A stretch of 64,000 bases of DNA from Rahnella laticis (GTDB lineage: Bacteria > Pseudomonadota > Gammaproteobacteria > Enterobacterales > Enterobacteriaceae), in NCBI RefSeq assembly GCF_015644585.1, contig NZ_JADOBI010000018.1, positions 1 through 64,000 of the forward strand, in the 5' to 3' direction. The notes beneath the pieces are model-generated. The model was not told the DNA's origin, made no database searches, and was given only the letters and a program-made list of their open reading frames with translations. The position numbers and the translations under genes were made by a program. Shown here in pieces: positions 1-64,000 of the stretch (positions are counted from its first letter, which is position 1; each line of letters starts with the position of its first letter).

Positions 1-288
1 CCAGCCGGGGCCGAACATGCCGACCGGCGCGGGCGTGCCGGTTTTGTAACTGCTGTAGCTGCGCGAAAGCACAAAGGGCAGCAGCGCGGGCAGTGCGATA
101 TCGGTCTCGCCGGGCAGAACTTTTGCACCGAGCGACGGGTTCACGGGGCTGCCTTCCAGCACGCCGCCGGGACAGACGGAACATGCCACGCCGGTGGGCG
201 CGCCAATCATCACGCCCAGTGAGCCCTGCACAACCGGGCCGCCGATGGCAGTCATATCATGCTGACGTGCAGCGGGAAATCCTGTCAT
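1..288 (-). CDS. PAAR-domain Rhs protein, N-terminal part (cut by window start)
   Basis: Partial: the first 96 codons, running off the left edge. It starts MTGFPAARQHDMTAIGGPV, a PAAR-type beginning, and continues into GSPVNPSLGAKVLPGETDI and SYSSYKTGTPAPVGMFGPGW, the conserved entry into the Rhs shell. PAAR proteins cap the VgrG spike of the type VI secretion system, and Rhs proteins enclose a C-terminal toxin. The start is supported by AGGA about 8 bases upstream. It begins 19 bases after vgrG ends, so the two are almost surely co-transcribed and the protein is the cargo of that VgrG. The toxin and immunity genes lie outside the window, so the effector activity cannot be stated. Confidence 0.85.
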   Translation of the reverse strand, partial: MTGFPAARQHDMTAIGGPVVQGSLGVMIGAPTGVACSVCPGGVLEGSPVNPSLGAKVLPGETDIALPALLPFVLSRSYSSYKTGTPAPVGMFGPGW

Positions 289-307
289 GAGTAAGTCCTT
301 TTAGGTG

Positions 308-2473
308 TTAAAAATCCATAGCTAATGGAGGAATTGAGCCTTTTTGGTTAGTGTCACTGTCGGTATCTGTGTCAGCCGGGGGGGGCGGCGCAGGTGCTGA
401 TGCACCGCAGTTGAGGTTTATCAGCAGAGAATCCGCGTTGACAAACTTTGTGCCCTGAAGATTAATTTCCAGACCGGAGATAAACACTTTTCCCTCTTTG
501 GTCAGTACGATTTTTGCCCCCCCACAGCCCAGCTCAAGATGATCACCAGCGGAATAAAGCGAGACGCTGCCCACGCTTTCGGTTTTCCTGTTGCCTACAT
601 TCACTGTCATTTTCTTTCCAGCAGTAACGCTGTAATTCGAACCTACCAGCAATGTTTTAGCGACGCCGATTTGAGAGGTTTGTGTGACCCCTACCGTGGT
701 GTTCATGACGCCAGTCACGCTGACCTGATAGGCCATGCCAACCGTTAAGGCACTGATAAGACCTACGTTTTCTGTTTTAAAAAATTTAATGGTTTCGGAC
801 TGGTTTTTATCAATCTTCACAATCTGATTAGCTGTGATGGTTTCAATCTGGTTTGCTCCGATATTTTGGATCTGGTTTTTCGTAATAGTCACTATCTGAT
901 TGCCTCCGACGTTTTCTGTATGGTTTGCCACCACATCAGTTTTACGGTTGTTCAGCACTTTGGTTTTCATGTCCTTCTGTGCGTGCATCGACAACAATTC
1001 GTTACCTGTGGCATCCTCAAACATCAGCTCATTGTAGCCACTGCCCTTATAGGTCTGGGAGCGGATCGCCATCTGCGTTTTTGTTCCAGGTAAGCTACCC
1101 GGTGAACGGTTGCTGGCATGGTAGGTGCGGCCGGTGATGATTGGCTGATCGGGATCGCCGTTAAGGAAGTCAACGATCACCTCCTGCCCGATACGGGGGA
1201 TGGCGATATTGCCAAATCCAGTACCTGCCCATGCCTGTGAAACACGTATCCAGCATGAGCTGCCATCATCAGCTTTGTTATAGCGATCCCAGGCAAATTT
1301 CACCTTAACGCGGCCATGCTCGTCACAAAAAATTTCTTCTCCTGGCGGGCCGGTGACGATGGCAATCTGAGGGCCATCGATGCTTGGTTTTGGAAGAGGG
1401 GCGGGCCGCCATGTTGTCGAGGCGGGGATCACTTCAAATGTATTACTCAGGCTGGTTCCCTGGCCTTCGCTGCCAATAAGAGCCTGCGGCTGATTGCCTC
1501 GCATTTCGGTGCTAACGACCTGCCATTTTGCATTCAGATCTTCGCGGGGATGATCGGTCAGGGAGAAGCAAACCCCGGGTTGTAATTGTGGGGTGTTGCT
1601 GCTGCCAACGACCACATCAGCATTGTTACGCCAGCCTTCAATCTGATAACGGGAAAAGTCTTCACCGTGCTGCTCATCCTTGAAACGTCCCGGGTAATCA
1701 AAAATCTCATACATACCCCGCTGATACTTAAGCGCTGAAGATTGCTCCTGATAACGGGCCGCCCAATTGGGGGCGGTAAAGGTGTAATCCTGAGTAGTGA
1801 CCTGAGAAGGCCTGATCTGCGCACTGCGTCGGAAATTGTTGATGCAATAAGTTTCAACCTCGGAGGCCGCATTTGGGTTGTACGGCAGGCTTCCCTGACT
1901 ACTCAGTACGCTACAGTTATCCGCAAAGGTGAGTTTCTGAGTGCCGGACTCCAGAGATTCTTCTTCGTAAAAAAATATGCCTTCTTCTGCGACCAGGCGG
2001 GAAATGAAATCGAAATCACTCTCCATAAACTGAACGCAAAATTCGCGACGACCATGTACTGATCCGAAAAGAGTGTCGTGCTTGTGGATGCCCATTTCTT
2101 CGAGCAACGGCCTGATTATGTTCGCGATATCTTCATTCTGAAAACTCCGGCAGTTACGGCGATGCGAACTGCGCCAGAACTCCGGGCGAAGAATCATTCG
2201 ATAAAGTGTCTGATGTTTACCGGTATCGCCTTGCTCGCAAAACACAACGATCCCGCGTACCCGTCGTTTTATTTCTTCACCCTGCCAGATGGTGAGCGTT
2301 GCTTTCTCGTCCAGCACCTTTTCGAATCCGATAGCCGGATCGGTGCTGGCAAGTGTGAGGCGCAGGGTGAAAAGCTCTGAATAAGACTGGGAGAGTTCAA
2401 AGTTCACTACGGCGAAAGTATTCTCAGGCGTACTGCCCGCAGTGAAGGTAAAACGAGTGCCATTGACCGGCAT
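308..2473 (-). CDS. vgrG: Type VI secretion tip protein VgrG (TssI)
   Basis: A 721-residue VgrG, the trimeric spike that is loaded on the Hcp tube and pushed into target cells. The N-terminal half is the gp27-like part (FSLTDHPRED region near residue 300). The gp5-like OB region holds the typical GEEIFCDEHGRVKVKFAWDR and GFGNIAIPRIGQEVIVDF stretches (about residues 365-430). After about residue 500 come short repeats built on NQI-x(1-3)-I (GGNQIVTITKNQIQNIGANQ), which form the triple-stranded beta-helix needle. The tail ends in a Pro-rich, Asp/Thr-rich stretch (APAPPPPADTDTDSD) and no obvious enzymatic domain follows, so cargo is probably carried by the adjacent PAAR/Rhs protein. No other T6SS structural gene is in the window, so this is an orphan vgrG-rhs pair as far as can be seen. 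Confidence 0.95.
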   Translation of the reverse strand: MPVNGTRFTFTAGSTPENTFAVVNFELSQSYSELFTLRLTLASTDPAIGFEKVLDEKATLTIWQGEEIKRRVRGIVVFCEQGDTGKHQTLYRMILRPEFWRSSHRRNCRSFQNEDIANIIRPLLEEMGIHKHDTLFGSVHGRREFCVQFMESDFDFISRLVAEEGIFFYEEESLESGTQKLTFADNCSVLSSQGSLPYNPNAASEVETYCINNFRRSAQIRPSQVTTQDYTFTAPNWAARYQEQSSALKYQRGMYEIFDYPGRFKDEQHGEDFSRYQIEGWRNNADVVVGSSNTPQLQPGVCFSLTDHPREDLNAKWQVVSTEMRGNQPQALIGSEGQGTSLSNTFEVIPASTTWRPAPLPKPSIDGPQIAIVTGPPGEEIFCDEHGRVKVKFAWDRYNKADDGSSCWIRVSQAWAGTGFGNIAIPRIGQEVIVDFLNGDPDQPIITGRTYHASNRSPGSLPGTKTQMAIRSQTYKGSGYNELMFEDATGNELLSMHAQKDMKTKVLNNRKTDVVANHTENVGGNQIVTITKNQIQNIGANQIETITANQIVKIDKNQSETIKFFKTENVGLISALTVGMAYQVSVTGVMNTTVGVTQTSQIGVAKTLLVGSNYSVTAGKKMTVNVGNRKTESVGSVSLYSAGDHLELGCGGAKIVLTKEGKVFISGLEINLQGTKFVNADSLLINLNCGASAPAPPPPADTDTDSDTNQKGSIPPLAMDF

Positions 2474-2664
2474 GATGTTAGTCCTTTAACTGATGGAATC
2501 ATTGATAGAATGATAGAGTTTTTAAATACTCATAATTGAAATAAATACAATTAAATCAATTGATTATTAAAATTCAGGCAAAGGTAGACTTGTCGGGCAG
2601 AAGTAACCGAGAGGAAGATCACAAAGGGATAAACAGTTAAGAGAAATTGATATTTTTAAAGGCA

Positions 2665-2703
2665 ATAAAATTTTACCCACCAGAAAACTGATGGGCAAAT
2701 TCT
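2665..2703 (-). terminator. Rho-independent terminator after garD
   Basis: Read on the minus strand, CCCATCAG-TTTT-CTGGTGGG forms an 8-bp stem (one G:T pair), followed by TAAAATTTTATT. It lies just past the garD stop. The remainder of 2474-2720 is AT-rich upstream sequence of vgrG without a recognisable gene. Confidence 0.7.
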
Positions 2704-2720
2704 TCCCGAAACCCTAAAAC

Positions 2721-4292
2721 TCAGGTCACCGGTGCCGGGTTGAATACGGCGAGGGCATTGTGGATACCCCAGGTATCTGACCAGGTTTTCTTACGGCCGC
2801 TGGCGATATCCAGAATAAAACGGAACAACTCCCAGCCGACGTCTTCGATGGTGGCATCGCCGGTGGCAATCGTGCCTGCGTTGATGTCCATCAGGTCATG
2901 CCAGCGGTTTGCCAGTGTGGTGCGCGTTGCCATCTTAATGACCGGAACCGCCAGCAGGCCGTAGGGCGTACCGCGACCGGTGGTGAACACCTGCACGGTA
3001 ATACCTGACGCCAGTTGCTGCGTCCCGCAAACAAAATCGCTGGCAGGCGTGGCGGCGTAGATCAGGCCTTTTTTCGTCGGACGCTGTCCGGGTGACAGAA
3101 CTTCCGAGATAGCGCTGGTGCCGGATTTGGCAATCGAGCCGAGCGCTTTTTCGACCACGTTCGCGAGACCGCCTTTTTTGTTGCCCGGTGACGGGTTGGC
3201 GCTGCGATCTGTCTGGCCCATCGACAGGTAATTATCGTACCAGGCCATTTCTTCCAGCAGGCGTTTCCCGACATCCACATCCGCCGCGCGCGGTGTCAGC
3301 AGATGGATGGCGTCGCGGACTTCGGTGACTTCGGAGAACATCACGGTTGCACCGCAGCGCACCAGCAGATCAGATGCAAAACCGACTGCCGGATTCGCCG
3401 TGACGCCTGAGAACGCGTCGCTGCCGCCACATTGTGTGCCGACGACCAGATCCGACGCCGGGCAGGTTTCGCGCTGGCGGCGGTTCAGGCGTTCGAGATG
3501 GAACTGCGCGACGGTGAGAATATCGTCCACCATCGACTGAAAGCCGACGTGCTGTTCATCCTGCAAACGCACGATGTGGGTGTCATCGAGCGAAATCGCC
3601 TGCACGTCCGGCGTACCTTCCAGCAGACGTTCCGGCTGCAATTTCTCGCAACCCAGCCCGACGACCATCACTTCGCCGCCAAAATTCGGGTTCAGCGCCA
3701 GATTGTGGATAGTGCGGATCGGCACAATGGCAGCGGGCGCGTTGATTGCCACGCCGCAGCCGTAAAGGTGATTGAGCGCGACAACGCCGTCAACATTGGG
3801 GAATTTGGGCAATAAATCACGCTCGATGATTTTCACCACGTAATCCACCACGCCCGCCACGCAGTGAACGCTGGTGGTGATCCCCAGAAGGTTTTTCGTG
3901 CCGACGCTGCCGTCGGCATTGCGATAACCTTCAAAGGTGTAACCTTCCAGCGGCGGCAACGGTTGCGGGACGCGTGTCGCCAGCGGCAGGCTGTTGAGTT
4001 CCGGCGCAACCGGCAGCTCTACCAGGGATTCATCAATCCAGCCGCCTTGCGCAATATCCCGAACGGCATATCCAATGACTTCACCATAACGAATTATATC
4101 GCCGCCCTTCGCAATAGGGGTTAAAGCCACTTTGTGGCCTTGCGGGATATGCTCAATTAATTCCAGACCGTTAGAAAATCGGGTGCCGGCCTTTAAACCA
4201 TTGTCATTAACAATAATAGCAACGTTATCGCTTTCGTGAACCTTTATAAAAAGCGCTTCGGTAGCATGTTCTTTATCTTTATTACGTGACAT
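2721..4292 (-). CDS. garD: Galactarate dehydratase (L-threo-forming)
   Basis: 523 residues, the same length as E. coli GarD and very similar throughout. It dehydrates D-galactarate to 5-keto-4-deoxy-D-glucarate, the first step of galactarate breakdown. The N-terminal SAF-like domain carries [16 protein letters not shown]. The catalytic part has [51 protein letters not shown] and the conserved C-terminal end [15 protein letters not shown]. An RBS-like GGAG precedes the start. It is transcribed away from garL-garR-garK, whose products take the keto-deoxy acid to 2-phosphoglycerate, so the two units together form the pathway. The shared 650-base intergenic region probably controls both. Confidence 0.97.
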
Positions 4293-4481
4293 AACTGTCT
4301 CCGCTTTATTAAATATCCCGAAAGAAGGCTTCAGGTAATTCTCTGAACGTTACGCTGACACTCTTGCTGTCCGTACGGAAGAGGGAGTTCATTATAAAGG
4401 ACTGATGGCGGAAGCTCATTGTGCAACTGACTAGCTTTTTGCCCGCAGAGCGTCATTCTGTGGGGCAGGTGACAGATTAAA

Positions 4482-4497
4482 TGTGATGAACATCACC
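4482..4497. promoter_or_regulatory. Probable CRP site
   Basis: TGTGATGAACATCACC matches the CRP pattern TGTGA-N6-TCACA with one change. Its place between divergent catabolic genes fits catabolite control. It lies about 190 bases upstream of the garD start and about 450 upstream of garL. Confidence 0.7.
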
Positions 4498-4523
4498 CTT
4501 TGTTTTGCAGGGATATCAGGTTT

Positions 4524-4610
4524 TCACAATCTGTGATTCTCCTCCCACGCTGATGTGTGGATGCAAAAGAATAGTCACAATAACATCGTTCATTCTTGTG
4601 CGATTGCACA
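4524..4610. promoter_or_regulatory. Two short palindromes in the gar control region
   Basis: TCACA-ATC-TGTGA (4524-4536) and TGTGC-GATT-GCACA (4597-4610) are perfect short inverted repeats 73 bases apart. They could be operator half-site pairs for the pathway regulator. No motif knowledge allows a firm assignment to CdaR. Confidence 0.35.
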
Positions 4611-4944
4611 GTGTTATTTTGAGCCCTGTTTTTTATACTGTATTGGCTCTCCGGAAGCATTTTGGAACACCTTGGGAGCTAATTTAACGCAAGGGTAAAT
4701 GCAAGAAATGCGGGTGCTATATAAGTTTTTTTCGCAGGAAATAATAGAAAGTAGAAAAATAAAACAGTATTCCAAAACTGAATTTTTTCCTGCGAAGAAT
4801 TCTGCATAAATAGTGTGATGTACAACATGAGAGTTCAGCTCCGGCCCGATGCGGCTGAACCTAAACGTCTGAAACTCGAAAACAGTAAATTGCGATGGCG
4901 GGTTTTCCGGGCACTCCGGCTCCCGCTCCATAACGAGGTTAGAG

Positions 4945-5715
4945 ATGAGTAATCAAATGATTCCAAACCGGTTCCGCCAGGACTTATTGCAAGGGAAAAC
5001 CCTGATTGGCTGCTGGTCAGCGCTGTGCAACCCGATCTCCACAGAAGTGCTCGGTGTGGCGGGTTTCGACTGGCTGCTGCTTGATGGCGAACACGCGCCG
5101 AATGATGTCACGACGTTTGTTCCGCAGCTGATGGCGCTGAAAGGCAGCCGCAGTGCGCCGGTTGTGCGCCCGCAATTTAATGATCCGGTCGTCATCAAAC
5201 GTCTGCTGGATATCGGTTTCTACAACTTCCTGATCCCGTTCGTTGAAACGCAGGAACAGGCTGAGCGCGCCGTGGCCTCTACCCGTTATCCGCCAGCGGG
5301 GATCCGCGGCGTTTCGGTTTCTCACCGCAGCAATATGTTCGGCACCGTGCCGGATTATTTCACCAGTATTAACGACAACATCGCGGTGATGGTGCAGATC
5401 GAAAGTCAGCAAGGCGTCGACAACCTTGATGCGATTGCGGCCGTTGACGGCATCGACGGCATCTTTGTCGGCCCGAGCGATCTGGCTGCGGCCATGGGAC
5501 ATCTCGGTAATGCCGGGCACCCGGAAGTTCAGGCGGCAATCCGTCACATTTTTGAACGTGCAAAAGCACACGGCAAGGCCAGCGGCATTCTGGCACCGGT
5601 TGAAGCGGATGCTCGTCGCTATCTGGACTGGGGCGCAACCTTTGTTGCCGTCGGCAGTGATCTAGGCGTTTTCCGCGCCGGTACTCAGGCGCTGTGCGAT
5701 CGCTTCACCAAGTGA
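4945..5715 (+). CDS. garL: 5-keto-4-deoxy-D-glucarate aldolase
   Basis: A 256-residue class II aldolase of the HpcH/HpaI family. It cleaves 5-keto-4-deoxy-glucarate to pyruvate and tartronate semialdehyde in the cytoplasm. Family marks seen are [14 protein letters not shown] (catalytic His/metal region), [50 protein letters not shown] (metal-binding Glu) and [14 protein letters not shown] (metal-binding Asp). The gene starts the garL-garR-garK cluster, 37 bases before garR, whose product reduces the tartronate semialdehyde made here. An RBS-like GAGGTTAGAG precedes the ATG. Confidence 0.96.
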
Positions 5716-5752
5716 ACCGGTCTCATCACATCAATATAAAGAGGATACCCGA

Positions 5753-6637
5753 ATGAAAATTGGCTTTATTGGTTTAGGCATCATGGGCAAACCTATGAGC
5801 AAAAACCTGCTGAAAGCAGGTTATGAGGTTGTCGTGATGGACCGTAATCAGGACGCGGTCGGCGAAGTGGTGAAACTGGGCGCAACGTCGGCGGAAACAC
5901 CGAAAGCCGTCGCGGCGCTTTCTGACGTCATCATCACCATGCTGCCGAATTCACCGCAGGTCAGAGAAGTGGCGCTGGGTGAAAATGGCCTGATTGAGGG
6001 CGCGCGTCCGGGCACGATTTTCATCGACATGAGCTCTATCGCACCGCTGGCCAGCCGTGAAATCAGCCAGGCGCTGGCCGTGAAAGAAATCGCGATGCTC
6101 GATGCGCCGGTATCAGGCGGCGAACCGAAAGCCATCGACGGCACCATGTCCGTCATGGTCGGCGGTGATAAAGCGGTCTTCGACAAATGTTATGAAATCA
6201 TGAAATCCATGGCCGGTTCCGTGGTGCATACCGGTGATATCGGCGCAGGTAACGTCACCAAACTGGCGAATCAGGTCATTGTGGCGCTGAACATTGCGGC
6301 AATGTCCGAAGCGCTGGTTCTGGCGACCAAAGCGGGCGTGGATCCTGATTTAGTTTTCCAGGCGATTCGCGGCGGTCTGGCGGGAAGTACAGTTCTGGAA
6401 GCAAAAGCGCCGATGGTGATGGATCGCAACTTCAAACCGGGGTTCCGCATCGATTTGCATATCAAAGATTTAGCCAATGCACTGGACACTTCTCATGGCG
6501 TCGGCGCGCAGCTGCCTCTGACCTCGCTGGTCATGGAAATGATGCAGGCACTGAAAGCGGATGGTCACGGGCAATCTGACCATAGCGCCATTGCACGCTA
6601 TTATGAAACCTTAGCGAAGGTTGAAGTTACCCGTTAG
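5753..6637 (+). CDS. garR: 2-hydroxy-3-oxopropionate (tartronate semialdehyde) reductase
   Basis: 294 residues, member of the 3-hydroxyisobutyrate dehydrogenase family. It reduces tartronate semialdehyde to D-glycerate with NAD(P)H. The N-terminal Rossmann motif is GFIGLGIMGKPMSKNLLKAG. The substrate-binding DAPVSGGEPKAIDGT follows near residue 120, and the catalytic lysine sits in GAGNVTKLANQVIVALN near residue 170. It lies between the aldolase that makes its substrate and the kinase that uses its product. RBS AGAGGA is upstream of the ATG. Confidence 0.97.
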   Translation: MKIGFIGLGIMGKPMSKNLLKAGYEVVVMDRNQDAVGEVVKLGATSAETPKAVAALSDVIITMLPNSPQVREVALGENGLIEGARPGTIFIDMSSIAPLASREISQALAVKEIAMLDAPVSGGEPKAIDGTMSVMVGGDKAVFDKCYEIMKSMAGSVVHTGDIGAGNVTKLANQVIVALNIAAMSEALVLATKAGVDPDLVFQAIRGGLAGSTVLEAKAPMVMDRNFKPGFRIDLHIKDLANALDTSHGVGAQLPLTSLVMEMMQALKADGHGQSDHSAIARYYETLAKVEVTR

Positions 6638-6757
6638 TCTGCGGTGGCAACGTGGCCGAAAATCGTCAAACAGGCCGCGTTTCCCTTCAGGCAGGATGCA
6701 AAACTGACAGGACGCTTTTCCACATCGGCGCGTGCAGTTTATGAAGGTAATGACTTT

Positions 6758-7897
6758 ATGAAAATAGTGATCGCACCGGATTCATACAAAGAAAGTTTGA
6801 CTGCTTTGGATGTGGCAAAAGCCATCGAGAGTGGTTTCCGTGAGATTTTCCCCGAGGCGGAGTACGTCAAACTGCCGGTTGCTGATGGCGGCGAAGGCAC
6901 CGTTGAAGCGATGGTGGCGGCGACCGGGGGCCGCGTCGTTAAGGTGACTGTCACCGGGCCGCTGGGCACGCCGCTTGAAGCCTTCTTCGGGCTATCCGGG
7001 GATGAAAAAATCGCTTTCATTGAGATGGCGGCCGCCAGCGGGCTGGAAAGTGTGCCTGCCGCGCAGCGTAATCCCCTGAAAACCACCTCTTTCGGCACGG
7101 GCGAGCTGATCCATTCCGCCCTCGATCATGGCGTGAAGCATTGCATTATTGGCATCGGCGGCAGCGCCACCAATGATGGCGGGGCAGGCATGATGCAGGC
7201 GCTGGGCGCAAAACTGCTGACCAAAGACGGCAAGCAAATTGGTCAGGGTGGCGGCGAACTGGAAAAACTGCACCATATCGATATCAGCGAACTGGATCCC
7301 AGAATTAAAAAATGCCGCTTCGAAGTGGCCTGTGACGTCACCAATCCGCTGACCGGAAAAGACGGCGCCTCTGCGATCTTCGGGCCGCAAAAAGGTGCGA
7401 CGCCGGAAATGATCGAACAGCTTGACGGCTATCTGCATCATTATGCGCTGGTGATCAAACAGGATCTGGGCATTGACGTTGAGCATGTTCCGGGTGCCGG
7501 CGCGGCAGGCGGAATGGGCGCGGCGTTGTTCGGATTCTGCCATGCTGAACTTCGTCAGGGCATTGAGATTGTCACGGACGCGCTGGGTCTTGATGCGCTG
7601 GTGAAAGACGCCACGCTGGTTATCACCGGCGAAGGGCGTATCGACAGCCAGAGCATCAACGGTAAAGTGCCGATTGGTGTCGCGCGGGTCGCCAAGCGTT
7701 ATAACAAACCTGTCATTGGTATCGCAGGCAGCCTGACCAAAGATGTGGATGTTGTTTACAGCCACGGACTGGACGCCGTTTTCAGCGTGCTTTACAGCGT
7801 GTGTACGCTGGAAGAGGCCCTGAAAAATGCCGCAGACAATCTGCGCAAGTCGGCACGCAATATTGCCGCCACCATTAAGTTATCGCAAAAACTCTGA
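6758..7897 (+). CDS. garK: Glycerate 2-kinase
   Basis: 379 residues from the chosen start; phosphorylates glycerate to 2-phosphoglycerate, which enters glycolysis at enolase. The frame stays open upstream to 6644, but family members begin MKIVIAPDSYKESL, as at 6758, with GAAGG upstream, so the 38 extra codons are left out. Family marks are PVADGGEGTVEAM, IIGIGGSATNDGGAGM, FGPQKGA, PGAGAAGGMGAAL and VITGEGRIDSQSI. It ends the gar cluster and is followed by a strong terminator. The 120-base gap after garR is short and shows no other gene. Confidence 0.96.
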   Translation: MKIVIAPDSYKESLTALDVAKAIESGFREIFPEAEYVKLPVADGGEGTVEAMVAATGGRVVKVTVTGPLGTPLEAFFGLSGDEKIAFIEMAAASGLESVPAAQRNPLKTTSFGTGELIHSALDHGVKHCIIGIGGSATNDGGAGMMQALGAKLLTKDGKQIGQGGGELEKLHHIDISELDPRIKKCRFEVACDVTNPLTGKDGASAIFGPQKGATPEMIEQLDGYLHHYALVIKQDLGIDVEHVPGAGAAGGMGAALFGFCHAELRQGIEIVTDALGLDALVKDATLVITGEGRIDSQSINGKVPIGVARVAKRYNKPVIGIAGSLTKDVDVVYSHGLDAVFSVLYSVCTLEEALKNAADNLRKSARNIAATIKLSQKL

Positions 7898-7913
7898 GCT
7901 GAAACAGTCAGTA

Positions 7914-7953
7914 TAAAAAACCGGTGTTCAGGCCCAGCCTGCGCCGGTTTTTG
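7914..7953 (+). terminator. Rho-independent terminator after garK
   Basis: AAAAACCGG pairs with CCGGTTTTT around an inner CAGGC-CCA-GCCTG hairpin, ending in T-rich sequence. It closes the garLRK unit. Confidence 0.9.
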
Positions 7954-8014
7954 TATTTTATTTGCGGTGATTTTACGTTAGGTTTTAGAGACATTCGCCA
8001 ATGAGAAAACACGC

Positions 8015-9322
8015 ATGTCAGAGACTGATTTTTCGAAGCAGCCGGTAGAAACTCAAACCAAAGGATTAGGAACGCTGAAAGCCGGTGCGCTGACGGGCGA
8101 TATCCGTGCGCAGGGCTGGAATATTCTGCGTGAAGACGTCAGCCTGCCGGTCGCCGTTCTGCTTGAAGAAAGAATCGAACACAATCTTTCCTGGATGCGT
8201 GAATTTATCCAGCGCTACCGCCTGAAACTGGCGCCGCACGGCAAAACGACCATGAGCCCCGAGCTGTATCAGCTGCAAATGGAATACGGCGCGTGGGGCA
8301 TCACGCTGGCAACCGCGCCGCAGGTCAACGCGGCATTTCAGCACGGCGTCCGAAAAGTGATTATGGCGAATCAGCTGGTCGGCAAAGGCAATATGGCGAT
8401 GATCGCTGGACTGCTGCGCGAAGATCCTGATTTTGATTTCACCTGTATTGTGGATTCTGCCGAAAATGTGGACGCGCTCGGGCACTATTTTGCGGGGCAG
8501 CAACTCAGATTGCGGATCATGTTTGAATACGGGATTGCTGGTGGCCGCACCGGGATCCGCACAGATCAGCAGGAAGCCGATGTTCTCGCCGCCGTGAAGC
8601 GCTGGCCGCAATCGCTGGCGTTGGTGGGCGTCGAACTTTATGAAGGAGTCAGCAACGACGAAGCGGTGATCCGCACTTTTCTGCGTCATGTTCTGGCACG
8701 CACCGAAGTGCTGGCGCAGGCCGGGGAATTCGCTGAACCGACGGTGATTCTGACCGGTGCCGGTTCGGCCTGGTTTGACGTAGTGGCGGAAGAACTGACG
8801 CGGGAAGATCCGCATCTGGATGCGCAAAAGCGTTATACGCTGGATATCATTTTGCGTTCGGGCTGTTACGTCACGCACGACGTAGGCGCGTATCAGGCGG
8901 CGCTGGAACGTATGCAAACCAGCAATCCGGTGGCGCGTGAAATGAACAGCAGTTTACAGCCCGCGTTGCAGGTCTGGGCGGCGGTGCAGTCTTTGCCGGA
9001 ACCGGGCAGGGCGATTATCGCCTTAGGTAAGCGCGATGCAGGTTATGACGCCGGTTATCCGAAAGCCGCCGGGCATTTCCGTCCGCGCAGTGCCACGCAG
9101 GCCGGTTACACCACGGTGGTGCCTGCACCTGACGACTGGAAGGTTTACGCGATGATGGATCAGCATGCGTTTATGTCGATCCCGGAAAATGCGGATCTGA
9201 AAGTCGGCGATATGCTGGTGTTCGATATCTGCCATCCGTGCCTGACGTTCGACAAATGGCGTCAGTTATTGCTGGTCAATGAACAATGGGATGTCACCGG
9301 CGCGGTGAAAACCTGGTTCTGA
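8015..9322 (+). CDS. DSD1-like PLP-dependent D-amino-acid dehydratase/aldolase family protein
   Basis: 435 residues, fold-type III PLP enzyme (alanine racemase N-terminal barrel plus D-serine dehydratase-like C-terminal domain). The PLP lysine is expected to be K77 in KLAPHGKTTMSPELYQLQ. The C-terminal domain carries DQHAFM and VFDICHPCLTF, the His and Cys expected to bind the zinc typical of D-serine dehydratases and D-threonine aldolases of this type. The likely role is deamination or cleavage of a D-hydroxy amino acid; the exact substrate cannot be read from sequence. It stands alone between two terminators. The start has only a weak RBS. Confidence 0.8.
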   Translation: MSETDFSKQPVETQTKGLGTLKAGALTGDIRAQGWNILREDVSLPVAVLLEERIEHNLSWMREFIQRYRLKLAPHGKTTMSPELYQLQMEYGAWGITLATAPQVNAAFQHGVRKVIMANQLVGKGNMAMIAGLLREDPDFDFTCIVDSAENVDALGHYFAGQQLRLRIMFEYGIAGGRTGIRTDQQEADVLAAVKRWPQSLALVGVELYEGVSNDEAVIRTFLRHVLARTEVLAQAGEFAEPTVILTGAGSAWFDVVAEELTREDPHLDAQKRYTLDIILRSGCYVTHDVGAYQAALERMQTSNPVAREMNSSLQPALQVWAAVQSLPEPGRAIIALGKRDAGYDAGYPKAAGHFRPRSATQAGYTTVVPAPDDWKVYAMMDQHAFMSIPENADLKVGDMLVFDICHPCLTFDKWRQLLLVNEQWDVTGAVKTWF

Positions 9323-9341
9323 TGCGCTGATTGCGGAAACC

Positions 9342-9368
9342 AAAACGCCCGGCATGACCGGGCGTTTT
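9342..9368. terminator. Bidirectional terminator between the convergent 8015 gene and barA
   Basis: AAAACGCCCGG-CATGA-CCGGGCGTTTT is a perfect 11-bp stem with A and T tails on both sides, so it can serve both converging transcripts. Confidence 0.92.
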
Positions 9369-9379
9369 CTTTTGCGGAT

Positions 9380-12130
9380 TTACCTCGGCAGATATGCCAC
9401 CGCAGCCTGTTTCACATTTTCGATTTCGTCGAGCAGCTCGAACCATTCCGGCTCCAGCGCATCGACGCTCACGCCCTGACGCAGTTGTTGTTCGATGTAG
9501 AAACACAGGTGTTTCAGGCGCGGCACGCCGCTGTAGCTGCAACTGCCGTGCAGTTTATGGATAAGCGCCAGAATGTCGTTATCTGGCTCGTTACGCGTAA
9601 CGGCTTCCACCCTCTCGGTCACCTGCGGCAGGAACTCCACCAGCATTTGCAGTAAATCCTGCGCCAGCGCGACTTTATTGGCGGACTGGCTCAGCGCCAG
9701 CTGCCAGTCGAGTGTGCTGATTGGCGCGAGTTTTTCTTCGGTTTGTAACGGCGAATTCAGCTGCGTCTGATGAGAATGATGACGCGACAGCACATTTTTC
9801 AGCATGCTTTCGTCGATGGGTTTCGCCAGATAATCATCCATGCCAAGTTTCAGCAACTGTTCGCGTTCGCCGCTCAGCGAGTGCGCGGTGACCGCAACGA
9901 CCGGCGTATTAGCGTGGCGCGCCATCTGGTGAATGATTTCGCTGGCGCGGATACCGTCGATATCCGGCATCTGAATATCCATCAAAATAATATCCAGATC
10001 CGTATGACGCGCGACTTCAATCGCTTCCTCACCGCTGTGGCACAGCACGGTAGTTTCCACCAGTTCTTCGAGCAACGCGCCAATCAGTTTGAGGTTCGCC
10101 GGGTTATCGTCCACGGCCATCGCGGTCAGCGGCAGGCGCGAGGTCCGTCCTTCTTCGTTGTTGATCACCCTGACCGAGGTCTGTTGTTCTTTAAGCAACA
10201 AAGGCAGCAGGCGGATGCTGGACATCGGTTTGATCAGGCAAGCCTGCACGCCGCGTCGTTTGAGTTCTTCGGCATCGACCTGGAACTGGCTCGGCAACGC
10301 CAGCAGAAGGTGGCGCGTCATGCTCAGCACTTTTTTCAGTTTGCCGTCGTAATCGGAGAGCGTCTGATCCGGTTTGACCGGAATGCTGCACAGCATCATG
10401 TCGTAATACGCATCCGGCAGCGCCGCCAGCGTGGTGCGGTGGGTGATATCGAGCGGTGTGGCTTGCAGGATTTCCATCGTGGCTTTCGCCGCCGCCGGGT
10501 TGGCTTCGACGTACGCCAGACGTTTGCCTTCAAGGCCGCTCATGGAAACCGGCGTTACGTGGCGGTTTTCATTGAGTTCCAGCGTGACGTGGAACCAGAA
10601 CGTCGAACCGCGGTTGATCTGGCTGTAGAAACTGATGTCGCCGCCCATTTCTTTGACCAGACGCTGGGTGATGACCAGCCCCAGACCGGTGCCGCCGTGA
10701 CGGCGTGAGATGCTGGCATCTGCCTGGCGGAAGGCCTGGAAAAGCTGCGACTGCTGGCGCTCGGAAATCCCGATGCCGGTATCGTGGATCTGCACTTCCA
10801 GTTCCACCTGCAAATTATTCTGCGAGCGCAATTCCACATTGATATCAATGTTGCCGCTTTCGGTGAATTTAATCGCATTTCCCAGCAGGTTAGTGACCAC
10901 TTGCTGCATGCGCATCGGGTCGCCGAGAACGTTTTCCGGCACGTTGTTGTGGACGTTCAGCGTCAGCTCCAGCCCCTTATCATGCGCGGTGTGGGCGAGC
11001 AGGATCACCACTTCGTCGAGCATTTCACGCAGGGCGAAGGGAATATGTTCGAGCACCAGCTTGCCGGCTTCCAGCTTCGAGAAGTCCAGAACGTCATTAA
11101 TGATGGTCAGCAGGTGGTTCGCGGAACGCTCGATGGTTTGCAGGTAATCCGCCTGCGTTGGCGAGAGCGGCGTTTTCAGCGTCTGACGGGTGAAGCCAAT
11201 CACGCCGTTCAGCGGCGTACGAAGCTCGTGGGACATATTGGCCAGGAATTCAGATTTAATACGCGCGGCTTCCTGCGCACGTTTTTTCGCAAGATCCAGC
11301 TCGACGTTCTGGATTTCCATCTGCTCAAGCGTTTCACGCAAATCTGACGTGGCCTGATCGATGTTCTGCTGCACTTCTTCGTGATACGCCGTCAGCGACA
11401 TTGCCATCGAGTTGATGCCGTTTTTCAGCATGCTCAGCTCGCCCGGCATATTGCCTTCCACGCGGCTGTCGAGCTGGCCACGGCGGATACGGTCAACCGT
11501 ATTGACCATATTGCGGATGGGGCCGGTGACGTCGCGCATCAGGCGGTAAGCAAACAGGGTGGCGATCCCGAGACACAGCAACAGCAGCATGGTGGAAACG
11601 AACGCTTCCTGATATTGCGCGAGGCGCACGGAACGTAAATCCAGCTCAATGGCGATATAGCCCAGCATGTGTTCCTGCGACATCCTGAACGCTTCATCAT
11701 CCGTTTCCGTGTGGTTTTCGGCCTGAATCGGCGTGCGCAGGATTAACATATCGCCGGCGCGGACTTTGGTCAGACTGCGCGGAATATCGTCGACACTTTT
11801 CACCTGCAACGGGCTGCCTTCGCGCAGCGAGTTGGAGGTGGCGAACAGTTTGTTGTCGCCGTCGAAAACGCTGATACTGCGGACAATATCTGAATGATTG
11901 CGGTGCAGGCGGCTGATCAGGCGCTTCACCGGTTCGCGTTCTCGGAACGTCATGCCGTATTCACTCGCGACCGCCAGAGGTTCGATAATGCTGGCTCCGG
12001 CGTCTGTCAGCTGGTTCTGCAACTCGTTGTAGCGGTGCACCACAAAGAAGGTGCTGAGCAGCAAACCGATCATTAACGTCGGTGCCAGAATCAAGATCAT
12101 CATCCGTGCGCGAAGGCTATATTTGGTCAT
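9380..12130 (-). CDS. barA: Hybrid sensor histidine kinase BarA
   Basis: 916 residues; inner-membrane tripartite sensor kinase that phosphorylates UvrY and so drives CsrB/CsrC expression. In order: TM1 (about 10-31), periplasmic sensing part, TM2 (about 177-197), HAMP, HisKA with phospho-acceptor H301 in [17 protein letters not shown], HATPase with [10 protein letters not shown] (N box), HDTGIGI and HGGTGLGL, a degenerate receiver-like stretch, a receiver with phospho-acceptor D718 in [15 protein letters not shown], and an HPt domain with H861 in [12 protein letters not shown]. All phosphorelay residues are present, so it looks functional. It is divergent from rlmD, as in E. coli. Confidence 0.97.
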
Positions 12131-12193
12131 GAGGTTCCAATGTGGGAGAATTACCTAAAGTAAGCTTAATAAACCAGCGTGCAATCGACAATA

Positions 12194-13564
12194 ATGGCTC
12201 AATTCTACTCTCCGAACCGCCGCGTGACGACCCGGCAAACGATAACTGTGACCGCCACCGACCTTGATGCTTTCGGGCAGGGGGTTGCGCGTCACAACGG
12301 CAAAGCCGTATTTGTCAGTGGTTTACTGCCTGACGAACAGGCGGAAGTCACTTTAACAGAAGATAAAAGCAAGTACGCCAAAGGGCGTCTGAAACGTTTG
12401 CTGAATACCAGTGAAGAGCGCGTAAAACCGCAGTGCCCGCATTATTCGACGTGCGGAGGGTGTCAGCAGCAGCACGCCAGCGAGGCGCTGCAACAGCGCA
12501 GTAAAGCGGCGTCACTGTTGCGCCTGATCTCCCGCGAAACCGGCGTGCAGGCGCAGGAACAGCTGGTGATTGCCGGGCCGCAATATGGCTACCGCCGTCG
12601 TGCGCGGCTGGGATTACAAATCGCGGGCGTTAAACCTGGCCGTAAACCGGGTTCTGCAAACGGCCCGCTGGTGATGGGGTTCCGTCAGGAAGGGTCGAAC
12701 GATCTGGTCGCCATTACGCGTTGCCCGGTGCTGCGCCCGGAGCTGGAAACTCTGCTGGTGCCGGTGCAGGAATGCCTGGCATCGTTGTCGGCGGTAAAAC
12801 GTTTAGGGCATCTGGAACTGGTGCTGGCCGATAACGGCGCGGTGATGGTGCTGCGTCATCTGGATCCGCTCAGCGAGGCCGATCGCGCGCGCCTGATGGC
12901 TTTCGGTGCCCGACATCAGATAACCCTTTTTCTGGCGGCGGACAGCGAGTCGCTGGAACTATTGTGCGGCGAGACGCCGTATTACCACATCGATGGCCTG
13001 AATCTGAAATTCGGCCCGCGCGACTTCATTCAGGTTAATGACGCCGTAAATAAGCAAATGGTGGCGCAGGCGCTGGAATGGCTGGCGCTGACACCCGAAG
13101 ATCGCGTGCTGGATTTGTTTTGCGGGATGGGAAATTTCACCCTGCCGCTGGCAAAAAGAGCGAAGCAGGTTGTCGGCGTCGAAGGTGTTGCTACACTGGT
13201 GGCGAATGGGCAAGATAATGCCCGGAATAATGGATTAGATAATGTGTCGTTCTTCCACGAAAATCTGGAAGACGATGTCAGTAAACAACCCTGGGCGGCG
13301 CAAGGCTTCACGAAAGTCCTGCTGGATCCGGCCCGGGGCGGCGCTGCTGGCGTAATGACGCATATTATTAAGCTTGCCCCGAGGCGCGTGGTGTATGTGT
13401 CCTGTAATCCCACGACTTTGGCCCGGGACAGTAAAATTTTGTTGGAGGCGGGTTATCGCTTAGCTCAGGTTCGCATGCTGGATATGTTCCCGCACACCGG
13501 GCACCTTGAATCGATGGCTCTGTTTATCAACCCGTCTGATACAGGCGTTGTATCAGAAACGTAG
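12194..13564 (+). CDS. rlmD: 23S rRNA (uracil-1939-C5)-methyltransferase
   Basis: 456 residues from the chosen ATG ([10 protein letters not shown], as in E. coli RumA/RlmD); a GTG five codons upstream is less likely. The enzyme methylates U1939 of 23S rRNA using S-adenosylmethionine. Visible parts: a TRAM domain (about 15-75), the iron-sulfur cysteines in [17 protein letters not shown]-binding [27 protein letters not shown], and the catalytic cysteine in [14 protein letters not shown]. It precedes relA by 9 bases, so the two are probably co-transcribed from a promoter in the short barA-rlmD gap. Confidence 0.96.
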
Positions 13565-13573
13565 GGAGAGGGT

Positions 13574-15811
13574 ATGGTTGCGGTAAGAAGTGCACATCTG
13601 AATACGGCTGGCGAGTTTGCGCTCGACGACTGGATCAACAGTTTAGGGCTGTCCAGCCAGCAATCATGTGAGCGTTTAGCCGAAACCTGGCGCTACTGCG
13701 AACAACAAACGCAGGGCCATCCTGACGCGTCGCTTCTGCTGTGGCGCGGTCTGGAAATGGTTGAAATCCTCTCGACCCTCAGCATGGATAACGACAGTAT
13801 GCGCGCCGCGCTGCTGTTCCCGCTGGTCGATGACGGCATCATCGACGAAGAAACTCTCACGCAGCAATTCGGCAAAGGCATCACGGATCTGGTTCACGGT
13901 GTTCGTGATATGGACGCCATCCGCCAGCTGAAAGCCACACAAAACGATTCAATGGGTTCCGAGCAGGTGGATAACGTCCGCCGCATGCTGCTGGCGATGG
14001 TGGAAGATTTCCGCTGCGTGGTGCTCAAGCTCGCCGAACGTATCGCGCATCTGCGTGAAGTCAAAGACGCGCCGGAAGAAGAGCGCGTTCTGGCCGCAAA
14101 AGAATGTACCAATATCTATGCGCCGCTGGCGAACCGCCTGGGTATCGGCCAGCTCAAATGGGAGCTGGAAGATTTCTGCTTCCGCTATCTGCATCCCGAC
14201 GAATACAAACGCATTGCCAAACTGCTGCATGAGCGCCGTATCGACCGCGAGCAGTACATCGACGATTTCGTGTCGACGGTAAAAAACGCCATGCTGGAAG
14301 AAGGCATCAAAGTTGATGTCTATGGCCGTCCGAAACATATCTACAGCATCTGGCGCAAGATGCAGAAAAAATCCCTGTCCTTTGACGAGCTTTTCGACGT
14401 GCGCGCCGTGCGTATCGTGGTGGAACGCTTGCAGGATTGTTACGCCGCATTAGGGATTGTGCACACGCATTTCCGCCATCTGCCGGACGAGTTTGACGAC
14501 TACGTGGCCAACCCGAAACCAAACGGTTATCAGTCGATTCATACCGTGGTTTTGGGCCCGCGCGGTAAAACGCTGGAAGTGCAGATCCGTACCCGTCAGA
14601 TGCACGAAGACGCCGAGCTGGGCGTCGCCGCGCACTGGAAATACAAAGAAGGTACCGCCGTGGTCGGTGGCCGCAGCGGGGGCTACGAAGGCCGTATTGC
14701 ATGGCTGCGTAAACTGATCGCGTGGCAGGAAGAAATGGCCGATTCGGGCGAAATGCTCGACGAAGTCCGCAGCCAGGTCTTCGACGATCGCGTTTACGTG
14801 TTTACGCCAAAAGGCGACGTTATCGACCTGCCGATGGGCTCAACGCCGCTCGATTTTGCTTACCACATCCACAGCGATGTCGGTCACCGTTGTATCGGTG
14901 CCAAAATTGGCGGGCGCATCGTGCCGTTCACCTATCAGTTGCAGATGGGGGATCAGATTGAAATCATCACCCAGAAGCATGCGAACCCAAGCCGCGACTG
15001 GCTGAACCCGAGCCTCGGTTATGTCACTACCAGCCGCGGGCGTTCTAAAATCCAGAACTGGTTCCGTAAGCAGGATCGCGATAAGAACATCATTGCCGGT
15101 AAGCAGATCCTCGACGATGAGCTGGACCGGCTGGATATCAGCATTAAAGATGCCGAGAAACTGCTGCTGCCGCGCTACAACGTGAACTCGCTCGACGAGG
15201 TTCTGGCCGCGATCGGTAACGGCGATATCCGCATCAACCAGATGGTTAACTTCCTGCAATCGCAGCTGAAAAAGCCGAGCGCGGAAGAACTGGATAAAGA
15301 AGCGCTGCGCCAGCTGACGCAGAAAACCACACCGCCGCCGGCGCGCAGCAAAGACAATGGCCGCGTCGTGGTCGAAGGCGTGGGCAATCTGATGCACCAC
15401 ATTGCGCGTTGTTGCCAGCCAATTCCGGGCGATGAAATCGTCGGCTACATCACGCAGGGGCGCGGGATTTCCATCCACCGCGCCGATTGTGATCAGCTGG
15501 AAGATTTGCGCTCGAATGCGCCGGAACGTGTGGTGGACGCCGTGTGGGGCGAAAGCTATTCCAGCGGCTATTCGCTGGTGGTGCGTGTCGTCGCGAACGA
15601 CCGCAGCGGGCTGCTGCGTGATATCACGACCATTCTGGCCAACGAAAAAGTGAACGTACTGGGCGTTGCCAGCCGCAGTGATACCAAACAGCAACTGGCC
15701 ACCATCGATATGGATATCGAGATCTACAACCCTCAGGTTCTGGGGCGCGTAATAGCCAAACTGAATCAGCTTCCGGACGTTATTGAAGCGAAGCGACTGC
15801 ACGGCAGTTGA
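13574..15811 (+). CDS. relA: GTP pyrophosphokinase (ppGpp synthetase I)
   Basis: 745 residues; ribosome-associated synthetase of (p)ppGpp, activated by uncharged tRNA. The N-terminal hydrolase domain is degenerate as expected for RelA (LLFPLVDDGII in place of the HDxxED metal site). The synthetase domain (about 240-380) has GRPKHIYSIWRKMQKKSLSF, FDVRAVRIVV and KPNGYQSIHTVVLG. The TGS domain (VYVFTPKGDVIDLPMGSTPL) and ACT/RRM domain (LVVRVVANDRSGLLRDITTI) follow. Length and domains match E. coli RelA (744). RBS GGGAGAGGG lies directly upstream. Confidence 0.97.
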   Translation: MVAVRSAHLNTAGEFALDDWINSLGLSSQQSCERLAETWRYCEQQTQGHPDASLLLWRGLEMVEILSTLSMDNDSMRAALLFPLVDDGIIDEETLTQQFGKGITDLVHGVRDMDAIRQLKATQNDSMGSEQVDNVRRMLLAMVEDFRCVVLKLAERIAHLREVKDAPEEERVLAAKECTNIYAPLANRLGIGQLKWELEDFCFRYLHPDEYKRIAKLLHERRIDREQYIDDFVSTVKNAMLEEGIKVDVYGRPKHIYSIWRKMQKKSLSFDELFDVRAVRIVVERLQDCYAALGIVHTHFRHLPDEFDDYVANPKPNGYQSIHTVVLGPRGKTLEVQIRTRQMHEDAELGVAAHWKYKEGTAVVGGRSGGYEGRIAWLRKLIAWQEEMADSGEMLDEVRSQVFDDRVYVFTPKGDVIDLPMGSTPLDFAYHIHSDVGHRCIGAKIGGRIVPFTYQLQMGDQIEIITQKHANPSRDWLNPSLGYVTTSRGRSKIQNWFRKQDRDKNIIAGKQILDDELDRLDISIKDAEKLLLPRYNVNSLDEVLAAIGNGDIRINQMVNFLQSQLKKPSAEELDKEALRQLTQKTTPPPARSKDNGRVVVEGVGNLMHHIARCCQPIPGDEIVGYITQGRGISIHRADCDQLEDLRSNAPERVVDAVWGESYSSGYSLVVRVVANDRSGLLRDITTILANEKVNVLGVASRSDTKQQLATIDMDIEIYNPQVLGRVIAKLNQLPDVIEAKRLHGS

Positions 15812-15824
15812 TTATTGTTATCTG

Positions 15825-15847
15825 AAGGCCCGCCAGTCGGGCCTTTT
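15825..15847 (+). terminator. Terminator between relA and mazG
   Basis: AAGGCCCG-CCAGT-CGGGCCTTTT with following T-rich sequence, just after the relA stop. It may reduce read-through into mazG. Confidence 0.85.
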
Positions 15848-15893
15848 CTATTTTTATTCCGCCAGAAAAAATTTTAAAAAACGGACAGGCGCT

Positions 15894-16697
15894 ATGACTG
15901 AAACTCCTTTGCAACGTTTGCTCACCATCATGAAAACTCTGCGCGACCCGCAAGCCGGTTGTCCCTGGGACAAAGAGCAGACTTTTGAGACCATCGCGCC
16001 GTATACGCTGGAAGAAACCTACGAAGTACTGGACGCGATTGCCCGCAAAGATTACGCCGATGTGCGTGACGAACTGGGTGACCTGCTGTTTCAGGTGGTG
16101 TTCTATGCCCAGATGGGCAGCGAGCAGGGGTTGTTTGAATTCGACGATATCTGCAATGCAATTGCCGACAAACTGGAGCGCCGCCATCCGCAAATTTTTG
16201 GTGATGAAGCGGCGTGGTCGGAAGACGCCAGCAGCAAAGACGTGCTGGTGAAGTGGGAAGCGCGCAAGGCGCTTGAGCGTGCGGATAAATCGCTGCATTC
16301 CGCGCTCGATGATATTCCTTCTGCGCTGCCCGCGCTGATGAAGGCGCATAAAATTCAGAAACGCTGTTCGAACGTCGGTTTTGACTGGACGACGCTCGGG
16401 CCGGTGCTCGACAAAGTCTATGAAGAAATTGACGAAGTCATGTTCGAAGCGCGTCAGGCGGTCATCGATGAAGAAAAACTCGGTGAGGAAATTGGCGATC
16501 TGCTGTTCGCGACCGTTAATCTTTCACGTCATCTCGGCCATAAAGCGGAAGATGCATTGCAGGCCGCTAACCGCAAGTTTGAGCGCCGCTTCCGGCAGGT
16601 TGAGGAGATTATTCGCAGCAAAGGGTTAAATATGGAAGACGCCACGCTCGAACAGATGGAAGCTGCCTGGCAGCAGGTGAAAAAGCAGGAAGGCTGA
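15894..16697 (+). CDS. mazG: Nucleoside triphosphate pyrophosphohydrolase MazG
   Basis: 267 residues from MTETPLQRLLTIMKTLRDP, the family start; the frame is open 37 codons further upstream but that part overlaps relA and its terminator. The enzyme hydrolyses NTPs to NMP and pyrophosphate and lowers ppGpp effects. It has two MazG domains. The first shows CPWDKEQTFETIAPYTLEE and DELGDLLFQVVFYAQ; the second shows EEIDEVMFEAR and EEIGDLLFATVNLSRHLG. E-x-x-E metal-binding motifs are present in both. In E. coli it sits behind relA and the mazEF toxin pair; here no mazEF lies between. Confidence 0.95.
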   Translation: MTETPLQRLLTIMKTLRDPQAGCPWDKEQTFETIAPYTLEETYEVLDAIARKDYADVRDELGDLLFQVVFYAQMGSEQGLFEFDDICNAIADKLERRHPQIFGDEAAWSEDASSKDVLVKWEARKALERADKSLHSALDDIPSALPALMKAHKIQKRCSNVGFDWTTLGPVLDKVYEEIDEVMFEARQAVIDEEKLGEEIGDLLFATVNLSRHLGHKAEDALQAANRKFERRFRQVEEIIRSKGLNMEDATLEQMEAAWQQVKKQEG

Positions 16698-18684
<1,987 letters not shown>

Positions 18685-18735
18685 AATACAGGGGAAACGA
18701 CGTGTCGCAGATGCGTCGTTTGTCTGAAGCTTTAG

Positions 18736-20064
<1,329 letters not shown>

Positions 20065-20087
20065 TTACTGCCCCGTAACGCTTTCTT

Positions 20088-20114
20088 AAAAACCCGCTCC
20101 GGCGGGTTTTTTTA
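20088..20114 (+). terminator. Terminator after eno
   Basis: AAAAACCCGC-TCC-GGCGGGTTTTTTT, a GC-rich stem with a long T run. Confidence 0.92.
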
Positions 20115-20229
20115 TACCTGAAAGATAGCAACGGGCAAATCTGCCATACTCATTTACAGCACAAGTTTGGCCTCACCCGTCTTATCTGTGATAATGCGCG
20201 CTGATTTTTTAGAGATGACTGAGAAAACG

Positions 20230-20901
20230 ATGCAGTACCCGATTAATGAGATGTTCGAAACCCTGCAAGGGGAAGGTTATTTTACCGGCGTGCCGGCGAT
20301 TTTTGTGCGCCTGCAAGGCTGCCCGGTGGGTTGCAGCTGGTGCGACACCAAACACACCTGGGATAAAATTGCCGATCGGGAAGTCGATATGCAGCGCATT
20401 CTGGTCAAAACCGAAGAGAGTGATGCCTGGGGTAACGCGACGTCAGAACAGTTGCTGGACGTCATCGGACAACAGGGTTACACCGCCCGTCACGTGGTGA
20501 TTACCGGCGGTGAGCCGTGTATTTATGACCTGACCGAGCTGACCTCTTTGCTCGAGAAAAACGGCTTCAGTTGTCAGATTGAAACCAGCGGCACGCATGA
20601 AGTGCGTTGTTCAGTGAATACCTGGGTCACCGTTTCACCTAAAGTGAATATGCGTGGCGGGTACGACATTCTGCCGCAGGCGCTGAAACGTGCTGATGAA
20701 GTGAAACATCCGGTGGCGCGTCAGCGTGATATCGACGCACTGGAAGCGTTGCTGGAAACGCTGACCGACAGCAAATCACGCATTATCGCGTTGCAGCCTA
20801 TCAGCCAAAAAGAAGAAGCCACCAAACTTTGCATTGCGACCTGCATTGCAAAGAACTGGCGGCTGTCGATGCAAACCCATAAATACTTAAATATCGCCTG
20901 A
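20230..20901 (+). CDS. queE: 7-carboxy-7-deazaguanine synthase
   Basis: 223 residues from MQYPINEMFETLQGEGY, the E. coli start; the frame is open 21 codons further upstream. A radical SAM enzyme of queuosine (preQ0) synthesis that converts 6-carboxytetrahydropterin to 7-carboxy-7-deazaguanine. The cluster cysteines are in LQGCPVGCSWCDTKHTW (Cx3Cx2C), and the SAM region is VVITGGEPCIYDL. The product of nearby queD is its substrate. Confidence 0.95.
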   Translation: MQYPINEMFETLQGEGYFTGVPAIFVRLQGCPVGCSWCDTKHTWDKIADREVDMQRILVKTEESDAWGNATSEQLLDVIGQQGYTARHVVITGGEPCIYDLTELTSLLEKNGFSCQIETSGTHEVRCSVNTWVTVSPKVNMRGGYDILPQALKRADEVKHPVARQRDIDALEALLETLTDSKSRIIALQPISQKEEATKLCIATCIAKNWRLSMQTHKYLNIA

Positions 20902-20907
20902 TCCCCT

Positions 20908-21030
20908 GCATCCTTCGCGCTGCCTCTGCGTTGGCTGCTCTTATTCACCCCGGTCACTTACTGATGTAAGCTCCCGGGGATCATTCGTTTGCCGCCTTGA
21001 TGCAACACGAATGATTTTGGGGATCGGATG
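20908..21030. repeat. Intergenic palindromic repeat between queE and queD
   Basis: The 136-base gap between convergent queE and queD is nearly filled by a hairpin-rich element. One hairpin has arms CCCCGG-x3-CTTAC / GTAAG-x2-CCCGGGG around a TGAT loop (20949-20980). Outside it, TCATTCG (20982-20988) is answered by CGAATGA (21007-21013). The style, with stretches such as TTGCCGCCTTGATGCAAC, recalls the dispersed repeats found between genes in Yersinia and Serratia. It may also serve as terminator for both genes. Family assignment rests on recollection. Confidence 0.5.
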
Positions 21031-21037
21031 GGATAGT

Positions 21038-21397
21038 TCAGCCTTTATAGACGCAACCCGCTGTGCAAGTTTCTTTCACGCGCACGGCGGAAAGCAAAGG
21101 TAGTTTCGGCTTCATCTCATTCCAGATCCATTCCGCCAGCACTTCGCTGGTTGGGTTTTCCAGGCCCGGAATATCATTCAGATTATAATGATCGAGGCGG
21201 TCCAGCGTCGGGTTGAATGCAGCTTTCAGATCGGCGAAATCCATTACCCAGCCTGTGTGCGGATCCACTTCACCGGTGATTTCTATACGAACGGTAAAAG
21301 AGTGGCCATGCAACCGGCCGCATTTATGGCCGGCAGGGACGTGCGGTAAATGGTGTGCGGCTTCGAACTGAAAATCTTTAAATAATGTGGTGGTCAT
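21038..21397 (-). CDS. queD: 6-carboxytetrahydropterin synthase
   Basis: 119 residues from [20 protein letters not shown]. The open frame runs far upstream, but the family start and length (about 120) fix the start at 21397. It converts dihydroneopterin triphosphate to 6-carboxytetrahydropterin, the step before QueE. Zinc-binding histidines are in AAHHLP and RLHGHSF, and the catalytic cysteine is in [12 protein letters not shown]. The [14 protein letters not shown] and [14 protein letters not shown] stretches are typical. It is convergent with queE. Confidence 0.95.
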
Positions 21398-21565
21398 GAG
21401 GCTGTCTCGTTGCTCGAAAAAACGCGGCATAGTACCGGAATACCGGCTTACGTGCCATGACTTAACTGCGCTTTTCTTCACCAAATCCTGACTTTTACTC
21501 TCTTTACTCCGCCCGCATTGCTGGCTTACAGTGAGCCGGTAGAAACTAACCTGTTGAGATAGTGA

Positions 21566-22570
21566 ATGATTACTGTGCTTCGTTGCGCTGTTCTGGCGCT
21601 GTTGTTCTCTGCCAGCGTGCAGGCAGAAACCACGGCTCCCGCACAGGAAGCCGCGCCCGCCGCGGCTAAAACCGTTCAGCCTGCGGCAAAAGTGCCACCG
21701 GTCGCCAAAACGGCAATGCCCAAAGCTCCGCTGATATTCCCGCCGGGTGCCGGGGTCATGCATGTTCCTCTGGCTCAGAGTAAAAAGATGCTGGAAGTCT
21801 TCACCTACCAGCCAGCAGGGGCTGATGAAAATACGCCGGTAGTGATGGTCATGACCGGCGTTGACCGCAATGCTTCAACCTACCGTAATGACTGGATAAC
21901 CGTCGCGGATCAGTACCATTTGCGCGTCATCGTGCCGCATTTCAGCGAACAGGAATTCCCGGGCGCGGCGGGGTATAACCTCGGAAATCTGGTGGACAGC
22001 AAAACGCACCGCCGTCTGCCAAAATCTCAGTGGGCGTTCAGCATGGTCGATAATCTGTTTACGACGTTGCAAAAGCAGGGCGTGACCGGCCAGAAGCAAT
22101 ACTATCTGTTCGGGAACAGCGCGGGCTGCCAGTTCGTTCACCGCATGCTGACGTTATTGCCTGAGCCGAATGTCAAAGCTGCCGTCTGCGCGGCGGCAGG
22201 CTGGTGGACATTGCCGGACACCGATCAGCGCTGGCCGTATGGTTTGCGTGAAGCGCCGGTGGCGGTAAACCAGCAACAGCTCAATGATTATTTTGCGAAA
22301 CCGGTGCTGATTGCCGTGGGCGCTGAAGATGACGATCCGGAAAATCATCTGCTGCGTAAATCCAAACAGGCGATGGCGCAGGGGACTAACCGGCTGGAAC
22401 GTGCAGAAAGCTATTTCACCACATCCCAGCAGCGTGCCGAACAGAACAACACGCCGTTCAACTGGCACTTTATGGACCTGTCTGACATCGGCCACAGCGG
22501 CAGTAAAATGTCGGTCTTTGCCGCTGGTCAGTTTGCGTGGTTCGAGCAGCACAACGCCTTCCATCTCTGA
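21566..22570 (+). CDS. Exported DUF3530-family alpha/beta-hydrolase-like protein
   Basis: 334 residues. It has an N-terminal signal peptide ([20 protein letters not shown], cut after AQA-like VQA) and then an Ala/Pro-rich linker up to about residue 55. The remainder resembles an alpha/beta hydrolase: [20 protein letters not shown], a nucleophile-elbow-like [10 protein letters not shown] (GxSxG), [11 protein letters not shown] as an acid region, and a late His in [13 protein letters not shown] periplasmic esterase or peptidase-like role is possible but unproven. It is a single gene closed by a terminator, upstream of cysJ. Confidence 0.6.
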
Positions 22571-22608
22571 GACTTGAGCGTAAATGCCGTGTCCTGAAAA
22601 AATTTCAT

Positions 22609-22635
22609 CACCCCGCTCCGGCGGGGTTTTTCTTT
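22609..22635 (+). terminator. Terminator after the 21566 gene
   Basis: CACCCCGC-TCC-GGCGGGGTTTTTCTTTT, a short GC-rich stem with a T tract. Confidence 0.9.
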
Positions 22636-22915
22636 TACTTTCCGTCACTTTGAAAATGCCCGCGAACTGTGTGGGAAATTTTATAGCGATTTCAGTACGA
22701 TAAAAAACTCCCTTTACCACTTTTTCAGATAGAACTTACCGCTAAATCCTCTTAGTCATTTTGGTTATTTATTATTTCCATCACTTCTTTAATTGTTATT
22801 ATCCGGCTCGTTAACCTTACACTTTCTGAAGGTCTTTTCCGCGCGTAGGTATCCCCTGAAAGCCGCTGAAGGCCGGATTGATGACTGGCTTATGCATAAG
22901 GGAATTCGTACTGCG
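22636..22915 (+). promoter_or_regulatory. Upstream region of cysJIH
   Basis: The gap between the hydrolase gene and cysJ is 345 bases; after the terminator it is AT-rich and holds no gene. In enterics the cysJIH operon is activated here by CysB with N-acetylserine. I see AT-rich stretches that could be CysB sites but cannot define one, nor a single convincing -35/-10 pair. Confidence 0.4.
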
Positions 22916-24718
22916 ATGACGACTCAGGCTCCTCCAATTTCACTGCTCCCGCTGACCCCCGAGCAACTGGCACGACTTCAATCGGCAACGAGTGATTATT
23001 CACCGACTCAGATGGCCTGGCTTTCCGGTTATTTCTGGGGGATGGTTAACCAGCAACCGGGCGCTGTCACCACGCCGGCACCAGTGCAGGCAGCCGCATC
23101 CATTACCCTGATTTCTGCCTCGCAAACCGGTAATGCCCGCCGTGTGGCCGAACAGTTACGTGATGACCTGATTGCAGCAAAACTGAATGTGAATCTGGTG
23201 AATGCCGGTGATTACAAATTCAAGCAAATCGCTCAGGAAAAACTGCTGCTGATTGTGGCGTCGACGCAGGGCGAAGGTGAGCAGGCGGAAGAAGCCGTCG
23301 CGTTGCATAAATTCCTGCAATCCAAAAAAGCCCCGAAATTCACGGACACGGCCTTTGCGGTGTTCGCGCTTGGCGATACCTCTTATGAGTTCTTCTGCCA
23401 GGCGGGTAAAGACTTCGATACGCGTTTGGGCGAACTGGGCGCGGAGCGTCTGACAGACCGTGTGGATGCGGACGTTGAATATAAAGAGGTTGCCGCCGAA
23501 TGGCGCAAGCGCATTGTTGAAGTGCTGAAACAGCGCGTGCCAGCTGACACTTCCGCGCAAGCCGCGCCGACGCTGGCGGGCAGTGTGAATCAGGTCGACA
23601 GCAGCCCATATACGAAAGAAGCACCGCTGACGGCGACGCTGGCGGTGAACCAGAAAATCACCGGCCGCGATTCAGATAAAGACGTGCGTCATCTGGAAAT
23701 CGATCTCGGTGATTCTGGTCTGCGTTACCAGCCGGGCGATGCGCTGGGGATCTGGTTTGAAAACGATCCGCAGCTGGTGCAGGAAGTCGTGGAACTGCTG
23801 TGGCTGAAAGGCGATGAGACGGTCGGCATCAACGGCAAATCACTGTCGCTGTCTGAAGCCCTTCAGCATCATATCGAGCTGACGCAAAACACCACGCCAA
23901 TCATTGAGAAATACGCCGCGCTTTGCCGCGACGAACATCTGACCGGGTTGCTGGCCGACAAACCTGCGCTTTTGCAATACGCGCAAACCGTGCCGTTCGT
24001 TGACATGGTGCGCCGCGCACCGACTGAACTCGACGCTCAGCAACTGGTGGATTTACTGCGTCCGCTGACGCCGCGCCTGTATTCGATTGCCTCATCGCAG
24101 GCCGAAACCGAATCCGAAGTGCATATCACCGTCGGCGTTGTGCGTTATGACATTGATGGCCGCCCGCGTTCCGGTGGCGCGTCAGGTTATCTGGCCGACC
24201 GTCTGGAAGAAGACGGCGAAGTGAAAGTTTTCATTGAGCATAACGACAACTTCCGTCTGCCGGCTAATCCTGAAACGCCAGTCATTATGATCGGGCCGGG
24301 CACCGGGATTGCGCCGTTCCGCGCGTTTATTCAGCAGCGTGATAACGACGGTGCCAGCGGCAAAAACTGGCTATTCTTCGGCAACCCGCACTTCACCGAC
24401 GATTTCCTTTATCAGGTGGAATGGCAGCGCTACGTAAAAGACGGCCTGCTGACCAACATCAGTCTGGCGTGGTCGCGTGACCAGGCGGAAAAAGTTTACG
24501 TACAGGACAAGTTGCGCGAGAGCGGCGCTGAAGTCTGGCAATGGCTGCAGGAAGGCGCGCACGTCTATGTTTGCGGCGACGCCAACCGTATGGCGAAAGA
24601 CGTAGAGCAGGCGCTGCTGGAGATCATTGCCGAATATGGCGTGATGGATCTGGAAACCGCCGACGAATATCTCAGCGAGTTGCGCCTGGATCACCGCTAT
24701 CAGCGTGACGTCTACTGA
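22916..24718 (+). CDS. cysJ: Sulfite reductase (NADPH) flavoprotein alpha subunit
   Basis: 600 residues from [22 protein letters not shown] (E. coli CysJ 599); 41 upstream codons in the open frame are not conserved. It carries electrons from NADPH through FAD and FMN to CysI. The FMN-binding flavodoxin domain shows [13 protein letters not shown] and STQGEGE. The FAD part has [11 protein letters not shown] and [10 protein letters not shown]. The NADPH part has [16 protein letters not shown] and ends in the typical [12 protein letters not shown]. It is the first gene of cysJIH. Confidence 0.97.
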
Positions 24719-24757
24719 TCTGGCGTTTATAAAAATTAGAGCGATGAGTAAAAACTT

Positions 24758-26494
24758 ATGAGCAAAAAGTTGTGGAGTGAACTCAATCCCGGCCCCGGTC
24801 CGCTGATTGTCGATGCGCCTCTGGCCGACGCCGAACGCCTGAAAAAGGAAAGTGATTTCCTGCGCGGCACCATTGCCGATGATTTAAAAGACGGCCTGAC
24901 CGGCGGTTTCAACGGTGACAATTTCCTGTTGATCCGTTTCCACGGCATGTACCAGCAGGACGACCGCGATATTCGTGCTGAACGTGCTGAGCAAAAGCTG
25001 GAGCCGCGTCACGCCATGATGCTACGTTGCCGTCTGCCGGGTGGAGTGATGACGCCTGCGCAATGGCTTGGCATCGACAAATTTGCCGAAGACAGCACGC
25101 TCTACGGCAGCATCCGTATTACTAACCGTCAGACATTCCAGTTCCACGGCATTCTGAAACCGAACGTAAAACCGGTGCATCAGTTGCTGAATAAACTCGG
25201 TCTGGATGCGCTGGCGACCGCCAACGACGTTAACCGTAACGTCCTGTGTACGTCGAATCCGGTGGAATCTGAGCTGCATCGCGAAGCCTATGAATGGGCG
25301 AAAAAGCTCTCCGAACATCTGCTGCCGCGCACCCGTGCTTACGCCGAAGTCTGGCTGGATCAGGAAAAAGTCGAAACCACCGACGAAGAGCCGATTCTGG
25401 GCGCGACTTACCTGCCACGTAAATTCAAAACCACCGTGGTGATCCCGCCGCAAAACGATGTTGATCTTCATGCGAACGATCTGAATTTCGTGGCGATTGC
25501 GGATAACGGCAAACTGATCGGTTTTAACGTACTGGTCGGCGGCGGTCTTTCTATCGCACACGGCGATAAAGCGACTTACGCCCGTACCGCCAGCGAGCTG
25601 GGCTTTATCCCGCTGGAGAAAACGCTGGCCGTGGCCGAAGCCGTGGTGACCACGCAGCGGGACTGGGGTAACCGTACCAACCGTAAAAACGCCAAAACGA
25701 AATACACGCTGGAACGCGTTGGCGTGCCGGTATTTAAAGCCGAAGTGGAAAAGCGCGCGGGAATTCAGTTCGCTGAAATCCGCCCTTACGAATTCACCGG
25801 CCGCGGCGATCGTATTGGCTGGGTGAAAGGCATCGACAAACAGTGGCACCTGACCCTGTTTATCGAAAATGGCCGTATTCTGGATTATCCGGGCAAGCCG
25901 CTGAAAACCGGTCTGGCAGAAATTGCTAAGATCCACAAAGGCGATTTCAGGCTAACTGCTAACCAGAACCTGATCGTGGCCGGTGTCGCCGAAAAAGACA
26001 AAGACGCGATCGAAACGCTGGCGCGTAATCACGGCCTGATCGACGACGGCGTGACCGAGCAGCGTAAAAACTCAATGGCCTGCGTGTCTTACCCGACGTG
26101 TCCGCTGGCGATGGCGGAAGCCGAACGTTTCCTGCCGGAGTTTGTGACCAAAGTGGAAGGCATTATGCACGCTCATGGCGTGGGTGATGAACACATCGTT
26201 CTGCGCGTGACCGGCTGCCCGAACGGCTGTGGCCGCGCGCTTCTGGCGGAAATCGGCCTGGTGGGCAAAGCCCTCAACCGTTACAACCTGCACCTCGGCG
26301 GTAACCGCGCCGGGACGCGCATTCCGCGGATGTACCGCGAAAATATTTCAGACGCAGAGATCCTGACGATCATCGACGAACTGGTAGGGCGCTGGGCAAA
26401 AGAGCGCGAAACCGGTGAAGGTTTTGGTGATTACGTGATCCGCGCGGGGATCATCCGGCCGGTGCTTGATCCGGCCCGTGATTTCTACGATTAA
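24758..26494 (+). CDS. cysI: Sulfite reductase hemoprotein beta subunit
   Basis: 578 residues; reduces sulfite to sulfide using siroheme and a 4Fe-4S cluster. Two ferrite-reductase repeats are seen ([20 protein letters not shown] in the first). The cluster/siroheme cysteines are in [18 protein letters not shown] and [20 protein letters not shown]. Its siroheme is made by CysG, encoded downstream in this window. It follows cysJ by 39 bases and precedes cysH by 24. Confidence 0.98.
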
Positions 26495-26518
26495 CCGTTA
26501 CGAATGACAGGAGGCACC

Positions 26519-27256
26519 ATGAGTTCATTGAATCTAACTCTGGCCGAACTGAACGACATGCCGAAGTCCGGACAGGCCATGGCGCTGGCGGAAATTAACG
26601 TCAGCCTTGAAAAGCTGTCTGCGCAGGAGCGTGTGCAGTGGGCGCTGGAGAATATGCCCGGTGAATTTGCGTTGTCTTCCAGCTTTGGTATCCAGGCCGC
26701 TGTGAGCCTGCATCTGGTGACGCAGCAGAAACCGGACATTCCGGTGATCCTCACGGATACCGGTTATCTGTTCCCGGAAACCTATCAGTTCATTGATTCG
26801 TTAACCGAACAGCTCGGCCTGAACTTGCAGATCTTCCGCGCGGAGCAATCGCCTGCCTGGCAGGAAGCGCGTTACGGCAAACTGTGGGAGCAGGGCGTCG
26901 AAGGCATCGAGAAGTACAATCACATCAATAAAGTTGAGCCGATGAATCGTGCGATTCAAACGCTCGGTGTGCAGACCTGGTTCGCCGGTCTGCGGCGCGA
27001 ACAGTCCGGCAGCCGTGCGCATCTGCCGGTGCTGGCGGTTCAGCGTGGTGTGTTTAAAATCCTGCCGATCATTGACTGGGATAACCGTCAGGTCTTCCAG
27101 TACCTGAAAGAGCATGGCCTCAGCTACCATCCGCTGTGGGACCAGGGCTATCTTTCCGTCGGCGATACCCACACCACGAAAAAGTGGGAAGAAGGGATGA
27201 AGGAAGAAGACACTCGCTTTTTTGGACTGAAAAGAGAGTGCGGCCTGCACGAATGA
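26519..27256 (+). CDS. cysH: Phosphoadenosine phosphosulfate reductase
   Basis: 245 residues. The start at 26519 has a perfect AGGAGG six bases upstream; an ATG five codons earlier overlaps it. The enzyme reduces PAPS to sulfite with thioredoxin. Marks: [16 protein letters not shown] (PP-loop), [33 protein letters not shown], and the catalytic C-terminal KRECGLHE. It ends cysJIH and is followed by a terminator. Confidence 0.97.
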
Positions 27257-27264
27257 CAGAGAAA

Positions 27265-27294
27265 AAAACGGACGCTAAAAGCGTCCGTTTTCTT
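27265..27294. terminator. Terminator between convergent cysH and iap-like gene
   Basis: AAAACGGACGC-TAAA-AGCGTCCGTTTTC, a long perfect stem flanked by A and T runs; can serve both directions. Confidence 0.92.
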
Positions 27295-27301
27295 TCGTTC
27301 G

Positions 27302-28339
27302 TCAGGCGTGTTTCGCCGGTTTCGCCAGATCCCTGAGCAGCGGGAATAACACTTTCACGGTATCCCGCGAACGTTTTTCAATGCGGCCCGGCAGCGCGGT
27401 ATCGAGATATTGCAGGTTATCGAACTGGCTCTGATAGCGTGTTGTGCCCAGCGGGAAGTGGCTGCTGATGGCACGTTGCTGCTCGCCATCTTTCTTGCCT
27501 AATGCATAATTCGTGGCGGTCACGTTCAGCAGCGGTAATCGCGCTTCATCCAGCGCGCCGATGCCGTCGCAGCAATGCGTATTGTCATGGCTTTCCGCCG
27601 GGATCCCCAGACTGTGCGCAATCTTGATGGCGCGGACGCGGGTTAGTTTTGCCACCGCCGCCGACGTATTCACGCCGCTGTTGAAATACAGCCTGTCGCC
27701 GGTAATCAGTGAATTCAGGTTGATCACCAGCAGCGTGTTTTTCTTCTCTTCGGCGCTCATGCGCTTCACAAAATCTTCTGCCCCTTTCGCACCGGTTTCT
27801 TCGGCACTCAGCGCCACAAAGCGCAGGCTGTAATGCGTGGGAATGGCCTGCATGCGTTCGGCCAGTTCAAGCATCACACCGACGCCTGAGGCGTTATCAT
27901 CCACGCCCTGCAAGGTCAGGCCGCCGAGATTATGGTTGGTATCGCTGTCGCTTTGCGGCACATAAGTATCAAAGTGCGCCATCACAATAATCTGCTGCGG
28001 CACGTCGCCGGTCCGTGCGGCAATAACGGACGTGGCGTGAATATTCTGCCAGTTCTTTTTGCCGTCGTTGCTGGTGTACAGATAGCGGGTATCGAATCCG
28101 CGCAGATCGCTTTTATAGCCTAATTTATTGAATTGCTGATTCAGGTAATCTGCCGCGATAAGTTCAGCAGGGCTGCCTGCCATACGTCCCGGAAAATAGG
28201 TCGCGATATGACGAATTTGCTGACTGGCGATTTCACCCATCGCCGGAAGTGGCGACGAGGCAGCCACCGCATGACCCATTAAGACGCCGCTCAGCCCGAT
28301 GGCGAGCAGCGTCCGCTTCATGCGTAAAAAAGAGAACAT
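27302..28339 (-). CDS. iap: Alkaline phosphatase isozyme conversion-like aminopeptidase (M28)
   Basis: 345 residues from MFSFLRMKRT (the E. coli Iap start); the frame extends 15 codons upstream without support, and AAGGA lies before the chosen ATG. Signal peptide followed by an M28 zinc aminopeptidase domain: VMAHFDTY, LQGVDDNASGVGVMLELAE, SAEETGAKGAEDFV and a late DTHCC-like region (NTHCCDGIGALDEA). E. coli Iap trims the N-terminal Arg of periplasmic alkaline phosphatase. It lies convergent with cysH, the same neighbour as in E. coli, but no CRISPR-cas locus is present beside it here. Confidence 0.88.
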   Translation of the reverse strand: MFSFLRMKRTLLAIGLSGVLMGHAVAASSPLPAMGEIASQQIRHIATYFPGRMAGSPAELIAADYLNQQFNKLGYKSDLRGFDTRYLYTSNDGKKNWQNIHATSVIAARTGDVPQQIIVMAHFDTYVPQSDSDTNHNLGGLTLQGVDDNASGVGVMLELAERMQAIPTHYSLRFVALSAEETGAKGAEDFVKRMSAEEKKNTLLVINLNSLITGDRLYFNSGVNTSAAVAKLTRVRAIKIAHSLGIPAESHDNTHCCDGIGALDEARLPLLNVTATNYALGKKDGEQQRAISSHFPLGTTRYQSQFDNLQYLDTALPGRIEKRSRDTVKVLFPLLRDLAKPAKHA

Positions 28340-28683
28340 AGCCAAAAATCCTTGTTTGCGGGTCAAAATGACCGGAAAGGGCACTACACCTGCCAGGCCG
28401 CGTGTGGCGGTCTTTGTGGGCGATATATTTGCAGGCGATATAGTATGCGATTGTCCGCGCCAATAGACAATTTCCCGTTATCTCAAACCGCTCTTTTTGT
28501 CATCCGGAATGGTCGGGGAAGGTCATGAAAAATATTCAGGCTGGGAGGATTATAAAAAATCTTCGCCCCTGACGGCGCGCTATATTCCATTTAGTAACTA
28601 ATCATTCCTTTTCGTCATTTCAGATCAATTATTGCCTGCACGTATAGTTTGATGATTAATCCTTACAATCAATAAAGGCCTTT
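28340..28683. promoter_or_regulatory. Divergent iap-like / cysG upstream region
   Basis: 344 bases with no gene. It must contain the promoters for the minus-strand aminopeptidase and the plus-strand cysG-cysDNC unit. The word GCGATATA occurs twice, at 28418-28425 and 28435-28442. CysB control of the cys side is expected from the pathway, but I cannot define a site. Confidence 0.4.
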
Positions 28684-30108
28684 GTGGACTATCTACCAAT
28701 ATTTGCCGACCTCAAACAACGCCCGGTGCTGGTTGTTGGTGGTGGCGAAGTCGCTGCCCGCAAAATAGATCTTCTCCTGCGGGCGGGCGCACAAGTTCGG
28801 ATAGTTGCACAGGCACTTTCCCCCGAGCTGGAACAACGTGAACATGCCAATGAAGTCATCTGGCTGGCGCAGGCATTTCTGCCAGAGCAGCTCGATGATG
28901 TGTTTCTGGTGATTGCAGCGACCGATGACGCCGCACTCAACGCAGAGGTCTTTGAGCAGGCTAATCAGCGCTTCGTTATGGCGAACGTCGTCGACGATCA
29001 ACCCAAGTGTTCTTTTATCTTTCCTTCCATTGTCGACCGCTCGCCGATAGTGGTGGCGATTTCCTCCAGCGGTAAAGCGCCGGTGCTGGCCAGAATGTTG
29101 CGTGAAAAACTCGAAACATTGCTGCCGAACAGCCTGGGGCAAATGGCGGATATCGCCGGGCGCTGGCGTGAAAGGGTAAAAACCCAGTTCAGTTCCATGC
29201 GTGCACGCCGCCGCTTCTGGGAGCAGGCATTTTCCGGGCGCTTTGCCAGCCTGGCTTCTGCGGGGAAACTCGCACAGGCGGAGCAAGCGTTGCAGGAACA
29301 GTTAGAAAGTGCGGAAGACATCGCGCAAAACGGCAATGTCACGCTGGTCGGCGCCGGGCCGGGTGATGCAGGATTGCTCACCTTACGCGGTTTGCAGGTT
29401 ATGCAGCAGGCTGATGTGGTGTTGTATGACTATCTGGTCAGCGACGACGTGCTGGATTTAGTCCGCCGTGACGCGGACCGAATTTGTGTCGGCAAACGGG
29501 CGGGCAGCCACTCGGTGTCGCAGGAAGAAACCAACCGTCTGCTGGTCGAACTGGCGCAGCAGGGAAAAAAAGTCGTGCGCCTGAAAGGCGGCGACCCGTT
29601 CATCTTCGGACGTGGCGGTGAAGAACTACAGGCGGTGAAAGCGGCCGGAATTCCTTTCCAGGTCGTTCCGGGTGTCACCGCTGCCGCTGGCGCTACGGCG
29701 TATGCCGGCATCCCGCTGACGCATCGTGATTACGCGCAGAGCGTGATGTTTGTGACAGGGCATTGCCGCTCTGATGATAACGGCGTGCAGTGGGAGACGC
29801 TCGCCAAAGGAAAACAAACGCTGGCGATTTACATGGGCACGCTCAAAGCGGCTGAAATCAGCCAGCAGTTGATCGCTCACGGACGTGCAGCAACGACACC
29901 TGTCGCGGTCATCGGACGGGGAACGCGAGCCGATCAGCAGGTGCTGACCGGAACGCTCGATAATCTTGAACATCTGGCTCAACAGGCGCCTGCACCGGCG
30001 CTGCTGGTGATTGGTGAAGTGGTGGCACTTCATCAGCAACTGGCGTGGTTTGGGCATCATCCTGAGACTGACGGGACTCAACGTCCGTCGGTTGTGAATT
30101 TGGCTTAA
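28684..30108 (+). CDS. cysG: Siroheme synthase (uroporphyrinogen methyltransferase / precorrin-2 dehydrogenase / ferrochelatase)
   Basis: 474 residues with a GTG start ([21 protein letters not shown], matching E. coli CysG MDHLPIF), preceded by AAAGG. It makes the siroheme used by CysI. The N-terminal NAD-binding dehydrogenase/chelatase part has [22 protein letters not shown] and [21 protein letters not shown]. The C-terminal SUMT part begins near residue 215 with [20 protein letters not shown] and has [17 protein letters not shown] and [23 protein letters not shown]. In E. coli cysG sits with nirBD; here it heads the cysDNC unit, 10 bases before cysD. Confidence 0.97.
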
Positions 30109-30118
30109 AGGATCTGTT

Positions 30119-31027
30119 ATGGACGAAAAACGACTGACTCATTTGCGGCAACTGGAGGCGGAGAGTATCCATATCATCCGTGAAGTGGCTGCTGAATTCG
30201 CCAACCCGGTGATGATGTATTCCATCGGGAAAGACTCCTCGGTGATGCTGCATCTGGCTCGCAAAGCCTTCTTCCCGGGCACGCTGCCGTTTCCGTTGTT
30301 GCATGTGGACACCGGCTGGAAATTCCGCGAAATGTACGAGTTCCGTGACCGCACGGCGAAAAACTACGGTTTCGAGCTGCTGGTACATAAAAACCCGGAA
30401 GGCGTGGCGATGGGTATCAACCCGTTCGTTCACGGCAGTGCCAAACACACTGACATCATGAAAACCGAAGGGCTGAAACAGGCGCTGAACAAATACGGTT
30501 TTGACGCAGCTTTCGGCGGCGCACGCCGAGACGAAGAAAAATCCCGTGCCAAAGAACGCATTTACTCGTTCCGTGACCGTTTCCACCGCTGGGATCCGAA
30601 AAACCAGCGTCCGGAGTTGTGGCACAACTACAACGGCCAGATTAACAAAGGCGAAAGCATCCGCGTGTTCCCGCTCTCCAACTGGACTGAGCTGGATATC
30701 TGGCAGTACATCTATCTAGAAAATATTGAAATCGTTCCGCTCTATCTGGCCGCGCCGCGTCCGGTTCTCGAGCGCGACGGTATGCTACTGATGGTGGATG
30801 ACGATCGTATTGATCTCCAGCCGGGCGAAGTGATCGAGAAGAAAATGGTGCGCTTCCGTACGCTGGGTTGCTGGCCGCTGACCGGTGCCGTGGAATCCGA
30901 AGCGCAAACGCTGCCGGAAATCATCGAAGAGATGCTGGTTTCCACAACCAGTGAGCGTCAGGGACGGGCGATCGACCGCGATCAGGCCGGTTCGATGGAA
31001 CTGAAAAAGCGTCAAGGGTACTTCTGA
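30119..31027 (+). CDS. cysD: Sulfate adenylyltransferase subunit 2
   Basis: 302 residues; catalytic PP-loop subunit that forms adenylyl sulfate from sulfate and ATP, driven by the GTPase CysN. Marks: [20 protein letters not shown] (PP-loop SxGKDS), [37 protein letters not shown] and [16 protein letters not shown]. Length equals the E. coli protein. It is 13 bases upstream of cysN. Confidence 0.98.
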
Positions 31028-31040
31028 GGAGCCGCAGCTA

Positions 31041-32468
31041 ATGAATAATGCAATTGCACAACAAATCGCGGAGCAGGGCGGCGTCGAAGCTTACCTGCAC
31101 GCTCAGCAACACAAAAGCCTGCTGCGCTTCCTGACCTGTGGCAGCGTCGATGACGGCAAAAGTACGCTGATCGGGCGTCTGCTGCACGACACCCGCCAGA
31201 TTTACGAAGACCAGCTGTCCTCGCTGCACAATGACAGCAAGCGTCACGGCACGCAGGGCGAAAAACTGGATCTGGCTTTACTGGTTGATGGCCTGCAAGC
31301 GGAACGCGAACAGGGTATTACCATCGATGTGGCTTATCGTTATTTTTCCACTGAAAAGCGTAAGTTCATCATCGCGGATACGCCGGGACACGAACAGTAC
31401 ACCCGTAATATGGCGACCGGTGCATCGACCTGCGATCTGGCGATCCTGCTGATCGACGCCCGTAAAGGCGTCCTGGATCAAACCCGTCGCCACAGCTTTA
31501 TCGCCACTCTGCTGGGGATCCGCCATCTGGTTGTGGCTGTGAACAAAATGGATCTGGTCGATTTCAGCGAGTCTGTTTACGAGCAATTTAAACAGGATTA
31601 TCTGGATTTCGCTCAGCAACTGCCGACCGATCTGGACATCAAATTCGTTCCGCTTTCCGCGCTGGAAGGCGATAACGTGGCGACGCCAAGCGAGAAAATG
31701 GGCTGGTATACCGGACCAACGCTGCTCGACGTGCTGGAAACGGTCAACATTATTAACATTCGCGAACAGCAACCGATGCGTTTCCCGGTGCAGTATGTGA
31801 ACCGTCCAAACCTCGATTTCCGCGGTTATGCCGGAACGCTGGCGTCCGGTTCTGTCCGCGTCGGCCAGAAAGTGAAGGTTCTGCCGTCTGGTGTGGAATC
31901 TACCGTGGCACGCATCGTGACCTTTGACGGTGATTTGCAGGAAGCCTGGGCAGGAGAAGCGATCACATTGGTGCTGGCCGACGAACGTGATATCAGCCGC
32001 GGCGATACGCTGGTGGACGCGGATGAAACCGTTAAACCGGTGCAGCATGCGAAAGTGGACGTGGTGTGGATGGCGGAGCAACCGCTGAGCGTCGGCCAAA
32101 GCTATGACATCAAAGTCGGTGGAAAGAAAGCCCGTGCGCGCGTGGAAAACATCGAGTATCAGGTCGAGATCAACTCACTGACTCAGCGTGTGGTGGAAAA
32201 CCTGCCGCTCAACGGTATCGGCCTGGTCGAACTGACCTTTGACGAACCGCTGGTGCTGGATAACTACCAGAGCAACGCGGTGAACGGCGGGATGATCTTT
32301 ATCGATCGCCTGACGAACGTGACCGTGGGCGCTGGTCTGGTTCGCGAAGCGCTGGAAGAAGTTTATCAGGAAGCGGATAAATACAGCGCGTTTGAGCTGG
32401 AACTGAACAGCCTGGTTCGCCGCCACTTCCCGCACTGGGGCGCGCGCGATTTGCTGGGTGGAAAATAA
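31041..32468 (+). CDS. cysN: Sulfate adenylyltransferase subunit 1 (GTPase)
   Basis: 475 residues, EF-Tu-like GTPase subunit of ATP sulfurylase. G motifs: [18 protein letters not shown] (G1), [11 protein letters not shown] (G2), [14 protein letters not shown] (G3), VNKMDLVDF (G4) and PLSALEGDN (G5). Beta-barrel domains II and III follow. An RBS-like GAGGAG precedes the ATG. One base separates its stop from the cysC ATG, so translation is likely coupled. Confidence 0.98.
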
Positions 32469-32469
32469 G

Positions 32470-33093
32470 ATGACGTTGCAAAACGGCTCTTTCTTAAAAG
32501 ACGACAATGTTGTCTGGCATCCGCACGCGGTGACGCGCGCGGATCGCGAGAAACAGCATGGTCATCGCGGCGCAGTTCTGTGGTTCACCGGGCTTTCGGG
32601 CTCGGGGAAATCCACGGTAGCGGGCGCGCTGGAACAGGCGCTGCATGCGCAGGGTATCAGCACGTATCTGCTTGATGGCGACAACGTCCGCCACGGGCTT
32701 TGCCGTGATTTAGGGTTCACGGATGACGACCGTCGCGAAAACATCCGTCGCGTCGGTGAAGTGGCAAAACTGATGGTGGATGCCGGTCTGGTCGTGCTGA
32801 CCGCCTTCATTTCTCCTCATCGCGCTGAGCGGGACATGGTGCGTAATTTGCTCGGGGAAGGGCAGTTTATTGAAGTGTTCGTTGATACGCCGCTGGAGAT
32901 TTGTGAGGCGCGTGATCCTAAAGGTTTATACAAGAAAGCGCGCGCGGGTGAACTGAAGAATTTCACCGGAATTGACTCTGAATATCAGCCGCCGGAAGTG
33001 CCGGATGTGCATCTTAATGGTGAACAATTGGTAACACATTTGGTCCCCCAATTATTAGATGTGATGCGTCAGCGCGCTATTATCAATCCCTGA
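32470..33093 (+). CDS. cysC: Adenylylsulfate kinase
   Basis: 207 residues from [16 protein letters not shown]; the upstream GTG at 32458 lies inside cysN and is not needed. It phosphorylates APS to PAPS, the substrate of CysH. The P-loop is [17 protein letters not shown], the APS-binding stretch is [15 protein letters not shown], the lid region is [13 protein letters not shown], and the family motif is [13 protein letters not shown]. It ends the cysG-cysD-cysN-cysC run. Confidence 0.97.
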
Positions 33094-33152
33094 ATGTTTG
33101 CCGGCCAAACGCCAGAGAGCGTGCCGGTTTACACTGAATACAGGGATCATCT

Positions 33153-33518
33153 ATGCAGGCTTTACTCAGCAGACTTGTCAGCCGGATCCGGGTCGAAAAC
33201 ACCCGCTATCAGAGGCTGGCGCAGGTCACAGACAGTGCAGACAACGACGAGCCGTCCTACTCTATGCAGGGCGGGTTCATTGGCTTCGTCTTTTACTGGC
33301 TGGCCTTTGCGATCCCTTTCCTGGTCTACGGATCCAACACCCTGTTTTTCCTGCTCTACACCTGGCCTTTCTTTCTTGCGCTCATGCCTGTATCCGTTCT
33401 GATTGGCATTGCGCTCAGCATGTTCTTTCGTGGCGGCTGGTTTAAAACGTCGGTGACCAGCGCAATCTGCGTGATCAGCATGTTCTGGACGGTCTTCTCA
33501 TTTCTATCGGGCTGGTGA
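33153..33518 (+). CDS. ygbE: DUF3561 inner-membrane protein (YgbE-like)
   Basis: 121 residues with about three membrane spans (roughly 44-63, 65-88, 96-117). YGSNTLFFLLYTWPFFLALMP is nearly identical to E. coli YgbE and identifies the family. The protein lies downstream of cysC, as in E. coli. Function unknown. The start at 33153 is the first ATG giving the conserved protein. Confidence 0.88.
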   Translation: MQALLSRLVSRIRVENTRYQRLAQVTDSADNDEPSYSMQGGFIGFVFYWLAFAIPFLVYGSNTLFFLLYTWPFFLALMPVSVLIGIALSMFFRGGWFKTSVTSAICVISMFWTVFSFLSGW

Positions 33519-33742
33519 GTCAGGCTGGCTCTTTTCCGGTTCCTTATCTTCGGGGATGTCGTCCGGCGGCCCTGCGTTTTTCCGGCGGTTTTCCCTGCAA
33601 TTCTCCTTCACGATGTAACCCATTGTGTCATTCTCACCCATAATTGAGTGCGTAAGTCTGATTCTCGCAGGCATTTACCCTGCCACAGTGGAGTCAGAGG
33701 GAAAGTTGTGGGATGATTGTCCGGCTTTTTTAGGGGGCGGGG

Positions 33743-34063
33743 ATGGGCAAACTAACACTGCTTTTACTGATTTTACTTGGCTGGCTTCAGTATTCACTGT
33801 GGCTGGGCAAGAATGGTATTCACGATTACGTTCGTGTAAACGATGACGTTCAGGTGCAACAAGTTAATAACGGCAAACTGAAGTCACGTAATGATCAACT
33901 TTTCGCAGAAATCGACGATTTGAACGGCGGTCAGGAAGCGATCGAAGAACGCGCGCGCAACGAACTGAGCATGATCAAGCCCGGTGAGACTTTCTATCGC
34001 CTGGTGCCTGACAACAAACGTGCGCCGGGCAGCACCGTATCGCAAAGCAACCCGAATCAATAG
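33743..34063 (+). CDS. ftsB: Cell division protein FtsB
   Basis: 106 residues: one membrane span ([20 protein letters not shown]) followed by a leucine-zipper-like coiled coil ([20 protein letters not shown]) and the conserved [22 protein letters not shown]. It forms the FtsQ-FtsL-FtsB complex of the divisome. It starts 225 bases after ygbE (short gap with no gene) and ends 2 bases before ispD. RBS GGGGCGGGG is upstream. Confidence 0.96.
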
Positions 34064-34065
34064 CC

Positions 34066-34785
34066 ATGAGCCATACTGCAGTTTCCCTTCCAGAGGTCAT
34101 TGCCGTGTTACCTGCTGCCGGAATCGGCAGCCGTATGCAGGCAGAATGTCCCAAACAATATCTGACTATCGGCGGTAAGACGCTGATAGAACACTCGATT
34201 CGCGCCTTGTTGCACAGCAGCAACGTCACCAAAGTTATTGTGGCGCTGAGCCCGCATGACACGCAGTTCCGGCAGTTGCCCGTCGCCAGTGATCCCCGGA
34301 TCCAGCTGGTTACCGGTGGAAATGAGCGCGCCGAATCTGTGATGGCAGGCCTTGAGGCCGCGGGCGATCATGGCTGGGTGCTGGTGCATGATGCGGCACG
34401 TCCTTGTCTGCACCCCGATGATCTGACAAACCTTCTGGCCATTTCTGCGATTAGCAAAATTGGCGGGATCCTCGCCGCGCCGGTTCGTGACACCATGAAA
34501 CGCGGTGAGCCCGGCGCGCATGCGATCTCCCATACGGTAGATCGTCAGGAACTCTGGCATGCGCTCACGCCGCAATTCTTCCCTCTCGAATTATTGAAAA
34601 CCTGCCTGCGCCGCGCACTGAATGAAGGCGCTGTGGTCACTGATGAAGCTTCCGCAATGGAATATTGTGGTTTTCATCCTATGCTGATCCCGGCGCGGGC
34701 CGATAATATTAAAGTCACCAGACCAGAAGATCTGGCGCTGGCTGAATTCTACTTAACCCGCTTGTATCAGGAGGAGAACGCATAA
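34066..34785 (+). CDS. ispD: 2-C-methyl-D-erythritol 4-phosphate cytidylyltransferase
   Basis: 239 residues, MEP isoprenoid pathway. The nucleotide-binding signature is [21 protein letters not shown], followed by [30 protein letters not shown] and TDEASAMEY. Its stop overlaps the ispF start by one base (TAATG), so translation is coupled. Confidence 0.97.
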
Positions 34786-35258
34786 TGCGTATCGGTCACG
34801 GTTTTGATGTACATAAGTTTGGCGGCGAAGGCCCGCTGGTGATCGGTGGTGTGCGTATTCCTTATCCGCAGGGGTTACTGGCGCACTCCGACGGCGACGT
34901 TGCGCTGCATGCCGCCACTGACGCATTGCTTGGCGCGGCGGCGCTGGGTGATATCGGCAAGCTTTTCCCGGACACCGACCCGGCCTACAAAGGCGCGGAC
35001 AGCCGTGAACTGCTGCGCGAAGCCTATCGTCGCATTCGTGCAAAAGGCTACAAGCTGGGCAATCTCGATATCACGATCATCGCTCAGGCACCGAAAATGG
35101 CGCCGCACATCCCGCAAATGCGCGTATTCCTGGCCGAAGATTTGCAGTGCCATATGGACGACGTCAACGTCAAGGCGACCACAACTGAACAACTGGGTTT
35201 CACCGGCCGTGGCGAAGGTATCGCCTGCGAAGCCGTTGCACTGCTGATTAAGGAATGA
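34785..35258 (+). CDS. ispF: 2-C-methyl-D-erythritol 2,4-cyclodiphosphate synthase
   Basis: 157 residues; next-but-one MEP pathway step after IspD. The metal-binding residues are in [14 protein letters not shown] (DxH) and [40 protein letters not shown] and [19 protein letters not shown] are family signatures. RBS AGGAGG precedes the ATG inside ispD. Confidence 0.98.
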
Positions 35259-35277
35259 TGTTGTGGAAGATTACCGC

Positions 35278-36327
35278 ATGATAGATATGTCGCGTCTCAC
35301 CTGGTTGCTGGGTGAACCCACTGCTACCGGCCTGCTGAAAGCCAATCCGGAAGACTTTATCGTCGAAGAGGATTTGGGGTTTGAACCGGATGGCGAAGGT
35401 GAACATCTCTTAGTGCGGATCCGTAAAAATGGCTGCAACACGCAGTTTGTTGCCGAGCAGCTGGCGCGTTTTGCCAAAGTGCATCCGCGCGATGTCAGCT
35501 ACGCCGGGCTTAAAGACCGGCACGCGGTAACAGAACAGTGGTTTTGCCTGCATATGCCCGGCAAGGCAGATCCTGATTTGAGCCAGTTCAATCTCGAAGG
35601 GTGCGAGGTGATCCGCGCCTCGCGCCATCGCAAGAAAATGCGTATCGGCACCCTGAAAGGCAATGAATTTACGCTGGTTTTGCGACAGATAAGTGATATC
35701 GATAATGTCGAAGCACGTCTGGCGAAAATTGTTGAGCAGGGCGTACCGAACTACTTCGGCACGCAGCGTTTTGGCCGCGGCGGCAATAATCTGGTGCAGG
35801 CGAAACGCTGGGCCACCAATGAAGCACGCCCTAAAGAGCGCGCCAAACGCAGTTTCTATTTATCCGCCAGCCGCAGTGCGATGTTTAACATTGTCGCCAG
35901 CCAGCGCCTGGCAGAAGGCACCGTCCGTCAGGCAATACTGGGCGATGCGTTACAACTCAGTGGCCGCGGCAGCTGGTTTGTGGCGAAAGCGGAAGAGTTT
36001 GAATCGCTGCAACCGCGTGTCGAAAGCGGCGAACTGCTGGTGACGGCACCCTTGCCGGGAGACGGATCGTTAGGCACGGCAGAAGAGGCCGAAGCCTTTG
36101 AGCTGGCTTGTCTGGCCGGGCAGGAAGATTTGCTTTCACTGCTCAAACGCGAGCGTGTTGAACCTGCACGTCGCGCCATTATGCTCCAGCCTTTGCAGAT
36201 GAAATGGCAGCGCTGGGATGACGTCACTCTGGAACTTAAATTCTGGCTACCGGCGGGCAGTTATGCCACCAGCGTAGTGCGTGAACTGATGCATCTGGAT
36301 GAAATGAATGCGGATATTACTGAGTAA
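35278..36327 (+). CDS. truD: tRNA pseudouridine(13) synthase
   Basis: 349 residues from [14 protein letters not shown], aligning with the E. coli start and length; a GTG five codons upstream is also in frame. It makes pseudouridine 13 in tRNA-Glu. The catalytic aspartate is in [17 protein letters not shown] (D near residue 80). [23 protein letters not shown] and [17 protein letters not shown] are typical. It overlaps the surE start by 20 bases. Confidence 0.96.
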
Positions 36328-37072
36328 CGACGACGGCGTACTGGCTCCCGGCATTCAGACACTGGCCTGCGCGCTACGTGAATTTGCGGATGTAAAGCTG
36401 GTCGCCCCTGACCGTAACCGCAGCGGCGCGTCGAACGCGCTGACGCTCGACGCGCCGTTACGTATTCAGTCCTATCCGAACGGCGATACCGCGGTCATCA
36501 ACGGTACGCCGACCGATTGTGTATATCTCGGCGTCAATTCGCTGATGCGCCCGAAGCCGGATATTGTCGTTTCCGGCATCAATGCAGGCCCGAATCTGGG
36601 CGATGATGTCATTTATTCCGGCACTGTCGCGGCGGCCATGGAAGGGCGTCATCTGGGATTTCCTGCGCTGGCGGTTTCACTCGACGGCCATCAGCATTAT
36701 GACACCGCAGCGATTATTACCTGCCGGCTGCTCAGGGCGCTGGCGCGCGAACCTCTTCGTACTGGCAAAATTCTGAATATTAACGTTCCGGACCTGCCAC
36801 TTTCCGAAATCAAAGGGATTAAGGTGACGCGTTGCGGTAGCCGCCATCCTGCTGAGCAGGTATTTTGTCAGCAGGATCCGCGCGGGCAAGACTTGTACTG
36901 GATTGGCCCGCCGGGCGATAAGTTTGACGTCGCACCTGACACCGATTTTGCGGCGGTCGCGCAAGGTTATGTTTCCGTGACGCCATTGCAGGTGGATTTG
37001 ACCGCCTACGCGGCTCAGGATGTCGTGGTCTCATGGTTGGAAAAGGCCGGGGTGAGCGCGAATGGTGAATAA
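36308..37072 (+). CDS. surE: 5'/3'-nucleotidase SurE
   Basis: 254 residues; survival protein with nucleotidase and exopolyphosphatase activity. The metal site is [17 protein letters not shown], with [26 protein letters not shown] and [20 protein letters not shown]. It overlaps truD by 20 and pcm by 11 bases, in the usual surE-pcm-nlpD-rpoS stationary-phase cluster. Confidence 0.97.
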
Positions 37073-37688
37073 GCCGATGTATAACCTGCTGGAGCAACTC
37101 CGGCTGCAGGGCATTCATGATGAAAAACTGCTGCATGCCATCGAGTCCGTACCGCGTGAGCGCTTTGTGGATGAGGCGTTTCAGCATAAGGCTTACGAAA
37201 ATACCGCGTTGCCGATTGGCTCAGGCCAGACCATCTCTCAGCCTTATACCGTGGCGAGAATGACGGAATTACTGCGCCTGATGCCGACATCCCGCGTGCT
37301 GGAGATCGGCACCGGATCGGGCTACCAGACGGCCATTCTGGCGCATCTGGTTGAACATGTGTACTCGGTTGAGCGTATCAAAGGGTTGCAGTGGCAGGCC
37401 AAAAGGCGTCTCAAGCAGCTCGATTTGCATAACGTCTCCACGCGTCACGGCGATGGCTGGCAGGGCTGGCCTTCACGTGGCCCGTTTGATGCCATTATTG
37501 TTACCGCTGCACCGCCTGAAATACCTCAAGATTTACTGCAACAGCTCGACGAGGGCGGCGTGATGGTGTTGCCCGTCGGCGAAGAAAGCCAGACTCTCCA
37601 GCGCGTCACCCGGCGTGGTGACGATTTCGTTGCGGAGACCGTCGAAGCTGTCCGTTTTGTGCCGCTGGTGAAAGGCGAACTGGCCTGA
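37062..37688 (+). CDS. pcm: Protein-L-isoaspartate O-methyltransferase
   Basis: 208 residues, same length as E. coli Pcm. It repairs isoaspartyl damage with S-adenosylmethionine. Marks: [42 protein letters not shown], the SAM-binding [18 protein letters not shown] and [14 protein letters not shown]. The start lies within the surE end. Confidence 0.97.
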
Positions 37689-37921
37689 ACCCAGACGCGC
37701 GCAGGACTAACCCCTTAAAATTTAAATACAACTGTTATATGGTGCTGTACTGGCGATGTTGATAGCATCCACTACAGTTTTTTATGGCACGGTCTGTTCC
37801 GGGTGAAAACCTGAACGGGCATGTCGCCTGCGCGTACAGTGTCAGATGACACGAAAATCGCCAGTTGGCGCGGTGTGCGCGGATAAAGAGATATTCTGAG
37901 ATTGCCGTAACGGGGGAAAAT

Positions 37922-38941
37922 ATGAGCACGGGAAGCCCAATAAAAACACTAAGCCGCATTGCAGTGTGTACATTTATCAGTGCCTGGATGGCGGGATGTT
38001 CGAACAATTCCAACACATCCGCGCCGATCAGCAGCGTTAATGGCGGCGGAAACAGCGGCAGCAGCAGTCAGAATACTCTGAATTCCCCTCCGCAAATGGC
38101 ACCTGCCGTCGGCCCTGGCGGACACATTGTGTACAACCGCAGCTATAACTCAATCCCTAAGGGAAGTTACAGCGGCAGCACCTATCAGGTGAAGCGCGGA
38201 GACACCTTATTCTACATCGCGTGGATCACCGGCAATGACTTCCGGGACCTTGCTGCGCGCAATAATATCCCTGCTCCTTACAGCCTAGAAGTGGGTCAGA
38301 CAGTCCAGATAAATAACGTTTCTTCTGCCGCCAGCACGAGCAGTACGACGGCCGTCACAGACGCCACAAATAGCGGTGTTCCGAAAGTTCCAACTGGGGG
38401 AATGCTCACAGGTTCTGTGGTTGCATCTCAACCAACTACCACGTATTCTGAATCTTCTGGTAAACAGAATGTAGGTAAGATGTTGCCTACATCAGGTGCA
38501 GTCACCACCACAACACCTGTTGCTGTAGCCAGCACTCCCGTCGCCACCTCAACGAATAATGGCGGTCCGGTTTCCACATGGAAATGGCCGACTGACGGGA
38601 AAATTATCGATAATTTCTCTGCTGCTGAAGGGGGAAATAAGGGGATCGATATCGCTGGTTCGCGTGGACAAGCTGTCGTAGCAACTGCCTCGGGGCGTGT
38701 TGTTTATGCCGGTAATGCTCTTCGCGGTTACGGTAATCTAATCATCATCAAACACAATGATGATTACCTGAGCGCCTACGCACATAACGATACAATGCTG
38801 GTCCGGGAACAACAAGAAGTGCAGGCGGGACAAAAAATAGCGACGATGGGTAGCACCGGAACCAGTTCAGTAAGATTGCATTTTGAAATTCGTTACAAGG
38901 GGAAATCCGTAAACCCGCTGCGTTATCTTCCGCAGCGATAA
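37922..38941 (+). CDS. nlpD: Murein hydrolase activator lipoprotein NlpD
   Basis: 339 residues from [10 protein letters not shown], with GGGGAAA upstream; 19 open codons before it are not conserved. Lipoprotein signal with lipobox WMAGC (Cys26). A LysM domain (about 88-131, [18 protein letters not shown]) binds peptidoglycan. A Thr/Ser-rich linker follows, then a LytM domain that lacks the zinc ligands ([13 protein letters not shown] in place of HxGxD), so it activates amidase AmiC and is not itself a hydrolase. In enterics the main rpoS promoter lies inside this gene. Confidence 0.95.
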
Positions 38942-38945
38942 ATCC

Positions 38946-38967
38946 GGGCAGAGCATTGATTCTGCCC
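38946..38967 (+). promoter_or_regulatory. Hairpin in the rpoS leader
   Basis: GGGCAGA-x8-TCTGCCC sits between the nlpD stop and the rpoS start. Just after it comes GGGTAGGAGCAGCTTATGAG, nearly identical to the E. coli rpoS ribosome-binding segment, where Hfq-dependent sRNAs relieve an inhibitory leader fold. The hairpin itself may be part of that fold or a weak attenuator. Confidence 0.5.
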
Positions 38968-38992
38968 TCGGGACCACGGGTAGGAGCAGCTT

Positions 38993-39979
38993 ATGAGTCA
39001 GAATACGCTGAAAGTTAACGAGTTACATGATGATGTAGATTTCGATGAGAACAGCGCTGAAGCCTTTGACGAGAAAGCAATAGTCGAAGAGACTGCCGAC
39101 AACGATGCTGAAGAAGAATTGTTGTCGCAGGCTGTAAGCCAACGAGTGCTGGACGCCACTCAACTGTATCTCGGTGAAATCGGTTATTCCCCTCTGCTGA
39201 CCGCAGAAGAGGAAGTTTATTTTGCACGACGCGCGTTGCGGGGAGATGTTCCTTCCCGCCGCCGTATGATTGAAAGTAACCTGCGTCTGGTGGTTAAAAT
39301 TGCCCGCCGCTACAGTAATCGCGGTCTGGCACTGCTGGATTTGATCGAGGAAGGCAACCTGGGTCTGATCCGTGCGGTTGAAAAATTTGACCCTGAGCGC
39401 GGCTTCCGTTTCTCTACCTATGCAACATGGTGGATCCGTCAGACGATTGAACGGGCGATCATGAATCAAACCCGTACCATTCGTTTGCCAATTCACATCG
39501 TTAAAGAACTGAACGTTTATCTGCGTACCGCACGCGAACTTGCACATAAACTGGACCATGAGCCGAGTGCTGAAGAGATTGCTGAGCAACTCGACAAACC
39601 GGTGCATGACGTCAGCCGTATGTTGCGCCTGAATGAGCGTATTACCTCTGTAGATACCCCGTTGGGCGGTGACTCAGAGAAAGCGCTGTTAGATATTCTG
39701 GCGGATGAAAAAGACAACGGCCCGGAAGACACCACGCAAGACGACGATATGAAACAGAGTATCGTGAAGTGGTTATTCGAGTTGAATGCAAAACAGCGTG
39801 AAGTTCTGGCGCGTCGTTTCGGCCTGTTAGGTTATGAAGCTGCAACGCTGGAAGATGTGGGTCGTGAGATTGGCCTGACACGTGAACGTGTTCGTCAGAT
39901 TCAGGTAGAAGGTCTGCGTCGCCTGCGTGAAATCCTGCAGGGACAAGGGCTGAGCATCGAAGCACTGTTCCGCGAATAA
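38993..39979 (+). CDS. rpoS: RNA polymerase sigma factor RpoS
   Basis: 328 residues (E. coli 330). General stress and stationary-phase sigma factor. Region 1.2 ([21 protein letters not shown]), region 2 ([34 protein letters not shown] and [20 protein letters not shown]), region 3 and region 4 ([20 protein letters not shown]) are all intact. No truncation, although this locus often carries mutations in laboratory enterics. It converges on mutS. Confidence 0.98.
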
Positions 39980-40027
39980 CTTTTCGTTAAGAAAAACTGT
40001 TCGCCGGAAAGACAGTTCGGTATCAAA

Positions 40028-40056
40028 AAAACGGTGGGTTAATCCCCACCGTTTTT
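40028..40056. terminator. Terminator between convergent rpoS and mutS
   Basis: AAAAACGGTGGG-GTTAAT-CCCACCGTTTTT-like stem (AAAACGGTGGG pairs with CCCACCGTTTT) with A and T tails on both sides. Confidence 0.9.
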
Positions 40057-40082
40057 CATTTCTGCCGCCAGCGGCCGCAGTT

Positions 40083-42659
40083 TTACACCATGTCTTTCAG
40101 ACGATAAATCCATTCCAGTGCCTGACGTGGCGAGAGAGAATCTGCGTCCAGAGATTCCAGCGCTTCTACCGCAGGCGACACTTCTTCTGCCAGCAGCGTC
40201 AGCTGCGGGCCATCCACTTTGCTGGCGGCGGCGTTGTTGGACAACGTTTCCAGCTCTTTCAGTTTCTGGCGTGCACGTTTAATGACATCACGCGGGACAC
40301 CCGCCAGCGCTGCGACGGCCAGACCATAACTTTTGCTGGCTGCGCCATCCTGCACGCTGTGCATAAACGCAATGGTATCGCCGTGTTCAATGGCATCAAG
40401 GTGAACGTTGACCGTACCTTCCATTTTTTCCGGCAGCGTCGTCAGCTCGAAATAATGGGTCGCGAACAGCGTCATGGCTTTAATGCGGCTGGCCAGATTC
40501 TCGGCGCACGCCCAGGCAAGCGACAAACCGTCGTAAGTGGATGTGCCGCGGCCGATTTCATCCATCAGCACCAGGCTATTTTCCGTGGCGTTATGCAGGA
40601 TGTTCGCGGTTTCGGTCATTTCCACCATGAAGGTTGAACGGCCAGAAGCCAGATCATCTGCCGCGCCGACGCGGGTGAATATCCGGTCTACGGGGCCGAT
40701 AACAGCGGTATCCGCAGGAACGTAGCTGCCAATATGCGCCATCAGGACAATCAGTGCCGCCTGACGCATATAGGTACTTTTACCGCCCATATTCGGGCCG
40801 GTGATGATCAGCATCCGGCGCACCGGAGACATGTTCAGCGGGTTGGAAATAAACGGTTCTTTCAGTACCTGTTCCACGACCGGATGGCGGCCACCGGTAA
40901 TGTTGATGCCGGGTTTCTCGCTCATCGTCGGGCAGGTGTAACTGAGCGTGTAGGCACGTTCTGCCAGATTACTCAGAACATCCAGCTCGGCCAGCGCGCT
41001 GGCGCTTTGCTGCAAAGCTGACAGATGCGGCATCAGCAAATCAAACAGCTCTTCGTACAGCGCTTTCTCCAGCGACAGGGCTTTGCCTTTGGACGTCAGA
41101 ACCTTATCTTCATACTCTTTCAGTTCCGGAATGATGTAACGTTCGGCGTTTTTGAGCGTCTGGCGGCGGACATAATGAATAGGAACAAGATGGCTTTGGC
41201 GGCGGCTCACTTCGATGTAATAACCATGTACACCGTTAAACCCGACCTTCAGCGTTTCCAGCCCCAGCTTTTCGCGTTCGCGAATTTCTAAGCGGTCAAG
41301 ATAGTCTGTTGCACCGTCAGCCAGTGCGCGCCATTCGTCCAGCTCCGCGTTATAGCCTGGCGAAATCACACCGCCGTCACGCACCAGAACCGGCGGGGCT
41401 TCAACAACCGCACGTTCAAGCAGTTCGACCAGCTCTGTAAATTCGCCGGTTTGCTCCACCAGCGTAGCGACATGCGCGGCGTCAGCGTCCTGCAAAATCC
41501 CACGGATTTCCGGCAGTTGCTGTAATGCATGACGCATGCGGGCAAGATCGCGTGGCCGGGCGCTGCGCAGGGCAAGTCGCGCCAGAATACGTTCGAGATC
41601 GCCGACCTGACGCAGCACGGGCTGCAAGTCTGCGGTCAGATCCTGTAATGCCCCGATTGCCTGCTGACGATGGGTCAGCATTTTGATGTCGCGGCTTGGC
41701 ATGTGGATCCAGCGTTTGAGCATACGGCTGCCCATCGGCGTGACGGCCTGATCCAGGACTGCCGCCAGCGTATTTTCCACGCCACCGGCCAGATTTTGTG
41801 TCAGTTCCAGATTACGGCGCGTCGCCGCATCCATAATGATGCCATCCTGCTGGCGCTCCATGGTCACGCCACGAATATGCGGCAGGGCGGTGCGCTGGGT
41901 ATCTTTCACATATTGCAGCAGGCAACCGGCGGCGCGCAGAGCCTGAGTGGCCTGTTCCACGCCAAACCCGCTCAGATCGCGGGTGCCGAACTGGAGATTC
42001 AGCTGTTGCTTTGCGGTTTCGAGCTCAAATTCCCACATCGGACGACGGCGCAGGCCGCGGCGGGAAGCGATAAGCGGCATGGCTTCAAAGCTTTCCGGAT
42101 ACAGAAGTTCTGCCGGATTTGTACGCTGTAATTCAGCGGCCATGGTTTCCAGATCGTCTGGCTGGGCGACACGAAAACGACCGGAGCTGATATCCAGCGT
42201 CGCATAGCCAAAGCCACGCCCGTCCTGCCAGATGGCCGCCAGCAGATTGTCATGACGCTCGCTCAGTAAGGCTTCATCACTGACCGTGCCGGGCGTTACG
42301 ATCCGCACAATTTTGCGCTCAACCGGCCCTTTGCTCAGCGCCGGATCGCCAATCTGTTCAGCGATAGCGACGGATTCGCCCAGTTGCACCAGCTTGGCCA
42401 GATAGCCTTCAACGGCGTGATAAGGCACACCGGCCATCGGAATCGGTTCGCCTGCCGAAGCGCCGCGTTTGGTCAGGGAAATATCCATCAGCTGAGACGC
42501 ACGTTTTGCGTCGTCATAAAACAGTTCGTAGAAGTCTCCCATACGATAAAACAGCAGAACTTCCGGGTTCTCTGCCTTAAGACGCAGGTACTGCTGCATC
42601 ATGGGGGTGTGGTCTGATAGATCCTTGCTTGCAGACTCTTTCATTTTGATTTTACTCAT
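40083..42659 (-). CDS. mutS: DNA mismatch repair protein MutS (N-terminus replaced by island DNA)
   Basis: 858 residues (E. coli 853); binds mismatches and recruits MutL. Visible: mismatch-contact loop [11 protein letters not shown], core and clamp domains, Walker [16 protein letters not shown], Walker [17 protein letters not shown], and [13 protein letters not shown]. Residues from HTPMMQQY on are normal. The first 16 or so ([16 protein letters not shown]) differ from the host-type MSGLDA found stranded at 59843, because the island inserted in this codon stretch and supplies a new 5' end. The first ATG has no RBS; the second (residue 6, 42644) has GAGT/AAAA upstream and may be the real start. 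Mismatch recognition should be intact. Confidence 0.95.
42589..42611. repeat. Left attachment repeat (attL, inside mutS)
   Basis: TACTGCTGCATCAT, then G, then GGGGTGTG. It matches 59803-59825 at 22 of 23 positions, and similarity stops abruptly at both sides. This copy lies in the functional mutS reading frame (codons for HTPMMQQY). Confidence 0.88.
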
Positions 42660-42728
42660 TTTTATATTCGATCAAGTGCTCATGTGGCCCCAGGTGAAAC
42701 CCTTTCAAACTCACATAAACCCATAAAT

Positions 42729-42789
42729 TTGTAGCTCACTTGTAGCCCAATGCGTGATAAATTGGTTTTACTCTTTCTCTGGGCTACAA
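42729..42789. promoter_or_regulatory. TTGTAGC repeats and inverted repeat at the integrase start
   Basis: TTGTAGC occurs at 42729 and 42740, 11 bases apart (one helical turn). TTGTAGCCCA at 42740-42749 is answered by TGGGCTACAA at 42780-42789, a perfect 10-bp inverted repeat around the first integrase codons. These could be integrase arm-type sites near attL or an operator for autoregulation. The region between the mutS and integrase starts must also hold both promoters. Confidence 0.45.
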
Positions 42790-44261
42790 ATGGTGGTGAT
42801 GCTTTGAAAACAACTCTCAGTCAGGGTTTTATTATCAAGAAGTTAAGTATCAATGTTAAGCCTGCACTCAGTAACTCTGGAAAAGTCGTTTTCGAAGCTA
42901 ACCCTGACCAAAAACCTTACATAGTCTTTGATGATCACAGAGAAGCCCCAGTGGGATTCGGGGTGAAAGTAAGTTTGACGAAAAAAACGTATGTAATCCA
43001 GCGAAGAGTGTCTTCCGGTGACCGTGATGTGAAAGAAGGCAAGAAACCGAGTTCGGTCTTAAAAGTGAAAGTAGGGAATGTGTCTGATTTTCCCAGTATC
43101 GATCAAGCCCGTGTAGTCGCTCGACAGTTGGTTCAGACAATGATCGCAACTAAAAGAAATCCTAATAAAATCAAGAGAGAAGTAGATTCAGCAGAACTCA
43201 CAATGAGCGAAATCTTTGCTCAATACAGAAATCATTTAATGGGTAGATCTAAACCAGCTAAACCAAACACCCTTGCGGTGCTTGATAAAGCCGAGAACCG
43301 TTTGAAAGACTGGGCTGGTTTGCGAGTAAAGGATTTAACAGGTAATGAAATTCTTCGTAAGTTTGATGAAATTGCCAGCAGAGCCAGAACAGCAGCAGAG
43401 CAAACATTCAGGTGGGCTAACGTTGCAGTCAAACACGCGATTGAAATTGAAGCAGGGAATGCTCAGACACAACAACGACAACCTTCCATGTCGTATAACC
43501 CTTTTTCCATTTTAAAGGTGCAGAAAAAATTCAGGACTCGCTCGGAACTGGAAGACAGCTACCGAGCAAAAGGTGTCAGAAATCCATTGTCACCAAAAGA
43601 CACGCTAGGGCGTTTTTTAAATGCCTTACATGACAAGAGAAACTTCAACCGTCTTGGTTGCGATTACCTACTGTTGACTATCCTGCTGGGAGCCAGGAAA
43701 GAAGAAACAGCTTCGCTGCGTTGGAGAGAATCTCTTACCAGTGAAGAAGCCAAAATTATCAGCTATGTTGATCTTGATAACAGAATCATTCGTTTTTACG
43801 ACACAAAAAATCGCAACGATCATGAACTACCAGTTTGTGATGCTGTAAAGCGGATACTTGAAGACAGACGAGATATCGTCACTAACACAGAAACTTGTCC
43901 AGATAAGCAGAAGTGGGTCTTTCCAGCACGTTCGCCAAGAAGCAAAGCAGGGCACTATTCTGACAGCAAAAGTTTACGTGAATATTTATGTCAGGATGCC
44001 GGTATCGTAAAGCTTGGAATGCATGACCTACGGCGAACTTTCGGGCGTGTTGCTGAGGAACATACTTCTTATGCTGTTGTGAAGAGATTACTCAATCATA
44101 GAAATACAACAGATCCTACTGAAAGATATGCTATTCCTGAGCAGACTCGAATTTTAGAAGCACTACAACGAATAGAGTTGCATATGCTGATGACGGCACC
44201 TAAGTTATACAATGTGCTGTTAGCTTCAGTACGGTATCCGTTGTTGCCAGCAGATGAATAA
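42750..44261 (+). CDS. Tyrosine-type site-specific integrase of the island
   Basis: 503 residues from the first ATG; a TTG at 42804 with GGTGGTGAT upstream (giving MKTTLSQGFIIKKL) is an alternative start. P4/bacteriophage-type layout: an N-terminal DNA-binding part, a core-binding part (about 150-230), and a catalytic domain with R316 (LLGARKEETASLRW), K353, H425-x-x-R428 (GMHDLRRTF), H450 (LLNHRNTTD) and nucleophile Y460 (ERYAIPEQ). All catalytic residues are present. It lies next to attL and reads into the island, so it is the likely enzyme for insertion into mutS. Confidence 0.92.
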   Translation: MRDKLVLLFLWATNGGDALKTTLSQGFIIKKLSINVKPALSNSGKVVFEANPDQKPYIVFDDHREAPVGFGVKVSLTKKTYVIQRRVSSGDRDVKEGKKPSSVLKVKVGNVSDFPSIDQARVVARQLVQTMIATKRNPNKIKREVDSAELTMSEIFAQYRNHLMGRSKPAKPNTLAVLDKAENRLKDWAGLRVKDLTGNEILRKFDEIASRARTAAEQTFRWANVAVKHAIEIEAGNAQTQQRQPSMSYNPFSILKVQKKFRTRSELEDSYRAKGVRNPLSPKDTLGRFLNALHDKRNFNRLGCDYLLLTILLGARKEETASLRWRESLTSEEAKIISYVDLDNRIIRFYDTKNRNDHELPVCDAVKRILEDRRDIVTNTETCPDKQKWVFPARSPRSKAGHYSDSKSLREYLCQDAGIVKLGMHDLRRTFGRVAEEHTSYAVVKRLLNHRNTTDPTERYAIPEQTRILEALQRIELHMLMTAPKLYNVLLASVRYPLLPADE

Positions 44262-44425
44262 AAGATAGTATAAGTAGTGAAGGAGTCTCGTGGAGGGAAT
44301 CACAAAAATTTTGTATCTACTTCATAAAGCATTGCAAAGATAAAAATTATAGTTCCGTTCCGTGATTAAAAACATTCATTATTTAAGTTTGATCACTATT
44401 TTGCTGTGAACTTCTGAGGATTAGA

Positions 44426-45310
44426 ATGATGGACGACTCAATAAAAATAAGAATCAGCAATCAGATATTTAAGTATGAAGTAAGACTACCGTCATCAGGT
44501 CTGGATGATAACACATTTACATTGGATTTTTTTGATGGGAAGTATCGGCAAGACGACTTGGTTGGGTTAATCCGAGATGTTGTTCCATACTTCTCCTTAA
44601 CAGCAGATGAAATGAGAGAGCTAGATCCCTCCGAGATTAATAAACGTAGCTTTACTCGAATCTCTGATGCACGGCGTCAGGCAAAAGGAGATTATGGGGA
44701 ATTAATGCTTTTTTTGATTTTAAGTATCTTTTATGATGTGCCAAAATTCGTAACGAAGGCAAGATTACGTTCTACGACAAGAGAGCAGATAAAGGGATTT
44801 GATTGCGCTCATTTTTCAGTTGAAAATGATAAAATCACTCTTTGGTTAGGTGAAGCAAAATTTCATAAATCTATAAGCGGAGCAATATCATCAGCACTGA
44901 GTTCGCTAACAGACCATCTGAACGATAAAAGTAGAATAGCAAGTGAACTAAAGTTATTGGGTGGGGAAATTGAGATAAACAAAACCCTTGATAGAAAACT
45001 CTATTTACAATTAAAGAGTTATGTCGATGGTGGGAAGAGTCTGGACTCAGTTGAAATCGCTGTTCCAGTGTTATTGACTTACGACAGTAAGTATATAGGT
45101 CAATGCTGCGGAAAGGGAAAGGTTTTAATGGATAAAGATCCATTTCTATCAGAATTGGGAACGGAGCTAACCAAACATTTCGAAGATATATATAAAAAGG
45201 CTTGGCCTAAAGACTCAAATATAAAACTAGTATTTTTCCTTTTTCCGTTTGAGGATGTGGCAAAGTTAAAAGAAAATATAGAGTTAGTTGAACAGGCTAT
45301 GAAGTTTTGA
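44426..45310 (+). CDS. hamA: Hachiman anti-phage protein HamA (DUF1837 nuclease)
   Basis: 294 residues. Matches the HamA/DUF1837 pattern: a conserved core with GDYGELMLFLILS, KGFDCAHFSV and LWLGEAKFHKSISGA. These give a PD-(D/E)xK-like set, E92, D126 and E143-x-K145. In Hachiman, HamA is the DNA-degrading effector held in check by HamB and released on phage-induced DNA damage. It is 13 bases upstream of hamB on the same strand. Identification rests on the motif set plus the partner; I cannot run a profile search. Strongly AT-rich compared with the core genome. Confidence 0.85.
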   Translation: MMDDSIKIRISNQIFKYEVRLPSSGLDDNTFTLDFFDGKYRQDDLVGLIRDVVPYFSLTADEMRELDPSEINKRSFTRISDARRQAKGDYGELMLFLILSIFYDVPKFVTKARLRSTTREQIKGFDCAHFSVENDKITLWLGEAKFHKSISGAISSALSSLTDHLNDKSRIASELKLLGGEIEINKTLDRKLYLQLKSYVDGGKSLDSVEIAVPVLLTYDSKYIGQCCGKGKVLMDKDPFLSELGTELTKHFEDIYKKAWPKDSNIKLVFFLFPFEDVAKLKENIELVEQAMKF

Positions 45311-45323
45311 TAACGAGGGTTCC

Positions 45324-47558
45324 ATGATTATTGAAAACATTGATATCGAATTAGAAGAAATAAAAAAAACAAAAGGCAGAGAAACTAACGTTGTTGAAGA
45401 CTTCCTAATTGATATTTATCGTCTTCTTGATAATAATGAAAACTATAATTTATGTGTAAAAGCAATATGCCATATTGCCAATCTTCATTTAGAAGATGCA
45501 ATGGTTCAACAGCTTTTGCACGATTGCATTATAAAATCGAGAATTTTCTTGTACGATGACATGCTTGAAAATAGCGAAATAGGCTATAACCCAAGTGTTT
45601 CTCCACAAGACATATTCTTAAAAGCATTCTACACAAGCTCTGTATCTGAAACAACTTTAACCAAACCGCAAAAAGAGATATTTAATGAGTTTCAGACGAA
45701 CCGACGATTAATTGTAAGTGCTCCTACTTCATTTGGAAAAACTAGAATAATTCGTGAAATAATTTCTCATAATGATTACAAAATGATCGTGATTATTATG
45801 CCAACAGTATCATTGCTTTCAGAGTCATATAACGATTTTAAGCAAGAATTCTCTGATAGGTATATAGTATCTAAATCATCTAAAATAAAAATAGAAGAAG
45901 AAAAAGAATATATACTTATTCTTACACCGGAAAGAATGAGTGTTTTAATGCAAGATAATGTTCATATGAATGTAGATTTTTTCGTGATGGATGAGATCTA
46001 CAAAGCTGACTACAAGCTGAATGATGACAGATTTAGAGTGTTTGCAGATATATTATACAGATTGACAAGGAGTGGGGCTGATTTATATCTAATTGGACCA
46101 TATATTAGTGAGTTTAGTGAGGGTTTTCGAAATAAATTCAGCATCAAGATGTTAAAATTTGATATTGAAATAGTGCAAAAAGATTATTACGAGTTAGATT
46201 ATATTAACCAAAGAGGGATTCATAATATAGAGGGGGCAACAATTAGAGTTGTCGGTGATAAATATAAGAATTTGAAGAGAATTATAGGGAATGAAAGTAT
46301 CGATGGGAAGTATTTAATTTATAGATATAGAAAGCAATATGTGGAAGATCTTGCGGAAAGGCTTTTAGGCGAACTACAAGAGAAGAAACATAATGAGAGT
46401 CTGGTCGAATATTTAGAAAGTAATATTTCAAAGAATTGGTCTTTGGTTAAATGTTTAAAAAAAGGAATTGCTTTTCATCATGGCGCAATGCCAAGGCATA
46501 TACAAGACTTAATCATCGATGAGTTTAATAAAAGTAGCGGTGAGGGAGTAAATTACTTATTTTGTACGACTTCTCTAACCGAAGGAGTTAATTCTACGGC
46601 AAAAAACGTTGTTCTCTATGACTTGAAAATAGGTAATGGCGAAGAAATAAAAAGTCTTGATAGGAAAAATATAGAAGGGCGGGCAGGGAGATTCATGCAA
46701 CATTTCCTTGGGAGAGTTTTTTACTTTGAGCAGATTGAAAAAAGTGAAAACCAAAATACCAACGTAGAGATAGAGTTTATTGATAGTGGTGATCCTAAAT
46801 TGGAAACGTTAGTTCAATTAAATGACGCTGATATAATAGGAGCTAATAGGGTTGAATATCAAAAATTCATTGAAAATCTATTGAAATTAAAAATCCCCCT
46901 TGATTTATTGAAGGGAAACAAATTTGTAGATATTTCTGGGCAAATATCAATGGTGGAGAGTTTGAGAGTTAATGGTAATTTGGATAAGTACTTTTTTTCT
47001 ACCCAAATACCTGATAAGGGAATTTTAGAAAATATCTTATCGATTATTTACGACCTTCTATTCACTGAAGGCAATAAAGGTGGTAGTTTTTCAGGGGAGA
47101 TAGGGAAAAAGAACCTCTTAAATTTAACGAAATATTACGTATATTTAACGCCATCATTTCCTGTTTTATTGAATTCAGATACTGTGAAGTTTTTAAGGAA
47201 AACAGAGAATTCAAGAATAAGATTTACATTTGATTTGATCACTAAGTATTTTGAATTTATGTGGCCTCGGTATATAAAGGCATTTGAAAGTATATTTAAT
47301 TTTGTTGCAAATGAAAAAAAATCAAAGGAAATAAGTCTAGATTATATAGTTTCTTTGCTTGAATATGGTACTAATGATAGTCACGAAATTATTCTACGTG
47401 ATGCAGGAATACCTAGAGAGATAATGAAAAAAATATCAAGTGTATTTTACAATTGCGAAAACCATCAAGACATTCAAAATACATTTAAAAGCAGAAGGTT
47501 GGAGATTATAAAAAAATTAAGTAATATAGAGTTGCGAATCCTGGATAAATACATTTAA
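45324..47558 (+). CDS. hamB: Hachiman anti-phage helicase HamB
   Basis: 744 residues, superfamily 2 helicase. Walker A APTSFGKTRIIREI (133-146), motif II VMDEIYKAD (DE-I-Y rather than DEAH, 221-229), HHGAMPRHIQDLIIDEF, motif V-like TTSLTEGVNSTAKNVVLYD (415-433) and motif VI IEGRAGRFMQHFLGR (450-464). A long C-terminal part without known motif follows. In Hachiman it translocates on DNA and senses damage, controlling HamA. RBS GAGGG precedes the start. Adjacent hamA supports the call. Confidence 0.87.
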   Translation: MIIENIDIELEEIKKTKGRETNVVEDFLIDIYRLLDNNENYNLCVKAICHIANLHLEDAMVQQLLHDCIIKSRIFLYDDMLENSEIGYNPSVSPQDIFLKAFYTSSVSETTLTKPQKEIFNEFQTNRRLIVSAPTSFGKTRIIREIISHNDYKMIVIIMPTVSLLSESYNDFKQEFSDRYIVSKSSKIKIEEEKEYILILTPERMSVLMQDNVHMNVDFFVMDEIYKADYKLNDDRFRVFADILYRLTRSGADLYLIGPYISEFSEGFRNKFSIKMLKFDIEIVQKDYYELDYINQRGIHNIEGATIRVVGDKYKNLKRIIGNESIDGKYLIYRYRKQYVEDLAERLLGELQEKKHNESLVEYLESNISKNWSLVKCLKKGIAFHHGAMPRHIQDLIIDEFNKSSGEGVNYLFCTTSLTEGVNSTAKNVVLYDLKIGNGEEIKSLDRKNIEGRAGRFMQHFLGRVFYFEQIEKSENQNTNVEIEFIDSGDPKLETLVQLNDADIIGANRVEYQKFIENLLKLKIPLDLLKGNKFVDISGQISMVESLRVNGNLDKYFFSTQIPDKGILENILSIIYDLLFTEGNKGGSFSGEIGKKNLLNLTKYYVYLTPSFPVLLNSDTVKFLRKTENSRIRFTFDLITKYFEFMWPRYIKAFESIFNFVANEKKSKEISLDYIVSLLEYGTNDSHEIILRDAGIPREIMKKISSVFYNCENHQDIQNTFKSRRLEIIKKLSNIELRILDKYI

Positions 47559-47601
47559 ATCTATATTAAATAGCGTTCTATTGGAACAAGGAGTCTGAGC
47601 T

Positions 47602-48201
47602 ATGGGCGTCGTGGAGACATTAAGAGAACTATCTGAGGTCTGGCGTTTGTTCAGTGATATGCCAGACGATACAACACTAAGTGTTGACTTGGCCGCTCTA
47701 TATCTTGGTGTCAGTGTAAAAACGTTAGCAAGATATCGACAGAGTGGTAGTGGGCCACAATATATCCAGTATCAATCGGAAGACAGCAAGGCCAGAAACC
47801 AGAGAATAAACTACCTTTTAAAGGATCTTCGTTCCTGGCGAGATAACCACAAAGTAAGCAACACAATGCACGCGGCTCAGGTGCGTGGGTTAGCTTTCAA
47901 ATCATTGATCGATTTCTGCGAACCTCAACCTTTCTGGAAGATTGCCAATAATTCAAAAGATATAAACTTAATTATATCTCATGCTCTTATTATTTCTGAT
48001 GATGACTTCAAGAAAAACCTATTAGAGCCAAACGCAGACGTGGTATGGATTTCAATTGAAAATGCTCTATTTCAGAAGTGGAAAATTAAAGAAGAAAGAA
48101 ATATTTGGAACGAAATTTTTACGTCAACATTAGATAATATAGCTCGTGCTTCGGAATCAGAACAGGAAAGATATACGTTGAATGATGCCTTTGATGAATA
48201 G
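47602..48201 (+). CDS. Small HTH DNA-binding protein downstream of hamAB
   Basis: 199 residues with a good RBS (AGGAG). Residues 25-75 contain an excisionase/AlpA-like winged HTH: LSVDLAALYLGVSVKTLARYRQSG then GPQYIQY and a basic stretch INYLLKDLRSWRDNHK. The rest (about 90-199) is unknown. It starts 43 bases after hamB and could be transcribed with it. Possible roles: regulator of the defence genes, or a directionality factor for the integrase, which otherwise lacks a visible partner. Neither is shown by sequence. Confidence 0.6.
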   Translation: MGVVETLRELSEVWRLFSDMPDDTTLSVDLAALYLGVSVKTLARYRQSGSGPQYIQYQSEDSKARNQRINYLLKDLRSWRDNHKVSNTMHAAQVRGLAFKSLIDFCEPQPFWKIANNSKDINLIISHALIISDDDFKKNLLEPNADVVWISIENALFQKWKIKEERNIWNEIFTSTLDNIARASESEQERYTLNDAFDE

Positions 48202-48250
48202 ATAAACGTGGCCAATTCTGCATTGGCCGTGTATATCAGAAATGTATTTT

Positions 48251-48835
48251 TTACTTTTCTCTATACATCTCTATATTGAAATCTTTTCCAAATGGATTTA
48301 CCACATCAAGTGTTTTGTAATTATGCTCATCAATTATTAATCTATATGATTGACTTGCACCGTTAGCCATCATGTCTTCAACTACCGGGAATTTCTTATG
48401 TGTGATATTTTCTAATAAAGAGAGGTTTTTAAGATCAATATTTTCTCCATTATAAATAATTTTCTCAGGAGTTGATTTCAAATTGTTTAAAGAGATAACT
48501 AATTCTTTATTATTTATCTCCCACTCCCCCGCGCCATTGACTAAATAAGAAACATAAATATCAGAGTTGTTGATTTTATCTGCTTTATAAGATATTTTTC
48601 CGCTAACATTGTATTTTCCATTTGAGAAATAAGAGGTCTTGTCCTTTACAGAGACAACAATTCCTTTGTTATCATACGAATATGAATAATTTGTTGTCCA
48701 GGTTCCAATTATATCGTCTTTTCTGTGCATATCCGGTGGGTTAGGAAAGAAATATGAATATATTCCGAAAAGAGAACCAGCAGATCCGATGATAATTGAT
48801 AATCCAATTAAAAATGATTTCAATATCTTCCTCAT
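48251..48835 (-). CDS. Unknown membrane-anchored protein
   Basis: 194 residues: one N-terminal membrane span (about 8-29, LIGLSIIIGSAGSLFGIYSYFF) and an outer domain beginning DIIGTWTTNYSYSYDNKGIV, with alternating beta-strand-like pattern (lipocalin-like reading GTW...FSNGKYNVSGKI is only suggestive). Probably periplasmic side. It converges on the HTH gene and stands alone on its strand. No function can be given. Very AT-rich. Confidence 0.6.
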   Translation of the reverse strand: MRKILKSFLIGLSIIIGSAGSLFGIYSYFFPNPPDMHRKDDIIGTWTTNYSYSYDNKGIVVSVKDKTSYFSNGKYNVSGKISYKADKINNSDIYVSYLVNGAGEWEINNKELVISLNNLKSTPEKIIYNGENIDLKNLSLLENITHKKFPVVEDMMANGASQSYRLIIDEHNYKTLDVVNPFGKDFNIEMYREK

Positions 48836-49282
48836 GATAAACCTTCCTTAGCAAATACATTTATAAGCAACAATATATTGTATCATGTTTTAATTCATAG
48901 CAATAAAGCAATCAAAAAAATAAACATGTAAAATAAGTATCTCTCATTAAAAATAAATTTGAATTATGAAAAAACATAGAATATATATATAGTAATTACT
49001 TTGGCAAAATGCAAAAAATAAAGAAGTTTAGTAACTGTTTTTTGCATTATTTTTTACGTTTTTTACGGACATTGGCTTGTTATATGATATGAAGAAGGCT
49101 TTAGTTATTCTCAGGTAAACAGAAAGGATTATATATTCCCCTGCAGGGGAATCGCAAGATTCTAAAAAAATATCCTTCTTAAACATGTCGTTATGCAATA
49201 AAAAATCCTAAAAGTGCAAAATTAATATTGCCAAAATAATTATAAGTGTTACACCTTATAAAAATGCAAAAAAGGAGACTAT
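48836..49282. other. Gene-free AT-rich gap before the recombinase block
   Basis: 447 bases without a gene. It contains an inverted repeat around ATGCAAAAAA (49006-49015) and TTTTTTGCAT (49039-49048), several TGCAAAA words, the 18-bp palindrome listed separately, and promoters for the flanking divergent genes. It may contain the left end of a nested recombinase element. Confidence 0.5.
49135..49152. repeat. 18-bp perfect palindrome upstream of the recombinase block
   Basis: ATTCCCCTGCAGGGGAAT is a perfect palindrome in an otherwise AT-rich gap, 130 bases before the first recombinase gene. GC-rich core in AT-rich surroundings suggests a protein-binding or recombination site. No second copy was noticed in the window. 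Confidence 0.6.
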
Positions 49283-50500
49283 ATGAGTAAAATAAAAGTC
49301 AATAAATTCCTTCTTGATTCAGGGGAAAGATATTGCGTCATAATAAATAAAGAAACAGGAATACCACTTTTTCATCCTAATTTATACTTAACGACACAAG
49401 TTAGAAATAGTGGACATGCTATTGCTACAATAGAATCAAAAGCAGTTAATCTTTCTCTGTTTTATAGATTCATGGAGAAGAAAAATATCGATATCGAAGA
49501 ATATATTTTAAGTGGAAAATATTTGTCAGGAAGGGATATCGATCATTTGATTATTTTTCTTTCCAAGACTTCTGATTTGAAAAAAGGTATGCGACATAAA
49601 TCTGATTATGTGTCAAAACGAACTTTATGCAATAGGTTAGATAATATTACTGCTTATCTTTCATGGTTAACAGAAGAACTTTTACAATATGATTTTCCAA
49701 AGTATAAAACTCACCTGTCTAAAATGCTTAAAACTATAAATGCAAGGAAGCCAATTTGTAATTACTATAACGATAGTGAGTGCGCTGGAGATGGAGATAA
49801 AGCATTGAGTGATAGTGCAGTAGATATAATAATGAAAAGTATCGATCCTCATTCACCCGATAATCCATTCGAATCTATTGTAAGAAATAGAAATGCAATA
49901 ATTATAATGGTTCTAACTGAATTGGGGATTAGAGGTGGTGAGTTATTAAATATAAAAATTGGAGATATTAATTTTCAAGAACAAATGCTTTACATTCGAA
50001 GGCGAGCAGACGAGGTAAATGATCCGAGATTAAATCAGCCACTGGTTAAAACCCTTGGCAGAGCATTAGCATTAAGTAATGAATTATCATCTAAATTGAT
50101 GGATTATATCATTTATGATAGAAAGCTCTTTTCAAAAGGTAAATCTGACTTCTTATTTATAACATATAAATCTGGACCCTTTCAGGGAGAGCCATTGAGT
50201 AAATCTGGTTATTTTAAAATTTTATCTACAATCAGTAAGTGTGATCTTTTACTAAAAGGTCTAACAGGTCATAAATTTCGTCACACTTGGAATTACAACT
50301 TTTCTTGCTTAATGGATTCACTTAATGTGAGTGAAAAAGAACAGGGAGTCATCAGGGAAAAAGTAATGGGGTGGAGACCGAATTCTGGAACAGCCGAAAA
50401 ATATAATAAAAGATTTGTTAAAGAGAAAGCAAATGATGCTTCAGTAAGATTGCAAGAAAGATTAAGTTGTAGAAATAGAGGAGTGCAAAATGATAAATAA
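49283..50500 (+). CDS. Tyrosine recombinase 1 of a four-gene block
   Basis: 405 residues. Core-binding part about 35-150; catalytic domain with R217 (LGIRGGELLNI), K256 (LVKTLGRAL), H330-x-x-R333 (TGHKFRHTW), W364 in the place of the second His, and nucleophile Y374 (EKYNKRF). All essential residues are present. RBS AAAGGAG precedes the ATG. Its last 11 bases overlap the next gene. Size and order resemble TnpA of Tn554 (361 residues). Confidence 0.85.
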   Translation: MSKIKVNKFLLDSGERYCVIINKETGIPLFHPNLYLTTQVRNSGHAIATIESKAVNLSLFYRFMEKKNIDIEEYILSGKYLSGRDIDHLIIFLSKTSDLKKGMRHKSDYVSKRTLCNRLDNITAYLSWLTEELLQYDFPKYKTHLSKMLKTINARKPICNYYNDSECAGDGDKALSDSAVDIIMKSIDPHSPDNPFESIVRNRNAIIIMVLTELGIRGGELLNIKIGDINFQEQMLYIRRRADEVNDPRLNQPLVKTLGRALALSNELSSKLMDYIIYDRKLFSKGKSDFLFITYKSGPFQGEPLSKSGYFKILSTISKCDLLLKGLTGHKFRHTWNYNFSCLMDSLNVSEKEQGVIREKVMGWRPNSGTAEKYNKRFVKEKANDASVRLQERLSCRNRGVQNDK

Positions 50501-51998
50501 TACAAAGTGCAGAGGAAGAGATTATGAATTGATCACAGCAAATAGCAGATATAAATTCTCATTAGCAGATCCTGCATGGGTTTTAGATAAAAATGTAAAA
50601 TTGAATATAAGTCTGATTCTTGAAAAATTACATTCATCGCACCATGACTATTTTTTGAATACATTGAGTTTTTTTGCTACAACAAGGTCTACTTCTTATA
50701 CAAAGAAAATGTTCTGGGCTTTTAATGATTTTTTGAAAAGCTCAAAAGATGGGCTAATAACAGATCTTTCTGTAATAAACTATTATAAGGAAGCAATAAA
50801 CAATAAATCAGACCACCTTGAAAGTATGAGAGTTTTTTTTAAAAAATGGCTTTATTTAGAATATCCAGGCGTAACTGATGATCAGGTTAAAGTTTTGTGT
50901 GAGGGTAAAACAAAAAAAAGACGTATAGGAGAAATGGTAAATACGATGGATTTAAGAAAAGGTCCATTGATAGAAAATGACATAATAAATTTTAACGAAG
51001 GCGCTATTTTATTATATGAAAAAGGAATTATTAAAATTTCCGAATTAGTTATGGCATTGATAACCTCATACACAGGGCGTAGACCAATACAAACCTCGCA
51101 TTTAAAATTGAAAGACATATTGAGCCTTTCCGATGTTCATTCTAATGAAATAGCATTAAAATATCCAAGAGCAAAACATAGTGGTGCCTTTCGATCTGAA
51201 TTTAAAAAATTAAAAATAACGGAAGAGCTTAATGACTTGATCATTATTTTGTGTAAGGAGAATATTAATGTTGTAGAAAATTTAGTGGGCCGAGATTTAA
51301 CTAATGATGAGTTAGCAGAACTACCATTATTTATTGATCTTGAAGCTTTAAATGTAATTACAAATAACAATGATTTTTCAAGATTATTAGAAACTGACTA
51401 TTTTCATATCAAAGCTAATTTGATTACATGCAAAATACAAAAAATCGCAAATAATATTGACTCATTGGAATACGCAAAAGTTATCAATGCAAGAAGATTT
51501 AGATATTCGTTAGGGACAAGGGCTGCACAAGAGGGCTATGGAGAGAGTATTATAGCGGAATTATTAGACCATCGTTCGACAAAGTTTGTAGCTTGTTATG
51601 TGAAAAACATACCAGAACATGCAGACAAAATAGACGACCTGGTTGCTGGAAGTATATTGAACTATGTTAAAGCCTTCAAAGGGGAATTGGTTAATTCGGA
51701 TACTGGGAGTATTAAAATAAAAAACCATAAAGGTAAAGATTCAGGTAACTGCTCCAATTGTAACGATTGCAATGCTCCCGTCCCAATTCCTTGCTACACA
51801 TGTCCATATTTCAAACCTTGGATAGAGGCTCCTCATAATGAGCTATATGACTTTCTTATAAAAGAAAGGAAAAGAATTTCGGATATTACAGAGGATATAA
51901 AAGTTACAACGGCGCTAGATCGAACAATCGTAGCTGTAAGCGAAGTTATTAAAAAGTGCAATGTAATAAAATCAGGAGGTGGTAATGAGTGTAATTAA
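50490..51998 (+). CDS. Tyrosine recombinase 2 with C-terminal cysteine cluster
   Basis: 502 residues. Catalytic-domain residues: R197 (YTGRRPIQTSHLKL), R338 of box II with the usual His replaced by R335 (ARRFRYSLGT), H361 (LLDHRSTKF) and Y370 (ACYVKN). A cysteine cluster, C421-x2-C424-x2-C427 and C435-x2-C438 (CSNCNDC, CYTCPYF), follows and may bind zinc. The box II His change is one that some recombinases tolerate. It overlaps both neighbours, so the block is one operon. GAGGAG-like RBS lies within the previous gene. Confidence 0.82.
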   Translation: MINNTKCRGRDYELITANSRYKFSLADPAWVLDKNVKLNISLILEKLHSSHHDYFLNTLSFFATTRSTSYTKKMFWAFNDFLKSSKDGLITDLSVINYYKEAINNKSDHLESMRVFFKKWLYLEYPGVTDDQVKVLCEGKTKKRRIGEMVNTMDLRKGPLIENDIINFNEGAILLYEKGIIKISELVMALITSYTGRRPIQTSHLKLKDILSLSDVHSNEIALKYPRAKHSGAFRSEFKKLKITEELNDLIIILCKENINVVENLVGRDLTNDELAELPLFIDLEALNVITNNNDFSRLLETDYFHIKANLITCKIQKIANNIDSLEYAKVINARRFRYSLGTRAAQEGYGESIIAELLDHRSTKFVACYVKNIPEHADKIDDLVAGSILNYVKAFKGELVNSDTGSIKIKNHKGKDSGNCSNCNDCNAPVPIPCYTCPYFKPWIEAPHNELYDFLIKERKRISDITEDIKVTTALDRTIVAVSEVIKKCNVIKSGGGNECN

Positions 51999-53952
51999 TA
52001 TAAAAGACATACAGATCCGAAACGTTACCAACTCTATGAGTTTATTCATTAGTAATATGCAGGATAAGGCGACAAATGATATGCATAAATCCTGGGGTTC
52101 GGATGTGTGGGTTATAAAAAAACAAAAAATAAAATTTACTAAATTAAGTGAAGAACACTTTCATAATGAAAAAATGAATTCGGATTTTATCGATTTTGCA
52201 AAAGCATATATTACCCATGAATATCCTTTTGAATCAAACAGAGTAGAGATAGTAATCGCCACTCTAAGGTGCGTTGAATATATCCTCATTAAAACACATT
52301 CGTGTGCTAATATATGCCTTGTTAATTATACTATTCTTGATGAAATTATTTCCTTTATCAAAAATAGATATAGTAATAATTATGCTTATGTTATTGGTCG
52401 GGAATTGAAAGGTATATGTTCATTTTTATTCAAAAATAAACTAACATACAAAAATATAGCGGGGTGGAAAAGTCCTATCAGATTTAAACAAGATTATTTT
52501 TTAGATGATAAAGAAAAACATAATAAAAAAATCCCAAACGAAGAGATTATATATATCTTCGCAGATATTTTCAGCCAGGAGTTAACAGATAAACGAGATA
52601 TTTTTACAACATCCGTTGTTGCTTTATTAATGTCAGCACCGTCACGTATTTCAGAAGTTCTATCTTTATCTATTGATTGTGTATTCACAAATACAACACA
52701 GAAAGGTAATGAAAAATGGGGCTTACGATTTTGGGCAGGAAAAGGCTACGGAGGAGATATAAAATGGATTCCGAGTGTCATGGCTCCTGTCACTCAAAAA
52801 GCAATTGATAGAGTAAGAAGGTTAACTAATAAACCCAGAACGTTTGCAAAGCTGATGGAGTTAAATTTTGAAGCGTTCCATAAACAGACAAGATTCAGCC
52901 GCTATTCCGAGAGTAAATTACTAACAACTGTTCAGGTTTGTGAGGTTTTGTTAAATGAATCAATTTCAGAAAAAGAGGGAGTAAAGCTTCTAAAACGTTT
53001 ATCTATCAAATCTCATGATAATATATATTCATTAAGAACTTTATGGCAGGAATTGCAAAGCCGTCTTCCTGATGGATTCCCATGGTATAACAAAAAGAAA
53101 AATATTAAATTTAGCGATTTGCTTTTTTTATTTTTTAAAGATAGCCTTCATTTAAATAAGTCTGACAACATAATAGAATTATATACACCCCATACAAGTT
53201 CTTTTTATAGTGATACTTATTACCAAGAAAAAAGAAAAAATATTTTCGAAAGACATGAATATCAAAATGGGAACAAACAGAGTTTTCACTTTCACTCCCA
53301 TCAAATAAGACATCTATTAAATACTATAGCTCAACGTAACGGCATGACTGAATACGAAGTAGCTAAATGGTCAGGAAGAGCAAGCATAAAACAAAACAGG
53401 GTTTACAATCATGTTAGTGAAGAGGAGATAATCGAAAAATATGAATCTTTAAAGCGCGCTGCAACTAACTATACAGTTAGTGAAAATATAACAGTCCGTA
53501 ACCCTGTTTCAAGAGAAAGCTTTTTATCTGTAAGTCATGGGGCTGTTCATAAGACAGAGTTTGGATATTGCATTCATGACTACGCTATATCTCCATGTGA
53601 AAAGTTCAGAGATTGCTTAAATTGTTCAGAGCAGATCTGCATCAAAGGTTCGCTTGATAGTTTGACCAGACTCAAAGAACGATTGTCAGAAACTAATGAG
53701 TTAATTGAAACGACAATGAAAGATACAAATGAAAATGATCGTCAAATCGATAAAGATCGGTGGTTAAACTTCCATTTAAAAATAAAGGAACGATTGCAGG
53801 AGTTAATTAGTATATTAGAAAGTAAAGAGGTTCCTGAAGGATCATTCGTTCGATTATCCAATAAAAGTTACTCACACTTATCAAGAATCTATAATGCGGA
53901 AAAATTATTAAATAATAAAAAGGAAATTATTCATGTCAAAAAAATTAACTAA
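51985..53952 (+). CDS. Tyrosine recombinase 3 with cysteine-rich C-terminus
   Basis: 655 residues from the ATG at 51985, chosen because AGGAGGT (51974-51980) ends four bases before it; a GTG two codons earlier lies in that RBS. Catalytic residues: R221 (SAPSRISEVLSLS), K260, H439-x-x-R442 (SHQIRHLLN), W462 (AKWSGR) and Y474 (RVYNHV). A cysteine-rich stretch follows near 535-565 (GYCIHDY, SPCEKFRDCLNCSE), then a helical tail. Size and place recall TnpB of Tn554 (630 residues). It overlaps the genes on both sides. Confidence 0.85.
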   Translation: MSVINIKDIQIRNVTNSMSLFISNMQDKATNDMHKSWGSDVWVIKKQKIKFTKLSEEHFHNEKMNSDFIDFAKAYITHEYPFESNRVEIVIATLRCVEYILIKTHSCANICLVNYTILDEIISFIKNRYSNNYAYVIGRELKGICSFLFKNKLTYKNIAGWKSPIRFKQDYFLDDKEKHNKKIPNEEIIYIFADIFSQELTDKRDIFTTSVVALLMSAPSRISEVLSLSIDCVFTNTTQKGNEKWGLRFWAGKGYGGDIKWIPSVMAPVTQKAIDRVRRLTNKPRTFAKLMELNFEAFHKQTRFSRYSESKLLTTVQVCEVLLNESISEKEGVKLLKRLSIKSHDNIYSLRTLWQELQSRLPDGFPWYNKKKNIKFSDLLFLFFKDSLHLNKSDNIIELYTPHTSSFYSDTYYQEKRKNIFERHEYQNGNKQSFHFHSHQIRHLLNTIAQRNGMTEYEVAKWSGRASIKQNRVYNHVSEEEIIEKYESLKRAATNYTVSENITVRNPVSRESFLSVSHGAVHKTEFGYCIHDYAISPCEKFRDCLNCSEQICIKGSLDSLTRLKERLSETNELIETTMKDTNENDRQIDKDRWLNFHLKIKERLQELISILESKEVPEGSFVRLSNKSYSHLSRIYNAEKLLNNKKEIIHVKKIN

Positions 53953-54352
53953 AAATGAAAAAACTCTTATTATGAATAGGTTGCTGGGTTGGAGTAAGCC
54001 GAAAATTACCTGGGAAGAGCTTTGCGAAGAATGTGCCACTTTTCTTAGTAATAGGCCAAGTAGACAAACTTTGTCTTATCATAACGAGATAAAAGAGGCA
54101 TTTAAAAGTAAGAAGAATGGTATTAAAGATAATCATAATAATTTCAAAAAGCCTTCTTCACTTTCTATTGCTTCTCAAAGAATTTTTCATCTGGAATCCA
54201 GACTTCAACTTCTTGAAGTGGAAAATAGAAACTTAAAGCAACAATTTGTATTGTGGCAATATAATGCATTTAAACATAATATAACTAAGCATATTTTAGA
54301 TGAGCCGTTACCACTAATAGATAGAAGAAGAACTGACCGAAAACTAACTTAA
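53933..54352 (+). CDS. Small coiled-coil protein closing the recombinase block
   Basis: 139 residues, basic, with a short N-terminal helical part (GWSKPKITWEELCEECATFL) and a coiled coil (about 85-110, SQRIFHLESRLQLLEVENRN). RBS AAGGA lies before the ATG, inside the preceding gene, with a 20-base overlap. In Tn554 the third gene tnpC (125 residues) encodes a small accessory protein affecting transposition, and gamma-mobile-trio modules also pair recombinases with a small protein (GmtX). I take it as the counterpart by position and size, not by sequence match. Confidence 0.6.
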   Translation: MSKKLTKNEKTLIMNRLLGWSKPKITWEELCEECATFLSNRPSRQTLSYHNEIKEAFKSKKNGIKDNHNNFKKPSSLSIASQRIFHLESRLQLLEVENRNLKQQFVLWQYNAFKHNITKHILDEPLPLIDRRRTDRKLT

Positions 54353-54477
54353 ATATGGAATTAATACATTACGATGTAAATAAATGTTTACGGAATGCTT
54401 GATTAATTTATATTATATGATAAAACTATATACATGTTCGTCAGGAAGACGATTATAGATTGCAAGGATGCAACCAT

Positions 54478-54903
54478 ATGGAAAAAGAAAAGAATTATCT
54501 CTCGAAAGAAGAGCAATTTATCATACTTATTGATAAATATATTACTGATACATACAGTCCAGAAGATGAGATGTATACATACAAGCTATACCTGCTCTTT
54601 GTGGGCTACCATATAAAATATTTTAGTCCAATCCCTCAATATTGTTGTTCAACTAATAACGTTGACAATATCATGCAAATGTTTTGTAGTGTATTTAAAT
54701 GTTTGAAAAGTAACTTCATCAAAAAATTAGGAAATAAAGAAGTCATTTTTATCCAATTAAATGCACTTGTTGACTATATCGAAGGGAATCAAAGCAGATT
54801 AGAGCAAGTCTATGTCGAGTTAAAAGCCCAGTATGAAATGAAAGAGATCAGCAGAGAGATCGTTATCAATAAAGGCAGTTCCAGAAAAAGGGCAAGGCTG
54901 TGA
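54478..54903 (+). CDS. Unknown small protein
   Basis: 141 residues from the ATG with AAGGA upstream; a TTG six codons earlier is also open. Mostly helical, with acidic N-terminus and a basic end (KGSSRKRARL). No family recognised. It follows the recombinase block on the same strand after a 125-base gap and is closed by a terminator. Confidence 0.55.
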   Translation: MEKEKNYLSKEEQFIILIDKYITDTYSPEDEMYTYKLYLLFVGYHIKYFSPIPQYCCSTNNVDNIMQMFCSVFKCLKSNFIKKLGNKEVIFIQLNALVDYIEGNQSRLEQVYVELKAQYEMKEISREIVINKGSSRKRARL

Positions 54904-54910
54904 TGATTTA

Positions 54911-54936
54911 GAAAAAAGCTCCCTTTTGGGAGCTTT
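54911..54936. terminator. Terminator after the 54478 gene
   Basis: AAAAAAGCTCCC-TTTT-GGGAGCTTTT, flanked by A and T runs; it can also serve the converging minus-strand lipoprotein gene. Confidence 0.88.
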
Positions 54937-54953
54937 TGTAAGGGATTTAGTCA

Positions 54954-55274
54954 TTAATTTCCTATCAATTTCCATCCATCGTCATTTTTTAAAAATTTCA
55001 GGGTGGTAGTTCGGTGTTCATTATTAATAGTTACTTCTGCATTACACTTATAGCTTTTATCAGATTCATTTATACAATCAATCTTCTTAACTGTTTTTAG
55101 CGTTCTAAGCATTGCTTCCGGAACATTTGGGTTAATGGCTCGAACTGCAGAATTTCCGCTTTCTATAGATTGATTTAAGGCATTAAACATATCTTGCTCA
55201 GATGGTTCGCTATCGCACCCTGCAAGCATGAAAGACGAAATTATGACTGCTGCAACAAAAGTATATTTTTTCAT
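54954..55274 (-). CDS. Small lipoprotein
   Basis: 106 residues with a lipoprotein signal peptide (MKKYTFVAAVIISSFMLAGC, lipobox LAGC). The mature part has two further cysteines (IDCINES, YKCNAE) and beta-strand-like ends (EVTINNEHRTTTLKFLKNDD). No family recognised. Single gene on its strand; role in the island unknown. Confidence 0.65.
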   Translation of the reverse strand: MKKYTFVAAVIISSFMLAGCDSEPSEQDMFNALNQSIESGNSAVRAINPNVPEAMLRTLKTVKKIDCINESDKSYKCNAEVTINNEHRTTTLKFLKNDDGWKLIGN

Positions 55275-55383
55275 TTTATTTTCCAGATCGACAATTTTTA
55301 ACTGCGGTTAGGCGTATCTCGATGAATCTTCGATGTTTACCGGCCTGAAGTAAAAACGTTTGTACCGATCGATGCTGCACCTG

Positions 55384-55438
55384 TGATAGTTAAAAACTAT
55401 CAACAATAATTTATTGATCTGTAAAACCGATCAATAAA
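55384..55438. repeat. Two adjacent hairpins between the relaxase and lipoprotein genes
   Basis: GATAGTT-AAA-AACTATC (55385-55401) and TTTATTGATC-x9-GATCAATAAA (55410-55438) are both perfect. They follow the relaxase gene on its strand and may act in termination or retroregulation, or be element-end structures. The rest of 55275-55507 shows nothing. Confidence 0.5.
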
Positions 55439-55507
55439 ATTACGGAAAATCAATCGTTTAAAAAAGCCTGGATTTTATGATTGACCCAGTTGAACCGTAA
55501 CTTTCTG

Positions 55508-56755
55508 TTATTTATGATTTTTAATATTTGCAGTGAGTTGTGTTTGAATTGATGGGGTTAATGCGTGGGCTTTTAGGACTCTCTTGAATTTTTTGAAAGT
55601 ATGTATCAAGAAAAAACCAAGTATTTTCAGCAAGCTAAGGAAAGGAAGCCATAAGATGAAGCGGGGAGGTTTTGCTTTGTTCCTTTTTTGTGAGTTTTGC
55701 AAATCGAGAACGGCATTAATTATACGTTTGCGCTTATCTTCCTTAACTGCTGTCTTCGGTGTCAAAGACGGTGTAAGAGCAATAGAAGCCTTTGGAGAAG
55801 GAGTAAGAGAAGCTATTTTTTCTGAAATCGTTAGCGTTTCCCTAGCTGTCTTGATTACCATCCCTGCTGGTGCTGGTGCTGGTGCTGGTGCTGGTGCTGG
55901 TGCTGGTGCTGGTGCTGGTGCTGGTGCTGGGATAGCTTCCTTTGTCTCTCGAAGAGCTTCTAAGTGGTCTGGGTTGTAGTTAAGCTGCTTTTGAAGATTT
56001 ACCCAAGAGTATGCCTTTCCAAGTTGAGATGCCTTGAAAGCTATATCGCGGTAGGAGAACGAGAACCCGTTCATTTTCTCGGTAGAAGCGACATTTGCCG
56101 TCCAGCCGACTTCCGCTTCTTCCAGCCTCTTGATAAAAGTTAAAAGGTCAGGTGTATCTGTCAAACTTTTATCAAGTATCTGCTGGAGAGCTTCCTTAGG
56201 GGAGGGAAGGCCAGTCCGTTCAGAAAGCATCTGTTCATTCCGAGAGATTCTCTTCCGCTTCGGTTGTGCTTGTGAGGAGGAAGATGCAGTTTTGGTCACT
56301 GTCAGACCGTGAGCGATGTCGAGTTCACTAATGATCTGGGTGCTGATAAGGTTTTCGTTCCTACCAAGGTAAAGTTTACCGCCGTTGAAGTCGATACGAC
56401 TGGCGATAATGTGTATGTGCTGACCTGCTGAGTCATCATGTAGGACATAGCAGCGTAGATGAGTGTCATTGAACCCCATTCTCTTCATGTAATCATCTGC
56501 GAACATAACCCATTTGTCTTTTGACAGCGATTCACCTTCAGGCAACCGAAGCGAATTGTGCCAAACGGGTTTTTCTACTTCCGGGCGCTGTTGTTTTGAC
56601 AGATTAAACTCTTCAATAAGTTCTGTTGCCAAAGCACCGACCAAATTACCGCCGATCACATATGGATCACACCTATGGTGTTGTCCTGGTTTTAAAACGT
56701 AAAACACTGCACCTTCGAATTGCTTACCCCGTTTTATCTTCTGCATTCCCTTCAT
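55508..56755 (-). CDS. Relaxase (mobilization nuclease) with C-terminal membrane span
   Basis: 415 residues. The N-terminal half is a HUH relaxase: an early Tyr in AVFYVLKPGQ, WHNSLRLPEGE (H66) and the histidine triad H106, H113 and H115 (CYVLHDDSAGQHIHIIASRID), as in MobP-type relaxases. Then comes an 11-fold Ala-Pro repeat (about 280-302), and near 365-390 a hydrophobic span (FILWLPFLSLLKILGFFLI) with a basic tail. It would nick oriT to mobilize the island with a helper element. RBS AAGGAG lies before the start, inside mobC, which it overlaps by 32 bases. Confidence 0.82.
   Translation of the reverse strand: MKGMQKIKRGKQFEGAVFYVLKPGQHHRCDPYVIGGNLVGALATELIEEFNLSKQQRPEVEKPVWHNSLRLPEGESLSKDKWVMFADDYMKRMGFNDTHLRCYVLHDDSAGQHIHIIASRIDFNGGKLYLGRNENLISTQIISELDIAHGLTVTKTASSSSQAQPKRKRISRNEQMLSERTGLPSPKEALQQILDKSLTDTPDLLTFIKRLEEAEVGWTANVASTEKMNGFSFSYRDIAFKASQLGKAYSWVNLQKQLNYNPDHLEALRETKEAIPAPAPAPAPAPAPAPAPAPAPAGMVIKTARETLTISEKIASLTPSPKASIALTPSLTPKTAVKEDKRKRIINAVLDLQNSQKRNKAKPPRFILWLPFLSLLKILGFFLIHTFKKFKRVLKAHALTPSIQTQLTANIKNHK
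55865..55930. repeat. Hexanucleotide tandem repeat, 11 x TGCTGG, in the relaxase gene
   Basis: Eleven perfect copies of a 6-bp unit encode an Ala-Pro linker on the minus strand. Changes in copy number keep the reading frame, so linker length can vary without loss of the protein. Confidence 0.95.
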
Positions 56756-57077
56756 AAGAAGCTCCTTGCAGCAAATTGGCTCGAAGCTCTCTGATTAGTT
56801 TTTTTATAAAGAAAATCTCTGTTTTTGTCAGACCGCTATCGAAGCTCTTACTGTTCAAGTGAGAAATAACACGATTAAACTGTTGTGCGATTTCGCCTAA
56901 CTTAATCCAGGTAGCGTGATTTATTTCAGGAATAATAGGAGGTAGTTGATTCAGCGATGCTATGCGAAGCCATTCGCCTTTACTCTTAGTGTTTCGCTTT
57001 AAATTGAGAAGCTCTAATTCCTCTTTGTTAAATCTTGCACTGACGCAATGCTTTCGAAGATTTGATTTGTTTTCCAT
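56724..57077 (-). CDS. MobC-like relaxosome accessory protein
   Basis: 117 residues from the ATG at 57077, which has AAAGGAG upstream; a second ATG ten codons earlier is less likely. It begins with a ribbon-helix-helix-like segment (CVSARFNKEELELLNLKRN) and has the MobC-type helix HATWIKLGEIAQQFNRVISH. Such proteins bind oriT and help the relaxase. It overlaps the relaxase start, forming a two-gene mobilization operon. Confidence 0.78.
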   Translation of the reverse strand: MENKSNLRKHCVSARFNKEELELLNLKRNTKSKGEWLRIASLNQLPPIIPEINHATWIKLGEIAQQFNRVISHLNSKSFDSGLTKTEIFFIKKLIRELRANLLQGASYEGNAEDKTG

Positions 57078-57214
57078 ATAAACTCCTTTTATATGTATGT
57101 TCAACATTAATAAGCATATTCCTTATGCTTTACGTTATTATATTATTTATATAGTGGTTGCGAACAATGTCAATAGCTTCGCTTTTGATTTTTTCTTTTC
57201 TGACTGAAAGGAGG

Positions 57215-57267
57215 AAAAGCAAGGCAACTCAGAGAAGCGGAGCTTCGGAGAGTTAGCCCTTGCTTTT
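57215..57267. other. Candidate origin of transfer (cruciform upstream of mobC)
   Basis: Nested inverted repeats: AAAAGCAAGG (57215-57224) with CCTTGCTTTT (57258-57267), AACTC with GAGTT inside, and GAAGC-GGA-GCTTC in the centre. It lies 137 bases upstream of the mobC start, the usual place of oriT. A terminator role is unlikely because no gene ends there. The nick site cannot be identified by eye. Confidence 0.5.
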
Positions 57268-57339
57268 TATTTTTAAAGTAACATTGACAATTAGTATAGG
57301 TTTGATATTTTTATGCATATAAGATAAAGGTTAAAAGAT

Positions 57340-57579
57340 ATGTATATGAAAAAGAAACTTGTTATAATTATTTCAGTAATTTTTTATTTTTCGTTCATTG
57401 TTTTATCAGTGTGTTTTCTCAATGCCACCCCACATTTTAGTTTGAGTAATCTGGACAATACTAATAATGGATATGTTATTTTAGCTGTGGTAATAGAAAT
57501 TTGCATAATACTATCACCACTCGTTATTATTTTTTCCAAGGTTATTTTTGATGAGAACCCTGGTCAGATGAACGAATAG
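57340..57579 (+). CDS. Small two-span membrane protein
   Basis: 79 residues with two hydrophobic spans (about 6-27 and 47-68) joined by a polar loop (SNLDNTNNG). An RBS-like AAAGG precedes the ATG. Its 3' end overlaps the converging next gene by 38 bases. No family recognised. Confidence 0.5.
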   Translation: MYMKKKLVIIISVIFYFSFIVLSVCFLNATPHFSLSNLDNTNNGYVILAVVIEICIILSPLVIIFSKVIFDENPGQMNE

Positions 57580-57979
57580 CCTTAATAAAATCTATACTTT
57601 CTGATGCAGCAATACCTGACTTAATGGTTAATAAAATAGTGTAGGTGAGTAATAGAATATATCCAATAAGGTTGGTCATCAATGCTTGAAAGAAATCTAT
57701 TTTCTTGCCGGAGAGCGTATTCAATATTAATAATGAGGTTGTTAAAGCTGTTACTGAATAAAGAATAGTGTCATTACATGATTTAATGATGGTTCGTACT
57801 TGGTTATTTCTTGAAAATAAAATAAACATTGAGATTGTTATCGCAGGAATCAAAGGCATTAGTAGCCAATAGATGCTATCTATCGGTTGAAACCTCACCC
57901 AAATTATTAATAAAATTGTTGTAATGATCGATATGAGATATCCATGAAATAAGGAATCGCTAATTTTATTTTTTTTCAT
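57542..57979 (-). CDS. Four-span membrane protein of unknown function
   Basis: 145 residues with four hydrophobic spans (about 12-28, 33-54, 71-88, 95-118). The ends are polar and charged. It starts 27 bases after the TPR gene on the same strand, so the two are probably co-transcribed. No family recognised; TPR plus membrane partner is a common pattern in accessory regions but gives no function. Confidence 0.55.
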   Translation of the reverse strand: MKKNKISDSLFHGYLISIITTILLIIWVRFQPIDSIYWLLMPLIPAITISMFILFSRNNQVRTIIKSCNDTILYSVTALTTSLLILNTLSGKKIDFFQALMTNLIGYILLLTYTILLTIKSGIAASESIDFIKAIRSSDQGSHQK

Positions 57980-58006
57980 TTTGGTAATCCTATGTGTGAA
58001 ATTGAA

Positions 58007-59032
58007 TTATTTCAATTTCAGTGTATTGATTTTTGATATCGATTTATCAAGATTTAGTTTTTTATATAATGAATGTGCGAGTATACAGTAACTTTCAAAT
58101 TTATCGCTATTCTGCTCCTTAGCTATAACGGCTAATGTATAATATATATCTGATATTAGTCTATCATTTAAAGTACTTTTAAGTGATAGAGCTTCTTTGC
58201 ATAGTTTCTCTGCTAAATCTAATTTTCCTATATCTGAATAAAGCACGGCTAAGTTATACTTACAAAGAGCGATAAACTTGCTGTTTTTAGATTTTATTGA
58301 TCTCTCTAAAGCTTTTTCAAGAAGTTTTTCGCACTTTTCAAACTGATTCAGTTGCTTGTAGACATTGGAGGCATTGCCATAGTTCGTGATTATTTTAACA
58401 TCATTTTCTAACATTTCTGAAATATCAATAGCCTCATTGATATATCTAAGGGCCTTGTCTAAATTATCCATTTTGACTGAGTCTGTCTTACTGTATTCTG
58501 CTATTCTTTTTAGACTAATAACTATGTTAGTCAATAAGTCAGACTTAAGGATTCTTAGGTCATTCTTCTCTTTAGTATTGTCTTCTTTGTCTATTTCTAT
58601 ATCTAAGCAAGGTAACATTTCTGATAGAATGTCAAAGGCCTTGGTGTAATTTTCTTTATTGTTGAGTAGAACTGCTATATTATTATTCGCTTTAATTTGA
58701 CCAACTGCATCACCCAGCTCTATCGCGATGTTTAATGATTTTGTTTGATATAGCTCAGATTTGTGCCAATCAGATATATTTTTATAAAATATACCAAGAT
58801 TTCCGTATGTGTATTGAAGATCTTTTCTTGAAAGTTCAGTTTTTGTCAATAATTTATGTGCTATTTCAATAGCCTTATGATATTCGCCTTTAAAATTAAA
58901 GTGCAAAGAATAGGCATATAAAACTAAGTGATTGTTCTCATTCAGATCTAATGCTCTCTTAAAAAAATCTTCAGCAATATCCAAATTTAACATGGATGCA
59001 ATTGTCGCTATATCCATATAAGTTAAAGACAT
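58007..59032 (-). CDS. TPR-repeat protein, frame open upstream without a start
   Basis: 341 residues from the first ATG, mostly tetratricopeptide repeats (AIEIAHKLL, YGNLGIFYKNISDWHKSELY, IKANNNIAVLLNNKENYTKAF, CKYNLAVLYSDIGKLDLAEKL). That ATG has no RBS. The same frame stays open for 79 more codons to 59269 and reads as continuous helical protein (IELSKALDDNDKIRATELLN), but without ATG, GTG or TTG. It then meets the A9-G run of the upstream ORF. The real product is therefore probably the upstream anchor joined by a frameshift, about 491 residues. A homopolymer error or inactivated gene is the alternative. Confidence 0.7.
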   Translation of the reverse strand: MSLTYMDIATIASMLNLDIAEDFFKRALDLNENNHLVLYAYSLHFNFKGEYHKAIEIAHKLLTKTELSRKDLQYTYGNLGIFYKNISDWHKSELYQTKSLNIAIELGDAVGQIKANNNIAVLLNNKENYTKAFDILSEMLPCLDIEIDKEDNTKEKNDLRILKSDLLTNIVISLKRIAEYSKTDSVKMDNLDKALRYINEAIDISEMLENDVKIITNYGNASNVYKQLNQFEKCEKLLEKALERSIKSKNSKFIALCKYNLAVLYSDIGKLDLAEKLCKEALSLKSTLNDRLISDIYYTLAVIAKEQNSDKFESYCILAHSLYKKLNLDKSISKINTLKLK

Positions 59033-59247
59033 TGTATCTTGATATTGAATTAAATAATTAGAGTGTTCAGTTAATATATTTTCATGTATAGATTGTTTTG
59101 CGTTAACTTCCTGAATGATTATATTTAATAATTCGGTTGCTCTTATTTTGTCATTATCATCTAAAGCCTTCGATAATTCAATTTTATTATGATCGTTAGA
59201 GTGGGAAAGATTAGAAATAATATCAGAGTAAAATGCATCAACCCCTT

Positions 59248-59481
59248 TTATTTCGTGTATGTGGTATTCTTTTTTTTTGATTGGTCAATGTTTATTGTAT
59301 TGTTGTTGATATTATTTTCTCCACTTATAACAATATTATTGTTAATAGCAGAATGATTTTTTGGAGAGCTTTCCCCTTTTTTTCTTTTCATTTTTACAAA
59401 GCCAGTTATAAAAGATATTGCTGCGAAGAATACACCTAACGCACTAATTAAATTGATATTTTCATTTATGATTCTTATCAT
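59248..59481 (-). CDS. Membrane-anchor ORF, likely 5' part of the TPR gene
   Basis: 77 codons: one membrane span (about 9-29, INLISALGVFFAAISFITGF), a basic patch (KMKRKKGE) and an Asn/Ile-rich beta-like stretch (NNNIVISGENNINNNTINID), a type of linker often seen before TPR or other sensor domains. It ends a few codons after a slippery run. After residue 71 a -1 shift leads directly into the TPR frame. RBS is weak (AAGTAAATATA region). Confidence 0.6.
   Translation of the reverse strand: MIRIINENINLISALGVFFAAISFITGFVKMKRKKGESSPKNHSAINNNIVISGENNINNNTINIDQSKKKNTTYTK
59269..59278 (-). other. A9-G slippery run joining the anchor and TPR frames
   Basis: On the minus strand the codons read TCA-AAA-AAA-AAG, containing the dnaX-type heptamer A-AAA-AAG in the zero frame. 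A -1 slip makes the next codon GAA (59269-59267), exactly in the TPR frame. A run of nine A also favours RNA polymerase slippage. No downstream stem or upstream Shine-Dalgarno-like stimulator is obvious. Confidence 0.6.
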
Positions 59482-59789
59482 TATATTTACCTAAATCAAT
59501 AGAATTTTATACTGATAACATTTTTTGTATAAATATGCAAGATTTATCTGTGGAGATGCTATTGATTTTAAGATGATTTTTATCAAAGTGAAAGTCCTGA
59601 AAACTATCTTCCTTTTGGAGCAGTTTGGCCTCTTTGTTCAATAGAACCTGATGTTGCCTCTTCGTTTTTTACAAATAATCTTTGCCTATTTTATTGCGGA
59701 GTAGAATACCTCCAAGCAACTAAAAGTATCCCATCAGTAAACTAGAATCGATATGGAGTTCATTTTGTACCTATATTTCAACAAGTTAA
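59482..59789. other. Right end of the island, no gene
   Basis: 308 AT-rich bases between the anchor ORF and the mutS remnant. No gene or clear repeat is seen. Integrase arm sites would be expected here, but no copy of the left-end TTGTAGC pair was noticed. Confidence 0.4.
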
Positions 59790-59843
59790 TTATTTAAAAA
59801 AATACTGCTGCATCATTGGGGTGTGAGCATCCAGCCCGCTCAT
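59790..59843 (-). pseudogene. mutS: Stranded original 5' end of mutS
   Basis: From ATG at 59843 the minus strand encodes [14 protein letters not shown], then island codons FFK and a stop. E. coli MutS begins [20 protein letters not shown], so this is the host's own mutS start, cut off from the gene by the island. An AAGAGTAAAG element upstream is a plausible RBS, so the fragment may still be transcribed and translated as a 17-residue peptide. Confidence 0.88.
59803..59825. repeat. Right attachment repeat (attR)
   Basis: TACTGCTGCATCAT, then T, then GGGGTGTG; identical to attL except for the middle T. It lies in the stranded mutS codons and marks the right island boundary. Confidence 0.88.
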
Positions 59844-60105
59844 ATCACTAGCTTTACTCTTGATTTGATTCAATTTTAAATCATCCTGTTGGCTCGTACC
59901 GCCCGGGGCAACGACTTTACAACGGATCCTAACGTGAGTAGAGGTAAAAAACCACGAAGCGTTTTGAAGTTGCGTAATGTCCCGCAATTCGCCGGGGATC
60001 AGGGTCTTCATGCATCGTTGTAAAGACGTCGATTTTCAGTTTTTTCAGCCCTGATAATGCTCTACCATATCCCCACCTCTTTTATTGCATGGTTACGGAT
60101 ATCCG

Positions 60106-61209
60106 ATGCGCCTCCTGGCAGTCATTCTTCCCCTGGTTTTAACACTTTCTGCTTGTAGCAGTAATAAGCCTCCGGCTCAGCCTGAAGGCCCGCGCAATCC
60201 TTTCTCTGACGGAAGAAATGCCAGCGGCAATTCGGTTCCCAGCGGGGGCTTTTTATTGCAGCCCGAACACACTGGCGCAGTGCAGACCGGAGACTTCGCT
60301 TACGATCCGGCCATGAATCAGTTTGTCGATAAAATGGTTCGCGAACACGGATTCGACCGGCAGCAGTTGCATGATGTACTGGCGCAAACGAAACGTCTGG
60401 GCTTTGTTTTACGCCTGATGGATCAGCAGGCGCCGTCCGGCCCGCCGTCAACCGTGCCAAATGGTGCGTGGAACCGCTATCGCAGCAAATTTATCACGCC
60501 GGATAACGTCCAGAATGGCGTTGTGTTCTGGAATCAGTATCAGGATGCGTTGCAGCGTGCGGAGCAGGTTTACGGTGTGCCGCCGGAAATTATTGTCGGC
60601 ATTATCGGCGTCGAAACCCGCTGGGGCCGCGTAATGGGTAAAACCCGCATTATCGATGCGCTGGCGACCTTATCCTTTGCCTATCCGCGCCGTGCGGATT
60701 ATTTCTCCGGCGAGCTGGAAACCTTCCTGCTGATGTCCCGTCGTGAAGGGGATGATCCGCTGAGCCTGCGCGGTTCGTTTGCGGGCGCGATGGGTTACGG
60801 TCAGTTCATGCCATCTTCTTATAAAGATTATGCCGTGGACTTTAACGGCGACGGCCATGCCAATCTGTGGGATCCGATTGATGCTATCGGCAGTGTAGCC
60901 AACTACTTCAAGGCGCACGGATGGACGAAAGGCGCACCGATTGCGGTGCCAGCGGCCGGACAGGCACCATTGCTGGAGAATGGCTTCAAGACAAAATATC
61001 CGCTTTATACGCTGACGGCAGCGGGTCTTAGCCCGCTGGGCTCTCTGGGCGGTTATCAGGAAGCCAGCCTGTTGCGGCTCGATATGGGCACCAGTTACCA
61101 GTACTGGTACGGGCTGCCAAACTTCTACACCATCACCCGTTACAACCACAGCGTACATTATGCGATGGCGGTCTGGCAGTTGGGTGAGGCGGTGAAAGCG
61201 GCGCGCTGA
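60106..61209 (+). CDS. mltB: Membrane-bound lytic murein transglycosylase B
   Basis: 367 residues from MRLLAVILPLVLTLSAC; the open frame begins seven codons earlier at a TTG. Lipoprotein signal with lipobox LSAC (Cys17). The catalytic Glu is E170 in IIGVETRWGRVMGKTRI, with the family stretches GSFAGAMGYGQFMPSSY, DFNGDGHANLWDP and GLPNFYTITRYNHS. It cleaves peptidoglycan glycan strands to anhydro ends at the outer membrane. It was divergent from the original mutS start, with 262 bases between. Confidence 0.96.
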   Translation: MRLLAVILPLVLTLSACSSNKPPAQPEGPRNPFSDGRNASGNSVPSGGFLLQPEHTGAVQTGDFAYDPAMNQFVDKMVREHGFDRQQLHDVLAQTKRLGFVLRLMDQQAPSGPPSTVPNGAWNRYRSKFITPDNVQNGVVFWNQYQDALQRAEQVYGVPPEIIVGIIGVETRWGRVMGKTRIIDALATLSFAYPRRADYFSGELETFLLMSRREGDDPLSLRGSFAGAMGYGQFMPSSYKDYAVDFNGDGHANLWDPIDAIGSVANYFKAHGWTKGAPIAVPAAGQAPLLENGFKTKYPLYTLTAAGLSPLGSLGGYQEASLLRLDMGTSYQYWYGLPNFYTITRYNHSVHYAMAVWQLGEAVKAAR

Positions 61210-61232
61210 CCCTGATTTTCTGCTTTATCACG

Positions 61233-61261
61233 GAGGGCCGCTTGTTGTGGCCCTTCTTTTT
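61233..61261 (+). terminator. Terminator after mltB
   Basis: GAGGGCC-GCTTGTTGT-GGCCCTTC followed by TTTTT, between mltB and pncC. Confidence 0.85.
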
Positions 61262-61372
61262 GCCTTTTATTCCAATTCTGAATACATCGCGCAAAACGCA
61301 CCGACAGGCCTCACACAGCGAAAGAGAAATGCTAACATCAGGTTGAATTCAGCTGACCCGCCAGGATGGAAT

Positions 61373-61867
61373 ATGGACGAAAAACGTTTACGTGAATTGA
61401 GTGCAGAAATCGGCACTGAGCTTAAATCTCAGGGACTGTGGATCACCTGCGCGGAATCTTGTACCGGCGGATTAATTGCCAAGGCTATTACGGACATCGC
61501 CGGAAGCTCGGCCTGGTTTGATCGCGGTTTTGTCACCTACAGCAACGCTTCCAAGCATGAATTGCTGGGCGTTTCCGAGGCGACATTGGAACAGCACGGC
61601 GCGGTAAGCGAGCAGGTCGTCCATGAAATGGCGCAGGGCGTTTTACATGCGGCGGGAGCAGATATTGCAGTGTCCGTCAGCGGTATTGCCGGGCCTGACG
61701 GGGGTTCTGAAGAAAAACCCGTGGGAACCGTCTGGTTTGGTTTCGCCGGTAAAGACGGGCGTGTACTGACGGCAAAACAACAATTTTCTGGCGATCGTGA
61801 AGCAGTACGTTTGCAAGCTGCTGTTTTTTCGCTACAAACTGCGTTATCTGAGTTTCTGCAAAATTAG
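61373..61867 (+). CDS. pncC: Nicotinamide-nucleotide amidohydrolase
   Basis: 164 residues from MDEKRLRELSAEIG, with AGGA upstream; the 42 open codons before it cross the mltB terminator and are left out. CinA C-terminal family, deamidates NMN to nicotinate mononucleotide. Marks: TCAESCTGGLIAKAITD (catalytic Ser/Thr region), GFVTYSNASKHELLGV, SGIAGPDGGSEEKPVGTVW. It lies just before recA, as in many enterics. Confidence 0.95.
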   Translation: MDEKRLRELSAEIGTELKSQGLWITCAESCTGGLIAKAITDIAGSSAWFDRGFVTYSNASKHELLGVSEATLEQHGAVSEQVVHEMAQGVLHAAGADIAVSVSGIAGPDGGSEEKPVGTVWFGFAGKDGRVLTAKQQFSGDREAVRLQAAVFSLQTALSEFLQN

Positions 61868-61873
61868 GCTTGA

Positions 61874-61893
61874 TACTGTATGAGCATACAGTA
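61874..61893. promoter_or_regulatory. LexA (SOS) box of recA
   Basis: TACTGTATGAGCATACAGTA is a complete LexA box (CTGT-N8-ACAG with TA flanks), 81 bases before the recA ATG. recA is therefore SOS-induced. Confidence 0.97.
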
Positions 61894-61974
61894 TAATTAC
61901 TGCCAATTACCTGTACATAAATTATATTCAGTGATGCAGGTTGGATGTTCCCCTGTATCAGACGAGGAGTAAAA

Positions 61975-63039
61975 ATGGCTATTGATGAGAACAAGCAAAA
62001 GGCGTTAGCTGCAGCACTGGGCCAGATTGAAAAGCAATTCGGTAAAGGCTCCATCATGCGTCTGGGTGAAGATCGCTCTATGGACGTGGAAACGATCTCT
62101 ACCGGCTCTTTGTCTCTGGATATCGCGTTAGGCGCTGGCGGTTTGCCAATGGGCCGTATCGTGGAAATTTACGGGCCGGAATCTTCCGGTAAAACGACGC
62201 TGACTTTGCAGGTTATCGCTGCTGCACAACGTGAAGGCAAAACCTGTGCGTTCATCGATGCGGAACACGCACTGGATCCTATCTACGCTAAGAAATTGGG
62301 CGTAGATATCGATAACCTGCTGTGTTCTCAGCCGGATACCGGTGAGCAGGCGCTGGAAATTTGTGATGCGCTGACCCGTTCAGGTGCGGTTGACGTTATC
62401 ATCGTTGACTCCGTCGCGGCTCTGACACCGAAAGCTGAAATTGAAGGCGAAATCGGCGACTCTCACATGGGCCTCGCGGCACGTATGATGAGCCAGGCAA
62501 TGCGTAAACTCGCGGGTAACCTGAAAAACGCCAACACCTTGCTGATCTTCATCAACCAGATCCGTATGAAAATCGGTGTGATGTTCGGTAACCCGGAAAC
62601 CACAACCGGCGGTAACGCACTGAAATTCTATGCTTCTGTTCGTCTGGATATCCGTCGTATCGGCGCTATCAAAGAAGGCGATGTCGTTGTCGGTAGCGAA
62701 ACGCGCGTGAAAGTGGTGAAGAACAAAATTGCTGCACCATTCAAACAAGCTGAATTCCAGATCATGTACGGCGAAGGCATCAACATCAACGGCGAGCTGA
62801 TCGACCTTGGCGTTAAGCACAAGATGATCGAGAAAGCCGGCGCATGGTACAGCTACAACGGTGAGAAGATTGGTCAGGGTAAAGCAAACTCCTGCAACTT
62901 CCTGAAAGAAAACCCGAAAGTAGCTGCCGAGCTGGATAAAAAACTGCGTGACCTGCTGCTGAGCGGCACCGGCGAACTGAGCGTTGCCACGACAGCTGAA
63001 GACGCTGACGACAACATGGAAACCAGCGAAGAGTTTTAA
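61975..63039 (+). CDS. recA: Recombinase RecA
   Basis: 354 residues from [26 protein letters not shown], with GAGGAG upstream; ten open codons before it are not part of the family. Strand-exchange protein and LexA coprotease. Walker [17 protein letters not shown], Walker [11 protein letters not shown], loop L1/L2 regions ([17 protein letters not shown] and [19 protein letters not shown]) and the acidic C-terminal tail ([13 protein letters not shown]) are present. Confidence 0.99.
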
Positions 63040-63068
63040 TTTCGCGGTTGTCTGACGTCACAGTCGAT

Positions 63069-63100
63069 AAAATGCCAGCCTGGTTTCAGGCTGGCATTTT
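63069..63100. terminator. Terminator between recA and recX
   Basis: AAAATGCCAGCCTG-GTTT-CAGGCTGGCATTTT, a perfect 14-bp stem. In E. coli partial read-through of the equivalent keeps RecX far below RecA. Confidence 0.93.
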
Positions 63101-63119
63101 GCATATCTGAGGGACTCCG

Positions 63120-63809
63120 ATGTCCACTGAAAAAGCACCGAATCAAAATGTCATCGATCTGAAACGACTTCTTGAAGAAGTTGAACAAAACAGTGAATCC
63201 ACACTGTTTGCGCCTCAGGAAAAAGACGCCAATGCGGCGAAAATTAATACACTTATCAGCCGCGCGATGCGTCTGCTGTCTCAGCGTGATCACGGTGAAG
63301 CCGAGCTGCGCCGTAAACTGCTTATCCCGCCCGTCCCCTTTGTAAAACCCCAGAATAAACAAAGTCGCTGGTCTTCACGTAAACGGCCAGACGAAAATGC
63401 CTTTGATGAAGATAATGCGGTAAAAGTACGCCCGGAACCACGCCCTGTGCCGGAAGAGATCCCGGAGGAACATGTACAGGCAGTTATCGATTATTGCTAC
63501 CAGCATCACTGGCTTGATGATGCCAAATTTGCCAGTCGCTATATTTCCGGTCGCAGCAACAAAGGCTACGGTGCACAACGCATTCGTTCGGAATTACTGC
63601 AGAAAGGTGTCGATAAAGAAATCATATCGACAGCGCTGGAGGAAACGGAGGTTGACTGGTGTGTTCTGGCGCGGGATATTGCCGTCAGAAAGTTTGGAGA
63701 AAATTTACCGAAAGACTGGAAAGAAAAATCGAAAGTTCTGCGTTATTTGCTTTACCGAGGCTTCTTTCAGGAAGAAATACAGTCGATTTATCGCGATTTT
63801 GACGATTGA
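63120..63809 (+). CDS. recX: Regulatory protein RecX (long form)
   Basis: 229 residues against 166 in E. coli. The three-helix repeats are visible: INTLISRAMRLLSQRDHGEAELRRKL, YCYQHHWLDDAKFASRYISGRSNKGYGAQRI and VLRYLLYRGFFQEEIQSIYR. The extra length is an N-terminal extension of about 40 residues and a polar, Pro/Glu-rich insert (about 72-118). RecX caps and inhibits RecA filaments. It is 80 bases downstream of recA, past the terminator. Confidence 0.93.
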   Translation: MSTEKAPNQNVIDLKRLLEEVEQNSESTLFAPQEKDANAAKINTLISRAMRLLSQRDHGEAELRRKLLIPPVPFVKPQNKQSRWSSRKRPDENAFDEDNAVKVRPEPRPVPEEIPEEHVQAVIDYCYQHHWLDDAKFASRYISGRSNKGYGAQRIRSELLQKGVDKEIISTALEETEVDWCVLARDIAVRKFGENLPKDWKEKSKVLRYLLYRGFFQEEIQSIYRDFDD

Positions 63810-63947
63810 CCGCATACGGTATTTTACTTCCCCGCGCAGAAATTTTATCTTATCCGCACTTTTTCGTTCGTGAGCTGTACAGATTGCTGCCATATGCAGC
63901 GTTATCCGGCTCAAGAGCCGTTCTTCCAGCATGATTCCGGGATATTT

Positions 63948-64000
63948 ATGAGCAAGAGCACCGCTGAGATCCGTCAAGCGTTTCTCGATTTCTTCCATAG
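63948..64000 (+). CDS. alaS: Alanine-tRNA ligase, first codons only
   Basis: Runs off the right edge. The 17 full codons read MSKSTAEIRQAFLDFFH, identical to the start of E. coli AlaS, and recX-alaS is the usual order. GGGA lies eight bases upstream. The 138-base gap after recX holds its promoter; no gene is seen there. Confidence 0.92.
   Translation, partial: MSKSTAEIRQAFLDFFH

Follow-up and report, generated by a model that had tools for sequence, protein, structure and literature searches.

The window analysed here, a 64,000-nucleotide stretch of Rahnella laticis contig NZ_JADOBI010000018.1, contains mutS (40083-42644, minus strand; MutS I-V domains by Pfam) with an inserted element of about 17 kb at its 5' end (42589-59825). 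The element is bounded by a 23-bp repeat with one mismatch (42589-42611 and 59803-59825), and both copies encode HTPMMQQY in the mutS frame, as the first-pass annotation had reported. No other pair of this repeat with up to three mismatches occurs within the window, and none is expected from 100 shuffles. The left attachment site (42589-42611, minus strand), reading as mutS codons HTPMMQQ(Y), includes the 14-bp core ATGATGCAGCAGTA at 42589-42602; the right attachment site (59803-59825, minus strand) carries the core at 59803-59816. The crossover falls within this core, and the island sits between the mutS codons for HTP and MMQQY. At the eight E. coli loci compared, attR retains the K-12 HTP codons in all eight, and attL departs from them in six.

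The native mutS start is stranded at the far end of the element (59790-59843, minus strand). From the ATG at 59843 the frame encodes MSGLDA, reaches the right repeat copy downstream, and then continues for three foreign codons (FFK) to a stop, in agreement with the earlier description of a second mutS-like start. When the two window flanks are joined, they align over about 600 bases with genome G011, whose mutS site is naturally empty; this supports the proposal that an island entered the first mutS codons and left the native start behind. An island-type start native to relatives, named beforehand as the finding that would count against this proposal, did not turn up: 13 further genomes of the genus were searched, and all have native-type mutS starts. 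In seven of them an MSGLDA/MTGLDA-type start is joined directly to the mutS continuation and the mltB-side flank; the other six have other native-type starts, and mltB does not lie beside mutS.

The N-terminus of the present MutS is encoded by the island (11 residues; 42612-42644, minus strand). It most likely begins with the ATG at 42644, selected by comparison within a frame open to 42659. Insertion at the mutS start was correctly recognised in the first-pass annotation, and the start codon is corrected from the ATG at 42659. The comparison drew on 71 loci retrieved independently of the leader pattern, which gave 40 different non-native leaders attached to mutS. Eleven codons before HTP, 35 of these leaders have ATG; sixteen codons before HTP, where the first ATG of the mutS frame in the window lies, 19 have ATG and 13 have ACG. 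With ATG in only 19 of 40 leaders at its position, 42659 was discarded as the probable start. A set of 32 aligned left ends was circular for this choice, since the selecting pattern demanded the later ATG. In the nine E. coli island loci read, RefSeq annotates mutS from the later ATG with no pseudogene flag.

The codons of the replacement N-terminus are under amino-acid constraint. Their entropy is 0.60, 0.47 and 1.13 at positions 1, 2 and 3, with a pN/pS of 0.34 and no comparable codon phase upstream, in a pattern-selected set of fixed length from which leaders with insertions or deletions were left out. The corresponding entropies in loci with a full-length integrase gene (int) are 0.51, 0.37 and 1.04.

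The left end of the island (42645-42803) comprises the new mutS leader and putative arm-type sites (GAGCTACAAA, TGTAGCCCA/TGGGCTACA). The putative arm-type motif tracks the integrase clade in all 23 Gammaproteobacterial loci and was not found in the two Betaproteobacterial loci checked. A candidate mutS promoter, TTAACA-17-GATAAT (42831-42859, minus strand), lies inside int. Its position is common to many relatives, yet overlaps the int coding sequence. On its own this site does not rise above shuffles: the scan found one mutS-sense site against 0.9 sites on both strands expected from shuffling, and a scan of a shorter stretch found none. At least one promoter-like site is present in 33 of 57 leaders, compared with 375 of 1140 shuffles.

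The first island gene encodes a tyrosine integrase (42804-44261, plus strand; PF00589), described earlier as intact; the frame from 42750 to 44261 indeed has no internal stop. Six aligned E. coli relatives begin at the M of MK(T/M)TL, corresponding to 42804. The following genes encode HamA (44426-45310, plus strand; PF08878; PDLC00171, E 5.5e-119) and the helicase HamB (45324-47558, plus strand; PDLC00184, E 1.5e-297), adjoining as in the Hachiman anti-phage system. A helix-turn-helix (HTH) protein (47602-48201, plus strand), weakly matching the excisionase family phrog_66 (E 2.1e-05), is a likely excisionase/directionality factor; it is matched in all 16 island stretches, clearly partially in two. 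A conserved hypothetical protein (48251-48835, minus strand) adjoins the gin module, in which the gene order corresponds to that described for GInts (PMC5385486): ginA-like tyrosine recombinase (49283-50500; PF00589), ginB-like recombinase (50490-51998; NF041502, 505 bits against a cut-off of 350), ginC-like recombinase (51979-53952; phrog_1 and a weak PF00589 match, 24 bits against a cut-off of 27.1) and ginD-like small protein (53933-54352), all on the plus strand. GinD was assigned from its position and from homologues in the same order, with no family match in Pfam or in other profile searches including phrog.

The remaining genes comprise small conserved gene E147, found also in islands without gin (54460-54903, plus strand), and, on the minus strand, a small predicted lipoprotein recognised by eye, with homologues in some islands (54954-55274), a MobA/VirD2-type relaxase (55508-56755; PF03432, E 3.6e-23), a MobC-like relaxase partner named from position only and lacking a Pfam match (56724-57107), and two cargo products, a hypothetical protein without a Pfam match (57542-57979) and a TPR-repeat protein identified by profile matches (58007-59032). 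A Pfam scan of 17 island proteins recognised no conjugation genes. By gene content, the island combines an integrase with defined att sites and a PF03432 relaxase without a conjugation apparatus, as in an integrative mobilizable element (IME). In their gene complement, the islands are modular, with an integrase, an excisionase-like protein, often a relaxase/MobC pair and a ginABCD quartet, and defence cargo.

A search for the integrase family next to mutS had been suggested by the first-pass annotation. Among 30 integrase loci in the genome contigs searched, 27 have an intact integrase or its fragment beside full-length mutS. They include Betaproteobacteria with an integrase identity of 53-54%, and Methylotenera and Sulfuritalea are represented. 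The remaining three loci (L124, L130, L131) have no adjacent mutS. This distribution links the integrase family to mutS. Less in line with the proposed swap, in two loci integrase-like fragments lie near a mutS with a native-like start (L037 and L004; 83 and 33% identity), and in L031 and four distant relatives (L122, L123, L133, L135) the start is off the usual position. Of the 5426 E. coli genomes, 133 contain a match, 132 of them across at least 80% of the query. A phage or plasmid origin of int was rejected, as no close full-length relative was found among phages, plasmids or viral contigs. The 12 phage records all show less than 60% identity (24-27% for eight of them listed), and 12 of the 13 plasmid records are likewise below 60%, the other being a Salmonella record with 81% identity over 27% of the query; viral contigs gave no relatives. 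Solved structures gave no match at E 0.01.

Taken together, the element is very probably a defence island that integrates and can probably be mobilized, its integrase recombining attP with the 14-bp mutS core and thereby swapping the MutS start. The tyrosine integrase would recombine the island attP with ATGATGCAGCAGTA in the codons for MMQQY, and integration would exchange all that lies on the upstream side of the core, from the promoter and leader to the start codon, the first residues and the codons for HTP. The incoming island DNA would encode an acceptable MutS N-terminus, so that MutS production should continue even though the native start is left at the other end. Excision by the integrase and the HTH protein would bring back the native start, the relaxase would permit helper-driven transfer, and decay of the island may leave the swapped start in place.

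Similar arrangements are known at other genes. SXT/R391 ICEs occupy the 5' end of prfC (PMC2791158) and supply it with a new promoter and N-terminus (PMC8409611). The Rahnella island shares with them a tyrosine integrase, insertion at the 5' end of a conserved gene and an element-supplied in-frame N-terminus, with a candidate promoter here. Unlike SXT/R391 as described in these sources, it targets mutS, is about 17 kb long and has a relaxase with no conjugation apparatus recognised, and retained starts without the island are described for the mutS islands. IMEVchUSA3 and other dusA-specific islands are mobilizable and replace promoter and N-terminus, expression having been demonstrated by a lacZ fusion (PMC8409611). 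The mutS island likewise lies at a gene 5' end and is probably mobilizable, whereas the target of IMEVchUSA3, which has an SGI1-like backbone, is dusA. Clustering of anti-phage systems resembles that in E. coli defence islands (PMC10121019), and a term search of the main text of that paper found no occurrence of mutS, ygbA or fhlA. No report of such an element at mutS was found in the open-access papers searched.

Island-type mutS starts also occur in 23 of 25 Pectobacterium genomes, most of which, among those examined closely, hold no island. It is improbable that such starts are an ancestral native mutS start copied by the element rather than remains of lost islands. Consistent with an ancestral start, L142 matches well only in the GAGTAAAATCA.TATG stretch, with 26-29% identity upstream and ordinary-looking synteny, and L136-L138 keep only 40-51% identity upstream. 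Against it, at L140, L143, L144 and L145 the island left end is preserved well upstream (identity of 64-82% across 100 columns to L006/L053), and two of these loci have int fragments; Pectobacterium fontis retains an int fragment beside mutS, and other Pectobacterium leaders retain a stretch resembling the arm region. The expectation that successive islands act on mutS itself is borne out by one Pectobacterium genome (G433), in which an already foreign-type start has been displaced by a newer island.

The integrated island could instead silence or weaken mutS, excision and integration acting as a mutator switch. The precedent is SpyCIM1, one of the phage-like SpyCI elements, which blocks mutL and makes Streptococcus pyogenes a mutator (PMC3430984, PMC4689407); it too occupies the 5' end of a mismatch-repair gene. 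The replacement of the mutS promoter, leader and start and the unconvincing candidate promoter are compatible with such a switch. In SpyCIM5, mutL is driven by a promoter within an int pseudogene (PMC3430984). The mutS island differs from SpyCI in supplying an in-frame start, and the constrained codons of this start, the full-length mutS in 27 of the 30 loci and the unflagged E. coli genes argue against a switch. Island-type starts kept across a genus fit a working mutS. Overall, the sequence suggests that mutS is not silenced by the integrated island, and a mutator switch is quite unlikely.

That the ginABCD quartet moves the island, a GInt that happens to occupy mutS, is very unlikely: the gin-like operon, variable cargo and AT-rich right end are present, and GInts also insert at a gene 5' end (PMC5385486), but gin lies 6.7 kb inside rather than delimiting one end, int is at the island edge with an additional relaxase, and islands L053 and L060 use this site too, carrying int and a relaxase but no gin. 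Genomes in which this int has no match can still contain gin, and identity to the window is 25-75% for gin proteins versus 69-86% for int. No convincing repeat encloses the gin module (among the 20 repeat families listed of 33, D4, D7 and D14 straddle all or most of gin and are only 72-77% alike), and shuffled sequence gives roughly the same number of exact 10-13-base words shared across gin.

Through its swapped MutS start, the defence island may also affect the regulation of mutS. In E. coli, ArcZ and Hfq control mutS and lower MutS in stationary phase. With an island in place, the ArcZ-complementary site of the native E. coli leader ends up 10-20 kb from mutS. The ArcZ duplex energy corresponds to z -1.24 for the native K-12 leader and to -0.52 to +1.57 for nine island leaders, and the SdsR values are -1.27 and -1.21 to +1.53, respectively (60 single-base shuffles each). 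These energies do not discriminate, so the ArcZ argument rests only on the displaced complementary site. An Hfq-type AAN run is present in the native leader and was not found in the island leader of the window. It is present in three of the eight E. coli island leaders (L005, L048, L050), and loss of Hfq control is therefore not general. A tentative and rather doubtful extension is that mutS-dedicated defence islands take over the control of mismatch repair through loss of the ArcZ site, removal of the Hfq site where the island leader lacks one, and an island promoter overlapping int, with an effect outlasting the island. If true, carrying a phage-defence island would alter stress-induced mutation, and the takeover would persist as a fixed start.

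The mutS gene has a part in setting the mutation rate and in limiting recombination between diverged sequences. A mobile family located nearly always at mutS, which brings a new start and can leave one behind across a genus, is a case of a mobile element rewriting the regulatory DNA of a core repair gene. A directly testable question that it raises is whether the ArcZ/Hfq control known in E. coli is escaped by natural strains whose mutS has been re-started. The mutS site also provides a clear marker for these modular defence islands, with matches in those 133 E. coli genomes.

The element at 42589-59825 is bounded by a 23-bp repeat with one mismatch (42589-42611 and 59803-59825), both copies of which encode HTPMMQQY in the mutS frame, as the first-pass annotation had described; no further copy with up to three mismatches was found in the window, none being expected. 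At the left copy (attL) mutS carries on as an intact gene with Pfam domains I to V; the frame of the right copy (attR) begins at ATG 59843 (MSGLDA), reads HTPMMQQY and stops three codons later. No tRNA or tmRNA genes were detected in the window by ARAGORN.

The genus search comprised 14 genomes, including the window's own, and the right flank was matched in all 14. Direct continuation of mutS from the native-type start, the host start stranded here at the right copy, was found in 7 of the 13 other genomes (L008-L014). In the remaining six (L149-L154) mltB is not beside mutS and the native-type mutS start ends in LDA or LDS. The island-type start, supplied by the island, is thus absent from 13/13 same-genus genomes, none of which has it as its native start. 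Consistently with the proposed insertion, the window flanks joined at the core, the 14-bp crossover segment (about 600 bases in all), match the natural site of genome G011 end to end, differing by scattered substitutions and two single-base gaps. One genome of the genus, G003, contains two mutS-like copies (L153, L155) with the same native-type start and open frames of 860 and 504 aa.

The crossover point was narrowed with E. coli islands, using the K-12 allele, CATACGCCC|ATGATGCAGCAGTA at the site, as the native reference. The attR sequence is CATACGCCC in 8/8 islands compared, while attL bases differ in 6/8, indicating that the HTP codons at attL are island-derived and that exchange occurs within the 14-bp core. 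The attP site therefore bears codons mimicking the host protein as far as the exchange point.

The new start codon was analyzed in 71 loci, fetched via the integrase without use of the leader pattern; these gave 42 distinct sequences for the 60-base leader that is joined to mutS, and nine loci had no such start. Two of the 42 leaders are native-like (L004, L037). ATG is located at codon 11 before HTP in 35 of the 40 non-native leaders, the exceptions being L031 and the distant L122, L123, L133, and L135; at codon 16 before HTP, 19/40 have ATG and 13/40 ACG. The RefSeq mutS start is also the codon 11 before HTP in the nine E. coli islands read. The conserved ATG and the RefSeq starts suggest that the island-supplied N-terminus most likely comprises 11 residues before HTPMMQQY; other islands carry, for example, MNESIDKDLSD and MNEDIDKDFSS. 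Entropy at codon positions 1/2/3 of this N-terminus is 0.60/0.47/1.13 (34 distinct codings; pN/pS 0.34), or 0.51/0.37/1.04 using only loci with full-length integrase (17 codings), and in the same three phases of the 30 bases upstream it is 0.53/0.74/0.62. The codings are related and were chosen by a frame-fixing pattern, so these statistics count as support rather than a formal test.

The suggested search for this integrase family next to mutS was productive: an integrase-alignment scan of genome_contigs retained 30 loci out of 67 pattern-matching stretches, and in 27 of them the integrase match is divergent from and directly adjoins a mutS of full or nearly full length (alignment to the 842 residues of the query, the shortest reaching residue 831), the match being only a fragment of the integrase in a number of these loci. 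The 27 include Citrobacter, Salmonella, Erwinia, Dickeya, Klebsiella, Serratia, and Pectobacterium, as well as Methylotenera and Sulfuritalea with 53-54% integrase identity. mutS is absent at L124, L130, and L131; at L131 an integrase fragment stands beside an island-type mutS leader and core that mutS itself does not follow. Among E. coli genomes 133/5426 match, 132 of them with query coverage of 80% or more. In the family-level sample some integrase match (E 0.001), often weak, occurs in 54/392 genomes, and a near full-length integrase at 69% identity or more in nine, the window counted.

Sixteen island stretches, some short or cut by contig ends, were compared in architecture. All contain matches to the integrase and to the HTH protein, the likely excisionase (fragmentary in L050 and L058); the relaxase is present in 12/16 (a fragment in L050) and the ginABCD-like recombinase quartet in 10/16. 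L053 and L060 combine integrase, HTH protein and relaxase without gin, a different HTH gene occupying its position, and L049 has neither gin nor relaxase matches. Identity to the window's proteins is 25-75% for gin versus 69-86% for the integrase, so the quartet seems to have been exchanged independently. The quartet is also present in genomes lacking any match to the mutS-linked integrase, ginB relatives with 37-41% identity in G142, G117, G271, and G182 (L098-L101) marking other gin loci in the family. The relaxase gene of L050 is incomplete and adjoins an IS3 element, so on its own the island is probably not mobilizable. In the window, a 12-bp tandem repeat (55853-55942) encodes a Pro-Ala linker in the C-terminal part of the relaxase. 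The window's cargo includes the Hachiman anti-phage system; annotated cargo across the E. coli islands comprises Hachiman, Drt3a/b, retron Ec48, ABC-three-component, HerA/DUF4297, TIR, nuclease plus UvrD, and ThiF/Mov34. The left end bears putative arm-type motifs, which track the integrase clade in 23/23 Gammaproteobacterial loci, GAGCTACAAA pairing with KVSLTKK in 11 and (T/C)ATACAAA with KIS(A/S/T)TKK in 12, the motifs having been picked post hoc from an alignment already seen of related loci; neither was found in L122 or L123.

A start can be replaced a second time. The Pectobacterium island of G433, which matches the integrase, Hachiman, HTH protein and relaxase and has no gin match, entered a mutS whose start was already island-type: the older island-type start, stranded ahead of a stop, is now 15.5 kb away, and a second one heads mutS. 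Tandem or accreted islands are present in G027 (L058), with a second island-type start at the far side of the island, and in G257, with two such starts 25 kb apart (contig C1, 3840154 and 3865492). G426 (L157) resembles a collapsed island in having two re-started leaders, both of the same host type, at a distance of 2.8 kb; one of them is joined to mutS and the other to an island right end.

The island-type start pattern occurs in 32/392 genomes and 23/154 genera, with a full-length integrase in nine of the 32; contig ends truncate some of the remaining 23. Within 20 kb around ten of these 23, the only matches to the 22 island query proteins (E 1e-4) were integrase fragments in L143 and L144. 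Upstream alignment, covering nine of the ten, revealed the island left end kept at 64-82% identity in L140, L143, L144, and L145; identity is 40-55% in L141 and L136-L138 and 26-29% in L142. The leader of L142 (G033) has GAGTAAAATCA.TATG, and frames identified by eye as mltB-, pncC-, and recA-like lie upstream of mutS; this leader is either an ancient remnant or a chance match. In Pectobacterium (g175) 23/25 genomes have the island-type start, and no island genes were found in the 20-kb stretches read of four members (L136-L139); g175 is assigned to Pectobacterium because another member, G436, shares its coordinates and leaders with the P. fontis contig in L128. Against a simple picture runs L037 (G254), where an integrase fragment with 83% identity lies near mutS with a native-like start, perhaps because the native start came back or because the fragment marks the far side of an island since lost.

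In E. coli, ArcZ pairs with mutS at -25 to -15, and Hfq uses an AAN-type site in the mutS 5' UTR (review PMC11331407). In 9/9 E. coli islands the ArcZ-matching stretch ATCAGGGA(A/G)CCGGA stays with the attR flank, which places it 10.4-19.7 kb from the new start. The 150-base island leader contains none of four chosen ArcZ-complementary words; an AAN run is present in 3/8 island leaders. The stretch was not seen in the compared native leaders of the window's genus, so its displacement concerns E. coli. A candidate mutS promoter lies inside int (42859-42831) and, taken alone, is no better than chance; in SpyCIM5 of Streptococcus pyogenes a mutL promoter was mapped within an int pseudogene (PMC3430984).

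Limited searches of open-access papers turned up no report of mutS as such an insertion target. Insertion at the 5' end of the target gene is shared with SXT in prfC and IMEVchUSA3 in dusA, which supply a promoter and N-terminus (PMC8409611). Like SpyCI, which inserts in mutL (PMC3430984), the island targets a mismatch-repair gene, in this case mutS.
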